NCBI GenBank assembly: GCA_030323885.1
Contig: CM059192.1
Location: 65,984,977-66,048,976, forward strand
DNA from: Branchipolynoe longqiensis
Lineage: Eukaryota > Annelida > Polychaeta > Phyllodocida > Polynoidae
DNA: 64,000 nt
Direction of reading: 5' to 3'
Each line of letters starts with the position of its first letter. The stretch's first letter is position 1. This document shows, piece by piece, positions 1-64,000 of this stretch. The translations under genes were made by a program, and so were the position numbers. The notes under the pieces were generated by a model. That model had not been told where the DNA came from. It worked only from the letters and a program-made list of their open reading frames with translations, and did not search any database.

Positions 1-240
1 ATTGGGTCATGGTGCCAGCGGCCTGATTTCCCAGTGGGACAGCACTATAAAGTCACCATGACTGCACACTGTCACAAGTCGGTACCCGTCCTGATATGAC
101 CTTAGACGTTGCCAGGATGTAAAACTCCAACAACCAACCAACTATAAAGTCGCCATGAGTGTGCACTGTCACAAGTCGATACCCGTCCTGATATCACCTT
201 AGATGTTGCCAGGATGTAAAACTCCAACAACCAATCAACC
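1..240 (+). repeat. SINE family A, two tandem 3' tails
   Basis: Two successive copies of the SINE-A tail lie about 97 bases apart, each running from 'actataaagtc' through 'cactgtcacaagtcg' to 'gatgttgccaggatgtaaaa' and ending in a CAACAACCAACC-type tail. SINE-A is the commonest repeat here. Its complete form (see 36290) has a tRNA-like head, a body and a short A/C-rich tail. Confidence 0.8.
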
Positions 241-611
241 ACCCCTATGTTCGTTAGTAAACTGAACCCCTGCTGACATCCCCCAGTTCTTGACAACCAA
301 CACACACTTCGGGTGATCGAAAGCCGTCGGCCTGCTCGACATAATCACGGGGGAGGGAGCCAACCGGAAGTACAGCCTCTGACCGGAAGTGAGTCCACGG
401 CCCATGATGCCCGAGTTTCTGGACAGCTCTTTTGTGTGTGTGATGTGTGAGGAGGGTGTGTGGGTGAAGTTTTTCTGATTGTGTGGTTTTCCTTTCCTTT
501 GGGTGTGTGTCATGTTTGTTTGCGTGTCTGTGTGTGGGTTAGGACCAATGATACTAATGCCTATCATAAAATACTCATTCCCAAGGAGTACATGCCTACA
601 TACGCCCCAAG
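241..611. other. non-genic, GT-rich stretch
   Basis: No gene is recognised. A GT-rich strand-biased tract occupies about 430-545. The short open frames here are fed by this low-complexity sequence. Confidence 0.5.
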
Positions 612-1303
612 GATTGTTTTATTTAACAACGCCTCTAGAGCACATTGATTTGTATCATAGGACGTCAAACATATGGTCATTCTGACATATTTCTTTGGAG
701 GAAACTCACTGCCGCCACATAGGCTACTCTTTCCGATAAGCAGCAAGGGGTATTTTATATGCACTTTCCCGGTGTGGCGTTTTCAGCGCCCGGTCAGTGT
801 CAGCGGCCTGTCGTGGCTTCTGCGAATGCGCGGATTTTAAGACATATGCAAAACAACCAGGCCCTCGCCGGCTACAAGCTCAGCCACGGTACCTGGCAGT
901 GTTAGGGACCAATTAGGCCGAAATCTATTGAATGCGATCATATTTAACAGAATTACATACTCAAATAATGAAATTTAATTAAATTAACCTTAAATTCCAA
1001 GCGATATTAACGTAGCAGCTAGATCAGCGTCGAATCGCCGAGTGTAAACAAAACAAATAGCAGTGATCGCGCAACGTGCGAAAATCCGCGCATGCGCAGA
1101 AGCCACGACAGGCCGCTGACAATGACCGGGCGCTGAAAACGCCACACCGGAGACACGACCAGTCTTTAATGAACCAGTTGTGGACCACTGGCAGGAACGA
1201 AAAAATAGCCCAAACTGAAAATATGTCAAATGAGCAGGATCGATAGGATGACCCTAACCTTCACAGGTGGACACTCTACCGCCTGAGCTACGTCCCGCTC
1301 CGG
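612..1303 (-). repeat. tRNA-derived SINE (Leu/Val-like 'GTAGCTCAG' head) split by a foldback insertion
   Basis: Bases 612-768 and 1151-1303 match the left and right parts of the intact SINE at 15222-15541. Read on the minus strand the element starts with a tRNA-like head containing an A box (TAGCTCAGGnGGTAGAG) and a B box (GGATCGATCC). It ends in the 'gattgttttatttaac' tail typical of molluscan SINEs. The middle is displaced by the 382-bp element at 769-1150. Confidence 0.8.
769..1150. mobile_element. 382-bp foldback element with 70-bp inverted repeats
   Basis: Bases 769-838 and 1081-1150 are near-perfect inverted complements starting CCGGTGTGGCGTTTTCAGCG. The 242-bp interior shares a core ('catatttaacagaatta') with the foldbacks at 4546-5263 and 18087-18580. 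No coding capacity. The arms carry a CGCGCATGCGCA motif resembling an NRF1 site. It is inserted in a SINE, so it is younger than that SINE copy. Confidence 0.85.
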
Positions 1304-2436
1304 TTATGCTATAAACCTAGTAATTTGCATGATATATAATTATACTAATATACTGAAATAAAATGTAACCGCATGTTATAGATAAATATATATATGAATG
1401 TATATATATATGTGATGTATAAGCATTGTGCGAGTATAAAGGCGCGGAAGGGAATTATTATTATTGTTCTATTTCATTATCTACCAACCATTATCCTCGA
1501 TGTATTCACCTCCTATCCTACATACTGCTACTGGTGGCGCCACCTTCGGCCCAGAACTGAACTACGGGCGTTCCCATTGTCATTCGAGCCCTGGAATATA
1601 TGCAGTGGGAGCTGGGAGACCGTTGGAGTTGGTTCCCAGGAAAGGGGTGTTAGTACTATATAAGACTAGTATATTTAGCCTCCTTTCTGAGTAGAAGTAA
1701 TGCAGGTATTAATACCATAAATGTAGTGTTATTTCCATGACTTCTGACCTGAATTAATGAGGGTATTAATATCATAAGCATTGTGTAATAGACTACATCA
1801 CGGTTCCAGCGGCGAGGTACATTGTGCGATGCATCAGAGCAAAACAAAGCCAGAAGCACATGGCACATGCTAATACACTGGGTGCAGCTATGGAATGTGC
1901 TAGTTTCAGCTCATCTCAGCTCTTGTTTGAAACATAGAATACCAACTAAAAAAATATATATAATAAATTAAGATATTAATCTTTTATCCAGCATTGCATT
2001 TACATCAATATAACCAGCACATCTTATGCCATGTTCATTTAGATTTAGACAAATCTAGGCACTCAGACTAGTGTTAGAGCCATAGCCGGAGTCAGTTTTA
2101 TTTATTTTATTCATGTTTTTATTGATATTCTATGGTTTATGGAGAGTTGTGCATTATATTATTATATTGCATCCTTCCGTCCATGTTTATGCCAAATTGT
2201 TATGTATTTCTAGTTATTTTGAATAAAATGCCAGTTTTGCCATACGCGTATCGGCAAACGCAATGGGCGTATGCCTTTGCTTTGCTCCCAACGCCGTTTT
2301 CAGCGCATGCGCAGTCGGAACCGTGATGTAGTCAATTACCCAGACTCCTGACAGGAAGTAATGGTTAGGATGCTGGCTGCTCCAGCCGGAGGCATTGCGT
2401 CTGAATCCCCAGGGTACTTAATGCGAAAGACTTACT
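1304..2436. other. AT-rich non-coding stretch
   Basis: No gene, RNA or clear repeat recognised. It holds short AT microsatellite (about 1384-1412) and a palindromic GCGCATGCGCAG motif near 2298-2310. Confidence 0.4.
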
Positions 2437-2625
2437 AGGATAGGGTGCGGACTGGTTGGCTAAGCGTCAGGATATTGTGACCGACTGATGTACCTGGGGT
2501 CATGGTCCCAGTGGCATGGCATCCAACTATGAGGTCACCACGAGTGTGGATGCCCTCTCGCAAGTAAGTACCCCTCCTGCTGATATGGCCTTAGATGCTG
2601 CTAGGATGCCAAACTCCAATAGACC
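2437..2625 (+). repeat. SINE-A, 5'-truncated diverged copy
   Basis: It runs from 'aggatagggtgcggactgg' through the CCCAGTGG-like block and the 'gatatggccttagatgctg' tail. Many substitutions relative to other copies show it is old. Confidence 0.7.
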
Positions 2626-2838
2626 AGACCGAAACCTAACTACAAAGCCGCGCTGCTATGTTTGCCGAGAGCGGTTGACGGCGCATGTGTGGACATCAGA
2701 TTTGAGCTCACCACAGAGCAGCGCTTGTCCAAAGTCAACATAAGCCGGAAGTGACGTCATCTGCCCCTTTTACACGCACCTACGCAGTGACTGTTATGGG
2801 AGAACACAACCACTGTCATCTTATTCACTACTCATCCG

Positions 2839-3155
2839 ACCGGGCGCGAGCCTCGCGTGTGGGAGATCGGGAGATCGGTTCCCGATCGAGTTAAACCAAT
2901 GACTTATAATAAATTAATACTTGTCGTTTCTTAGCCTGGCGCTTGGGCATTAATAGGATAGGGCAAGGACTGGTTAGCTTAGTGTCAGGATAATGTGACT
3001 GAGTGCGATATCTGGCCATGGTGCCGGCGGACTGATTTCCCAGTTGGGTAGCACTATAAAGGCAGCATGAGTGCACACTGTCGCAAGTCGGTACCGGTAC
3101 CCATCCTGATATGACCTTAGATGTTGCCAGGATGCAAAACTCCAACAACCAACAA
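2839..3155 (+). repeat. SINE-A, nearly full length
   Basis: It begins with a degraded tRNA-like head (CCGGGCGCGAGCCTCGCGTG) and continues through the B-box remnant, the 'aaccaatgactta' linker, the 'ggatagggcaaggactgg' body and the 'gatgttgccaggatgcaaaa' tail. Confidence 0.8.
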
Positions 3156-3229
3156 ATAAACCCTACTGATCTTATCATTATTGCATTTTCCATGTTATAC
3201 TCCCTTAATTCTACAGGATCGGTGCTGTA

Positions 3230-3360
3230 ACTAATACAGCACTGATCAAACTTAGATTATATACACTGTCAATTTCAATTGTAAGATGGCCGGAAGACTA
3301 GTGCTCCGGCGCTAACAAATGTCATATTCAGATAAATAAACAGTTTACTCCAAAAAATAA
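3230..3360 (+). repeat. dispersed repeat G (three copies in window)
   Basis: The block 'agatggccggaagact...gtgctccggcgctaac' ending 'ataaataaacagtttactcc' recurs at 58560-58740 (plus) and inverted at 23985-24165. It is an unclassified interspersed repeat. Confidence 0.55.
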
Positions 3361-3634
3361 ATAAGATGGGTATTTCGCGATGTGGCAAAGTAAAAGAACT
3401 ACCCCGAAGGACGAGCGCAAATTGTTTACTGCAATGTGTAGAAGAGCAGTCCTTTCAACGTACAAGGTCTGCTTAGTCTGCGAACAAATACATTGAATAA
3501 AACAAAGAGCAACCCAAACCCCCCTTCATTGAGGTCTCTAATGTAAACATCGTGTGTGACACATCAGTTCATTTGAGGAAATATCGGTTCTTTTTTAAAA
3601 ACTTCAGTTCATCATAGTGTGTACAAGGATTAAT
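3361..3634. other. non-coding spacer
   Basis: No gene or repeat recognised. Confidence 0.4.
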
Positions 3635-3848
3635 TGGCAACTGAGTTGAGCGCCTGACTCCCACGTTGGTAGATCATGGGATCCTAACTCTCAGCTTCAA
3701 ATTCTGGTCAAGTGGAAGCAATGACTTAAAACTGTATACTTCTGGCTACCTAGCCTGGCGTTTGGCATTATTAGGATAGGGCAAAGGAGCAGTGGAATGA
3801 GGAAGATTGTCCAATTGTCCACAATATTTTAATTTTAATTAAAAAAAA
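3635..3848 (+). repeat. SINE family B copy
   Basis: SINE-B shares the head and middle of SINE-A ('aatgacttaaaa', 'cctagcctggcg', 'attaggatagggcaa'). Its tail differs: 'gagcagtggaatgaggaaga', then 'gaaattnccccngcttaatc'. Other copies: 5752, 15685, 35045 and 48155. Confidence 0.7.
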
Positions 3849-4150
3849 CTAAGATTTATACTGCCTATCATGGATAAGTCTGAATAGACTTGTTTTCACC
3901 ATTAGACAGTTTGTCGATAGAAAGCCTGAGCCTACACTTTTACCAACCCAAGGGATTTGTAACCTCCCACACCACATAGACATGGTATGAGAGCAACTGG
4001 TCCTTGATGACACTGTAAGTTCTACACAGCGGTGGAAATGCAAATTGGCAGAGCTGGGGGGCATGTGGAATCGAACCACCAACCTTCAGATTAGGAGTCC
4101 GACCTAGAAAAAAGTCAGACACTCTAACCACTCTGCCACAGAGAACAATA
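3849..4150 (-). repeat. SINE family C (tRNA-Leu/Ser-like head)
   Basis: Read on the minus strand it starts with a tRNA-like head: A box TGGCnGAGTGGTTAGAGTG, then CTAGGTCAGACTCCTAATCT and B box GGTTCGATTCC. The tail is 'aggcagtataaatctt'. The same unit occurs at 16345, 45712, 54560 and 62348. No intact tRNA gene, because acceptor pairing is absent. Confidence 0.8.
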
Positions 4151-4195
4151 TTTCCCCCCCGCTTAATCAAGTAATGCACCAGCCAACAAACATAT

Positions 4196-4545
4196 TTTTA
4201 AATCGAGAGGGAGAGAGAAAATAAATAAATAAAAGAACGAAAGAAAGAAAAAAAAAGAAGAAGAAAAAAAGAAATACTGAGTAATTGGTAGAAAGCAGCC
4301 ACCCCTCTGCTCCTCGCCAGGTCTCCACTCCCCAGTATACCAATGAAGAATTGCCTGTCAAATTTGCGCTCGATTCTGGTATCAAAGAGGGGTGCCGTCA
4401 TCAGGCAATTACTGCAGTGCAATTCCATTTCCTTGGGGTGACTTACCCGGTATCAACAGGTCTGCATCACACGCAGGCCCAGATCGATGTGCACCGAGCT
4501 GTGCAAATGCTGCTCCCCCACCGAACCTCCAGACTCCAGGCACCA
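4196..4545. other. A-rich tract and unclassified sequence next to a foldback
   Basis: A purine-rich AAAG/AAAT tract fills 4200-4275. Bases 4290-4545 are GC-richer and open in several frames (76-127 codons) but show no recognised domain. They may be a decayed exon or transposon remnant. Confidence 0.35.
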
Positions 4546-5263
4546 GGGGCCATATGCAGGAGTCAGTGTTACTGAGGGATTTCTGGTTTAGCGCCAAAAA
4601 GTCGGTATGCGGGAGGCGGTGTTATGCTAACACTGCACGTTTAAGGTCCGCGACACTAACCCCGTTTCATATGACGTTTAAGGGCAGTGTTAGCGTAAGG
4701 TTGTGGCCAAATCAATTCAATGCTATCATATTTAACAGAATTAAATACGCAATAATTGAAATTTTATCAATTTAACCCTAAATTCGAAGCGTTATTAAGG
4801 CTACCGCTGCATTGGCGGTGATATTAATAGTTATATTTTCGAATCGACGAACGTAAAGTAAACAAATCGCCACTGCCGCCGTATCGACTTCGCTTTCCAT
4901 ACTGGCGGCGGAGGCGGTTTGTTTACTGTACGTTCGTCGATTCGAAAATATTAATATTAATATCACCGCCATTACGGCGGCAGCGTTAATATTGCTTCGA
5001 ATTTAGGGTTATTTTCATCAAATTTCACTTATTGCATATCTAATTCTGTTAAATATGATAGCATTTAATATATTTAAGCCTAATATATGGGTACAGACGC
5101 AGAGGGATTTCCCAAATCTATAAATAAATTCACGTTTAGCTATAATGAAAGTGTTACGAGCTCCTGCATACGACTTGACACAGTTCCCGAGTGTCGGTGA
5201 TAGCTAAACGGTAACAGGCTCTAACACCAAACCCCGCTAACACTGACTCCTGCATATCACCCC
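4546..5263. mobile_element. 718-bp foldback element, TIR GGGGnnATATGCAGGAGTCA
   Basis: Bases 4552-4571 and 5238-5257 are a perfect 20-bp inverted repeat. The interior folds back on itself: 'aaccctaaattcgaag' at about 4773 pairs with 'cttcgaatttagggtt' near 4994, and 'cgattcgaaaatatt' pairs with its complement. Two nested dyads make the whole unit a long imperfect palindrome. No transposase. The core is shared with 769-1150 and 18087-18580. Confidence 0.85.
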
Positions 5264-5582
5264 AGACTCCAGCTTCGGCTGCATTTCCAAAGGTTTGACG
5301 TGCTTTCTCACGTGATGTAGCGGCGTCGAGTCAAGAGTGACGTTCATTGTAGTGGGAGCTGTATCGTGTATGTATCGTCTATGTATCTTGTATCGCATTC
5401 TATTGGAGCTTCTGTCACATGTCTTTGGCTCCTCTCTCAGTGCCACTATGGCTTTAATTATATTACCTTCCATTGAGCCTCCTATTGTAGCTTCCATTTG
5501 GGCTTCCATTGCAACTTCCAATGTATCTATTAATGTAGATTCCAATCTGACCTTTGACATTATATCCAATGACTTTTACTGT

Positions 5583-5760
5583 GACCGGGCACGACAGAGT
5601 GCAGGCTTCCCATATGGAAGGTCATGAGTTTGAATCCCAGCCGAGTCAAACCAATGACTTACAAAATCGATACTTTTCGCCACCTAGCCTGTTGCTCGGC
5701 AGTACTAGGAATGGGCAAGGACTGGTTAGCTCAGTATCAGGCTAATGTGGGATCGTGGGT
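5583..5760 (+). repeat. SINE-A 5' half with tRNA-like head
   Basis: The head 'gaccgggcacgacagagtgc...gtttgaatcccagccgagtc' has a B-box-like GTTTGAATCCC. It breaks off after 'tcaggctaatgtgg', where a SINE-B copy begins. Confidence 0.7.
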
Positions 5761-5925
5761 TCGAATTCTGGTCGACTCAAACCAATGACTTAAAAATTGA
5801 TACTTGTCGCTTCCTAGCCAGGTGCTCGGGATTATTACGATAGGGCAAGGATCAGTGGAATGAGGAAGACCAGTCGTCTGCGATTGAAATTCCCCCTACT
5901 TAATCAACTAACATACAACAACAAA
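5752..5925 (+). repeat. SINE-B copy joined directly to SINE-A
   Basis: Starts with the B-box 'gggttcgaattctgg' and ends with the SINE-B tail 'ccccctacttaatcaactaa'. Confidence 0.7.
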
Positions 5926-5949
5926 AAGAAAAGAAAAAGATGGGGTATT

Positions 5950-6200
5950 TGGACACTGATGCCAGCGGCCTGATTTCCCAGTGGGGCAGCACTATAAAGT
6001 CACCACAAGTGCACACTGTTACAAGTCAGTGCCCATCCTGATATGATCATAGATGTTGCTAGGACGTTACACCCCAAGAAACAAAACAAACACTATCCCA
6101 ATATAATATTGTCCACGTCCAGAATAAAGCTGCAGCCCGTGTACCCATCCTGATATGACCATAGATTTGGCTAGTATGTTAAACCCCAACAAACAAAGAA
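5950..6200 (+). repeat. two SINE-A tails in tandem
   Basis: The 'gatatgatcatagatgttgc' and 'gatatgaccatagatttggc' tails, each ending in AAACAAA-type sequence, follow one another. Confidence 0.65.
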
Positions 6201-6443
6201 ACACTCCACTGTTAATGGAATGACCCTTCAGTCAGATCTATACCAAGGTGACACCACTGATGTATGCTCTAATGGTGGATCTGCATTAATGGCCACAATT
6301 TCAAATATATTTTTGATTGCGGTTACTCCAATAGCCACTGTAGTATCAACAGCCTGAACAGATACTGCGTGGCTGAACAATAAGTATTGGTGCATGCTTC
6401 TGAACTACACGTGAAAGCAAATGCTCTTCACAATATATATATA

Positions 6444-6720
6444 CTAGCTTTAACCCGTGAGGCACACAGGTTAAAGCTAGTATGTATATATATATACTAG
6501 CTTTAACCTGTGTGCCGCACGGGTTAAAGCTAGTACATATATATATATATAATATATATATATATACTAGCTTTAACCCGTGTGCCGCACAGGTTAAAGC
6601 TAGTATATATATATGTATATATATATACTAGCTTTAACCTGTGTGCCACATGGGTTAAAGCTAGTATGTATATATATATATATACTAGCTTTAACCCATG
6701 AAGCACACAGGTTAAAGCTA
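6444..6720. repeat. array of five 37-bp palindromes separated by (AT)n
   Basis: Hairpins lie at about 6444-6480, 6497-6533, 6567-6603, 6628-6664 and 6685-6720. Each reads CTAGCTTTAACCCGTG, a short loop, then its complement ending GTTAAAGCTAG. Spacers are TATATA runs of 16-33 bp. Loop-side bases alternate (CCCGTG/CCTGTG) with compensatory or near-compensatory partners on the other arm. Confidence 0.85.
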
Positions 6721-6869
6721 TGCTCCGCATCAATCCCATGACCAATATTGTATTAAGGTGGTACCAATAACAGTCTGGTCGACGTGACCAAAGTTAGTCA
6801 AAACGATCAAAATTAGTATGAAATTCATTTTTCTGTTTCATTCAAAATGATTATGAAATGTGTACATTA

Positions 6870-6900
6870 TATATATATATATATATATATATAGATATAG
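6870..6900. repeat. (AT)n microsatellite
   Basis: Perfect TA repeat. A second run lies at 7109-7138. Confidence 0.9.
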
Positions 6901-6912
6901 TTATACGTTTAT

Positions 6913-7101
6913 ACAGTAAAACCTCTCTAAATCGACCGACCTTGGGGCCGACTTTAATTCATCCATTTAGGGAGTTAGGGAGGTGGTCGGTTTAGGGAGG
7001 TAGACTATGGTTACAAGCGTTCTGTTGGGACCCAAATAAAGCGATCGATATGTGGGAGTGGTCAATCTGTGGAGGTGGTCGCTTAGAGAGGTTTTACTGT
7101 A
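6913..7101. mobile_element. pogo/Tigger-like MITE
   Basis: Ends are TACAGTAAAACCTCTCTAA and its complement TTAGAGAGGTTTTACTGTA, so a TA dinucleotide flanks a CAGTAAAACCTC TIR, the pattern of pogo/Tc1-mariner elements. The interior also repeats 'gaccacctcc/ggaggtggtc' motifs. Length is about 190 bp and non-coding. Confidence 0.75.
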
Positions 7102-7109
7102 TATATAGC

Positions 7110-7143
<34 letters not shown>

Positions 7144-7794
7144 TGGTTTCTTCGTCACAGTGTGATACAATTTGTTCTGTATCGCCAGTTTTGACTATTA
7201 CTGTTAGAAATGGTCGTTGAAGTGTTACTGAATACCTCTCACACATAGGTCATTGCGGTTGACCTTCACGGGACAGGAGAGGGGGCTGGCCGTGACCTTT
7301 CCGGTCGTGGCTCCATCTGATGGCGATTTGGGTCATTACATACAGTTGGTAGATAGATCTACCCAGACCTGGCCAACGCCCTGCAGTACTGCATCACAGC
7401 GTTGTTCAAGTGTTTTTATTCCTCTGAATAACATGTTGTCAGTGTTAATGCACTGGTCTTCCAGCACTAATGATAATTGCCTCTACACAGTAAGGATTTT
7501 GGCCGTGTGCATGTATGTTATATGGCTATTGCTCGATATGGGGTTTGAGGTCTGAGGAACTCACTACATGAATAGGTAAATAAGCAGCGCTGGGATCGGG
7601 GTTTTACAATCCTTAGGCTCAAGTTCAAAAGTTTAGGGTAATGAGCGTTTACTAAATGACTTCCGTCCTCAACAAATGACAGTGACAATCCAAATATGAT
7701 ATTTGCAAACCAAATGCATTGTGGTCTGTCTGATGCTAAAACAGCAACCAGCAACTGATCAAATATATCGCCCATACAATATCATCATAACGAT

Positions 7795-7883
7795 TAAACA
7801 ACTCCCTAAACCGACCACCTCCCCTAAATGGACCATTGAAATGCACTCCCATAGTCGATTTATTTAGAGAGGTTTTACTGTAT
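7795..7883. mobile_element. right end of a second pogo-like MITE
   Basis: 'ctccctaaaccgaccacctc' followed by 'tttagagaggttttactgta' matches the right half of 6913-7101. No left end is seen. Confidence 0.65.
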
Positions 7884-7959
7884 TGAGGATTTGCGTCAAA
7901 CAATTAGCACCACGTGATCAGTGCCTCATCGGCCATCATGGTTGGATAGAAAGGACAGG

Positions 7960-8553
7960 ATACCGCCGTCGATGCGGCGGCGGCCTTAATATCGCATGGA
8001 TTTTGGGTTTAATTTTTTACCAAATTTCACTATTTGAGTAAGCTATTCTCATACATAACATTATTTCAACCCCCGATTGAATATTCATGGTTCTAAATAA
8101 CAGAATTAGATCGTAGCATTGAATAGATTTGTGCTTTTTGTTTTGCTTACATTCGACAATATAGCCGCCGATGTGGCGGCGTTCATATCGCTCGGGTTAT
8201 GGGTGTCGGGCCTAATTTGAGCTTAATTTCACTTATTGATTAAGCTATGCTCATAAATAACATTATTTCAACCCCCAAGTGTAATTTAGAAGCAGAACTT
8301 ACTCAATAAGTGAAATTCTGGCCAAATTAAACCCAAAATTCGAGTTGAAGTACAGCGACAATGGCAATAACGCCGCCAATGCGACAACAGTGTCAATATC
8401 GCTTGGATTTTGGGTTTAATTTGACATGATTACTTTTTGAGTAAGCTATTCTCATAAATAACATTATTTCAACCCCCGTTTGAATATTCATGATTCTAAA
8501 TAGCAGAATTAGATCGTAGCAGTGAATAGATTTGTGCTTTTTGTTTTATTTAC
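7960..8553. repeat. rearranged foldback-core repeats
   Basis: A block containing 'taagctattctcat(a)aataacattatttcaaccc' and 'gaatagatttgtgctttttg' appears at about 8035-8145 and again at 8445-8550, with a partly inverted copy between (near 8230-8340). It resembles the AT-rich core of the foldbacks at 4546 and 18087, including GCCGCC/GGCGGC patches. It is the target of the 8557-14721 transposon. Confidence 0.6.
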
Positions 8554-9512
8554 ATATAGTCCATGTGACAGACCGAATTTCATTACCAATTTGGTGAACA
8601 GTTCCTACTATGATTTTTGGTTAGCCTGATATCTGAAGTGTCCAAAATCAGTTGATGGACTTCCGGGTAACTTTGCCAAATGCCCTTTTGGCGGCCATCT
8701 TTAAAGATGGCCAGCGTTATTTCATGGAAATGGAGAGAATCAAGAAAACTTGCATAACTTCTCACCAGAATGACCTATCAACATGCAACATGGCTTAAAA
8801 TGTTGCTAATAACATTCTGCATCCAGCAATATATGATTATTCATATTTGGTTATTATTATCTGTTAAAAAATTATTAATTTCTTTTAAAAAAAGTCACAT
8901 TTTTCACTTTTTTTCATGATATATGTTAATAAGTTGTACGCCAATTCATGCCAGGATTGATATTGGCCACATTATATGTTGGATCATATAGGGGGTTTAT
9001 TAGGCATCCATAACAAGTGTTATATTAGATAGATTTCAACTTTATTTGATTCCATAGGCACATATTTAACATCATACTATAATAGCCTTTTTCACCAGTT
9101 TGGGGTAGGGGTAATACTACATCTCCAGCAATCCACGATATGTCCGCTTAGCAATTGAATAACCATGTTTATTATAGGTACACAAGCATAATAAGTTGTG
9201 TTATTATGCATTTGCCTTTGTGTTTAATTACTATAGACTGTTTCCAGTGCAAAAAGTAGCGGAATTGACCTTGACCTTTAATACAAAATGTGCCTTAAGG
9301 CTGAAAATCAATAAACGTGATAACACATTATTGGTGCTGTTACAAATGCTCTGGACTTGTCTCTAAGCAGTTTTCAATTAACCATGCCACGATCTGGACC
9401 TATATTACAAATATTCTACTTACTCGAATGGTAGACCTATGTCTAAAGGTTGTTCATTTTGCTATGTAAACTCAGCATATATCTATATGCTCTTACTGTT
9501 GAACCTGATTTT

Positions 9513-12194
9513 TTAATCGTCGTCACTGTCGCTGTCACTATCATCCATATTGTTTGATTGGTCCTCATCCTCTTCTTGCATATTAGCACAGTTCAGTAAT
9601 CTGCATGCATGGGTGCAGTGGAATCCATTTGGTACACAAGGACAGTCTTTATCGCAACGTCTAGGGCATTTACAGGACATCAATTCAAGAACAACATCTG
9701 GAGCTGGTGCTCCTGTGAGCCAGCAAATTGATAGTTGTCCTTCTACTACATTCCACCCATGTCCATCAGTTGGGCTTGGTATCTTGGGTGAGCTGTGTAG
9801 ACTTCTTCTCCAGATGCCAGCTTGGTAATTAGCACGATTTGTGTGCTGTCTTAATGCATCTTTGCATGGGTGGAGCTGTCCAGATGAAATATCACCTTTT
9901 CTTGATCGGAACATTTCATACCTGAATTTGTTGACGTCTTTAATATTTGTATTCAAACTATACATGCTACAACTTACAAGTGAATGCTTGTAGGGTTTGG
10001 AACATATCTTCTGTAACATGCCATTCCTGCCCAAAGGCTGTGAACAGTTCTCTGTACTCCTGGTTTTTGCAGATCAAATTGACAGCTTTGACCTTGCCCT
10101 GCCCAGCGAAGGAGCTGATGGAATCGCAACCTGTATATGCATGGGCACCAATCAATGCAGTGCATACATCCTTGCCGAGTATTGTCCCTAGCCTTGATAT
10201 ATCTATCCGTCTCATTGCATTCTTTTTTCCTCTTCTCAATAGAATCCTTGTATCTATTTGCAAGTGGAGGGAGAGGAGGATTACGAAGATGTCAGTGTCT
10301 TAAAAAATCACCACAACCTTGCGATAGTTTGCAGCTGCATGTTTTGTGTGGATCATCATCCTCGTATTGGCTTCTCCATGTGTGGATCTAAGCTCAACGA
10401 TCTGCATCACATCATCCTTTGTTATCCTGAAACATCTTTCATCCGAGGTTACCATCAGTATGATCTTGCCAAGTTTGTCCCTCTTGCGCATTTCTTTCCA
10501 ATTATCTGCCAGGAATGTGGTGAGCTTGGCTTTGCATTCTGTACTAGCCAAGATCCGTTTCCAGTTCTTGATTCAGTGTCCTGGTTTTATCTGGTTGAAC
10601 ACGATTCCATGCCGTGAACCATGGTTTGTCCGCTCGGCAGTCTTAATTGATTGCTCTTGGTAGATGTCAAACACTACATCAATTCGCCCACTACCTCCAT
10701 CATTGAGAACTTCCTTCAGGATTGTATCAGACAGTTCATCAAAGGTCAGATTGAACCCTGTCCAAGAGCTGACCGTCTGGTTCACAGTGTCGTGAAGTCG
10801 GGTGATCACCCATAGGACATTTTTCTGCCTGGCCCTTTCAGTTGCATTGCTCAGAGGTATGGACGTGTTGGCAAACTTCATTGGTGGAGGACCTTCCCTC
10901 TTGGCAGAGATGTAAATAGGTAGATGCTGCTCAGACAGTTCTAAGGTGCACCTTTTCTCCTTTTTGTTAACGGATGGTTTTCTAGCTGGTGCGCATGAAT
11001 GAGTTTGCGATTGGACAATAATCCCATTTACACGATGGGATGTGCCTGCCCCACTCAGTGTTTCCTCCAGCCTATCAATCTTGTCAAAGGCAAGCACAGT
11101 AGGGATGCATGGGTGTGCCCATGAAGGAATGGCTGGTTTGTTTTCATTTACACTGTTCATCTTTTCGATGCACAAGGCTGTGTCTATCTCCTGTAATCGT
11201 GTATAAGAACATGCATGACCAAGGCGGTTCAATGTCTTAATGAGTTCATCATTGCCAGTTAAAGTTTTGATAGCCCATGGAAGGAGGATATGTTTTGGAG
11301 TCAAGACTCGAGCATTTGTAACAGCGCTAATGATGTCCTGACCAAATGAGAATAACAGCCGGTGGACCTTGTCAGAGGTAACAGACTGACAACCACCAAG
11401 AAGCACCTCTAAGAAGTGAACAAGACAATCAGGAAGTTGAATATAACTTTCAGTGAACTCCTGTGGATTCGGTGGCCAGGCCTGCTCTTTGATACCTTCT
11501 GTGATTTTATGTCGCAAGATTTGAGCAACCTGGACAATTCACATTGTTGGCTGTGTATGTAAGTGTCAAGTTTGTCCTTCAACATAAACAGTATTACTAG
11601 TACCAGCAGAGAAAAAGTGCAAAGTGTCACCAAATTGTGACGCAAGGTTTCTATGGATATGGGTTTTAGTTGATTGTTTAATGTCTTCCACACCTTCATC
11701 CCGCATAAGGGATACTAGCTTTGAAGTAAGTTCTACCAGTGGTACAATACGAGGGTTTGAAAACAGGTTGATATGGATAAACTTGTACAACAGTTACAAT
11801 GATGTAGTCTCTGCAATTTTGTAGTCATCATTCTTGTCAGTTCCTTTTTGTGCGCGAAATTCGATCTGCATTCATGGTGATAGAATACATCTGGTACAGT
11901 ATTTGGATTGTCCACTTTCAAAGTCAAGATCGGATCGAAGCACCTAATCTTTGCCGGTTCACATGGTGTTTGCCAGGAATTGACATCTTTTGGTTTGACA
12001 AGTTCACATAATGGTGCATCATTCCCACATATTATACATGTGACACGTTCAATTTTTGCCTGGATAGGACATTCAGCCATGACAACATGCAGTTGGTTTT
12101 GTCGGAAATTCGATCTGGAATGATATGACATGTTCATGAAAATAATGCGATGCTTATGTAGTGGTCTGCACTGACCTCTCAGGCAAGTAACCAC
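9513..12194 (-). pseudogene. decayed transposase: XPG/FEN1-like nuclease with Cys8 zinc finger
   Basis: Consecutive minus-strand pieces (12194-11733, 11790-11566, 11517-10573, 10551-10300, 10263-9967, 10034-9513) form one protein in order. Near the N-terminus is a zinc-binding-like CIIC...YHHECRSNF region (about 11800-12080). The central part ends with an acidic EAnT motif and, after a stop, DTDIFVILL (about 10277-10377), matching the acidic active-site strands of XPG/FEN1 nucleases. TGCDSISSFAGQGKVKA (10084-10134) matches their helix-two-turn-helix. The C-terminus has C-x-C-x3-C-x3-C-x-C-x6-C-x3-C-x4-C (9588-9674), eight cysteines, then an acidic Asp/Ser tail. Pieces from 11790 to 9967 share one frame, broken by stops at about 11566, 11530, 10573 and 10300. 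Frameshifts lie near 11750 and 9980. Usual acidic positions are partly lost (EAN for EAD). It is non-functional as it stands. Confidence 0.75.
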
Positions 12195-12660
12195 ATAGAC
12201 AGGTAGGCATGGGGAGTGTATTGATATCAGGGAGCCTAGGTGGTGTAATGGTTAGCACACTGGCCCGGAATGCAAAGAGATGTGGGTTCAAGTCCCGCTC
12301 AAGGCGCAGTATTTCCCATTTTCATCACCCCCACGACACTGGTTGCCGTGATCAGGATCCTGTACAAGCTTTGCGCTGTATGGTTGTTGAACCTACCCTG
12401 TGTATGTATGTGTTAGTGCATTGCCTGTGTGTATGTAATTGTAAGCATTACAAGACTTACAATTCCAGGGGGACGAGTGTAGTGGTCTGCACTGACCTCT
12501 CAGGCAAGTAACCACATAGACAGGTAGGCGTGGGGAGTGTATTGATATCAGGGAGCCTAGGTGGTGTAATGGTTAGCACACTGGCCCGGAATGCAAAGAG
12601 ATGTGGGTTCGAGTCCCGCTCTAGGCGCAGTATTTCCCATTTTCATCACCCCCCACGACA
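12158..12660 (+). repeat. tandem tRNA-derived SINE units (321-bp period)
   Basis: The block 'gtagtggtctgcactgacc...ggagcctaggtggtgtaat' starts at 12158 and again at 12479. Each unit has a tRNA-like head with A box (GGTGTAATGGTTAGCAC) and B box (GGGTTCgAGTCCC). In the second unit GCCTAG and CTAGGC could still pair as an acceptor stem. The head is followed by 'gcagtatttcccattttcat'. A diverged copy of the same tandem arrangement lies at 53280-53820. Confidence 0.8.
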
Positions 12661-12685
12661 CTTACAATGGTGCATTATTATTTGG

Positions 12686-13152
12686 GCCTAAAAAATACCT
12701 CGGTTTCCGATTACAGCAGAAAAAGTTGAACGTCGGTAGGTTGGCAAAAGTTTAAAAAAAAATTCTTTTCTTTTGCCAACATGAAAAATAATTGAAGGTC
12801 GGCAACAGTTTTTATTTTATTTTGTTTTGTGTTGCGACACACAAAACAAATGAAGTTTCAGGCCATTTAGTGCACAATATAGGTTATTTTGGGTGAGCAG
12901 TCTGTGAAGGGCCACACTTATTAACACAACATAACAAAATAATAACGATAATGATATATGAACCATGCATTTTTGTATCTTCAAGGAACTCCTGTCAAAA
13001 TAAAAATTCTGAAGGTCGCGGTTCAATTTGAAGGTCGGTCGCAAATTGGAAACATGTTAATATTATTTTTATTTTTTCAATAAAAATGTTGAGACTTGCA
13101 TTTGAAATTGAAGGCAGGTCGGGAATCGGAAACAGAGGTATTTTTTTATGCC
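12686..13152. mobile_element. 467-bp foldback, TIR GGCCTAAAAAATACC
   Basis: Left 12686-12712 (ending GGTTTCCGATT) is the inverted complement of 13124-13152. The interior repeats 'gaaggtcgg'-like words at least five times, also near the right arm. No coding capacity. It sits inside the Academ-like element. Confidence 0.75.
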
Positions 13153-14151
13153 TTGTGGTAGGCCAACATGGATTGTCACTATTTCAGATTCACAGCCAAC
13201 CATAAATCACAATCTTGCATCTGACTAACCACCCCTCCCAACCCCCTTCCCACCCCCCTTCAGCCACATTGTGATATTATCATTCAATAATGACATGCCT
13301 GAAGCATCTGCTACATGCAGGACATAATCAATGAAGGCCCATTTAGAACTAACTGTGCAGCTACCAGCAAACCATGTAGTGACAATGCACAACTTTTAAC
13401 ATCCATGTACATTATGTACACCATTTACACAAGCTAGGTAGAGCAACATGCAACAGGCGTTATACTTAATATACATTTTTTTTAGAATGGTCAAGACTGC
13501 TTCAGAATACTTACAGTTTTACAGTGTCCTGATATTTTGACAATGCCCAACACTATAGCCAAGCCATGACGGAAATGATACAAAACATATGATAGCCATC
13601 CATGTGCTACTTTCACTTTCACTTTGAATTGACTGTTCAGTGGGGTGGCACCACCATTGTGTGTTGTGGTAGGTAATTAGATCAACTGAAACTTACATTA
13701 CTAATCTCTGATCGACCAAAGTTGAGCTCGATTTCTAAGGGCCTGTCAGGGAGGTAATTGTGTCTTTGATCCCTTGAAGCTACTCAAGCCACTTAATCAT
13801 GAACCAGTAGGGAATGGCATTTCATTCATGGCTCATACCTGTAGGCCTACTCAATTTTTAAGTTGGTTCATTTTCTAGGATTGGCACGTCATTAACCTGG
13901 AATGACATAAAAAATCATTGTCAGATTTCATGTTTGGTTTAGTACTGGTATGGTTGAGTTTACTTAGTTTCTTTCATAGCTCATGACAGTTGCTAGTAGG
14001 CCTACCTATAACAGAAAAAAGGGGGTGCTCCCCTCAAGTTCAACTTCAGGAGTAGTAATGAATGAGAACAAAGTAAAGTACAAATAGTAATGAATGACAT
14101 TGTTATAAAATGTAACTGTTAGGGCCAGGTACTGGGTTTCCTGCAAATAGT
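13153..14151. other. internal non-coding part of the Academ-like element
   Basis: No gene seen. A pyrimidine-rich CCCCTCCC tract lies at about 13228-13262. It corresponds to the 5' flank of the minus-strand transposase. Confidence 0.5.
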
Positions 14152-14724
14152 TTTTACCCCTACCCCAAACTGGTAAAAAAGGTTATTTTTAGTACAATGT
14201 TAAAAATGTGCCTATGGAATCAAATAAAGTTGAAATCTATCAATATAACACTTGTTGTGGATGTCTAATAAACCCCTCTATATGATCCAACATATAATTT
14301 GACCAAAATGAATCCTGGCATGAATTGGCGGACAACTTATTAACATAGATCGTGAAAAAAACTTGAAACATTTGACTTTCTTTTAGAAATCTTTAATTTT
14401 TGAACAGATACTAGTAACCAAATATAACAAATCATACACTGCCAGATGCAGAATGTTATTATGAACATTTTAAGCCATTTTGCATGTTGATAGGTCATTC
14501 TGGTGAGAAGTTATGCAAGTTTTCTTGATTCTCTCCATTTCCATGAAATAACGGTGACCATCTTTAAAGATGGCCACCAAAAGGGCATTTGGCAAAGTGA
14601 CCCGGAAGTCCATCAACTGATTTTGGACACTTCAGATATCAGGCTAACCAAAAATCATCATAGGATCTGTTCACCAAATTGGTAATGAGTCCTAAAATGT
14701 TGAGGTCTGGCACATGGACTAATA

Positions 14725-15221
14725 CACTTGATAGCAGAATGAACTGCTTCTATGCAACCATGAAGCAGGAGTAGTGTGATGCCTACCTCACACACAAATC
14801 CTCAATATACATCATGCAGGACACGGCAATGTTGTGGACTGTATATGCAACGTAAAACCACGCTTGTGAATGTGCATACACAGTCAGATAGTGCTGCAGA
14901 CCCCATGTATTACCGACCCGGCAGTTAAGTTACCTGCTAGCAGCTTGAACAGTAGTCTCCGCTTAATAAGTAACCCAGGCACGGTTATGGCCAGACATGC
15001 CTGCCGGGGTCCTCCTATCGCGTGCGTTATGTGACAATTTACACTCATGATTGGTGCTAACCATAAAAGCCATCCTGACACTAACGGTCCAATAACACTG
15101 CTTCGATTGGAGCCAGTCTCAGTAGGAGAACACCAGAACGAGGTTGTGCAACGCCAGTAAAACCATTTATGAGACCGTGACCCACTAACATAAACATTCC
15201 CAATATGTGCTACCAAAAAAA
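14725..15221. other. unclassified sequence
   Basis: A 119-codon minus frame (14884-15243) runs into the adjoining SINE and shows no family resemblance. No other feature recognised. Confidence 0.35.
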
Positions 15222-15541
15222 TGATTGTTTTATTTAACGACACCTTTAGAGCACATTGAATTTTGTATCATCGGCTATTGGACGTCAAACATATGGTCAT
15301 TCTGACATATTTCTGTGAAGGAAACCTGCTGCCTTATCTTTCCAATAAGCAGTAAGGGGTCTTTTATATGCACTTTCCCACGGACAGGACAATGCATACT
15401 ATATCCTTTGATGAAACAGTTGTGTACCACTGATTGGGATGGAAAATAGCCCAAACTGCAAATGTGTTCATTGAGCAGGATCGATCGGATGACCCACACC
15501 TTCACAGGTGGACACTCTACCACCTGAGCTACGTCCCGCTC
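15222..15541 (-). repeat. intact tRNA-derived SINE ('gattgttttatttaacg' tail)
   Basis: Read on the minus strand: GGGACGTAGCTCAGGTGGTA head with A box, B box GGATCGATCC, then a conserved centre including 'gacgtccaatagccgatgat', ending at a run of T/A. It is the intact reference for the split copy at 612-1303. Confidence 0.85.
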
Positions 15542-15684
15542 GCTAATATGTGTTAGCTGGGCACCTCAGTTTAATTAGGTCTTTACTGATATAAATATCA
15601 ACTTGTATGTACAATGATCATGTGGACATAAATATGTTATTATTATTATAAATATCTACACCTTACTATAGATAGACCCACACT

Positions 15685-15905
15685 GGGTGGCCGAATGAGT
15701 TGAGCGCCTGCCACTGGTTTTACTAGCTAATGGGATTCGAACCCTCCAGCTTCAAACCCTAGTCAAATGAAACCGATAACTTTAAATTGAGACTTGTCAC
15801 GACCTAGCCTGCCATTTTGCATTTTGTGCATATATGTCAAGGAGCACTGGAATGAGGAAGACCAATTGTCAATGAATGGAAATGTACCTGCTTAATCAAC
15901 TAATG
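15685..15905 (+). repeat. SINE-B copy
   Basis: Contains 'gggattcgaaccctcc' (B box), 'aaccgataactttaaa', 'gcactggaatgaggaagacc' and the tail 'acctgcttaatcaactaatg'. Confidence 0.7.
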
Positions 15906-15959
15906 TACATACATTAAAGATTAAAGCTGTTTAAAGAATCGCCAATCAAGATTGGAACC

Positions 15960-16160
15960 GACTTCTGACAATACACAAGCATGTCGACTTTATAGTGATT
16001 CCCTACTGGAAGACCGGGCTGCCAGCACCATGGCCTGATACTGATAGTTCACTCAGTCCCATTATCCCGAAACTGAACATATCCGTCCTTGGCCTATCCT
16101 ACTAATACCTTGGTTGTTACAAGTAATTCATTAGCTTGACTTGAAGAAATGGCTTATGCT
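15960..16160 (-). repeat. SINE-A fragment, inverted
   Basis: 'gtcgactttatagtgattcc', 'gcaccatggcctgata' and 'cattatcccgaaactga' are the SINE-A body read backwards. Confidence 0.6.
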
Positions 16161-16224
16161 GCCATATACAATGGCATCCCTTTTTGTTTTGATACATAAG
16201 TTGATTAAGCTGTGAAAATGTAAA

Positions 16225-16345
16225 TTGTGGAAAATTGGTTGTCCTCATTCCACTGTTGCTTGTCCTATCCTTTTTTTTTTTTTTGTCCATTAGTTGTTTA
16301 AGCAGGGGAAATTTCAGTCATAGACGACTGGTCTTCCTCATTCCA
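16225..16345 (-). repeat. SINE-B tail fragments with T15 tract
   Basis: Two inverted SINE-B tails ('cctcattccactg') flank a run of T at about 16271-16284. Confidence 0.5.
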
Positions 16346-16590
16346 CTGCTGGTCGATAGAAAGCCCGAGCCTACACTTTTACCGACCCAAGGGATTTTTA
16401 ACCTCCCACACCACAAAGACATGGTATGAGAGCAACCGGCCTTTGATGACGCTGTAAGTTATACACAGCGGTGGAAATCCAAATTGGCAGAGCTGGGGGC
16501 ACGGGGAATCGAACCGCCGACCCTCAGATTAGGAGTCTGACCTAGAAAAAAGGCAGACACTCTAACCACTCCGCCAGAGAGAACGCCACC
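16346..16590 (-). repeat. SINE-C copy
   Basis: Same unit as 3849-4150, joined to the preceding SINE-B fragment at 'gctgg|tcgatagaaagcc'. The tRNA-like head on the minus strand is well conserved (GGCGGTTCGATTCCCC). Confidence 0.8.
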
Positions 16591-16757
16591 TTGCATTGCC
16601 AACTCCCAGGCTGGGTAGTGAAGAGTATCAATTGCTAACGCCTTGGTTTGCCTCAACCAGGGTTCGAAGCTGAGGGTTCGAATCCCAGAACCTACCAAAA
16701 TTCGGCCATCAATCAATCAATCAATAGTTCCGTCCTCTAGTCGAGGGTTGGATGCAA

Positions 16758-17269
16758 TTGTAAAGTGCGACGGCCGGTAGCTGTGGTTGTGTAGGCAGGT
16801 TAAATAGGAAATCACTACAGGCAAGTATAGAGAAGGAAGGCAAGAGATAGAGTGTACAGAAGGAACCAGAAGGAGCTTGCTTAGTTTATTATATATATAG
16901 CTTTTAGAATCCAAGATGGTGGTGATCACATGATCCAATCTTCCAATCCCTCTAACCACCAATGAGGGTTCAATATCCCTGTTGCCAAGGCGTGGTTAGG
17001 TATGTCTCTGGGGCAGGGATCCATAAATAACTCCTGAGGGGAGGGGGTATGTGAGGCAACTTCTCAAAGACTGTCCACCTAAGAAGTGACACTCTCTCTC
17101 TACACTATTTTACTATACAATTTATATCCTTTATGAGTAATAGCATACCAAGTCCACATATCCCTCATATGCCTTTGGTTTTATACTATTTACCATTTTA
17201 TAGACAAGTTGCAATTTATTATAGTAGAGTTCATATATCCCATCTCTCATAATATCGGACAATTTTCAA
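16758..17269. mobile_element. dispersed ~0.5-kb repeat D
   Basis: Starts TTGTAAAGTGCGACGG and ends 'atcggacaattttcaa'. It matches 52495-53041 and part of 31900-32240: 'ataggaaatcactacaggca', 'ccataaataactc', 'ggagggggtatgtgagg' and 'cctttggttttata'. Weak TTGTAAA/TTTTACAA termini, and TG...CA ends in the 52495 copy, fit either a solo LTR or a MITE. Confidence 0.6.
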
Positions 17270-17424
17270 AGTTCTCCACTTGTCCCGATGGTGTGCTGTT
17301 CTGATAGACTGTGAATAATTCAAGCCTGTCCACTGTGAAATATTTGTAAACTATGATGTTCTTGGTCTCCCTCTCCCTCTCCTGCCATTCACCTTCAAAA
17401 TTCGGCCATACCGTCTCTCATATG

Positions 17425-17780
17425 AGGCCAAATAAAAAAAAAGAATTGGTGATCGTCCCCGCCCATTCCTGAAAAATCGCCCGCCCCTAATTTTTGTGTT
17501 CTTTTCTTAGACTGTTATTAAGTGTTAAAAATGGGTCGGGCTAGCAGCAATTCAACTTCTGTATCAATTGTTTTAAGTCATTGATTTGACTCGGCAGGGT
17601 TCGACCCCAACTGTTTGAATCCCATGACCTATCAGAATGGGAGGTGGATACTCAACTCATTCAGCCATTGCTTCTGGTTCCATATTACGTCTATGCCATA
17701 TGCCATAAATAAAAACCGCCCCACCTGACCTTGATTTATGTGATCAAAAGGACGATCAATAACCTTTTTTTATTTGGCCT
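17425..17780. mobile_element. 356-bp foldback/MITE, TIR AGGCCAAATAAAAAAA
   Basis: Left 17425-17458 ends GGTGATCGTCC; right 17750-17780 starts GGACGATCAATAACC and ends TTTATTTGGCCT. The interior includes 'cgccc' words and a SINE remnant ('taagtcattgatttgactcg'). Confidence 0.7.
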
Positions 17781-18086
17781 AAGTGCAATTTTGTTTAACA
17801 ACAGGCGATCTGTGAAAAAAGTAGCGACAACAAAAAGCAGTGCAGGAATGAGATCCACAATGCACCTCCCGCTGAGATGTTGACAACTTCCGTCCGAGCC
17901 TCTTTTTCGCTCCTCGCAGTAACAATAATACATTCTGTATTGCGGCGCCTTATTTGTCGCCGCTTGGTTTGGTCAATGGGGGTTTCACATCCTAGTGACA
18001 TATTAGGCAGACGAGGCAGCAACATGGGCACCATGCCAACACTGTGGCAGTGTTTCCTCATGGCTAGTTCATCGTTGGTGCCCCCA

Positions 18087-18580
18087 GGGCCCATATGTAT
18101 GAGCCAATTTTTAACCATACCAGGGTTAAAGGAGGGTGCCGGGTTAGCTAACCCCAGAGTTCCAAATGTGGCATGGCGGATGTATGAGTCCAAAACGCGT
18201 GCGGGTTAGCTAACGTTTCAGTTATTTATAGATTTGGGGAACCCCTGTGTGCGTATTTACATTCGTCGATTCGAAAATATTAATATCACCGCCGTTACAA
18301 CATCAGCATTAATCTCGCTTCGATTTTAGGGTTAATTTAATGAAATTTCACGATTTGCGTATGTAATTCTGTTAAATATGATCGCATCGAATAGATTTGG
18401 GCAGAGTCGGTGCCTAACCCCACCGTTAATCCTTCTTTCGCATGGGGTTAGTGCAGGCGACTTTACGCTCGCTGAGTTAGTTTAACCCCGACACATACAT
18501 ACGCAGTTTTCGCTGCTAACCCGGGAAATCCCCCCGACGCAGGGTTACGACCGCTAACCCGGACACATACATATAGGCCC
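18087..18580. mobile_element. 494-bp foldback, TIR GGGCCCATATGTATG
   Basis: Left end GGGCCCATATGTATGAG; right end CATACATATAGGCCC. Words 'gggttagctaac', 'gttagc' and 'gctaacccgg' recur in both arms. The core 'cattcgtcgattcgaaaata' to 'gtaattctgttaaatatgat' is shared with 4546-5263. No coding capacity. Confidence 0.75.
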
Positions 18581-18662
18581 AGTGGGACAACACACCGGTC
18601 GTGGCAACATAGACCTGATACCCGACTCAGGCACAATATCAAATCATTCTATCATCTCTTAA

Positions 18663-19720
18663 AGTTGATTAATCCGATGGAATCATAAGATTTCCTAAGC
18701 CAAAGCACGTATCTCCATTTGATCCTACATTTCAAATTTCAACAATGGTTTGTTCTTAAAACATTTATTGCCGAAAATAAGGAATATTAAGTCAACTTTG
18801 ATATAACCAGTCACTGCTGCAAGTTTTACAATCCTATGCCCTCCAGTATTGCGGGTGTAACCTCAAATTCATTTGACATGTTTTCACTTTAAATATCTCC
18901 ACCGTAGCTGGTTAGTCAGGAAAGTAGTCACCATAGCTGGTTAGTCATGAAAGTAGCCGATGTAGCTGGTTAGTCATGAAAGTAGCCAACGTAGCTGGTT
19001 AATCAGGAAAGTAGCCAATGTAGCTGGTTAGTCAGGAAAGTAGCTGACATAGCTGGTTAGTCAGGAAAGTAGGTGACGTAGCTGGTTAGTCAGGAAAGTA
19101 GCTGACATAGCTGGTTAGTCAGGAAAGTAGCTGACATAACTGGTTAGTCAGGAAAGTAGCTGATGTAGCTGGTTAGTCAGGAAAGTAGCTGACATAGCTG
19201 GTTAGTCACGAAAGTAGCTGATATAGCTGGTTAGTCACGAAAGTAACCGACATAACTGGTTAGTCACGAAAGTAGCCAACATAGCTGGTTAGTCACGAAA
19301 GTAGCCAACATAGCTGGCTAATCAGGAAAGTAGCCGACATAGCTGGTTAGTCAGGAAAGTAGCTGACATAGCTCGTTAGTCAGGAAAGTAGCCAATGTAG
19401 CTGGTTAATCAGGAAAGTAGCCGACGTAGCTGGTTAGTCACGAAAGTAGCCGACATAGCTGGTCACTCACGAAAGTAGCTGACGTAGCTGGTTAATCAGG
19501 AAAGTTGCCGATGTAGCTGGTTAGTCATTTATAAGGAAAGTTACCGCTGACTTAGTCCAAGCTAAAGTCAAGTCAATTATGCCGATCTACTTAATACGTG
19601 TTTAAATGTGTCAGAAATCCCTCTCCAATAAAAGTTACTCCAAAAGAAAGTACAGTATCCTATAGTGATCCTCCTAATATCTTTATTTAGATAAATATGG
19701 CAGGAACAACTCAATAAAAG
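18663..19720. mobile_element. TTAA MITE (family E) carrying an internal satellite expansion
   Basis: Left: TTAA (18659-18662) then 'agttgattaatccgatgg', as in the MITEs at 49088 and 59468. Bases up to about 18893 and after about 19540 ('aataaaagttactccaaaag') match 59468-59806. The 29-bp array at 18903-19525 lies between. The right terminus is not recognisable. Confidence 0.7.
18903..19525. repeat. 29-bp minisatellite (~21 copies)
   Basis: Unit 'tagctggttagtcaggaaag' plus 9 variable bases. Period is 29 by direct counting (19021, 19050, 19079). Variants alternate aggaaag/acgaaag and gcc/gct. Confidence 0.95.
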
Positions 19721-19926
19721 CTAAACCAAACTAAATTAAATTAAAATAGATTACCACACAGTCCATTGAATTGATATAAGTTATTTATAAATATATGCCA
19801 GCCACCAAGACAGAATAAAATTGATCGGATACTACAGTTACAAATTCTAACGATCCACCTTATTTTGCCGGATATATTGCATATATAAATGGATATATAT
19901 ATATATATATATATATAGCGAGCCAT

Positions 19927-19962
<36 letters not shown>

Positions 19963-20290
19963 GGTATGCAACCAAATACAAGTTATTCTAAAACTAATCC
20001 GCCAGATATACAAGGTGGATGCGAGTGAGGTTCCCCGCATCCGTTAGGGATGAACAGGACCGGTGGCGGCGCTACCGGTCCATACATAGAATAACAGGTG
20101 CAAAATATAATAATTCCATTCTACGACTTTATACTTGCTTAATGCGATATATATATAACATATATGAGTGAAAGGTAGCCAACGTAAATTTAACCCAAAT
20201 TAAAGAATAGTAGCGTATAACGATTTACATCTTCTTTTCGTAAATAAAACAGCAACAAATAAAGTGAATTATTTAAAAAAAAATACATTA
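19721..20290. other. AT-rich sequence with (AT)n runs
   Basis: TA microsatellites at about 19892-19916 and 19930-19957. A short dyad ACCGGT...ACCGGT lies near 20060-20078. No gene seen. Confidence 0.5.
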
Positions 20291-20296
20291 GGTTTC

Positions 20297-20302
20297 TTTA
20301 AT
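20297..20302 (-). promoter_or_regulatory. possible polyadenylation signal ATTAAA for the NXPE-like gene
   Basis: Read on the minus strand this is ATTAAA, about 145 bases downstream of the stop codon at 20447-20449. It is the commonest variant of AATAAA. The region is AT-rich, so chance is a real alternative. Confidence 0.3.
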
Positions 20303-20446
20303 GAAAGGAAAATCCCAGAAAATTCTGGTGAAACAAAACAAAAAAAGCACCGGGTTTGATAGGACCGACGCTAATGAGAGAAAGGTCGGACCCGAATATC
20401 AATTCCCCCTCTTCTTAAAATATTGTGTTTTTCAAAGTTTGTCACT

Positions 20447-22063
20447 TCACTTTGCGCCGCATATCGTGTGGAGCAGGACGGTGGTGATAGCGCCGCCGAC
20501 GCTGAACTTGTTCGAGTGTTTGGTGGCGTTCTCCCCAAGCAGCTCCAGGTAGTGCATGCCGTCGCGCGTCTGCGCATTCACCGGAAACGAAATGTCGAAC
20601 GCCGGGACGACTGTCACGGACAGCCCACGCATCAGCTTGTCCACCCAGTCGTTCATGGCAGCGATGAAGGAGTTGAGCTTCCACCGGAAGCAGTACCGGT
20701 TGTAGGTGATGGCGCCCGATTGCATCCAGACGACCATCAGCTCGGGGTCCGCGCGCTGCAAGACGCCGATCACCCGGGCGACGTCCAGCATGGCAGACGC
20801 GTATGAAGCAACGTCGAGATGGCGGAAGTTCCAGTGGCCAGAGTTGAGCACGAGCACGGGTTGCGGTCCGCGTCGATACGCATGTCGATGCTGATGCGCT
20901 GTTTTGTTTCGCGCGAGCCTCGCTAGTTGCTCGGCGAGTTCTGAGGCCACAATGGACCTGGTGAAGCGGAAGGTGGACCCGGTACTTCCAGTGTAGTCCA
21001 GCAGCGATTGGTGGCGGTAGGCCATGTGGGAGTCGCCGTACATGTGGATGTCCTTCCGCCGAAGACACTCCATGAGGACATTGTCGAAATGGAAGTCAAA
21101 GTAGCATCGTTGCGAAGCCCAATGCCAAACGCCGTTACTCCGCAACAGCCAGAACTCGCCTCGCGTCAAGTCTGTAGAGGCGCACCGAGGTAAACTGAGC
21201 AGGGCTGATTCTACGGAGGAGGTGGAGGTGAAGGAGGAGGGTGCTGATTTGAGGTTGGGTGGTAATTGGAGTCCAAACTTTAGCAGGTCACGGTCCGTGA
21301 AGTTCTTGATCAGCCAGAGGTCATCGTTATTACACGTGTACTGCTCGCTAGATGGCGCCCTGTAGGACCCAAAGACGGACACAGTGAACACGTCCTGAAA
21401 CACCGGGCATTGTATGTGGTATATCCCTCTGAAGTAATCCTTTGTTGGACATTCCGCTTTTGTCCTTTGTGTTCTCACCACTGTGTGGATATCAGGGAAC
21501 ATCAGATGCTCTGACTTTCTATGCGGATCAACTAATCGCTCGATCATCTTAATTGAGATGCTTACCGGTTCTGTTCCATCCAATCGAAGGCTGACCAGAT
21601 GATACGCAAAATAGCCACTTGGAGTGAAGTGACATATTGGCTTCAGGTCTTTCGAGTGATGCTTGCTAATGTGGATATTCTTTGCTAGTATTTCCTCCTT
21701 GTGTTCGGTCAGCATATGCTGCCTCAGAGCAGCCATCATCTTCAAACCATTCCCTGGGCGAGTTGGGCGATTGCGAAAGAAGTTGGTGCTAAATCGAGTG
21801 ACACTCGAAAAGTCATAGATGTCGCTGTTCAGTGGGAAGCTGACATTTGCGTATGTCTTATGGTCGGAGAGCATTCTTCGTAACGAGCATAGGTAGTAAT
21901 GCCCCCAGCATCTCCGAACTGGCACCTCGTCTGAATGAACCCTTAGTGGATAGCTCCTTTGGAGTTTCACCACTGATACTGACAGTCGATTGAACAGGAC
22001 CCTGCACAGCAAAAGGAAAACTAAGCACACGCACATGTAGACAAGCTTTTGAAGGGAAGCCAT
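20447..22063 (-). CDS. NXPE/PC-esterase-like type II membrane protein (538 aa, intronless)
   Basis: This is the only long, uninterrupted, non-repetitive reading frame in the window. Residues about 8-25 form a hydrophobic segment after a short basic N-terminus, as in a Golgi type II membrane protein. The C-terminal half has an SGNH/PC-esterase layout: Cys294 and Cys320, a tryptophan-rich stretch near 305-316, the nucleophile block YGDSH at 342-346 (Ser345), a central LNSGHWN block at 406-412, and the Asp-His block DGMHYL at 501-506 (Asp501, His504). Known NXPE/FAM55, Cas1 and PMR5-type proteins share this order; they are (putative) acyl-transferases or esterases acting on glycans in the secretory pathway. 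The start has a favourable context (G at -3, G at +4) and the hydrophobic anchor follows directly. The 3' half of the gene is visibly GC-richer than the AT-rich flanks. Substrate is unknown. It could be a retrocopy or a naturally single-exon family member. Confidence 0.85.
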   Translation of the reverse strand: MASLQKLVYMCVCLVFLLLCRVLFNRLSVSVVKLQRSYPLRVHSDEVPVRRCWGHYYLCSLRRMLSDHKTYANVSFPLNSDIYDFSSVTRFSTNFFRNRPTRPGNGLKMMAALRQHMLTEHKEEILAKNIHISKHHSKDLKPICHFTPSGYFAYHLVSLRLDGTEPVSISIKMIERLVDPHRKSEHLMFPDIHTVVRTQRTKAECPTKDYFRGIYHIQCPVFQDVFTVSVFGSYRAPSSEQYTCNNDDLWLIKNFTDRDLLKFGLQLPPNLKSAPSSFTSTSSVESALLSLPRCASTDLTRGEFWLLRSNGVWHWASQRCYFDFHFDNVLMECLRRKDIHMYGDSHMAYRHQSLLDYTGSTGSTFRFTRSIVASELAEQLARLARNKTAHQHRHAYRRGPQPVLVLNSGHWNFRHLDVASYASAMLDVARVIGVLQRADPELMVVWMQSGAITYNRYCFRWKLNSFIAAMNDWVDKLMRGLSVTVVPAFDISFPVNAQTRDGMHYLELLGENATKHSNKFSVGGAITTVLLHTICGAK

Positions 22064-22079
22064 TTCACTTGTGATTGAT

Positions 22080-22395
22080 GTGATTCACCCAAGAATGGTT
22101 GGCATCACCCACGCCGCATGCACTATCTGCTTGTCGAATTCTCTTTTCTCCTCACTATATTAGCTAGTCTATAAGATCAGGCATTAGTTATTATACGTGA
22201 TAGTATGTATGTATGTATATGTGTGTATGTGTGTGTATGTATGATATATATGTATGTATATGGGTCACTTTCCTGAAAACTGGCCAAAAGTGTAACTTTC
22301 TCTAACTAGAATCCCCCTCTCATTCAGTCTCGACATCACATATTTTGCATTGTAAACCCCCCATAGCCTGGTAGATATTACTTCTGTGTATTATC
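22080..22395. other. upstream region of the NXPE-like gene
   Basis: Includes the presumed 5' UTR and promoter and a (GTAT)n microsatellite at about 22203-22262. No firm TATA box or splice site identified. Confidence 0.4.
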
Positions 22396-23190
22396 TACAA
22401 GTCTATGTAAATACATTCATTTAAAGAACTTACGCGCGCTATCCACAAGTCAATGTGAATATATTCATTTAAAGAAGTTCCATGCACTATCCACAAGTAT
22501 ATGCGAATACATGTATTTAAAGAACTTCTGTGCGCTATCCACAAGTCTATGCCAATACATTCATTTAAAGAAGTTCCATGCGCTATCAACAAGTCTATGC
22601 GAATAGATGTATTTGAAGAACTTCCGTGTGCTATCCACAAGTCTATGCAAATACATGTATTTGAAGAACTTCCTTGTGCTATCCACAAGTCTATGCGAAT
22701 ACATGTATTTGAAGAACTTCCGTGCGCTATCCACAAGTCTATGCGAATACATGTATTTGAAGAACTTCCGTGCGCTATCCACAAGTCTATGCGAATACAT
22801 GTATTTGAAGAACTTCCATGCACTATCCACAAGTCTATGCAAATACATGTATTTAAAGAACCTCCGTGCACTATCCACAAGTGTATGCGAATACATTCAT
22901 TTGAAGAAGTTCTGCGCGCTATCCACAAGTCTATGCGAATGCAAGCTTTTTAAAGAACTTCTGTCAATACATGCATTTGAAGAACTTCCGTGCGCTATCC
23001 ACAAGTCTATGTGAATACGTACATGTGAAGAAGATCTGTACGCTATCCACAAGTCTATGCGAATATATTCATTTGAAGAAGTTCTGTGCTCTATCCACAA
23101 GTCTATGCAAATACATCCATCTAAAGAACTTCTGCAAATACTTGCACTTGAAGAACTTCTGTGCACTATTCACTAGTCTATGCAAATACG
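22396..23190. repeat. 48-bp minisatellite (~16 copies)
   Basis: The unit contains 'ctatccacaagtctatgcga' followed by 'atacatgtatttgaagaact'. Period is 48 (for example 22681 and 22729). Because 48 is a multiple of three, open frames of 86-177 codons arise on both strands. They are by-products. Confidence 0.95.
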
Positions 23191-23719
23191 TGCACTATCG
23201 ATCAGAGCTGGTATCCCAGGAGCTTCAATGTGCCTCAGCTTCTGACTTTGTTGGCTGTCTCCACCTAACAATCTTGTCGATTGTGCACTCTTCTAGATTA
23301 CATGCACTATCCAGTAGACTGGTACATGTACCTTATTTACACTAGCCGATAGTCTTGTTCCGTAGATCGGGTAGCGCGCGTCTGACCGGAGGTTTGCGGA
23401 CGGCTCGCCCCACCCCAGCCGATGGACCTTTTAGAGAGTGTGTTTTGTGTGCACCTTCCTCCCTCCTCGCTTACACAATCAGCATGTGTGTTGAACTCGC
23501 CGTAATTATGGATCGAAGTCGATGGAGATCATCACTCATTTCACATCTGACAAGAGAAAGCGAAGCCTGTCTGAATGCAGCCGAGCCGAGCCGAACCGAG
23601 CCGAGCCGAGGCTGAGCCGAACGCGCCACGATGAGAACGAGGGCGTGTGGAGGCAGGCAATATACTGTGTATACCATTTCACATGCTGGCACACCAACAT
23701 GGGTACTTTACAAACGACC

Positions 23720-23825
23720 GGGCGCAATGGCTTAATCGCTAGAGCGCGGGCCTCCCGTGCGGTAGGTCGGGAGTTCTTTTCCAGGTCGAGTCAAAGCAAT
23801 GACTTTTAAATTGATACTTGTTACA
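23720..23825 (+). repeat. SINE-A tRNA-like head
   Basis: 'ACCGGGCGCAATGGCTTAAT' A box, 'gggcctcccgtgcgg', then a B-box remnant and the 'aatgacttttaaattgatac' linker. Truncated after 'ttgtta'. Confidence 0.7.
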
Positions 23826-23984
23826 TATATGAACTGAATTTCGTGCGGTAGAGCGATTCTATTTCAAGTGGGGGAGGCTTAATTTGTAAATAGATTCGCC
23901 AAGAGCAGACAACTTTGAAAGGGCGATTCTATTTGGTGACACTGGCAGAGGACGTGTATGTTTAATGGGGTGGGTTTGGTGTCG

Positions 23985-24165
23985 ATACTATTGTTGTTGT
24001 TGTCAATATGTTTATTCTCTCCTAATGTGTCTTTTGTCAGGGCCGAAGCGCTGGTATTCCAGTTATTTTCAATTCAGGATCATTTACACAAAAATGGTAT
24101 ACATAGTAAGGTATACAATAACTTGAACGTATACACAATTTGCAGCATATGCCACAATAGATTTT
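23985..24165 (-). repeat. dispersed repeat G, inverted copy
   Basis: 'aatatgtttattctctcc', 'gggccgaagcgctggtattc' and 'ggtatacaataac' are the complement of 58560-58740. Confidence 0.55.
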
Positions 24166-24253
24166 TGTTTTGTTATGTAATAACGACACCTTGCACGCAC
24201 TTGTGCACATGTCATGTGATAACTCAAGTGTAGTTGTGAATGTAACACCAGCT

Positions 24254-24497
24254 GACCTCACTATAAAATGGTTCTATCTGACAAAGTGATCGAATTGGTG
24301 TTATGGATGTAAAATTGTTCTATCTACAAAAGGCTGTCATGCAGTTACACAATCTGTTTCTCAACTGGTATTTTTCACTGAGATATATTAAAAATAATAT
24401 TGTTCTATCTGCTTTGCTATCATGCAGTCACACAGCTTCAGTCCTAATTATCTCGAACATACCATTTTGTCAGATAGAACCTTTTTATGGTAAGGTC
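24254..24497. mobile_element. 244-bp MITE, TIR GACCTnACTATAAAAnGGTT
   Basis: Terminal repeats of about 30 bp run into TCTATCTGACAAA on the left and TTTGTCAGATAGAACC on the right. GCT flanks both sides (24251-24253 and 24498-24500), a possible 3-bp duplication. A second copy is at 37615-37852. Confidence 0.85.
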
Positions 24498-24794
24498 GCT
24501 ACCAGATGCTAGTTTCAACAGCGGGAAGGCAGACAGTTGTGGGCACTGTCAGTGTACCTGGTTTAACTCACATGGGTTGTGCACGTGATTCTGTGCTAAA
24601 ACTTAATTAATTTGTAACAACTTGGGGGTGGGGGGTGGGTGCACAATGGGAAGCCGGTGGAAAGTGGTATTGTAGGGATGGTCATTTGTTGACCGCGATC
24701 CTGAAGAGTTGGAGGTTGGCAAGCAGGGCTTGTCGCAGTATAATTCACTACCTTATGCACGAGTCACTGCAACCACATCCATAGGTCTTTGCGA

Positions 24795-25085
24795 CCAGAG
24801 GGGATGACCGAATGAGTTGAGCGTCCGTCTCTGGTCGTGTCAAACCAATGACATACAAATTGATACTTGTCACTTGCTAGCCAGGCGCATGACATTATTA
24901 GGATAGGACAAGGACTCGTTGATTCAGTGTCAGGATAATGTGACTGAGTGGCATATCAGATCATGGTGCTAGCTGTGTGGTATCCCAGTGGGGCAGCACT
25001 ATAAATCCGCCATGAGTGTGCACTGTCACAACTCGGTACCCATCCTGATATGACCTTAGATGTTGTTAGGATGTAAAGCAACAAA
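24795..25085 (+). repeat. SINE-A/B hybrid copy
   Basis: 'tggtcgtgtcaaaccaatga', 'gctagccaggcgcatgac', 'ggataggacaaggactcg' and the CCCAGTGGGGCAGCACTATA block, ending in 'gatgttgttaggatgtaaag'. Confidence 0.75.
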
Positions 25086-25560
25086 TAAATATGCATACAG
25101 CCCCATACGCCTATGCTGTGTGATCTCCCAGTGGGGTTTCACTATAAAGCCACCATGAGTGTGCACTGTCACAAGTAGGTACCCATCCTGATATGACCTT
25201 AGATGTTGCTAGGATGTTAAACAACAAACAAACAAATATGCCTACAGCCCCATATGCCTACGATGTGTGATCTCCCAGTGGGGTTTCACTATAGAGCCAC
25301 CAGGAGTGTGCACTGTCACAACTCGGTACCCATCCTGATATGACCTTAGATGTTGTTAGGATGTAAAACAACAAACAAATATGCCTACAGCCCCATACGC
25401 CTACGCTGTGTGATCTCCCAGTGGGTTTTCACTATAAAGCCACCATGAGTGTGCACTGTCACAAGTCGGTACCCATCCTGATATGACCTTAGATGTTGCT
25501 AGGATGTTAAACAACAAACAAACAAATATACCTACAGCCCCATACGCCTACGGACACCAA
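25086..25560 (+). repeat. 145-bp satellite made of SINE-A tails
   Basis: The unit 'tgatctcccagtggg' to 'caaacaaatatgcctacagc' recurs at 25121, 25268 and 25411 (spacings 147 and 143). It follows the SINE tail at 24970-25080, so the satellite grew from the 3' part of a SINE plus ~25 bp of new junction sequence. Confidence 0.9.
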
Positions 25561-25784
25561 CCGGCTCTCCCATCCCACCCGTACACGCATGATACAACTA
25601 CCCCCACATACACACACCACCACCATCATCACCACCACGCCAGGCTGCTGGCCACTTAAATAAAAGGTCCATTTTATTGCCGTGTGTGACGTCGGTCTAA
25701 ATTTATTTCACAATTAAACAAAAGAAACCAACCCATTCAAGAACAATAAAAGCGCTGCCTAGTAAATTAAACTCCACATTGTGA

Positions 25785-25795
25785 TATATATATAA

Positions 25796-25834
<39 letters not shown>
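25785..25834. repeat. (AT)n microsatellite
   Basis: Near-perfect TA run. Confidence 0.9.
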
Positions 25835-25837
<3 letters not shown>

Positions 25838-26193
25838 AGTATAATATGTTATACGTATGTAAATGGGTGGAAATCATATGTATTTGGTTATTTAATATTG
25901 AACGGGGTTTCAATATTTAGGGGATATATCTATATTGTCCAATCGCTGACCCGTGTATGTTTACCCGCGACTGCGCGATAGTGTCGCCAACGGTGGGTTC
26001 CGCTGCCTTGTCACCATATTTGCATAGCCCTGATTTCAAACTGGTATTCTGAGATATATACTGAAGTAGACAACGAATGGAATTAATACCAGATTGAACA
26101 TGCCATAGCTGGGTGTTCGGGAGAAACTGGACACACGCTGGGCAGATAGATCATGGCAGTTCTCGGGCATTCACAACAAAATAGTATTCTCAT

Positions 26194-26750
26194 GCCCCAG
26201 TCACATGCACGTTAGTGGACGTAGTTGAACGTAGTGGAGGCTAACATAGTCGAACATGTAGTAGTTGAACATAGTCGAACGTAGTCGAACGTAGTCGAAT
26301 GTAGTCGAACGTAGTCAAACGTAGTCGAACATAGTCAAATGTAGTCGAACGTAGTCGAATGTAGTTGAAGATAGTCGAACATAGTCAAACATAGTCAAAC
26401 GTAGTCGAACGTAGTCGAACGTAGTTGAATGTACTGGCGTCCATACTTTTCCATGATGTTAACTCGGTAATAACGTGGATGAGCCATGATGTCCGATTTA
26501 AATTTTGGACATGTTCAAAAGAGTGCTACTTTAGAGCCTGAATTTGCATCCGATTTGCTAACATACTCTACCATACTTGAGCATACTCTAGCATACTCTA
26601 GCATACTCTAGCATGCTCGAGCATACTCTAGCATGCTGTAGCATACTCTCGCATACTTGGATGAAGGCCAGGTCACATAGCCGTTAGTAGACATAGGTGA
26701 ACATAGTGTAGTTGAACGTAATTGAAGGTACCGGCATCCATACTGTAACG
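26194..26750. mobile_element. left arm(s) of GTCACA-type element with 10-bp arrays
   Basis: Begins GCCCCAGTCACATGCACGTT. 'cgtagtcgaa' repeats with period 10 to about 26435, then a near-palindrome TTTTGGACATGTTCAAAA (26504-26521), then a second 10-bp array 'tagcatactc' (26575-26660). A second left end 'GGTCACATAGCCGTTAGTAG' starts at 26671. The matching inverted end is at 33145-33227. Confidence 0.7.
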
Positions 26751-26818
26751 TATTTATCCATATGTAACGTATTTATCTGTACCGTAACGTTTTAATCCAT
26801 ACCAAAACATGCCGTACC

Positions 26819-27558
26819 TTAACATATTTCAACATTTGTCTCCACATACCACATGGTATTAACATTAAGTAAGGAGTCAAGAAATCTAGAAAGAAGTATC
26901 TCAAAGGTATCAGTACCAAAGACTACAGAAGGAAGATTCCAACCCTTAGCTGCAGCAGTTTTGAACCGCTGGCAGTATGCAGCTACTGTCTCCCCTTCAT
27001 TTTGATTAATAGCCATTACAATTCACTTTAAATGTCTACATTCATCTGCCATTAGTAGAGTCGAAGCTATGACTTCTTTTATTTCCTCCCAGGATTTAGC
27101 ACCTATATGTTGAAAAGCAGTAAAGAGAACTTCATGCAATGTACCAGTTGCATTTGACAAAGCAAAGCGGATTATATCTACATCAGAAACATCAGCCAGA
27201 GTCCCAATACGTTCTATTATATCTATCCAGTTGCACATTGCTCCCTGTCCGACCCATCCAGTAAGGTTACAGACTTACTGTACGCTTTCAAAGACCTATT
27301 ACATACGTCCCGCTGTATATGCTCTACTTGCAAAAGCCCTTGTGCTTCTCTACGTTCTTCACTATCTTTTCTTACATAAGACAAACATTCTTCATTTTCT
27401 TCTCTAATAAAGTCAAGACTTTGTGCCATAAATTTACTCCATGCTTCTATCTTATCAGTTTCAGTTGTATAGTTCCCCGAATCACACTCACCCTGAAACC
27501 AATGCTGAAATTCATCACGCAACTGCTCCTCCTTGGTGGGTGTTACTGGCATTTTCAA
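26819..27558 (-). pseudogene. gag-like retroelement relic
   Basis: Three minus-strand pieces join in order. 27558-27223 is charged and probably N-terminal. 27238-27023 has a 'SWEEIKEVI' segment. 27016-26819 has QNEGETVAAYCQRFKTAAAK and 'FEILLSRFLDSL'. The pattern fits the capsid-like region of LTR-retrotransposon Gag (Q-x-E-x-E-[TS]-V-x-x-Y-x-x-R-F). A frameshift lies near 27235, and a TGA at 27023 is followed in the same frame by the next piece. No zinc knuckle, protease or reverse transcriptase follows: the sequence runs into the 26.2-26.75 kb arrays. Confidence 0.6.
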
Positions 27559-27599
27559 GCTGCTGATGTATGCAGCGGTAGAAATAATTTAAAGAATTG

Positions 27600-28059
27600 A
27601 ATCCAAGTATAGTTTTTGCCTATACGGTAGAAGAAATCGTAAAAAACTGTTGTAGTGTATTACTACACTACCCCGTCCATCCCAAGGTTAAAGCAAATAC
27701 CGAAAGTAGTTCCTTCTAAGAATAGCAGCCTTTTGTCGGAAAAGTCATCGACAAGCTAATTTTAACAAATTTTAACCTCAAAATAGATGAAGTAATATAA
27801 AATAAATATACACAACTCACCAAACAAGTCGTAGTCAATTTGTTCTATGGTTTTTAAATTAACACTGTCCTAGTAACTACCGCAGTCACTACCCATCGTA
27901 TCCGAAACTATCAAGTTGCACTAACCGTCAGTTTAGAATAGAAATTATTTTAAATACTTCATAGTCTAACTGTGGTCATAATAACTGTCATGGTTATCAG
28001 TATATAAAATACTGTACTAGTCTATGAAGTCGTCATGAACTAACTAGTATTACTAACCG
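27600..28059. other. AT-rich non-coding sequence
   Basis: Possible leader side of the gag relic. A short dyad TGTAGTGTATTACTACA lies at about 27652-27668. Nothing else recognised. Confidence 0.35.
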
Positions 28060-28839
28060 TATAGCAGGTTGGAGAGCTTACCTCGTTCGGGCTATGGTGG
28101 TTAAACTACCTCATTCGAGTACCGGTTCAATTTCCAAAGTCGAATTTCATATAGGATTATGGTGCAGTTTCACAAATATGGTTGTGGAACACTGAGTTTT
28201 AGGAGGTTTTCATATTCGAATACATCACTAGAAAGGAAAACATTGTATCTAATTTCCTGAATATTCAAAGGACATTTAGTTGGGACCGGATTGAGTAAAT
28301 TAACAGTGAATATTAGGAAATAATTCAGTAGTTAAAACACATGTCTACAGGACAGAACTGCCCATGACAGTACTGTGTTGGTATAGCCATTAATCCCAAA
28401 CAATAGAGGAACCTCCAGTCAACCATGGGGGTATATGCTGGTCTGTGGCCCACTCATATACTTCCACTTGCCACTGGGGGAGGTCCTGTGGGGACTGTTG
28501 TACATCATTTAGATATATTTTTTGCATACCAATATATATATATATATGCATAAGAAATAATTCACTGTGATTATCCATCTGATGCATAATCACCCCAAAT
28601 ATGGCTTATCTTGCTGGTACAACATTAAGAAAAACCTACCTTAAATATTATTGTATTTGATTTATTTTATTGTTGGTTATCACTTTTTATTTCTATTCAC
28701 AGGAGGTCAGTAAGCTATGCTCATAAATATCACTGTAAGTATGCATCTGATGCATAATCCCCACAAATATGGCATTTCTTGCTGTTACAGCAACATTAAC
28801 ATTCAACTTACCCTGTATATTATTGCATTTATATTTCAT

Positions 28840-29440
28840 TTATTTCATATACATTCATATACATTAATATACATTCATATACATTCATATACATACATAT
28901 ACGCATACAAACGTACATAAACATACACAAACACTTTTTATATCTACCTACTATGGACCAAATGATGTAACTACCATAGTCATGAGTCTGAATTGAATGA
29001 ATGAATATACATATGCATACATATACATACATCCTGGTGCTGGGAGGCCGGTATTCCCGGAACGGATAGGCTGCCATCTCCACTCCCACACCCCTGGAAA
29101 CCCAAACCCCCTATGCCTATTATAAATGTTATATATATACATACATACATATACCTACATATACATACATATACATACATATACATACATACACATATAT
29201 ACATATGCATACATATACATACATATACATACATATACATACATTACATATACATACATATACATACATATACATACATATACATACATATATGTTAACA
29301 TACATATATACATACATATATATATATACATATATATACATATATACATACATATACATACACACATATACAGATACATACATACACATCTATATATACA
29401 TATGCAGACATATATACATGACTCTACACATATGCATATA
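28840..29440. repeat. (ACATAT)n / (ATACAT)n microsatellites
   Basis: Long imperfect hexamer runs, interrupted at 28930-29130 by unique sequence. The open frames on both strands are artefacts. Confidence 0.9.
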
Positions 29441-30079
29441 AATACATATTGTATTTAGAGATGACTGCATCACATATCTTAGAGTGGGCCTCCATTTGTC
29501 ACTACTAAGTTAATCCATATGTAGTCTGTGAAACTATCAGACTTATTGCAACAATGCAAGGGGCCTAAGCTCTGACACTTTCACACTCAGATTTTAACCA
29601 AACACTGCCATTAGCCTAAATAACATTCCATTTATATTTAATTTATTGTTGATTATGCATGTACATGTACACATACTTTTAAAGCTATATGTATATATGC
29701 ATATATGTACATACATATGTATGTATTATATATAATATAAAAATAATATTGCAATATCAGGTGAAGAATAACTTACCAGTGTTCCTAAATGTAAGGATGA
29801 CTGTGCCAGATCCTTCACAATGGTAATCCATTTGCAAGTAACAAGTTGACTGTTGTGTAGTGTGTGCCTTCAGAAATATGTGTGTGCAGTGCACTGTGGC
29901 ACACACCCTTATAAACCAAATCCAATCCACTCTCACACCTATTCAAAGGGCATAAGCTCTGACCCATTCACACTCAGTGAGCTCAGCTGTCAGTGGAGGT
30001 GCAGCCCAGAGAACCATTGGCAACCTGAGGTGTGAAAGCACATACATGTATATGTAAATCTAAAAATAATGCGAATAAT

Positions 30080-30385
30080 GATTAAAATAATACGGTAATA
30101 ATAATGAGAAGAATAATGATAATAACAATGATAATAATGATAATAACGATGATAATAATAACAAATATATAATGATGAAAATGGCAATAATACCCAACCT
30201 GACTTTACCCGACCTGACTTTACCCGACTCTACTTTACCCGACTCTCCTTTGCCCGACTCTCCTTTGCCCAACCTGACTTTACCGGACATGACTTTACCG
30301 GACCCAACTTTACCGGACCCGACTAAACCAGACCCAACTTTACCGGACCCGACTTTACCGGATGCGACTTTACCGGTTTAACCAA
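30080..30385. repeat. (AAT/GAT)n followed by GACTTTACCC(G) repeat
   Basis: 30080-30180 is a trinucleotide-like AAT/GAT tract. 30196-30385 repeats a ~14-bp unit 'acccgacctgactttaccc' with CCCGAC/ACCGGAC variants. Confidence 0.85.
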
Positions 30386-30773
30386 CTTTTTTATATGATA
30401 AATGGTAGTATTTTGCGGGCCGCCCAAAAGAGTTTGGATTAACTGATCATTTGGTTTAACCGAGCTTGGTTTAACGGGGTTGTATTGTATCCATATATAA
30501 ACATATATTTGCTGAGTGGTTGTCATTTTTATTTGATTTATTTTACTTTTGTTTATCACTTTTTACTTCTAATCAAATATGTGGGATGTGGTGAAGGGAG
30601 GCTCGGAACTGGGAAGCTGAGAGGCTATACATATCGTTTTAAATCTATGAAGTGTTTATTAATATATGTATATGTGTGTACATGTATATGTGTATATATG
30701 TATATATGCTGTCACAATAATAAAATAAATCAAATACAATAATATTTAAGGTAGGTTTTTCTTATTTAACGAG

Positions 30774-31315
30774 ACGGAGACAGAGGTATTATATAACGGT
30801 TATTTACTTCTGATCGGAAAGGGCTCACATACGATACAAGGTCAATCTGATACATAATAACAGGTAGGTTCAATAAGTCAGATAGATACATATAGTCAAG
30901 TATGATATCAGACATGCAGAACATTGGTCAGTTATAATGGTACACGATTGGTAACCGGCAGTCCAGAGCATTCAAAGCTTCCCCAGTCTGTGTGAGTCAA
31001 GTGGTTAAGGACCGGGACTCGAACTCTTAACCCTATCGTTACTCTCCATTTAACGGTGTGGGTGGGTGGGTGAAGAAAACGAGAGGGGTGCTTTGATGAC
31101 GGCGGCTGCGGCGGTTCTGATCGAATTTGGAACGGTCTGGTGGTCGCGTGACGCAGTAACTGCCCGTGGCGCCATCTGGAGGAACCCCAGGAACCAAGTT
31201 ATGCTTGTAGCATATCAGGTTTTCTGCCAGATGGCGCCACTGCACCGGTGTAAGTCAGTTTGTGGTGTTCCTGTCTCTGCCGTAAATTACCAAATGTTAC
31301 GCGTAACATCCACAA
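30774..31315. mobile_element. ~0.54-kb insertion in the right TIR of the 3.8-kb element
   Basis: The left TIR reads 'ggtttttctta|atgttgta' (reverse complement of 28606-28645). The right TIR has the same words separated by this block, so the left arm is the empty site. The block contains GGCGCCATCTGG and its near-complement CCAGATGGCGCC (31169-31181, 31228-31241) and a GTTACGCGTAAC palindrome at its right end. Class unknown. Confidence 0.7.
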
Positions 31316-31894
31316 TGTTGTACAAGCATCTTTGTGGTGATTATGCAGCAGGTGCATAATCACAGTGAATTATTTCTTATGCATATATATATATATATAT
31401 TGGTATGCAAAAAATATATCTAAATGATATACACCATTCCCCACAGGACCTCCCCCAGTGGCAAGTGGAAGTATATGAGTGGGCCACAGACCAGCATATA
31501 CCCCTATTGTTGGCTGGCGGTTCCTCTATTGTTTGGGATTAATGGCTATACCAACACAGTTATAACATGGGCAGTTCTGGCCTGTAGCCATGTGTTGTAA
31601 CTACTGAATTATTTCCTAATATTCACTGTTAATTTACTCAATCCGGTCCCAACTAAATGTCCAATGAATATCCAGGAAATTAGATATACTTTTTGGCTTT
31701 CTACTGATGTATTCCAAGATGTAAACTTCCCAAAACTCAGTTTGATATAACCATATTTTTGAACCTCCTAACTAATCCTATATAAAATTCGACCTTGGAA
31801 ATTGAACCTGGGGTCGAATGAAGTATTTAACCACCATAGCCCGATCGAGGTAAGCTATCCAACCTGTATAGTGTCAATAACCGTCATGGTCAAA

Positions 31895-32240
31895 TCTGTG
31901 GTTGTGTAGGCAGGCTATAGTGAAATCAATGCAGGCAAAGAAAAAGAAAGAGTATAAGGAGTGAAAGAAGAGAGAGAGTCAAGCGCTCTGGGTTATTATT
32001 TATATGGTACATTGATCCAGTTTAGAGCATCACCCCACTCCATTCTCCCAATGAGAAACAAGCATTTCTAGCTCTACCAATAGGGATCCAGCATTCCTGG
32101 TCCCCATGGTTACCAGTGATCTGCCCACCACCACCAAGCTGTGTGGGTCCCCTAGCCATCACCTGCCTTGAGCCTGAGTGTGGTGATCCTGTCTAGCAGA
32201 GGGGGGAGGGTGTGTGTGTGTAGGGGCTCTGAGTGCCCCT
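31895..32240. repeat. repeat D, truncated copy
   Basis: 'gtggttgtgtaggcaggcta', 'tgaaatcaatgcaggcaaag' and 'ccaatgagaaacaagc' match 16758-17269. The right part is replaced by the element at 32248. Confidence 0.5.
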
Positions 32241-32247
32241 TATACCC

Positions 32248-32959
32248 CTGTCACACTACGACGTAATGAGCGAACGTGACCCTAACGTGGTGATATTTCG
32301 TCATTACGTTGATGTACGTTGGATTACGTTATGATGACGTCATAATGACGTTAGACTGACGTCGAGCTACGTCATATTACGTCGTGTTACGTCGAGTTAC
32401 GTCGAGATTTTGGACATGTTCAAAAATTTCGACGTAGCATGAACGTAAGGGTTTACGTTCGCCGTACGTTCTGTTCACGTTCAGTGAACGTCAATGACGT
32501 TAAACGGACGTTAGGTAAACGTTCCTCACTACGTTCCACTACGTTCCACTCGTTGACCCACATTAAAGCCAGTGGAAACGTCCATGCGGCGTGATGGGAA
32601 AGTCAGGAGAACGTCAGGAGAACGTCAGGAGAACGTCAGGAGAACGTCAGGAGAACGTCAGGAGAACGTCAGGAGAACGTCAGGAGAACGTGCATTCAAC
32701 GTACGTTCAACGTCTCACTCCTAGCTAACGTCATGTAACGTTCTTCTGGCGATGGAATAACGTTCATAACGTTCCGGCAGCGTCATTACGTTGACCTCTC
32801 TCGTTGAATGACGGTATCACTACGCTTTACCGACGTTACTCTCTCGTCCACTACGCTGCATCCACGTTCAACTTGTGCCCAAATTTGCATACTACGCCGA
32901 GAAGTTCAACGTTCTTCACGTTCTCCCTACGTTGACGTCGTTACGTCGTAGTGTGACAG
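32248..32959. mobile_element. 712-bp foldback saturated with ACGT (GTCACA group)
   Basis: Bases 32248-32266 (CTGTCACACTACGACGTAA) are a perfect 19-bp inverted repeat of 32941-32959. The interior contains about 48 ACGT tetramers by hand count, where about three are expected, mostly as AACGTT/TACGTC-type words. Eight or so tandem 11-bp units 'acgtcaggaga' lie at 32601-32690. The near-palindrome TTTTGGACATGTTCAAAA (32408-32425) is shared with 26504-26521. No coding capacity. Confidence 0.85.
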
Positions 32960-33144
32960 CCCCATAACACACTGTCTTACTATCACCACAATGTCTATTT
33001 ACCTATCAGTATCAAGCAAGCACCACCAGCAACTACATAAACACATCTATGCACCTGGCCGTGTATGCCTGTTTCACCAATAGAACATTTGCATTCCCCC
33101 ACCAATGCATCATTATCAGAATATTTTACAATAGTTTAACATAC

Positions 33145-33227
33145 TTACACCATGTTTGACCCATGTTAGCCTCCACCATGTTCACCTATGTTCAACTACG
33201 TCCACTAATGTGTATGTGACCGTGGCA
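33145..33227. mobile_element. right end matching the 26194 left arm
   Basis: The reverse complement begins GCCACGGTCACATACACATT and continues AGTGGACGTAGTTGAACAT and GTGGAGGCTAACATG, closely following 26194-26255. This suggests both ends belong to one ~7-kb unit later filled with other insertions. Confidence 0.65.
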
Positions 33228-33483
33228 TCACCCAGCACTGACTTAGTAGGTTGTACGCATTTATCTCACAATGTCTCCAACACCTCGCATTGCCGGTGGT
33301 CACGCATCTAAACACTGCCAATGTACAAAGATCGGTGATTGGATTGATTGATTGATTGATCGGCGGTGGTTGCTTGACGCCGTGTCGGCAGCATATGCCA
33401 TATCCACGGGTGATTGGGCGATAACAGGAGTTCTCATGATGATATTTTGTTAGTCACATTGCTGGCAATTTGGTAGTAAGAGT

Positions 33484-34010
33484 GATCACCCCATCAGCTC
33501 CCCCACTCTACCCCCCACCCCTCCTCCACCCCTCCCACACCCCCACTCACCTCCCACCCCTCTCACATTCCTCCTACACCTCTCCCAGAATCCATCCCTC
33601 GCACCTCTCACACACACCCAAAACTCTCCCACTCCCCTCCCACTCCCCCCCCCCATTCCCCTCCCACTCCCCTCCCACTCCCCCCCACTCCCCTCCCACT
33701 CCCCTCCCACTCCCCTCCCACTCCCCTCCCACTCCCCTCCCACTCCCCTCCCACTCCCCTCCCACTCCCCTCCCACTCCCCTCCCACTCCCCTCCCACTC
33801 CCCTCCCACTCCCCTCCCACTCCCCTCCCACTCCCCTCCCACTCCCCTCCCACTCCCCTCCAACGACCCATCCCTTGCTCCTCCGACTCCCCTCTCACTC
33901 CTCCTAAAACCCTCCAACACCCTTCCGACACCCCTCCCACTCGCCTCCCGTACCCCTCCCCCTACCCCATCCCCCACCCCTCCCACACATCGCTCACACA
34001 ACTCCCCCAC
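33484..34010. repeat. 11-bp pyrimidine minisatellite (CACTCCCCTCC)n
   Basis: Almost perfect 11-bp repeats from about 33640 to 33860 with diverged edges. Near-total C/T strand asymmetry. The 145-174 codon frames are artefacts. Confidence 0.95.
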
Positions 34011-34019
34011 CCAGGGGTC

Positions 34020-34450
34020 CCATTGGGAAACACATCATTGAAACACTAGGGGGGTGTGGGGGCATGAGCTCCCGGAATTATTGTTAAGCCTATGATTTAA
34101 ATTGGGCAATCTGGCACCTACTTGGACATATTTTGGCCTTGAAATTTTAACTCTGTTTAACTCCAATTTCGTTTTTTCACAGACGGGATTTTATTTCACG
34201 CTGATTTAGAAACTCAGTTTTCGTTGAAAACAGCGATTTCTCAGAGATAGCGAATCACAGATCCATCCCAACCCGTTTGGAGCGGACAGCAGATGTACCA
34301 GCTGAAGGACTTCCGGTCCATTAGGTCAAGGCCGAGCAGAGGTCAGCTGGCAGCGGGCAATGTACATCCGGGTCAGATTGAGGGCGGCAATAACTGATGC
34401 GGCCAATCATGATATCTGTCCTCCTGTCGGGTCACGTGCTCGCAACGCTG
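34020..34450. other. apparently unique sequence
   Basis: No gene or repeat recognised. Confidence 0.35.
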
Positions 34451-34565
34451 GTTCCCCTGGAGGACACAAACACACAAACACAAAACTAACCAACACACAC
34501 AAATAAACAAACACACAGATAAACAAACAGACGGACACAAACACACACACAAAAGAAACAGAGAG

Positions 34566-34710
34566 CCAGAAATATTGGAAACCTGAAGCTGAGAGACATT
34601 AAGACCGATTCATGGACACAACTCTCACAGCAGAGAGCTAAATGGAGAGCGGCAGTCAAGTAATGAAAGCAGTCTTTGTCACATCAAGACCGACAGCATG
34701 ATGATGATGA
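34566..34710 (+). mobile_element. LINE 3' end (copy L1)
   Basis: Encodes the last ~30 residues of the LINE protein (NLKLRDIKTDSWTQLSQQRA) to a TAA near 34662. The 3' UTR 'tgaaagcagtctttgtc' and a GATGAT tail follow. Preceded by ACACAAAC repeats. Confidence 0.8.
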
Positions 34711-34721
34711 CATCCTAGCGA

Positions 34722-34990
34722 CATCTGAGGTTATATCAGCCAGGTACTGACTTGCGACAGTGTACACTCATGGTGACGTTATAGAGTTGCCCCACTTGGA
34801 GACCAGGTCACGAGCACCATGGCCTGTTATCTCACTCAGTCACATTATCCTGACACAGAGGCTTTCCCTATTCTAATCATGCAGATACTTCCTACCAATT
34901 TTGTAAGTCATTAGTTTGACTCGACTGGGAATTGAACTCCCGACCTTCCGCACGGGAGGTCTGCGGTCTACCGATTGGGCTACCCAATCC
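34722..34990 (-). repeat. SINE-A, inverted
   Basis: Reads from the tail 'cctagcgacatctgaggtta' back to the head 'gaactcccgaccttccgcac' and 'ccgattgggctacccaa'. Confidence 0.8.
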
Positions 34991-35044
34991 GATAAGAGAG
35001 AAAAGGAACGACAACATCAATCAACGACGACTATTATGTCAAGG

Positions 35045-35275
35045 TATGTCGCGGTGGCCAAATGAGTTGAGCGTCTGCTTCGAGTGTCGGTAGGTTGCAG
35101 GATTAGAAAACCCAGGGCTTCAACCCTGGCCGAGTCAAACCAATGACTTAAGAATTGATACCTGTTGCTACCTTGCCTGGCGTTCGGCATTACCAGGATA
35201 GGGCAAGGAGCAGTGGCATGAGGAAGACCAATTCTCCATGTTTGAAATTGCCCCTGTTTAATCAACTAATTAACA
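35045..35275 (+). repeat. SINE-B copy
   Basis: 'cggtggccaaatgagttgag' A-box region, 'cttcaaccctggccgagtca', body, 'gcagtggcatgaggaagacc' and the tail 'gtttaatcaactaattaac'. Confidence 0.75.
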
Positions 35276-35526
35276 AAGAAAGGGAATGTAGGTGATATAA
35301 AGGCAGAGGCAGTATTATCCTGGCAACTAGCTAGGCGATTAGCAAATTGCCACACGGAGGCTATGGATTTGCATATGACCTTGGCAATGCAACATGAGGT
35401 CACCAAACAACATGCAGTGTGACGTATATAAAACAGCCGTCATGGTTATGCTAGCACTGCATTTATAGAATTTCCATTTTAACGTGAAGACTTAATAAGG
35501 TTTTTATTGAGCCGTTATTAATTTGT

Positions 35527-35580
35527 TCCGATAGTTTAAAGCTGCATTGTCCAGTGAAGATATCTGCATTGTGCATAGGT
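35527..35580. mobile_element. left end of a family-E MITE
   Basis: 'TTTAAAGCTGCATTGTCCAG' matches the TIR of 49088 and 59468. No right end seen. Confidence 0.5.
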
Positions 35581-35659
35581 AGATGCTGTGAACAATCGGT
35601 ACACGAAGCGCAGTTTCTCGGTACAGTAAGCACTGTATGTCGGTACTCGCTGCCTCCTA

Positions 35660-35820
35660 CGCTTGGGATGGGTGGGCGGGCGGGGGGGGGGGGGCGTCAC
35701 GGTTCGTTGATAAACATGTTTTCTTCTTTCGCCTGTAAAATCACCCCGCCATCCACCCAACCCCCACTCCCAACCCCCAACCCCACCCCCACCCCTCCCC
35801 CACCCCCACCCCCCATCGTT
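35660..35820. repeat. poly-G and CCCCACCC tracts
   Basis: A run of about 13 G lies near 35680-35693. C-rich ACCCCC repeats fill 35755-35813. Candidate quadruplex-forming or replication-pausing sequence. Confidence 0.7.
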
Positions 35821-36289
35821 ATTGCATTGTCAAAGGGACGAGTTCCTTGCCATTTTTTCTGAGTTGAAAAAAAAAGTATTTTATTGGTTGCTATAGTTTT
35901 GTTTAGGCTTCGTCACAAATCACGCATGACTTTCCTTCTTTTGCTGGGTTGGCGGGGCGGGGCAGGGCGGGGGGTGTTGTCTGTAGAGGACAAGATGGAG
36001 GACTGGAAATATTGTGATGCTTATCGCTGCTATCTTGCCTTTTGCTCGGGTATGGCAGGGGACGTATTGGCTTGGCTGAGTGGGATATCGGGTCATGTTG
36101 CCCGCTAGCATGGTACCCCATTGAGGAAGCGCTGCAAAGTCCCCTTCAGTGCATGTGGTGTAACCAATTCGGTTACCCATCGCGTTGTTAATGTCGATGT
36201 TGTTAGGGCATGAAACCCCAATCGACAAGAAAAGCTGTGTGGTTGGAGAGGGGAATTGTGTCTATATATGGTAACTACTTACAGATACC

Positions 36290-36628
36290 GGGCGCGGTGG
36301 CCGAATTGGTAGAGCGCAGGCCTCGCGTGCGGAAGATCGGGAGTTCGCGAGTTCGGTTCCCAGTCGAGTCAAACCAATGACTTAAAAATTGATACGTGTT
36401 GCTTCCTAGCCTAGTGCTCGGTATTATTAGGTTAGGGCAAGTACTGGGTAGCTCAGTGACAGGATAATGTGACTGAGTGGGATATCGGGTCGTGGTGATG
36501 GTGGCCTGATTTCCCAGTGGGGCAGCACTATTAAATCGCCATGAGTGTGTACTGTCACAAGTCGGTACCGTCCTGATATGACCTCAGATGTTGCTAGGAC
36601 GTAAAACAACAACAAACAAACAACAAAC
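36290..36628 (+). repeat. SINE-A, full-length reference copy
   Basis: Head CCGGGCGCGGTGGCCGAATT (A box), GGTAGAGCGCAGGCCTCGCG, B box 'gagttcggttcccagtc', linker 'aaaccaatgacttaaaaatt', body 'cctagcctagtgctcgg', 'ggataatgtgactgagtgg', 'cccagtggggcagcactat', tail 'gatgttgctaggacgtaaaa' with (CAAA)n. Confidence 0.9.
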
Positions 36629-36635
36629 TTACAGA

Positions 36636-36955
36636 TGCAGTGATAAGTAAGAGCACAGGGTTCTAGTGTGGAAGGTCAGGAGTTTCGAACCACAGTTGAG
36701 TCAAACCAATGATGTACACATTTGATACTTATCGCTACCTAGCCTGGCGCCCGGCACTACTAGGATAGGCCAAGGATTGGTCAGCTCAGTATGAGGATAA
36801 TACAACTAAGTAGGAAAATCGGGTCATGGTGCCAGCGGCCTGGTCTCCCAGTGGGGCAGCACTACAAAGTCCTCATGCATGCACACTGTCACACGTCGGG
36901 GCCTGTCCTGGTGTGACCTTTGAGGTTGCCAGGACGTAAAATCCAAACAAAACAA
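36636..36955 (+). repeat. SINE-A, adjacent second copy
   Basis: Directly follows the previous copy. The head is degraded ('gtagtgtggaaggtcagg'), body and tail complete. Confidence 0.8.
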
Positions 36956-37231
36956 CACCGCCAACTTACAAGTGGTTATTTGAGATTCGTGAGTGGTAGT
37001 TTCTGTTAGCATATATGGGAGTGGTGTGAGAATTACAACACAAAAAACGCTCGCAGCTAAGGCCCTATGGGGCATGCGCCAACATGCATTCATCTTATGT
37101 AATAAGCCATAGCACCTGCACCCAATAACAGTGAGCATAGCCAGATGCCTCATGCATTACTAGTTTCTTAGCCCGGTATATATTTATAGATCTGCCTAAG
37201 AAACTAGTAATGTACGGTGCATCTGGGTTCT

Positions 37232-37540
37232 GTTTGTTGTTGTTTTATGTCCTAGCTACATCTAAGGTCAGTTCAGGATGGGTACCGACTTGGAGCAGTG
37301 CGCACTCATCGCAGCTTTATAGTGCTGCCCCACTGGAAGACCATGCCCACTCAGTCACATTATCCTGACACTGAGCCAACCAGTCCTTGCCCTATCCTAA
37401 TAATGCTGAGCACCAGGCTAGGAAGCGACAATTATACATTTTTAGGTCATTGGTTTGACTCGACCAGGGTTCGAATGCACGACCCCACGATCTACCAACA
37501 CGGGAGATGGACGCTCTAACTCATTCAGCCATTCCATCTG
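37232..37540 (-). repeat. SINE-A, inverted
   Basis: From 'gttgttttatgtcctagct' to 'ctctaactcattcagccatt'. Confidence 0.8.
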
Positions 37541-37614
37541 GCATCTGGGTTCTACTAGTCAGTAGTCGGTTATGGGCTACGCAATTGATTTTGCGAATAT
37601 GAATAACACATTGT

Positions 37615-37852
37615 GACCTTACTATAAAAAGGTTCTGTCTGACAAAGTGACCGAATTGGTGTTATGGATGTACAAATGTTCTATCTACAAAAGGCTATCA
37701 TACAGATACACAACCTGACAACTGTTTCTGGTTTTTTTCACAGAGATATATTTAAAATAATTGCTGCTTTGCTATCATGCAGTTACACAGCTTCAGTCCT
37801 CATTATCTTGAAAACACCATTTTGTCAGATAGAACCTTTTTATAGTAAGGTC
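37615..37852. mobile_element. second copy of the GACCTTACTATAAAAAGG MITE
   Basis: About 238 bp, colinear with 24254-24497, with TIRs GACCTTACTATAAAAAGGTT and complement. A 3-bp flanking duplication is not seen here. Confidence 0.85.
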
Positions 37853-37874
37853 GCAACATGTAGTATGTATTACA

Positions 37875-38735
37875 TCTTTTTATTATTACTACTAGTACCA
37901 TTATTATTACCATTGTTATTACCATTGTTATTACCATTGTTATTACCATTGTTATTACCATTGTTATTACCATTGTTATTACCATTGGTATAACTATTGG
38001 CATTACCATTGTTATTACTAGTATTACCATTGTTATTACCAGTGTTATAACTATTGTTATTACCATTGTTATTACTATTATTACTATTGCTATTCCCATT
38101 GTTATTACCATTGTTATAACTATTGTTATTACATTGTTATTACCATTGTTATTACTATTATTACTATTAGTATTATGAATGTTATTACCATTGTTATTAC
38201 CATTGTTATTACCAGTGTTATTACTATTATTACTATTATTATCTTTGTTATTACCATTGGTATTACCATTGTTATCACCATTGTTATTACCATTGTTAAT
38301 ACCATTGTCATTACAATTGGTATTACCATTGTTATTACCATTGCTATGACCATTGTTACTACCATTGTTATTACCATTGTTATTACCATTGTTATTACAA
38401 TTGTATTACCATTTTTATTACCATTGTTATTACCGATGTTATTACCATTGTTATTACCATTGTTATTACCATTGTTATTACCATTGCTATTACCATTGTT
38501 ATTACCATTGTTATTACCATTGTTATTACCATTGTTATTACAATTGTTATTACCAGTGTTATTACCATTGTTATTACCATTGTTATTACCATTGTTATTA
38601 CCATTGTTATTACCATTGTTATTACCATTGTTATTAACAGTGTTATTACCAGTGTTATTACCAGTGTTACTACCATTGTTATTCCTATTATTATTACTAT
38701 TATTATTATTACCATCATCATTATTATCGTTTCAT
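37875..38735. repeat. 12-bp minisatellite (TTATTACCATTG)n
   Basis: About 70 units, with GTT/GGT and CCA/ACA variants. Period 12 keeps most frames open (up to 239 codons of L/P/I/T), which is an artefact. Confidence 0.95.
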
Positions 38736-38804
38736 AATCGGTATCGTTATCGTGATCGTTATTGTTGTCGTTGTCGTCGTCGCCATCGTGCGGAGGAAGG
38801 TTGG

Positions 38805-39000
38805 CAGTTCAAATCCCACTCAGTCACATTATCCTGGCACAGACCTAACCAGTCCAAGCCCCAGCCTATTAATGCCGAGCACCAGGCTAAGTAGTGACAA
38901 GTATCAATTTTATAAGTCATTCCTTTGACTCGGCCTGGACTCCAACTCCTGACCTTCCGCAAAGGAAGCCTGCGCTCTACCCACGTCCGGTCAGCTGAGA
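38805..39000 (-). repeat. SINE-A 5' half, inverted
   Basis: 'cagtcacattatcctggcac' through 'aactcctgaccttccgc' and 'tctacccacgtccgg'. Confidence 0.7.
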
Positions 39001-39029
39001 GCAGCGTTGGACATCTCTACATTACCATG

Positions 39030-39090
39030 CCCATCCTGATATGACCTTAGGCATTGGCAGGGTGTAAAACTCCAACAACCAACCAACATG
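39030..39090 (+). repeat. SINE-A tail
   Basis: 'gatatgaccttaggcattgg' with 'aactccaacaaccaacc'. Confidence 0.65.
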
Positions 39091-39174
39091 AACATCCCAT
39101 AACAGTAGGTGCAGTTGTTTACACAAGGCGATAATATAGCGGCACTTTAGAAAAAAAACCTGAAGTGAGTTTGA

Positions 39175-39370
39175 TAAATGACCCCTGGCTAGATTCATCA
39201 CCTCGTGGCGCCCCATGGTGGAGGAATGCACATAGGCCACCCACCTCTCAATGGCGGTTTTTGCTTCCGTCATGAGGTATCCAATGGAGATTTCAATAAA
39301 CAAAAGAAAACACCAAAAACTCGAGCATTGCAACTGCAATCGCAGAATTTGTTGGGTTCTGTGGAGTTGA
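39175..39370 (-). repeat. dispersed repeat H, inverted copy
   Basis: 'gcattgcaactgcaatcgc' and 'gaggtatccaatggagattt' recur inverted at 45452-45565. Confidence 0.55.
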
Positions 39371-39394
39371 AGGCATTGTAGATGTTTCTCTTGG

Positions 39395-39580
39395 TTGTTT
39401 GTTGGAATTTTACATCCTGGCAACGTCTCAGGTCATATCAAGGTGCGCACTCATGCTGACTTTATAGTGCTTCCCCACTGGGAAATCAGGCCGCCGGCAC
39501 CATGACCCAATATCCCACTCAGTCACATTATCCTGACACTGAGCTAACCAGTCCTTGTCCCATCCTATTAATGCCGAGCG
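39395..39580 (-). repeat. SINE-A tail half, inverted
   Basis: 'ggaattttacatcctggcaa' to 'gtccttgtcccatcctatta'. Confidence 0.7.
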
Positions 39581-39737
39581 AGTGCCTGGGAAACAACAAT
39601 TTAATATCAATTTTATATCTGTCATTGGATGTTTGGAGTTGAAAGCATTGTGAATGCTCCGTGGTAACATGAAGGACTAATTGACGACACGACAAGGAAC
39701 TACATAGCATGCACATTTTATTTCCAACAAGGATACT

Positions 39738-39869
39738 GGAACGGGTAGTCGAATTGCCTGAGCACAGGCTTCCCATATGGAAGGTCGGGAGTTCGAATCC
39801 CAGCCGAGTCAAAGCAATTACTTACAACATTGATAATTGTCACTACCTAGCCTGGCACTCAGCATTAAT
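39738..39869 (+). repeat. SINE-A 5' half interrupted by a CAGGTTGG element
   Basis: Head 'ggaacgggtagtcgaattgc', B box 'gagttcgaatcccagcc'. It stops at 'cagcattaat', where the CAGGTTGG end begins. Confidence 0.7.
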
Positions 39870-40310
39870 CAGGTTGGAGAGCTTACCTCGTTTGGGCTAC
39901 GAAGGGTATTGGATGTCCGATTTAATTACCAAGGTCGAATTTGATATAAGATTAGGTAGTGAAATGACATAAATGCCTGTGGCACAGTGAGGTTAGGCTA
40001 GTTTTACTATTGGAATATATCACTGGAAAGGAACAAATTATATTACTGTCCCTGATTTGTGTGACGATATTTAGTTAGAGGAGTAATTTGTAAAACAACA
40101 TTAAAATATTAGTGATTAATGGTATGGACCAGGTTCCCTGTGTTAGTTACTGTGTTGGTATAATTAAACAACCACATCACAATAGGGGTACCTCAAGCGA
40201 AATAGCGAAATAGTGAATGGTAGACAGGAAGTGTGAACACTTATTTGTCTCTCATTTTTGCTTGAGTGCAGTAAATAAGCAATAATTAGGAATAATTAGT
40301 AGCATGTGAA
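39870..40310. mobile_element. left end of a CAGGTTGG-type element (diverged)
   Basis: CAGGTTGGAGAGCTTACCTC matches 28065 exactly at its terminus. Similarity decays through 'gaaaggaacaaatt' and 'tactgtgttggtataatt'. No paired right end found. Confidence 0.65.
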
Positions 40311-40505
40311 TAAGGGGTCAAATTTCCCTGGATCATCAGCCCATACTTTTTCTAATCTATTCTTCAATGAACTTATTGACTCGGCATCAATAATATTTTG
40401 TGGGAGACTGTTCCATATATTTATAATCCTGTTTGAGAAATTGTGTTGCCTTAACTTTGAAATGGCTCAAGTCAGCCATATGCTGGTCAGTGGCAAACCC
40501 TGTGT

Positions 40506-40530
40506 GACTACCCCCCCCCCCCCCCCAACT
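40506..40530. repeat. poly-C tract
   Basis: Run of about 17 C. Confidence 0.9.
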
Positions 40531-40659
40531 CACGCACACACCCTTTACAGTTGCACTCCGTCACACACCCTAGCCAGCGTACTGGAGTTGGGGGTTAGTT
40601 CAGAGAGGGAGAACAGTGAACATGCCAGATTAGGTTGATTAGCTGTATTACTACCTATA

Positions 40660-40845
40660 TTTTTATCACATATTATTATTATTGTCATTATTATTTGCAT
40701 TTTTATTATGATTCTCATTATGATAATAATGATATATGTCATCCTAATTAATCTGATTATTAATGTGATTATTAATGTGATTATTAATGTGATTAGTAAC
40801 GTGATTATTAATGTGATTATTAATGTGATTATTAATGTGATTATT
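40660..40845. repeat. ATTAATGTGATT minisatellite, left half
   Basis: 12-bp units ('attaatgtgatt') up to 40845, continued at 42261 on the other side of LINE copy L2. Confidence 0.9.
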
Positions 40846-42260
40846 CATCATCATCATCATGCTGTTGGTCGTGATGCGACAAAGACTGCTTTCATTACTT
40901 GTCTGCCGCTCTCCATTTAGCTCTCTGCTGTGAGAGTTGTGTCCATTAGTCGGTCTTAATGTATCTCAACTTCAGGTATCCTTGAACCAGAGACGATGGT
41001 GCCCTCTCTTTCTGTAACCAGAAGACAGTTGACAATAGAGGATCTGCTTTGGTAGCCTGTCTGATGACATCCTCATGAGGTGTCCAGTCCACCAGAGATT
41101 CTTTTTGATCAGAAGATCTTCCATACAGGGCAGCCCCGTCTGTTCCAGTATTTCCTTATTTGTCACTTTGTCCTTCCAGGTTAGCCTCATGATTGAATGC
41201 AGATGTCGCATCATGAAGGCATGCAGCTTTTTCACCTGTCGTCTGTACACTCTCCAGGCCTCGGCTCCTTATAGTAGGGTGGATAGCACGATTGCATGGT
41301 AGATCTTGCCTTTGACCCAGATGGACACATGGTGGTTGTTCCAGAGTCTCTGGCTTAGTCGGCTGAAAGATGCACTAGCCTAGGCCATCCTCCTCTGTAT
41401 TTCAGCATCAATATGTCCATCACTTGATATAGTGCTTCCGAGGTAGGTGAATTCCGGAACAGAGTTCAGCTTGTTTCCATCAACCATGATCCCCTCCTCT
41501 CGGGTTCTTGTAGAGTTGGGTTGGTATAGCACCTCCGTCTTCTTGATGTTAATCTTTAGTCCAAACTTCTTTGATGCATCGGAGAAAGCATCCACTATTT
41601 TCTGGATCTCTTCAGCAGAGTGGTCAACCAGTACACTGTCATCTGCGAATAGCAGCTCTCTCACCAGTATCCGAGTAGTCTTGGTCTTCGCTCTGAAGTG
41701 TGAGACATTGGATAGGTCAGCGCTCTGTCTGGACTGTATATAGATGCCATCCCTCATGTCTTGGAAAGCCTTGTCGAGCATTGCTGATAGGAAGATGGAG
41801 AAGAGCGTGGGGGCCAGTACACAACCTTGCTTGACCCCATTGGTAACCCCAAACGATTCCGAGACTTCCCCTCCACATTTCATGAAAGCTGCCTGCAAAA
41901 GTGTTGAAGTGCTGCTGACTTTTGCAAGTTACCAGCAGCACTCTCTCAGGGAGCAAATAGAGGTTTCACACCGGCAAGAACATGTCAAGAAAGGCGCAAA
42001 ACTATTTGTCCCTGCAGTGGCTGGTCGAGAGATGTTGGGAGTTCCATACATCAACCGTCCTTAATGCTGCCACAGTGACATGGTTTTCTGTTTAGGGTTT
42101 GCTCCCTTAGCCTTCGGTTCTGTCAAGAACCTGTACCACAAGGCACTGGTTTACAACTCGGCAGGGCAGGGGCATCAAACTCCCTGAGGTATTGCTATAC
42201 CTGCAATACCTGCATATGCAGTATTAGGCATTGCTATACCTGCAATACCTGCATACACGG
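40846..42260 (-). mobile_element. non-LTR retrotransposon (copy L2), 5'-truncated
   Basis: Minus orientation. The 3' end is the (CAT)n tail at 40846-40860 next to 'gacaaagactgctttcatta'. Protein remains are at 40972-41898. The 5' part (41899-42260) holds a non-RT segment also present in copy L4. The whole unit interrupts a 12-bp minisatellite. Confidence 0.8.
40972..41898 (-). pseudogene. LINE reverse transcriptase fragment with stops
   Basis: One frame, broken by stops near 41380 and 41265. Visible RT blocks: NGVKQGCVLAP (residues 20-30 of the first piece), the catalytic LLFADD (FADD at about 41638-41649), and GLKINIKKTEVL. After the stops come the C-terminal blocks RRQVKKLHAFMMRHLHSIMR and RWTGHLMRM-like (here WWTGHLMRM). 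The RT N-terminus and endonuclease are absent. Clade not determined. Confidence 0.8.
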
Positions 42261-42580
42261 TTATTATTAATGTGATAAGTAATGTGATTATTAATGTGAT
42301 TATTAATGTGATTATTAATGTGATCATTAATGTGATTATTAATGCGATTATTGTGAGATTATTAATATGAGTATTAATGGGAGTATTAATGTGATTATTA
42401 AAGTGAGTATTAATGTGATTATTAATGTCATTATTAATGTCATTATTAATGTGATTATTAATGTGATCATTAATGTGATTATTAATGACATTATTAATGG
42501 CATTACTATTGGCATTATTATGTTATCAATGGCATTATTCATGCCATTATTACTGCTATTATTGACATACACTCACCATT
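42261..42580. repeat. ATTAATGTGATT minisatellite, right half
   Basis: Same 12-bp unit as 40660-40845, with GTCATT/GAGTAT variants toward 42500. Confidence 0.9.
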
Positions 42581-42594
42581 ATAATTATTCCTGA

Positions 42595-42880
42595 CCTATA
42601 GCAATAATAATACAACAAATAATATAAAGTGAAAAAGAACTTACCAATGTTACTAAAGAGTAAGCGTATGGATGACTGCATGACATTGGTGCGCAGTAAT
42701 CCTTGCAAAGTGAGTCCCATGAGAGATTTTGGTGAGTCTAGTTGGCAGGTGAGCGAGTGGTGGCTGCCCTCTCCCTCCTCCCCGCCTCAGCGATGGGGTG
42801 CGGTAGGGGGTAGGAGAGGGGGTGGAGTGACAGCACAGCTTTGCGGCCCTCTGATGCCCGCAATAATACCGACTTAGCAT
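42595..42880. repeat. segment shared with the 3.8-kb element interior
   Basis: 'accaatgttactaaagagta' and 'ggatgactgcatgaca' resemble 29775-29830. A purine-rich GGGTAGGAGAGGGGG patch follows near 42805. Confidence 0.4.
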
Positions 42881-42884
42881 CCTG

Positions 42885-43050
42885 CTCATATATACATATA
42901 TATATATATACATAATTATATAGACATGTACACATATATAGTTACATGTATGCATATAAATGTATATGCATGCATGTATATATGTATATGCACACATACA
43001 TGTACATGTATATGTATTTATATGTATTTATATGTATTTATATGTATGTA
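42885..43050. repeat. (TATA/TGCATA)n microsatellite
   Basis: AT- and TGTA-rich run directly upstream of LINE copy L3. Confidence 0.85.
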
Positions 43051-43054
43051 TATG

Positions 43055-43462
43055 TACAGATGGCAGGTGAAAAAGCTGCATGCCTTCATGATGCGACATC
43101 TGCGTTCAATCATGAGGCTAACCTGGAAGGACAAAGTGACAAATAAGGAAATACTCGAACGGATGAGGCTGCCCTCTATGGAAAATCTTCTGATCAAAAA
43201 GAATCTCCGGTGGACTGGACACCTCATGAGGATGTCATCAGACAGGCTACCAAAGCAGATCCTCTATTCTCAACTGTCTTCTGGCTACAGTCTCCGGTTC
43301 AGGGATACCGTCAAGAGAAACCTGAAGCTGAGAGACATTAAGACCGACTCATGGACGCAACTCTCACAGCAGAGAGCTAAATGGAGAGCGGCAGTCAAGT
43401 AATGAAAGCAGTCTTTGTCGCATCGCGACTGACAGCATGATGATGATGATGATGATGATATG
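43055..43462 (+). mobile_element. LINE 3' fragment (copy L3)
   Basis: Encodes RWQVKKLHAFMMRHLRSIMR through RAKWRAAVK to TAA at 43400-43402, then the shared 3' UTR and a (GAT)n tail. Its 5' junction lies in the microsatellite, so an upstream start in the same frame is artefactual. Confidence 0.85.
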
Positions 43463-43889
43463 TATATACGTATATACATGCTACATGTGTATAAATATAA
43501 ATATAAATATACATATACATATGAAGACTTCAGGCACAAAACCACGTTGCTGCCAATCCAAAAATGGAGATAAACATTGGAATCAAACCTTCAATAAGTT
43601 AGTTTTTTTTATATTCCTACTCATTTGTTCATTGCTCCATAACCATGTCATCATATGAAAAGTAAAAATAGTGAGAATTACAATTATTTTCAGGTAGAAA
43701 TCTTTGATTTAATCTACATTTTTGGATTGGCGTTTACGTAGTTTTGCGCCTGAACTGTATATACATATATACATATTACATATGAACTTATGCATATATC
43801 TGTCTATGTAGATGCCTATGCATATACATAATTATATGCATACATATATACATTTGCAGACTTATATACATCACTATATATATATGAAT

Positions 43890-44740
43890 ACATACTGTAT
43901 TTAGAGATGACTGCATGACATATTGTAGAGTGGTCCTCCATTTGTCACTGATGAGTTAACCCATGTGTAGTCTGTGGTATGCAGGTATAGCAATACCTCA
44001 GGGAGTTTAACGCCCCTGCCCTGCAGAGTTGTAAACCACTGCCTTGTGGTACAGGTTCTTGACAGAACCGAAGGCTAAGGGAGCAAACCCTAAACAGAAA
44101 ACCATGTCACTGTGGCAGCATTAAGGGCGGTTGATGTATGGAACTCCCAACATCTTCCGACCAGTCACTGCAGGGACAAATAGTTTTGCGCCTGTCTTGA
44201 CATGTTCTTGCCGGTGTGAAACCTCTATTTGCTCCCAGAGAGAGTGCCGCTGGTAACTTGCAAAAGCCAGCAGAACTTCAACACTTTTGCAGGCAGCTTT
44301 CATGAAATGTAGCAGCAGTCAAGTAATGAAAGCAGTCTTTGTCGCATCGCGACCGACAGCACGATGATGATGAGTCTGTTTCACTCTCAGACATATTGCA
44401 AGGGGCCTAAGCTCTGACACTTTAATGCTCAGATTTTAACCAAAAACTACCAAGGAAAGCTTTCACACCTCAGGTTGCCAATGGTGCTCTTGGTTGCACA
44501 TCCACTGACAGCTGAGCTCATGCCCCTTGGAATAGGTGTGAGACTGAGAATGGATTGGATTTGGTATATCAGGCTCAGAGCCACAGTGCACTGCAAACAC
44601 AGAACTCTGAATGCACCGAAAACACATGGGTCAACTTATTATTTGAAAATGTAGAACTACTCTGCAGCATCTGATGCAGTCACCCATGCATTTAGTAACT
44701 CTGGTAAGTTCTTCACTTTATCTTGCGATAATACTATGCA
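43890..44740. repeat. dispersed segment shared with 29450-30040, holding LINE copy L4
   Basis: 43890-43975 plus 44373-44455 match 29455-29640. 44455-44700 is the inverse of 29775-30040 ('ctcaggttgccaatgg', 'gctgagctcatgccc', 'ggattggatttggt'). Confidence 0.7.
43976..44372 (+). mobile_element. internally deleted LINE (copy L4) with AGTCTGT duplication
   Basis: The 5' part matches the inverse of 41885-42245. It then jumps at 'tttcatgaaatgt|agcagtc' straight to the 3' UTR and GATGATGA tail, skipping the whole RT. AGTCTGT flanks it (43969-43975 and 44373-44379). The unoccupied paralogous site is at 29523-29529. Confidence 0.85.
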
Positions 44741-44877
44741 TAACAAGTAGCAAGGTCCTTATTTTAATTATTTCATATTTCACTATCATATTTCACATTA
44801 TTTGTATTTATTTTATTGTTCGCATCCTTATTTTGTACAGTATGGTTATTGGTGTAAGTCAGGGATACAAATGGTGA

Positions 44878-45002
44878 TAACAATGAATATCATGACGCAT
44901 ATAATGACGAATATAATGACAAATATAATGACAAATATAATGACAAAATACAATGACGAATATAATGACAAATATAATAACGAATATAATGACGAATATA
45001 AT
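44878..45002. repeat. (AATATAATGACG)n minisatellite
   Basis: About ten ~12-bp units. The CAGGTTGG-type end begins directly after them. Confidence 0.85.
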
Positions 45003-45448
45003 CGGGTTGGACAGCTTACCTCGTTTTAACTATGGTGGTCATTTGACCCCCGAATTAATGATCAAGGTCGAATTTTATATAAGATTAATGTGGAGTTTGA
45101 CAATTTTGGCTGTTACACACTAAGTTTTGGGATGTTTTCATATTAGAATATATCACTCGAAAGCAACATTTCTTTTATCTAATTTCCTGAATATTTCCAG
45201 GACATTTAGTTGGGACCAGAATGAGTAAATTAACAGTGAATATTAGTAAATAATTAATTAGTTACAACAAATGGCTACATACCAGAACTGCCAATGATAG
45301 TACTGTGTTGGTATAGTAGTAACTCTCAAACAATAGGGCACCTCCAGTCAACCATGGGGGTATATGCTGTTCTGTGGCCCACTCATATACTTCCACTTGC
45401 CACTGGGGAGGAGGTCCTGAGGGGATTGTTTTACATCATTTAGATATA
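45003..45448. mobile_element. left end of a CAGGTTGG-type element
   Basis: 'cgggttggacagcttacctc', then colinear with 28065-28520 ('ttgggaccagaatgagtaaa', 'ctcatatacttccacttgcc'). Truncated at 'tttagatata', where repeat H starts. Confidence 0.75.
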
Positions 45449-45720
45449 ATGCCGCGATTGCAGTTGCAATGCTCGAGATTGGGGTGATTTTCTTGTTTAT
45501 GGAAATCTGCAGTGGATACCTCATGATGGAAGCAAAAGCGGCATTGAGAGGTGAGTGGCCTCTCTACAGGTTCTTATTAAATGCCCTGTAGTGTTCCCTT
45601 CTATGCAGCACCAAATGCTTAACCAGTGCTCCTCTATCTAAATTGAATAACAGGATCAAATCTAGAGAAGTTTTATTTTGTTTGCTTTAACAAATTTGAT
45701 ATTTTGTTGTTGAAGATTTA
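45449..45720 (+). repeat. repeat H copy and a MITE-E fragment
   Basis: 45452-45565 is repeat H (inverse of 39175-39370). 45580-45715 resembles the right part of MITE E ('taaccagtgctcctctatct'). Confidence 0.5.
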
Positions 45721-45995
45721 TACTGCCTATCATGGATAAGCCTGAACAGGCTTGTTTTCACCATTAGACAGTTTGTCGATAGAAAGCCCGAGCCTACACT
45801 TTTACCGACCCAAGGGATTTTTAACCTCCCATACCACATAGACATGGCATGAGAGCAACTGGCCTTTGATGACGTTGTAAGTTATACACAGCGGTGGAAA
45901 TCCAAATAGGCAGAGGTGGGGGCACAGGGAATCGAACCACTGATCTTCAGATTAGGAGTCCGACCTAGAAAAAAGTCAGACACTCTAACCACTTA
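45712..45995 (-). repeat. SINE-C copy
   Basis: Complete from the 'gaagatttatactgcctatc' tail to the 'gacactctaaccact' A box. Confidence 0.85.
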
Positions 45996-46390
45996 TACTA
46001 AATTATATAACAACGATCGCCATAACATTAAAAGCCACTCTCCTCCCCCACCAACTACATACAGGAGACCTCAAAGTGCCAGGCAATGTGTGACTTCAAG
46101 TAACTGCTCAAAAAACGCTGACGTAGACCACATGAGCGCCTAGGACTGGAAAGTTTGAACCCGGACATAGAAATAAAAGGAAACCTTGCATTTTCCCGAC
46201 ACAAGGTTGAGCAGCTAAGATGCATTATCTCTGCAGTACGCAGATCGATTTGAATCTGCCGTGCCCTGGGAAGCGCGACATGCGCAAATGTACTTCGCAA
46301 TCGCGTGACTAAGACGTTGAATTCAATAAGACCAGGATGACAAAGCAATGCTGTCAATTAGGGAAGTAGACAGAGCTGGGCTGAGGTCAT
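45996..46390. other. unclassified sequence
   Basis: No repeat recognised. Short open frames only, the longest a 100-codon minus frame (46055-46357) with no recognised domain. Confidence 0.35.
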
Positions 46391-46394
46391 TAGC

Positions 46395-46858
46395 GACTGG
46401 CTCAATGGGAGCTGCTTAGCAGGAGCTGCTGCCCAGTGGGAGTTGCCCAGTGGGTGTTGCCCACTAGTGGGAGCTGTCCACTACTGGGAGCTGCCCGCTG
46501 ATTGCAGCTGCCCAATGGGAGCTGCCTAGTCAGAGCTTCCCAGTAGGAGCGTCCCAGTGTGTGCTGCCCAGCGGAAGATGCACAGTGGGAGCTGCACTGT
46601 GGTAGCCGCTTGGTGAGAGCTGCCCAGTGGGTGCTGCCCAGTGGGTGCTGCCCAGTGGGTGCTGCCCAGTAGGAGCTGCCCAGTAGGAGCTGCCCAGTGG
46701 GTGCTGCCCAGTAGGAGCTGGCCAGTGTGTGCTGGCCAGTGGGTGCTGCCCAGTGGACGATGCACTGTGGGAGCTTCCCTGTGGGAGCCTCTTGGTGAGA
46801 GCTGCCCAATGGGTGCTGCCCAGTAGGAGCTGGCCAGTGTGTGCTGGCCAGTGCGTGT
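46395..46858. repeat. 15-bp minisatellite (CCCAGTGGGAGCTGC)n, block 1
   Basis: Units alternate GTGGGAGCTG, GTGGGTGCTG and GTAGGAGCTG. Period 15 gives frames on both strands (artefact). Confidence 0.95.
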
Positions 46859-47012
46859 AAGGACAAGACGTGTTAACACCACGAGGAATAGGACATAAGT
46901 CAGTTTATTCTTAGTTCACATTACCCACGTGTTCACGTGACGTCACTGGGTTTCAATCCCCTCGCTTGCGATACCATACTCGGCTAATGCCGATACAAAA
47001 CTCACATATATT
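46859..47012. mobile_element. ~155-bp insertion or unique island inside the 15-bp array
   Basis: From 'taaggacaagacgtgttaac' to 'aactcacatatattgcag'. It contains CACGTG...CACGTGACGTCAC dyads (46926-46944). It splits one satellite in two. A small solo LTR or other insertion is likely. Confidence 0.5.
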
Positions 47013-47460
47013 GCAGTGGGTGCTTCCCAGTGTGTGCTGTCCAGTGTGTGCTGCCCAGTGGGAGCTGCCCAGTGGGATCTTCCCAGTAGGATCTGCCCAG
47101 TGGGAACTGCCCAGTGAGTGTGCTGGGTCTGCTCAGTGGGACTGCCTGGTCTGCCAGTGTGTGGAGTGCGTGCACACATTGGGTGCCTGCGCCAGTGGGA
47201 GCTGCGTAGGCCCAGTGGGCTGCCTGAGCCCAGTGGACGATGCACAGTGGGAGCTGCCCTTTGGGAGCTGCTCGGTGAGAGCTGCCCGGTGGGCGCTGCC
47301 AAGTGGGAGCTGTCCGGTGGGAGCTGCCCAGTGGGAACTGCCCAGTGGGAGCTGCCCGGTGGGAGCTGCCTAGTAGGAGCTGCACAAGAATAACTGCCCA
47401 GTGGGAGATACCCAGTGGGAGCTGCACAATGGGAGCTTCGGAGTGAGAGCTTCCCATTGC
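47013..47460. repeat. 15-bp minisatellite, block 2
   Basis: Same unit as block 1, interrupted near 47125-47225 by diverged units. Confidence 0.9.
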
Positions 47461-47464
47461 ATCT

Positions 47465-47525
47465 TCTTGATCCAGTCATTGGTTTGACTCGGCCCGGATT
47501 CGAAATCCTAACCTTCCGCATAATA
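47465..47525 (-). repeat. SINE-A head fragment, inverted
   Basis: 'cattggtttgactcggccc' and 'ctaaccttccgc'. Confidence 0.55.
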
Positions 47526-47639
47526 ATAAACATGCGCTCTTCCGAATTCGTTCACTGCGTCAGCTCAGGGGTTCAAATGGTCACTAGTAAAGACATAATA
47601 GAAATCTACATAGAGTAAGTACCTCACCTGGAACAGTCG

Positions 47640-48130
47640 CCCAATTTCTCTTGATCAAGACCGGAAACATTCAGCCACCGTCCCTCCCCTCCCAGGCATG
47701 CGCAGTAATCAAGATGCGCAGAGAGATGCGTGCGCAGGTCGGCGGTTACCATCTCACCTGTTGCCGTCACACTTGCCAATAAACTGAGGCGCACCTTATT
47801 TGGCTAACTTGCTTGACAGGCAGGCATGCTGGGAATGTACTCACGTGACTCCCCTGGTTTCAAATTTGCCTCACTAACCAATCTGGCCAGCAATCACTTG
47901 TTGCCTACCTGCCTGATACGCACACAATCCAATCATATATATTTGTTCAAATTCTTTTTCGAGAAATTAGAATACAGACCGGCTAGTAGAGGTTTGCTAC
48001 TTTAATATAAATATAGTGATATATATCTATCATATATCGCACCGTCCAAAGGTATCAACATTTTCAAGGTAGTAAAAAAGGTACTACTTTTCCACACCGC
48101 CCTCCCCTCCCCCCTTCACAAAGTAGTTTG
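47640..48130. other. non-coding sequence
   Basis: No gene or repeat recognised. GCATGCGCAGTA near 47696. Confidence 0.35.
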
Positions 48131-48307
48131 CACCAACATTTCACTACAGACCCAGATGGGGTTGCCAATTGAGTTGAGTGCTTGCCTCCTGTTTTGGCAG
48201 GTCATGGGATTCAAACCCATGGGTTTGAAGCCTGGTCGAGTCAAACCAATTAATTAAAAATGTATACTCATTGCTACTTCGCCTCGTGTTCAGCATTGCT
48301 AGTAAAC

Positions 48308-49020
48308 CCTCAGTCACACATAGCTGGACGAGCCCCGGATTTTGAGCCGGACCACCCACGGACCAACGGCCCGGACTGTCCCAGACCGCCATGGATAAAA
48401 TCACTGTTTTCGTCGATTTTTGCCTCTCAGTCACACCTTCCCGGACGAGCCCCGGACCAAAGGCCCGAATGCCCCAGACCTCCCCAGACTGCCCCCGGAA
48501 CGGCCCTGGACGAGCCCGGACTGAGCCGGACCGCCCCCTGACTAACCCGGACAAGGCCGGACCGCCCCCAGACTGACCCGAACCACCCCCGGACTATCCC
48601 GGATCACCCCCAGACAGTCCAGGAGTGGTCCGTGGCTAGGCCGGGGGTACTTCTGGATAGTCCGGGGATGGTCCAGGTCAAACCGTGGCTCAAAATGACC
48701 CCGTACCACCTCTGGTCCACCCCGGACCACCCCCAAAGTACCCGGACCACCCCCGGACCACCCCCGGACCACTCCCGGACCACCCCGGATCATGCTGGAT
48801 TGAGCCCGGATCGCAAAATCCCCTGGACCGCCCCAGATGTTTTAAACATTTTAAAACATCCGGGGCTGAGCTCGGACGGCGCCGGACGAGCCACAGATCA
48901 GGCCGGATCAGGGGGGGGTCACCATGGACGAGCCACGGACGAGCCACGGATTGCCCCGGATCGCCCCGGATGGCAGTCCAGGGCTCGTCCGGCCCCTGAT
49001 CCGGGTATGTGTGACTGGGG
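48308..49020. mobile_element. 713-bp GTCACA foldback filled with CCGGAC repeats
   Basis: Left CCCTCAGTCACACATAGCTG; right complement CCCCAGTCACACATACCCGG. A second inward copy of the left end, CTCAGTCACACCTTCCCGG, starts at 48426. 'cggacgagcccc' and 'ccggaccaccc' words fill the interior. Palindrome GATGTTTTAA-acatt-TTAAAACATC at 48836-48860. Open frames here are artefacts of the repeats. Confidence 0.85.
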
Positions 49021-49087
49021 ATTAATGCGCAAGGAGTGCTAGAATGAAGAAAACCAATTGTCTGCAATTGACAATTCCCCAGCTTAA

Positions 49088-49434
49088 AGTTGCATTGTCC
49101 GATGGTTTTGAGTTTATGAAATTTTCTGAGATAAATACATTAGGTTGATCATTATTATGTACCTTACTTTAGCTTGAAGTAACTTTTATCTTAAGTGGCT
49201 AACTTTTGAGATATTTGAAGTGGAAACATGCAAAATGAGTTTTGGCAAGCATGCCAAAACTCTGACCCCACAGGCTTCTGTGGTAACAGGTTCTATGCAA
49301 TTGCCTCAGTATTCCCTTCTGTGTGGTAACACATTTTTAATAAGTGCACCACTATCTAAGTTAGATATGTAGAATCAAATTTAGATAATTGTTTTGGTTT
49401 TGAAAATTTGATATCTTCATCGGAATATACAGCT
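49088..49434. mobile_element. 347-bp MITE family E, TTAA duplication
   Basis: TIR AGTTGCATTGTCCGATGG and complement-like CATCGGAATATACAGCT. TTAA on both sides (49084-49087 and 49435-49438), exactly at the TTAA of the SINE-B tail CTTAATCAAC. TTAA targeting is typical of piggyBac and Kolobok. Confidence 0.85.
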
Positions 49435-49489
49435 TTAATCAACTATTATGGACTGGATGTGGTGCCCAAATGTACTATCCTAATACTGA

Positions 49490-49650
49490 GATAACCAGTC
49501 CTTTCCCTACCACAATAATACCAAGCGCCAGGCTAAGTAGCGACAAGTATCAATTTTGTAAGTCACTGGTTTGACTCGGCCGGGATTCCAACTCCCGACC
49601 TTCCGCACGGGAACCCTGCGTTCTTACCGATTCGGCCACCGCATTCATTC
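49490..49650 (-). repeat. SINE-A 5' half, inverted
   Basis: 'aataccaagcgccaggctaa' through 'cccgaccttccgcacgg' to 'ttcggccaccgca'. Confidence 0.75.
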
Positions 49651-50109
49651 CCACCAGGTAGACAAAGGGCAGCCCCATAGGTGGGACTATATCGCGCACG
49701 CGCCAATACGGCACGGGCTGATTGGCGTAAATTACACAGGAAGAACAGGCGAGAGCAGCCGGGACCCAGAAGGCGCCGGCGTCCGGGCACTAGTGGAGGA
49801 TAAAATGTGGTGCCAGGCGTCCCTACGAGCAGCCAGAGGGTGAAGTTTCCAGATATTCAGGGATTGGGAATTAGATGAATATTAAAAGAATGTCCAAGGC
49901 CTGGCGTTTGGCATTACTACTAGTATAAGGACCAGATGGGATGGCCAAATGAATTGAGCGTCCGTCTCACTGCCCACATCTCGCTGTCCCTCTCTGCATC
50001 CTATCTCACGATCACTCTCTCCTCTCCCTCCATTCAACACCACACCCAACGTTCACCCTTCTTTCACTAAACGCAGTACCCGCCCCTAAAACGGCGATGC
50101 TACATAATT

Positions 50110-50880
50110 ACCCCCCACCCCTCCCATCCACCAGCCACTAACCACCACCACCACCCACCACCCACCGCTCACCACCCACCACCCATCACGCACCACGCAT
50201 CACCCCCCACCCCCCACTCACCACCCCCCACACACCCCACCCCCATCCCCACCCATTACCCACCACGCACCAGCCACCAGCCACCACCCACCACCCAACA
50301 TCCACCACACACCAGCCACCACGCACCAGCCACCACTCACCACGCACCACCACCCACCGCCCACCACGCACCAGCCACCAGGCACCAGCCACCACCCCAC
50401 CACCCACCACCCACCACCCACCACCCACCAGCCACCACCACCACCACCCACCAGCCACCAGCCACCAGTCACCACTCACGGACTCACCACCCACCACCCA
50501 CCAGCCACCAGTCACCGCTATCACCACCCACCAGCCACCACCCACCACGCACCACTCACCACCCACCACCCACCATCCACCACACAGCAGCCACCACTCA
50601 CCACGCACCAGTCACCAGCCACCATGCACCACTCACCACCCACCACCCACCACACACCACCCACCACCCACCACCCCACCACCCACCACCCACCACCCAT
50701 CACTCACCACGCACCAGCCACCAGCCACCAGCCACCACGCACCACGCACCACCGCCCACCACCCTCCCCTAACCCAACACCCACCACGCACCAGCCACCA
50801 GCCAGCACCCGCCAGCCACCACTCACCCCCCCACCCACCCACCCCACCCACCACCACCCACCACGCAGTGTTCCTCCTTT
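50110..50880. repeat. (CCACCA/CCACCC/CGCACCAG)n C/A-rich minisatellite
   Basis: About 0.75 kb built of 7-bp CCACCAC and CACCAGC-like words with almost no G or T beyond GC/AT steps. Gly/Trp/Val-rich or His/Pro/Thr-rich frames are artefacts. Confidence 0.95.
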
Positions 50881-50939
50881 GCTGCACAGCCGCACTCAGG
50901 TCTCGCCGGTTCTCGTGTGCGTCTGTTTACGCGAGATTC

Positions 50940-51900
50940 TTAACTGAAGGCTTGTCCTTAACTGATGGCTGTCGACTGAGTCGGGTGTACTGTGAGCGGC
51001 AACATGCCGGCCGGGCACTAAGTGGCCGCGGCAGTTAGCTTCAACTAATGGAGGTCCCCCGTTGCCCGCTGGCAATGCGGGCAATCTCAAGCCGGCGGAT
51101 CTCTACTAACAACTTGCAACCCATGTCTCTTTCTCGCCAACAAAAAGGAGGGAAAATGAGAGAAAGAAAAACAAGGAAAAAACCCAGAAAAGAACGTTTT
51201 AAAAGAAGTTTAAAAAAAGAAATTAGTTTTTTTTCCATTAAATAAATAAGCAGTACGATTTTATTTTAATTGCAGCATTTAGTGAGTTATGCATGTACAT
51301 ATATAATTATATCCATTTATATAAACACTTATATATCAATTCATATATTTATAAGATCTTCACACAATAAATAATTAAGAAGATATTATTTTAATCTTTT
51401 CTAAAACACGATCTACGAATTTGCGTTGACATCGCAAACTCATTCCTTTGAATTGTTTTGCGCTAATTCGTCACCTATGGAGTTCATGATATATGCATAC
51501 CGAAATGTATTTATATCATATTATATATATATATATTTATATAAATTTAGGCTACGGTAAGGAAAGAGAGAGAACAATGAGTAGTGGTGGGGAACCTTCT
51601 TTTATTTTTGCTTGAAGGTCCCTTGGCCGGGCAAAATAACAGCCCTACCTAAAGCTAAAAATAAGTGGTGATCGGCGCGCAGTCAAGGCTGGACTGAGCC
51701 AAGCGGCAATGAGATGGCAGTCCCAGGGCAAAAGAGTGGCCCGGGGCGAATATACAGTGAAGAATAAATAAGAAATAAATAATAAATAATTAATTAAAGA
51801 GAGAAGGGGGCGGGGGGAAACTCCGCCTCCTTTATATATATATATATAATAAATTATATTCTACATATCAATTCACATATATCGCTGGGGAGTTCAGGAA
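50940..51900. other. AT-rich non-coding sequence
   Basis: No gene recognised. (AT)n at about 51519-51535 and 51834-51848. Confidence 0.4.
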
Positions 51901-52011
51901 CGGAGGAAGGCATTTTATACCAGTACACCAGCATTGTTATAACCTAGAGGCTGGAACCGAGGCAGATATGCATATCCATATGTGTGTGTGTACATATGGA
52001 AGTACAACTCC

Positions 52012-52043
<32 letters not shown>

Positions 52044-52049
52044 TATATT

Positions 52050-53190
52050 GTAAAAATATACGGATTTTCGGTTCGGAATTATATATTGGCAGAGAGCATT
52101 ATTATCCTCAGGCGATGGAGTGGGGACCAAGGTTATGTAATAGAAAAGCAATGGGTGCTCCACTCGATGTGTGAGTATATTAGGCTATGTGAAATATATG
52201 TTAATACATACTGCCTGAGATTATTACGAGGTGTTCCTATATAGGAGACAGTTAATGTATGGTGAAATGTTCCCTCTGTGCACCAGTAAGGGTGCAAGTG
52301 GAGGAGAAGGACATTTTTAATATATATATTTATTGTAACTGTCTGCAACTACCTGTTACCACAGGGCCGATGGGCAAGCACACCAGCCATTATGCATACA
52401 CACTGATTCATATACATACTAAAGAGAGTAATGAGGCTCTGTATGGACAGAAGGTAAGGGGTGAGGGTGATAGGTCACTAGTAGGTGAACAGGATGTAAA
52501 GTCGACGGCTGGCAGTTTGAGTGGTGTAGATAGGCTAATAGGAAATCACTACAGGCAAGGAAGGAAAGCAGATATAGAGTGAAAGGTAGTAGAGTTAGAC
52601 TATCGTCATTTATTACCTATATATAGTCTCACATGACCAAATTATCCAATCAATAAGAGGCATTCTTATATCAGCCAATGAGGGTCTAGAACCTTGTAAC
52701 CAAGGAATGGTGTGTAGTTCTAGAATGCCCTATTCTGGCTGGGTGTGCAATGATCCGTAAATAACACTTGGGGTGGGGGGGGGAGGGGGTATGTGAGGAG
52801 AGTTCCAAAGACTCTCTCACATTTCAAGAAGTGACCCTCTCACATGTCAAGAAGTGACCCTCTCTCACTATCTATATTAATACATAATCTCCATACTAAC
52901 TCCAGACTGGATTACCAATTCCACACAATCCAACATGACTTTGGTTTTACATACCATTTATTATTATATAGACCATTTGCATTTTATTATAGAATAGCTC
53001 TCCATAAACAATATCCTAAATATCGGAAAATTTTACAACGTGTTGATGCCAATAAAGCACATCTTCTTCACTGTCAATCTTGCGTGACTTGTCTTCCATT
53101 TCTGCCTTATGAGAGATACAGTAGATATATCACAGATGAGTTTGTTGGAGAGGGGCATCAGGTGTGAACTGACAGACAGTTGTCAGAACG
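52050..53190. repeat. long dispersed repeat J, first copy (contains repeat D insertion)
   Basis: 52050-52494 ('atatacggattttcggttcg' ... 'gtcactagtaggtgaacagg') and 53042-53190 ('gttgatgccaataaagcaca') match 55495-56330. The D block 52495-53041 is absent from the second copy. Confidence 0.75.
52495..53041. mobile_element. repeat D inserted in repeat J
   Basis: Starts TGTAAAGTCGACGG and ends GGAAAATTTTACA. The empty site in the second J copy reads 'gaacagga|gttgatgcc' (about 56190). TG...CA termini suggest a solo LTR, but no duplication is evident. Confidence 0.65.
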
Positions 53191-53279
53191 CATCTGGGAA
53201 GAGTAAGTGGTATATCTGGGTCTCTGACGGCCGAGCTTCCAGTTATATTACAATATGTATGTAATTGCAAGCATTAAAC

Positions 53280-53820
53280 GACTGCGCGGAGTGGAGTGGA
53301 CTGCCCTCATCTCTCAGGTAAGGAACTAGAGAGACAGGTGGGAATGGTTAGGGTGATTGCCTCACGGAGCCTGGGTAGTGTAATAATTAACTTACAAGCC
53401 CCAGAATGGCAAGAATTGTGAGTTCGAATCCTGCGCTAGGTGCAATATATCCCCGTTTCATCACCCGCACAACACTGGTGCTGTACCCAGGATCCTGTAC
53501 AAGCTATGCACTGCATGGTTGTTGAACCTACCCTGTGTATGTATGTATATGAAAGTACATTGCCTGTATGTATGTAATTGTGAGCATTAAAATAGTTTAT
53601 GGACATACGCTATTTAGAAGACTTACAATTTCACGGGGATGAGTGTAGTAATCTGCACTGACATTTCAGGCAAGGCGACAAATGGACAGGTATGTGTGAT
53701 GACATCAGATAAACTAGGGGTGTAATGGTTGACACATTAGCCTGGAATGCAAGGGGTGTGAGTTCGAAACCTACTCAACATGCAATATTTCCCATTTCAT
53801 CATCTCCACCATGACAGTTT
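53280..53820 (+). repeat. tRNA-derived SINE, diverged tandem units
   Basis: Two heads: 'ggagcctgggtagtgtaata' at about 53377 with B box 'gagttcgaatcctgc', and 'aaactaggggtgtaatggtt' near 53710 with 'gagttcgaaacc'. The spacer matches that of 12158-12660 ('gcatggttgttgaacctacc'). Confidence 0.75.
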
Positions 53821-54130
53821 TATAATCTGATGATTTTCAATTTCTGTAATTTTCTAAGATATATCTATTAGGTTCATTGTCATAATCTACCTTACTTTAC
53901 CGCGAAGTAACTTCGCTTTTAAATGGCTAATATTTGCAAGGTAAATATGCTAAATTAATGTTGGCATGCTTGTCAAAACATTGATCCTAAAGGCTTTATC
54001 AGTAACGGGTTATTATTACATTGATTTAGTACGCCCGTGTATGAATTAACGCATGCTTAGTAAACGCACCAGTATCTAAGTTGAATATGTAGATTCCAAT
54101 CTAGACAATTATCCTGTGTTTCGGAAATGT
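53821..54130. mobile_element. MITE family E, old copy
   Basis: 'taatctgatgattttcaatt', 'taaatggctaatatttg' and 'cgcaccagtatctaagttga' follow 49088-49434. Ends degraded. Confidence 0.55.
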
Positions 54131-54559
54131 GGCGCAACGTTAATCACCAAATCAACAGTGAAAAGTCTTTGGCGAATTAAGAAGTTCCCTCGGCGCAGTG
54201 GACGCGTCACTTCTCTGGGTCACAAACACAGAACAAAAAAACAAAATCTAACAAAAAACAATAACACATACTGTTTGCATTATTGAGATGGTCACCAATT
54301 CCGAAACCCACTTTTTGTATTTTTTTAATAAAGATTTCCCCAAACCCATGAAATGCTCTTTTAAAACATCACACCTAAAGGTATTTACCGGGAGAACAGA
54401 ACAGTCAGGTAGGGACATTGATTTATATGGAAATTAATACTCGCCAAATGGATTCAGCTGGCACGTCCATAGACAACACAGGATTGTGGGCGTTTTAAAC
54501 GATTGAAGACTTACTTATTTGTGTTAAGAATCCTGCGAGCAGTTCTAGTGGAGGTATTT

Positions 54560-54860
54560 AGAAGATCACCTGAGGAGTGGTTATACCTTTTTCTAGGTCA
54601 GACTCCTAATCTGTATGTTGATAGTTCGATTCCTAATACCCCCACCTCTGCCAATTTGGATTTCCACCACTGCATGTAACTTATAGCATCATCAAAGGCT
54701 AGTTGGTCTCATACAATGTATATGTGGTGTGGGAGGTTAAAAATCCCTTGGGTCTGTAAAAGTGTAGGCTCAGGCTTTCTATGGACCAATGGTCTAATGG
54801 TGAAAACAAGTCTATTCAGATTTATCCATGACAGGCAGTATAAATCTTCAAGAAAGAAAC
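54560..54860 (+). repeat. SINE-C copy, plus orientation
   Basis: 'aggtcagactcctaatctg', B-box remnant 'gttcgattcctaat', then 'gtgggaggttaaaaatccct' and the tail 'caggcagtataaatcttc'. Confidence 0.8.
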
Positions 54861-54949
54861 ATAATAGATCGCCTAATATACATACATATCATGGCTAAGA
54901 GCAATTGTTGTTGTTATATTTGTTGATTATGTATGGATACTTTCAATCA

Positions 54950-55090
54950 CGGATCATTGGTCTTCCTTGATCTACTGCTCCATGCCCTATCCTAATCATG
55001 CCGAGCGCCAGGCTAGGTGGCAACAGGTATCAATATTGTAGCTCATTGGTTTGACTCGGCCATGGTTCGAACCCAGAGTTCGAATCCTAC
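54950..55090 (-). repeat. SINE-B 5' half, inverted
   Basis: 'ctgctccatgccctatccta' through 'tttgactcggccatggttcg'. Confidence 0.65.
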
Positions 55091-55179
55091 GATCTCATTC
55101 GTGCAATTTCATAATGCCCTTCGATAGGTCCCTGGCTAAATAGCGTAGACAGTATCAATGTCAACAGTTTTATGGGTGA

Positions 55180-55400
55180 TGGAATGTGTCTGACGTCCCA
55201 GCAAAATCTAAGGTTATAACGGGATGGGTAACGGTGTATCGCAGTGTACGACCTTTGATGTTGCTAGGACGAAAACGACAACAGATGATACTTTACTTGC
55301 ACATCATTGGGGTTCCATTCCAATGTTCGTTGACCTATCCTATTCAAGGATCGAACCCACGACCTTCCGCACGGGAAGGCAACACCCTGTTCATTCACAC
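55180..55400. repeat. SINE-A fragments
   Basis: A tail remnant ('cctttgatgttgctaggacg', plus) is followed by an inverted head ('gaacccacgaccttccgcac'). Confidence 0.5.
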
Positions 55401-55494
55401 AGCTGATGGATGATTCACAAGCAGGCCTTCATTATTCATACCAAATGACTCATATAGCCATCAAGCTTTCGAAGGACATTAACAACCCTGTGTA

Positions 55495-56330
55495 AAAATA
55501 TACGGATTTTCGGTTCGGAATTATATATTGGCAGAGAGCATTATTATTCTTAGGCGACGGAGTGGGGACAAGGTTATGCAATCTAAAAGCAATGGTGCCC
55601 CACTCACAATATGACATGATATAAGCTATGTGAAATATATGTTATACATGATGCCTGAGATTAATGAAGAGATGTTCCTTGGAGAAAAGGACATTTTTAA
55701 TATGGATCTATTTGTAACTGTCTGCAACTACCTGTTACCAGGGTACCGGTGGGCAAGCACACCAGCCTAATCTGCGTACATACATAGACCTGCAGCTGGG
55801 TTGAGTGAGAGCCACCCCTACTGGGGGGTGTCACCCTCCCAGGCTGTGGGGGGTACCTGATTGGCTGGCTGTGGGATGCCCAGTCACCTGCACTCCTTTG
55901 GCCCTCTGACCACACTAGCCTCACTTTGATTAATTATTCATGAGACTGCTCCAGACACACTGGAGAGATCACTCTACTCCTGGCTCTTGACTGAGACACA
56001 CCTACTCTTGAGCAGGGACCCCAGACTCTGTCTGATGCTACCAACATTCATATATTGAGTGCAGCAACCAAGAGACTCTGGTTCAATGGGCTGTAGGCAC
56101 TGATTCATAGACAGGCTAAAGAGGTAATGAGATTCTGTGTGGACAGAAGGTAATGGGTGAGGGTGATAGGTCACTAGTAGGTGAACAGGAGTTGATGCCA
56201 ATAAAGTACAACATCTTCACTGTCAATCTTTGTGACTTGTCTTCCCTTTCTTCCTTATGAGTTTGTTTAAGGGTTTGTTTAAGGGAGGTATCAGAGGTGA
56301 AATGAAGGGGGAGAGTTTATGGTATTCTCT
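55495..56330. repeat. dispersed repeat J, second copy with a ~310-bp insertion
   Basis: Matches 52050-52494 and 53042-53120. 55790-56098 is extra relative to the first copy and includes 'actggggggtgtcaccctcc'. Confidence 0.7.
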
Positions 56331-56520
56331 GGTGTTCATGACGGCCGAGCATACAGTAATATTATACCCAGTTATATATTCATGGCCGAGCGAAAATTAC
56401 TTTTTGTGAAGTGGGGTTCATTATATGACCACAAAATGTAGAACTGTATGGTTTATACACAAAAGACAACACATCCCAGCCAGGCCTGCACTCTACCAAT
56501 ATACCCTGCCAGCTGGAAAG

Positions 56521-56833
56521 TACCCGACTAGAGTGGTTTCACATTCTGCCGACAGATGTCACTATCTTAACTGGAGGAGTGTAATACATGAAGAGAGCGG
56601 CGGTGAAATTCCAGAAGGAAAATACGATATAGTCGTCTTTTTTAAAAGATATATTAAAAGGGTAAGAGCTTGACTCCTGTTGCAATATGAATATCTGAAT
56701 ATAACCAAGCATTTTATTATTTTTCCAGGCATTCATTACATAGATATAGCATGTGAAATCATAGGCAGTCTGCGAATACACCCGACTCGAGTGGTTACAG
56801 AATCTACCGACAGATGTCACTAGCTAAACTGGT
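56521..56833. repeat. ~55-bp direct repeat pair
   Basis: 'cccgactagagtggtttcac'...'gacagatgtcactatcttaa' at 56523-56573 recurs at 56781-56832 as 'cccgactcgagtggttacag'...'gacagatgtcactagctaaa'. They enclose 205 bp. Confidence 0.75.
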
Positions 56834-56904
56834 GGGGGTCTATTCGGCCCTGCGTCCGGTCTGTTGCAAATGATGGGAATGTTTTATGCTTAGAGGGGGT
56901 TTCT

Positions 56905-57550
56905 AAACCATCATTCCACCATTCCACTATTCCACCATTATGCCATTCCACCATTCCACTATTCCACCATTCCGCCATTCCGCCATTCCGCCATTCCGCC
57001 ATTCCGCCATTCCACCATTCTGCCATTCCACCATTCCACCATTCCACCATTCCGCCATTCCGCCATTCCGCCATTCCACCATTCTGCCATTCCACCATTC
57101 CACCATTCCGCCATTCCGCCATTCCACCATTCTGCCATTCCACCATTCCACCATTCCGCCATTCCGCCATTCCGCCATTCCGCCATTCCGCCATTCCACC
57201 ATTCTGCCATTCCACCATTCCACCATTCCGCCATTCCGCCATTCCGCCATTCCGCCATTCCGCCATTCCACCATTCCACAATTCCGCCATTCCGCCATTC
57301 CGCCATTCCACCATTCTGCCATTCCACCATTCCACCATTCCACCATTCCGCCATTCCACCATTTCACCATTCCACCATTCCACCATTCCGCCATTCCACC
57401 ATTCCGCCATTTCACCATTCCGCAATTCCGCCATTCCACCATTCCGCCATTCCACCATTCCAACATTCCACCATTCCACCATTCCACCATTCCGCCATTC
57501 CACCATTCCACCATTCTGCCATTCCACCATTCCGCCATTCCTTCGACCAT
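56905..57550. repeat. 9-bp minisatellite (CCATTCCGC/CCATTCCAC)n
   Basis: About 70 units with TCT/CAC/CGC variants in a higher-order pattern. Period 9 keeps frames open on both strands (131-236 codons), an artefact. Confidence 0.95.
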
Positions 57551-57589
57551 TCCAAAACTGACATCCTAACCATTAGTCTACTCGGTTAT

Positions 57590-57915
57590 CTGGTGGAGCC
57601 AGGTTTCCCGTGCGGAAGGTCACAAGTTCGAATCCCGGCCGAGTCAAACCGATGACGTACACAAGTGTGACTTGTCACAGACGCACACGAGAACCGATGA
57701 GACCTAGCCTGGCGCTCAGCATTACTAGGACAGGAGGAATGGTTGGCTCAGTGTCAGGATAATGTGACTGTGGGATATCAGGTCATGGTGCTGGCGGCTT
57801 GGTCTCCCAATGGGGCATCATTATAAAGTTGCCATGAGTGTGTACTATCACAAGTCGGTACCGTCCTGATATGACTTTAGATGTTGCTAGGACATACGGC
57901 AAAAAACAAACAAAC
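57590..57915 (+). repeat. SINE-A copy
   Basis: 'cgtgcggaaggtcacaagtt', B box 'gttcgaatcccggccg', body and tail 'gatgttgctaggacatacgg' with CAAACAAAC. Confidence 0.8.
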
Positions 57916-57985
57916 TAGCTCTCTGAGTCTGATACAATTAACCTACTCATGCTTAACAGTGTATATAACATTTCACTTACGCTAC

Positions 57986-58451
57986 GGTCACAAATGTGTT
58001 ACGGCGTGCTTGCGGCGACCATAGCTCGCAGCATGGGCCAGACCGTACAGTGACCATACGGTGGGTTATGGTCACTGCACGGTGACCATATGGTTGTTTG
58101 CTCGCCGCAATTGGTTGCAGTTATTTTAAGTCGAAGTTATCTTAACTTTGGAAAATCGCAACGCTGCAGGCCACAATCCTGGCAATCCAGACTCCACAAC
58201 ACTGTATGATCACCTTTGTTGACATCAATGAAAAGGTTGTAAAATGACTATCAATATGCTACAAAATTCATGTTTGTGTGATAAATATTAAGAAAGTTTT
58301 GACTTTCTTTGTATATTAAATACGTGTATAAATTCAACACAAACCATACAATTTGTGAAGAGATAATAAACTGCAGGCCGAAACGCCGTAACATTTGCAT
58401 AAACCACAAGCCACACCACAGCACCATCCGGCACGCGCAGCATTTGTGACC
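57986..58451. mobile_element. 466-bp GTCACA foldback
   Basis: Ends GGTCACAAATG and CATTTGTGACC. Subterminal 'gtgttacggcgtgc' recurs inverted as 'cgccgtaacatttgc' (58384). 'ggtcac'/'gtgacc' words repeat at 58050-58095. The middle is AT-rich. No coding capacity. Confidence 0.75.
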
Positions 58452-58559
58452 TAAGCATTAGGGAGGCGGGTCATTGTACGTCACTATGCTCTTCCCACTA
58501 TAAATGTAACTCTCATACTTCAATTTTTTAATATAAAACAGGATATATAGAAATATATT

Positions 58560-58740
58560 ACAGAATTTCATTGTGTTATATGCTGCAAATTGTGTATCCA
58601 ACAGTTATTGTATACCTTACTCTATATACCTTTTGTGTAAATACTCCTGCATTGAAAAATGGCTGGAAGACCCATGCTTCGGCACTGACAAAACACTTAT
58701 TCAGCAGAATAAACATATTTACCACAAAAAAACCTAAAAT
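58560..58740 (+). repeat. dispersed repeat G
   Basis: 'aaaatggctggaagacccat' and 'cagcagaataaacatattta', as at 3230 and 23985. Confidence 0.55.
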
Positions 58741-59087
58741 AATCCAGATAATGCACTTATAGTACACACTCAGAGAAGGTTCAACACTATGCAGCACCCA
58801 TCGCGTACAGAATCCTGGTCATGGCACCAGTGTTGCAAGCTGGTGTTTTTGCAAATGAAGGCAACAATGCCCCTAGAATGGGACATTTGAACCCATGCTT
58901 AAGCCATTCTGGGACTAGCGCGTAACCATTAACCAAGTTCGGTTCCAAAGATCAATTAACCTACTTCTGCTCTCTTGTTTTGTGACATTTCATCTGGATA
59001 GAGTGCACCTCATTACACTACACATATATTATTCCCGAAAATCACAATACGATTTTGTGAAAGGAACTATATTCTTCAGTCCAGTGT

Positions 59088-59425
59088 CCCAGGTGCGGTG
59101 GCCTAATTGGTAGAGTACGGGCCTCTCGTGCGGAAGGTCCGGAGTTTGGCTCCCGGTCGAGTCAAACCAATGACTTTAAAATTGATACTTATCACTTCCT
59201 AGCCTGGCACTTGGGTATTAATAGGATAGGGCAAGGACTGGTTAGCTCAGTGTCAGAATAATGTAACTGCGGGATATCGGATCATGGTTCTGGCAGCCTA
59301 ATTTCCCAGTGGGGCAGCACAATAATGTCATCATGAGTGTGCGCTGTCACAAGTTAATACCCATCCTGACATGACCGTAGATGTTGCCAGGACGTGAAAA
59401 TCAAACAACCAATCAATCAGTCCAG
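59088..59425 (+). repeat. SINE-A, full length
   Basis: Head CCAGGTGCGGTGGCCTAATT, body and tail 'gatgttgccaggacgtgaaa' ending in CAACCAATCAATCA. Confidence 0.85.
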
Positions 59426-59467
59426 TGTGACAGTTCATCACTAGGTGTGATTACATATCCCTCTTAA

Positions 59468-59806
59468 AGCTGCATAGTCCGATGAAGCATTACATTTTCA
59501 ACACCAAAGCAATTATCTAGATTTGTGTATACTTAGATACTTATGTACTTAGTAACGGCTTTGTTGGTACATAGAAGGAAATACTGAGTCAATTTAATAT
59601 AACCTGTTACTGCAGAAACCGAAGGCATCCGAGTTGTGGTGTGCTTTCCAAAATTACGCTGACTTGTTTGCACTTCAAATATCACAAAAGTTAGTCAATT
59701 AAAATAAAAGTTACTCCGAATGAAAGTAAGGTAGATTATCGCAATCAATGTCATATTTTTATCTCAGAAACATTACAGCAACTTAAACCCATCGGGCTAT
59801 GCAACT
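59468..59806. mobile_element. 339-bp MITE family E, TTAA duplication
   Basis: TIR AGCTGCATAGTCCGATG and CATCGGGCTATGCAACT, flanked by TTAA at 59464-59467 and 59807-59810. Confidence 0.85.
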
Positions 59807-59881
59807 TTAAGTGAACAAAAGTAGAGTAAATCCACCGCTGCGGCGCCACCAGTTAGTTTTGTATACACTATATAGTTATTG

Positions 59882-60160
59882 CCGGTGTCACAGTTTCCGT
59901 GGTCTGCCAGTTTCCACAGTCCGCATCAATTCTGCGCATGCGTCAAAATCGAACAGCATCATCTCTAACCTTAAAAATTTAATATAATGTTTTTGGTAAA
60001 GATGTTTTCTATCTGTATACCAAGCAATTTGTTTCTAGGTGGTGTGGTTTTAGAGATATTTCACTTTTTCTGTATGAAGATTGCTCAAGGCCATATTGAC
60101 AATGCATTTGAGTGTATGCGGACCGCGGAAACTGGCGCACGGCGGAAACTGTGACACCGG
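59882..60160. mobile_element. 279-bp GTCACA foldback with duplicated TIR motif
   Basis: 59882-59899 (CCGGTGTCACAGTTTCCG) is perfectly inverted at 60143-60160. Each arm has a second inner copy of the motif: CCAGTTTCCAC on the left, CGCGGAAACTGG on the right. Centre unique and AT-rich. Confidence 0.9.
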
Positions 60161-60335
60161 ACATCGAACTGATCGTAAGTACAATGTAGCATTATTTATA
60201 CTTGTGTTATAAATTATACATGATATATGTATAGTAAAGGTATTAATACTCAGCAAATAAAACAAGTGGCTGATCGTTGTTTGGCTTCAGAATTATTGAA
60301 TAAGCTTATAAAGGGCTTATTTAATTTTGAGTGCA

Positions 60336-60590
60336 CTCCCCCCCCCCCTCATTCCCGATCCCACAACACACATAGACACACACCACACAGACACACACAT
60401 ACATGCACATGCATGCACATACACACGCGCAAAACTACACACATATACATACACATACATGCAGACACACACAGTCACACACCCAGACACACACATGCAC
60501 AGCCAGGCACACACAGACACACACAGACACATATGCACACACAGACACACACATACACACACAGACAGACACAGATCACGGGCCCTTCCG
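60336..60590. repeat. poly-C and (ACAC)n/(CAGACA)n microsatellite
   Basis: A run of about 11 C near 60338, then CA-rich repeats to 60580. Confidence 0.9.
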
Positions 60591-60599
60591 AATCGCTAC

Positions 60600-61105
60600 A
60601 ATTAGCTCACCATTAACACTAACTCCGCCGACCTTACATATACACAGAGTGCTGCCGGGTAAAGGCCGTGCTATATCGCTGTTGTGTAATTACAATATAC
60701 AACGCTTTTAATGGTGCAGTCGTGAGGACTGAACGCAGCGAATATGGACCTCCAGTGACTGATGTGAGAACTGGGGACGGTGGGTGGGGAATAGAGAGAG
60801 CTAGTTAAGCGCCCCTGAGTTATAATCATCCCATTGTGTAAAGTGGATGTTGTTTTAGCATTAATGGCGCCATATTAATGCGGACTGGGCGCCCCATAGA
60901 ATGACGTATATGAACCTCATGAATATTCATACAGAGGGTATTAGCGTTATGCAGCAACGGAGTAAAGGCTAAAAACCATTACGCTAATAAGATATTCATC
61001 CACAGTGAATGGCAGGGACTAGATTCTATATAGCGATAGATGGTGTAGAGATTTATTAATTATTACATTAATTTGCTATAATGCTTGATTAAAGCTGCAT
61101 AGTTT
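60600..61105. other. non-coding sequence
   Basis: No gene recognised. A fragment of the MITE-E end ('TTAAAGCTGCATAG') lies at 61091-61104. Confidence 0.4.
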
Positions 61106-61114
61106 ATTTTGTTT

Positions 61115-61410
61115 GTTGTTGTTGTCATTTTATATCCTAGCAACATTTAAGGTCATATCTGGATGGGTACAGACTTGTGAGAGTGCTCACTGATGGTGGT
61201 TTTACGGTGCCGCCCCACTGGGAAATCAGGCCACCCGCACCATGACCACCCAATATCCCACTCAGTCACATTATCCTGACACTGTGCTAACCAGTCCTTG
61301 CCTTATCCTATTAATGCTGAGCACCAGGCCAGGAAGTGACACATATCAAATTATAAGTCATTGGTTTGACTCAACCAGGAATTGAACTCCCGACTTTCCA
61401 CATAGGAGTT
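61115..61410 (-). repeat. SINE-A, inverted
   Basis: From 'gtcattttatatcctagcaa' to 'gaactcccgactttccac'. The head is truncated. Confidence 0.8.
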
Positions 61411-61789
61411 GTTCTTAAAGTTTGTCAGTATTTTGATGGATGACAAACTGGGATTACAAGGCGCCCGAGACATCCTGATATCGAGACTGAGAGAAGCCCG
61501 GCAAATCAATAGTCGATAAACTTTCAGGTCACTGGCTAACAAACGGTCCTATAAATCTACCACGAGTCGCAGCCTGTCTATGATGGACAGTACAAACAAC
61601 TGCGATAAGAAGGAACACGTAAAGTAAATTCAACAATTTCAATTCAGCTCGCGGAAAAGAGCCATCTGTTCGCGGGATTGTTGTCATGGCAATGTGTTCA
61701 AAGAACATCACAAGGAATCTGCAGATACCGAATGTGTTTACGTGAAGCCCAAGACGACAATGTCCAGTCACGAGTACACTTGGATAAAT

Positions 61790-62122
61790 GGTTGGTTGGT
61801 TGCTGGAGTTTTACGTCCTGGTAACATCTAATGTAATATCAGGACGGGTATCATCTTGTGACAGTGCATACTCAAGGCGACTTTATAGTGGTGCCCCATT
61901 GGGAGATCATGCCGCCAGCACCATTACCTGATACCGTACTCAGTCACATTATCCTGACATGGAGTCAATCGGCCTTGCCCTAACCTATTAATGCTGAGTG
62001 CCAGGCTAGGAAGCGACAAGTATCAATTTTAAAGTCATTGGTTTGAGCCGACCGGGAATCGAACTCCCGACCTTCCGCACACAAGGCACGCGCTCTACCG
62101 AGTAGGCCTCCGCGCCCGGTTA
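61790..62122 (-). repeat. SINE-A, full length, inverted
   Basis: Tail 'gagttttacgtcctggtaac', head 'cgaactcccgaccttccgc' to 'cctccgcgcccggt' with both A and B boxes. Confidence 0.85.
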
Positions 62123-62347
62123 CTTGCATACAAGATTCACCAAGGGTACCCAGCTTAGGGGTGAATGACAGCCATGTTTAAATCTGAGCAAAAAAAACCC
62201 TGCCTTGGTATGAATCAAATTTGAACAAGCTTGGACTCGCTGAATGTTTATCTATATTGGCATAGTGTTGAGGAATTGGGAGAGATTGCAAACACAACAT
62301 ATTTTAAAACCAAGATGGCAGCCTCTGAATGCTCTAGATTTTTGTTG

Positions 62348-62630
62348 AATATTTATACTGCCTATTATGGATAATAGTCCCCATTAGACAGTTTGTCGAT
62401 AGAAAGCCTGAGTCTACACTTTTACCGACCCAAGGGATTTTTAACCTCCCACACCAGATAGACATGGTATGAGAGCAACTGGCATTTGATGACGCTGTAA
62501 GTTATCCACAGCGGTGGAAATCCAAATTGGCACAGGTAGGGGGCATGGGGAATCGAACCACTGACCTCCAGATTAGGAGTCTGACCTAGAAAAAAGTCAG
62601 ACACTCTAACCACTCCGCCAGAGAGAACAC
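62348..62630 (-). repeat. SINE-C copy
   Basis: Complete from 'atttatactgcctattatgg' to 'ccactccgccagagagaac', with a small internal gap near 62372. Confidence 0.85.
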
Positions 62631-62857
62631 CACAAACGGTCCTAGAATGCGCAATCTATTAATCTACATGATTTCATCAAATCTTCACTCGGAAAGTAGC
62701 GGGTTATGATCGATAAGTGTGTGAACAATATATATTTAGCATATTATATTACAAATTCATGTGGTTATTTCCATAACCTCGGATTCCAACATCTTTTCTA
62801 TAGGGGTGTCTAGCCCTAGTCCTAGCAGCCCTGTCACAGAGTCAGTGGTGTGGGAGA

Positions 62858-63416
62858 AATGGTGCTGTCACATTACAATGCTTCCCGCCGGCGCGCCGCC
62901 AACGCGAACAAAAGTTGAGAAACGTCAAACTTTTCGGCGTGGTGGGAACAAGTTTGATGTCAGCGTAACTTGTTGGTAGTGTGCGGCCGATGTTGTGATA
63001 ACGTATATCGACGCATGAGAAAAAAAAAAAAGTTTGGCTCACCGTTCTGTTATGACCTTAGATGTTGCTAGGATGTAAAACAACAACAAACAAACAAAGC
63101 AACAGTTTGGCGCAATGAGCCTCACATGCGCATGGCATGTGCCTAGCATTCGCATAACGTTATTCCAGCGCATTTAACGTATCTCGACGCGCCCCTAACG
63201 TCACCATGACGTTGGCACCCGCGTGTCGTCGCACGTCGAAAGTTTTGTGCAAGCACAAAACTTTTGACGTGCGATGCCATGCGCCACCTAACACTGCCAT
63301 ATATCAATGTATACCAACGTGCGCATAATGCTTCCTGACGTATCCCGAGGTAGCGCAAACAAATCACACACATCGATGCACGTTGGTGAGAAGTGTCGTT
63401 ATGTGACAGCACCATT
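62858..63416. mobile_element. 559-bp GTCACA foldback with central hairpin
   Basis: 62858-62873 (AATGGTGCTGTCACAT) is inverted at 63401-63416. 'cataatgcttcctgacg' (63324) echoes the left subterminal 'ttacaatgcttcccgcc'. A strong hairpin, AAAGTTTTGTGC-AAGC-ACAAAACTTTT, lies at about 63239-63263. A SINE-A tail (63040-63105) is embedded. ACGT and CGACG words are frequent. Confidence 0.8.
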
Positions 63417-63494
63417 ACTACAGTAGCCAGTGCATTAATAAATAACCATTGGCAAATATTGATATCCTGATACAGATAAACCTACGGTCAGTGG

Positions 63495-63625
63495 GTGATT
63501 GACTGGGTGTTTTTCCTCCCAGCAACATCTGCAGTAGAAACATCAGGATGCGTGCCATTTTGTGACAGTACACATCCATAGCGGCATAATAGTGCTTCTC
63601 CACTGAGACTCAGTGCTGCTGGCAT
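63495..63625 (-). repeat. SINE-A tail half, inverted and diverged
   Basis: 'cccagcaacatctgcagtag', 'ttttgtgacagtacacatcc' and 'tagtgcttctccactgag'. Confidence 0.6.
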
Positions 63626-64000
63626 GTTGCTATGGCAACATATATGCCCTACATTGACAGTGGTGTGGCTTCACACACACATGCATGTCACCAAATAGGT
63701 TTCAGCCATGCGCAGTGAAAATAGAGTGTACGCATGCGCGGAGACAATATGCGGCAATGTTTGCGCACTGACAACTTAGAGCGATACAAACGCAGATACA
63801 GAGGCTGGAAATGGGCACGGGTCAACATGGAAACCGGCACGTTCTGTTGTTTGCTGGGGCATTGAGTGCTGCGATAACTGAGATGTGGGCCGTGTGAGAC
63901 CCTCTTTCATTCTGTTCAGTTGCCTCGTTCTGAGCACTCGTTTCCGTTCATTGCTTGCTGCTGTAATTACCGCTGCGCAGATCTGTGCCTACTTCCGGTA
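63626..64000. promoter_or_regulatory. promoter-like cluster at window edge
   Basis: Within 375 bp: a palindromic RFX X-box GTTGCTATGGCAAC (63626-63639), NRF1-like CATGCGCAG (63707) and CGCATGCGCGG (63731), and an ETS-type ACTTCCGGT at 63991-63999. This motif set is typical of housekeeping or ciliary gene promoters, so a gene may begin beyond the right end. No coding exon is visible here. Confidence 0.35.

Follow-up and report, generated by a model that had tools for sequence, protein, structure and literature searches.

Most of the GTCACA-bearing inverted-repeat units in the window, by which we mean the whole stretch of 64,000 nucleotides that was analyzed, look like short non-autonomous DNA transposons, likely moved by a PIF/Harbinger-type enzyme. 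Most share an end layout in which a three-base TNA flank lies exactly 7 bases outside GTCACA, and most have interiors made up of repeat words that differ and are 10–11 bases long, about one helix turn.

Results

Five exact inverted repeats carrying GTCACA were found in the window, at 32248–32959 (19 bp), 48311–49017 (12 bp), 57986–58451 (11 bp), 59882–60160 (18 bp) and 62858–63416 (16 bp), and the sequences at 26194 and 33222 proved inverted-similar (score 71 versus a best of 25 among 100 shuffles), so that all six units claimed in a first-pass annotation were recovered. GTCACA was present in 5 of the 37 complex inverted repeats of the masked window, whereas 1153 block-wise dinucleotide-matched shuffled sequences averaged 0.03 and never exceeded 2, which excludes chance pairing of this hexamer; for any hexamer with at least two G/C, the maximum in the same shuffled windows was 3. 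The repeat at 57986–58451, taken alone, gave a local alignment score of 23, below the shuffle maximum of 26, and this unit is convincing because of its copies in the genome, not because of its own inverted repeat.

The hexamer was not enriched genome-wide (930,411 forward and 926,769 reverse sites versus 928,535 and 927,036 for the reversed pattern). Among inverted repeats it was in excess in the window, relative to shuffles, but it was outnumbered by at least one other hexamer both in a 200-kb grid sample, where 3 of 257 inverted repeats held GTCACA, and in a later 80-kb sample (3 of 84). All six GTCACA inverted repeats of the two samples were elements of the TNA-7-GTCACA kind. About 20 of the 68 GTCACA sites of the window, counted by eye, fall in a SINE.

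U1 (32240–32967) consists of an element at 32243–32964, with ends TACCCCTGTCACAC and TGGGGCTGTCACAC, between the flanks TTA (32240–32242) and TAA (32965–32967). The element of U2 (48303–49025) occupies 48306–49022 between TAA and TAA and has an inner second GTCACA starting at 48430, while that of U3 (57977–58460), a member of a high-copy family, occupies 57980–58457 between TTA and TTA. U5 (62857–63417) has an element at 62860–63414, with AAA on its left and TTA on its right. The 26194/33222 pair delimits U6 (26190–33230), a 7035-bp element at 26193–33227 flanked by TCA on both sides, inside which U1 and other repeats are nested; a second U6-type end (TGA, 7 nt, GTCACA) lies within it at 26662–26710 on the forward strand. 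U4 (59880–60162) combines the GTCACA inverted repeat with CAGTTTCC doublets but lacks phasing, the palindrome and, at both ends, a TNA at offset 7; its membership in the group is doubtful. The units had been described as ending in GTCACA, at or just inside an inverted repeat; the hexamer does lie in the inverted repeats, but the true ends are 7 bp outside it.

TNA stood at offset 7 in 15 of 18 ends of U1–U6 and three sample units chosen before the rule was noticed; the offset was picked from the same data as this count, the next best one giving 4 of 24 ends. Among 11 elements, a script found matching 3-bp flanks at offset 7 in 5, and in 6 once element L009 was put in register (its right end, where the hexamer reads GTTACA, had been mis-registered and has TTA at offset 7), versus at most 2 at other offsets. 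The U3 family was scored at 40 places, on many contigs. Matching TWA 3-bp flanks were present at offset 7 in 12 of 21 U3 copies, compared with at most 1 copy at any other; the remaining copies had TWA on both sides with an unlike middle base (4 of 21) or other flanks (5 of 21), and TNA occurred at 37 of the 42 ends. Overall, between roughly half and two thirds of the paired elements had matching flanks, and 18 of 26 TNA-type flank pairs matched (one-sided binomial about 0.04 versus one half); TCA, TTA and TAA all occur at these elements.

Alignment of flanks, proposed earlier as a way of finding a common target duplication, thus yielded matching 3-bp flanks at offset 7. Judged by these flanks, the 3-bp TWA duplication expected of PIF/Harbinger elements was found in 12 of 21 U3 copies and in 6 of 11 pairs from other units, U6 with its TCA included. 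Because of these TWA flanks and the GTCACA end, the units point to PIF/Harbinger, whereas at first reading they had not been recognized as a named superfamily.

Duplications of 2, 4, 5, 6 and 8 bp were ruled out by flank comparison in the 11 elements, those of 2 and 4 bp also in the 21 U3 copies. Two-base matches were seen in U3 copies at offset 4 (17 of 21) and offset 6 (12 of 21), and were not taken as duplications because they follow from self-complementary GC and AT letters in the conserved ends. We also rejected piggyBac (TTAA; 4-bp matches in 0 of 21 U3 copies at every offset from 0 to 13 and in at most 2 of 11 elements), hAT (8 bp; absent from all 11 elements at offsets 0 to 13) and Spy, which inserts within AAATTT with no duplication, on account of TNA at 37 of 42 U3 ends and the matching 3-bp flanks. 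Ginger ends read TGTNR, and this family was discarded since in several units GTCACA is preceded by A or G. Galileo duplicates 7 bp, and no flank duplication of that type was found at these units.

The end consensus is a TAA flank followed by AGGCCCTGTCACAC, the first base from the outside being mostly A or T. At a cutoff of 11 bits, an end profile that includes the TNA columns had 35 real hits on its training sequence and 17 on the reversed sequence, the best of the latter scoring 17.2. A spaced palindrome, a high CpG content and 10–11-bp phased words are likewise common to most units, not to all. The palindrome TTTTGGACATGTTCAAAA lies in U1 at 32408–32425, 165 bp from the left end; U6 has it at 26503–26520, 310 bp from the left end, and U5, with one mismatch, at 63243–63260, 154 bp from the right end. 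Eight of its 10 matches in 264 kb fell inside elements, two of which had been found through the palindrome, as did all 4 matches in the 80 kb sampled later. A second landmark is close to the right end of U1 (CGCCGAGAAGTTCAACG, 32895–32911, forward strand) and to the left end of U5 (CGCCGAAAAGTTTGACG, 62923–62939, reverse strand). The CpG observed/expected ratio was high in most elements but reached only the 73rd percentile in U2 and about the 90th in U3, U4 and L016. U3 and U4 showed no palindrome, no phasing and no interior similarity to other units, and the interior of U2 was only weakly similar to others (12 shuffles per pair). Since the palindrome led to elements L009 and L016, and a pattern with TWA in it led to L017, these three are not independent examples of the features they show. 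The idea that the units share only GTCACA is thus refuted, and a very short end as the sole shared feature is not supported, given a longer consensus and internal features that recur in most units, though not in all; one end type (TNA, 7 nt, GTCACA) over unlike interiors was borne out.

The inner words named at first reading are present in the units. U1 holds 8.5 copies of the 11-bp word GAACGTCAGGA (32598–32691), U6 17.3 copies of the 10-bp word GTAGTCGAAC (26261–26433) and 10 copies of another, CTAGCATACT (26558–26657), and U2 4.4 copies of a 21-bp unit made of two 10–11-bp words (48698–48789), all on the forward strand. The best lag was 10 or 11 in 10 of 12 element segments versus 24 of 399 background segments. 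Phasing exceeded shuffles in 10 of 12 segments and in 8 of 8 from the later sample, i.e. in 18 of 20 overall, with different words; CpG phasing by itself did so in 7 of 12 only. Most units had been said to repeat their own terminal motif inward, and end-proximal words did recur in the interior of the same element in 8 of 11 cases. The excess of own words relative to other elements was above threefold only in U1, U2, L002 and L016, and the words of U6 were denser in U1 than in U6. U1 and its relatives, one of them full-length (L055, 587–1243, 80-kb sample), have similar ends, between which one 11-bp word occurs 8.5 times or 3.3 times (these two in 91%-identical copies) or a different word 19.5 times. 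Turnover by tandem amplification, as first suggested, is therefore visible in U1 and two relatives.

Outside the window, 14 elements were counted in 280 kb sampled, and the pattern was seen again in the 80 kb drawn afterwards, where the borders assigned to one-ended segments (L051, the first of L055, the third of L057, and L059) are guesses. The elements look abundant, since this count extrapolates, very roughly, to 90,000 in 1.85 Gb. Segment L057 1076–2445 deviates at its right end and contains a strong 12-bp repeat.

A search for an intact transposase with these ends gave none, and the single mobilizing enzyme first proposed for all units is to that extent a conjecture. The sole frame inside such an element (L022, 887–1069, 60 aa) had no Pfam match and no database relative, and did not align with the N-terminal frame of L023; it looks HARBI1-like. 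A PF13359 (DDE_Tnp_4) gene (E 2.8e-28) lies near this frame, with no TNA-7-GTCACA ends in the 7.2 kb analyzed. U6 was rejected as an autonomous copy, its frames being repeats and frames that look gag-like, three of which had no credible Pfam match. An NXPE-like frame had a single, unnamed match at 31%.

Discussion

On balance, we favor the view that the units, the one at 59882–60160 being doubtful, are non-autonomous TNA-7-GTCACA transposons, likely moved by a PIF/Harbinger-type enzyme, with the word arrays as putative sites where a partner DNA-binding protein docks. A PIF/Harbinger DDE transposase would read the TNA-7-GTCACA end, and a Myb-like partner would bind the words on one face of the helix. 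Arrays would grow and be replaced by slippage or unequal exchange, and those in phase and with matching end-proximal words would stay mobile, kept so by the partner. Through differing words, a single kind of transposon could then divide into families that are recognized separately. A more far-reaching version, which we put forward tentatively, is a lineage with two codes, one being a catalytic end that stays frozen (TNA, 7 nt, GTCACA and the spaced palindrome) and the other fast-changing specificity words, one per helix turn and usually with CpG, whose tandem rewriting would yield families that no longer cross-mobilize.

The words might instead have no binding role in PIF/Harbinger-type MITEs, being products of neutral slippage whose one-turn period comes from slippage or repair on wrapped DNA. 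The copy numbers of 8.5 and 3.3 in 91%-identical copies, the abundance of U3 without phasing and the Xenopus MITEs with tandem repeats on record (a title cited in PMC2872659) would fit with this. Evidence against it is that phasing recurs in 18 of 20 segments although their words differ, a best lag of this kind being found in 24 of 399 background segments, and that end-proximal words match their own interior in 8 of 11; we hold it possible rather than probable. An origin in several unrelated transposon families, U3 and U4 among them, that have GTCACA by convergence or chance appears unlikely: U3 keeps the 7-nt offset and the 3-bp flanks, and the shuffles exclude chance pairing, even if U3 and U4 have interiors without similarity to others, U2 is only weakly similar and U4 lacks TNA at offset 7.

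We judge it slightly less likely still that there is no target duplication and that the enzyme, like that of Spy, favors palindromic targets bordered by a TWA at either side, integrating between the two. Eight pairs with TWA on both sides and only the middle base unlike (4 U3 copies, U1, L014, L016 and L045) would be explained in this way, but not the 18 of 26 TNA-type pairs that match, nor TCA on both sides of U6. Foldback minisatellites formed by local amplification, with no transposition, would account for the tandem words and inverted arms that fill most units; with U3 scored at 40 places spread over many contigs, U1 relatives on other contigs, and an end layout and flank repeats that are those of inserted elements, we consider this explanation very improbable.

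The non-autonomous transposons that we favor bear on the open question of how transposon ends diverge while the enzyme is unchanged. In one genome, the end geometry is the same across many element families, and the words inside, spaced about one helix turn apart, are exchanged. Intermediate stages are preserved as close relatives whose arrays differ, so one can test whether end recognition comprises a fixed and an evolvable part.

Comparison with known systems

The titles and abstract openings of the literature matches listed held no description of these elements. TWA-type duplication is the rule for the group that includes mPing, Ping and Pong (PMC4482050), and the mPing/Pong primer ends AAGGCCAGTCACAATGGGG hold GTCACA (PMC2836001). 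Our units resemble these rice PIF/Harbinger elements (Tourist-like MITEs) in having GTCACA just inside the end and a TWA-type duplication, the distance of the shared hexamer from the flank being different. It is 7 nt in the units versus 5 nt in rice, and mPing, Ping and Pong are not known to carry phased word arrays.

The NuwaII group of PHIS (PIF/Harbinger) transposons has a TNA duplication (PMC4482050), which the TCA, TTA and TAA flanks of the units resemble. The NuwaII context, C before and G after TNA, is weak in the units (C upstream at 16 of 42 U3-copy ends), and NuwaII terminal inverted repeats mostly start with GG whereas the first base of the units is usually A or T. In the coral Acropora, CMITE families have different terminal inverted repeats and one conserved internal region (PMC2872659), which resembles the palindrome of the units; unlike the latter, they are about 100 bp long and piggyBac-like with TTAA duplications, and the part of that source at hand describes no phased words (PMC2872659).

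Galileo, with its foldback-like ends, holds within these many tandem-repeat binding sites for the DNA-binding domain of its transposase (PMC3688188). The units are like it in having tandem repeats, those of Galileo being binding sites, and differ from it in superfamily (P for Galileo) and in its THAP domain. The logic of the proposed frozen end beside changing words may be likened to the evolving target of a zinc-finger array.

GTCACA ends lie seven bases inside a three-base flank

The window (C7:65984977-66048976 within a 1.85-Gb assembly) contains all five short GTCACA-ended inverted repeats claimed in the first-pass annotation: U1 (32243-32964), U2 (48306-49022), U3 (57980-58457), U5 (62860-63414) and the doubtful member U4 (59880-60162). 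When inverted repeats spanning 150-1500 bp with 11 or more exact bases were scanned after masking of dispersed and tandem repeats, GTCACA was found within 5 of 37 complex inverted repeats, as compared with a mean of 0.03 (maximum 2) in 1153 shuffled sequences matched in dinucleotide composition per 500-bp block. This excess holds for the masked window, but GTCACA is not the top inverted hexamer in unmasked samples (3/257 repeats in 200 kb and 3/84 in 80 kb). All six of the latter repeats are elements of the type described below, whose usual end has TNA exactly 7 bases outside GTCACA (TNA-7-GTCACA). GTCACA itself is not enriched in a genome-wide count, and its pairing is therefore the special feature. 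By eye, a tRNA-type SINE, seen at 24940-25520 and about 20 further places, is the chief source of GTCACA within the window.

Alignment of the ends on GTCACA revealed the TNA exactly 7 nt outside. It is present in 15 of 18 ends, from U1-U6 and three units found by inverted-repeat scan of a 200-kb grid, all picked before the rule was noticed; U4 lacks it at both ends, and on its left U5 has AAA instead. A script finds equal 3-base flanks at this offset in 5 of 11 elements, or in 6 if L009, an element from elsewhere in the genome, has its right end set in register; no other offset gives more than 2 of 11. The distant pair 26194/33222, previously listed as one unit, is indeed a single 7035-bp element (U6, 26193-33227, with U1 nested inside), because TCA stands on both sides of it. 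Eight paired elements (L024-L043, U1, L014, L016, L045) combine a TTA flank with a TAA flank, a number higher than decay alone would lead one to expect.

U3 provided a larger set. Its relatives numbered 1974 candidates at first look; scores were computed for the window copy and 39 others (40 in all), with 83-87% identity, mostly across nearly full length. In the window copy and 20 fetched of the 39 (n = 21; mean pairwise identity 0.87), the flanks were identical TWA in 12, TWA/TWA with a differing middle base in 4 and other in 5. Of the 42 ends, 37 had TNA at offset 7, and 3-base flank matches away from it amounted to 0 or 1 of 21 per offset.

Most elements share more than the hexamer

The units had been thought to share only GTCACA. 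This does not hold: a longer end profile, a palindrome, a second landmark and partial interior similarity are also common to most of them. The profile, built from 21 ends, is TAAAGGCCCTGTCACACTACGACGTA. In a later 80-kb sample from 20 further genome places, it gave 15 matches of at least 11 bits, against a background of 3 (best 12.1) when that sequence was reversed, and three paired elements there had flanks TTA/TTA, TAA/TTA and ATA/TAA. The palindrome TTTTGNNCATGNNCAAAA (≤1 mismatch) occurred 10 times in 264 kb, 8 times inside elements, two of which had themselves been located through it. U1, U5, L004, L009, L014 and L016 have its near edge at 145-175 bp from one of their ends, and so does L017, with two mismatches; in L002 the distance is 166 bp, counted from an inner end, and in U6 it is 310 bp. 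In the 80-kb sample, its 4 matches (≤2 mismatches) all fell within elements, at 154-165 bp from a terminus, and 4 of 8 element segments held it. The second landmark, CGCCGARAAGTTYRACG, is 53-74 bp from the opposite end in U1, U5, L004, L014 and L009. With 12 shuffles per pair as control, the interiors of U1, U5, U6 and sample elements showed partial local similarity above shuffles, that of U2 weak similarity to other elements, and those of U3 and U4 none.

Interior words are mostly phased and can turn over

Of 12 element segments (U6 entered twice), 10 had their top autocorrelation lag at 10 or 11 bp, versus 24 of 399 background segments. Recurrence of 4-mers at these distances exceeded shuffles in 10 of 12 segments (reached by 0/500 shuffles in nine and 6/500 in U5), not in U3 or U4. 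CpG pairs at the same spacing exceeded shuffles in 7 of 12 (≤10/500); element CpG observed/expected is 0.76-1.79, the background median 0.59. In the 80-kb sample, all 8 element segments had the 10/11-bp excess (≤10/500 shuffles), with a best lag of 11 in 6. As to the proposal that terminal motifs are repeated inward, bases directly inside GTCACA recur in the own interior above shuffles in 8 of 11 elements (≤6/300; not in U3, U4 or L009), but the excess relative to other elements is more than threefold only in U1, U2, L002 and L016.

Turnover by tandem amplification, also proposed earlier, is supported by relatives of U1. L055 587-1243 is alignable over the whole of U1 (593 identities, 59 mismatches, 75 gap columns), and the word GAACGTCAGGA has 8.5 copies in U1 versus 3.3 there. 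L057 113-883 has 185 identities with the first 216 bp of U1, and its middle holds 19.5 copies of a different 11-bp word. L045 697-1193 has two 11-bp words, GGCGCCATGTC in 5.5 copies and CCAGGGCGGCG in 6.7. At L057:3559-3600, a U5-type end is present in tandem duplicate, TAATGGTGCTGTCACATGATGGTGCTGTCACATTAC, a single site at which an end has been doubled.

Other features of the window

A large foldback (28104-31828; arms 444 bp, 89% complementary) lies inside U6, and 41875-44310 has 331-bp inverted arms (96%) with additional 238- and 136-bp arms alongside. By eye, the inverted unit at 59469-59816 (TTAAAGCTGCATAGTCCGATG ...), with resembling pieces at 49081 and 61083, looks like another MITE-like repeat. 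A 545-aa open frame on the minus strand (20447-22084) matches NXPE4_C (E 2.4e-8), with one relative (31%) in a database search.

Transposase candidates and comparison with known systems

No intact autonomous copy was seen among the elements of the window and sampled sequences. The element ending at L022 1615 contains a 60-aa frame, which may resemble the HARBI1 N-terminus. A DDE_Tnp_4 transposase frame about 3 kb away (L023:3232-3942, minus strand; PF13359, E 2.8e-28) apparently belongs to another element; it has a further frame upstream (4295-4543, minus strand) that may be its N-terminus, and the 7.2 kb inspected had no TNA-7-GTCASA ends.

From the flanks and from GTCACA, which the ends of mPing and Pong also contain (PMC2836001), we infer that a PIF/Harbinger-type transposase would be the catalyst of TNA-7-GTCACA elements. 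TWA is the PIF/Harbinger target duplication according to PMC4482050. The phased words would, by analogy with two systems, be docking sites of an evolving partner protein, the main rival explanation being that the word arrays arose by neutral slippage. In PIF/Harbinger, the ends are bound by the product of ORF1, which has a Myb-like domain (PMC2836001), and in Galileo, repeated THAP sites within the long ends are proposed (PMC3688188) to confer specificity.
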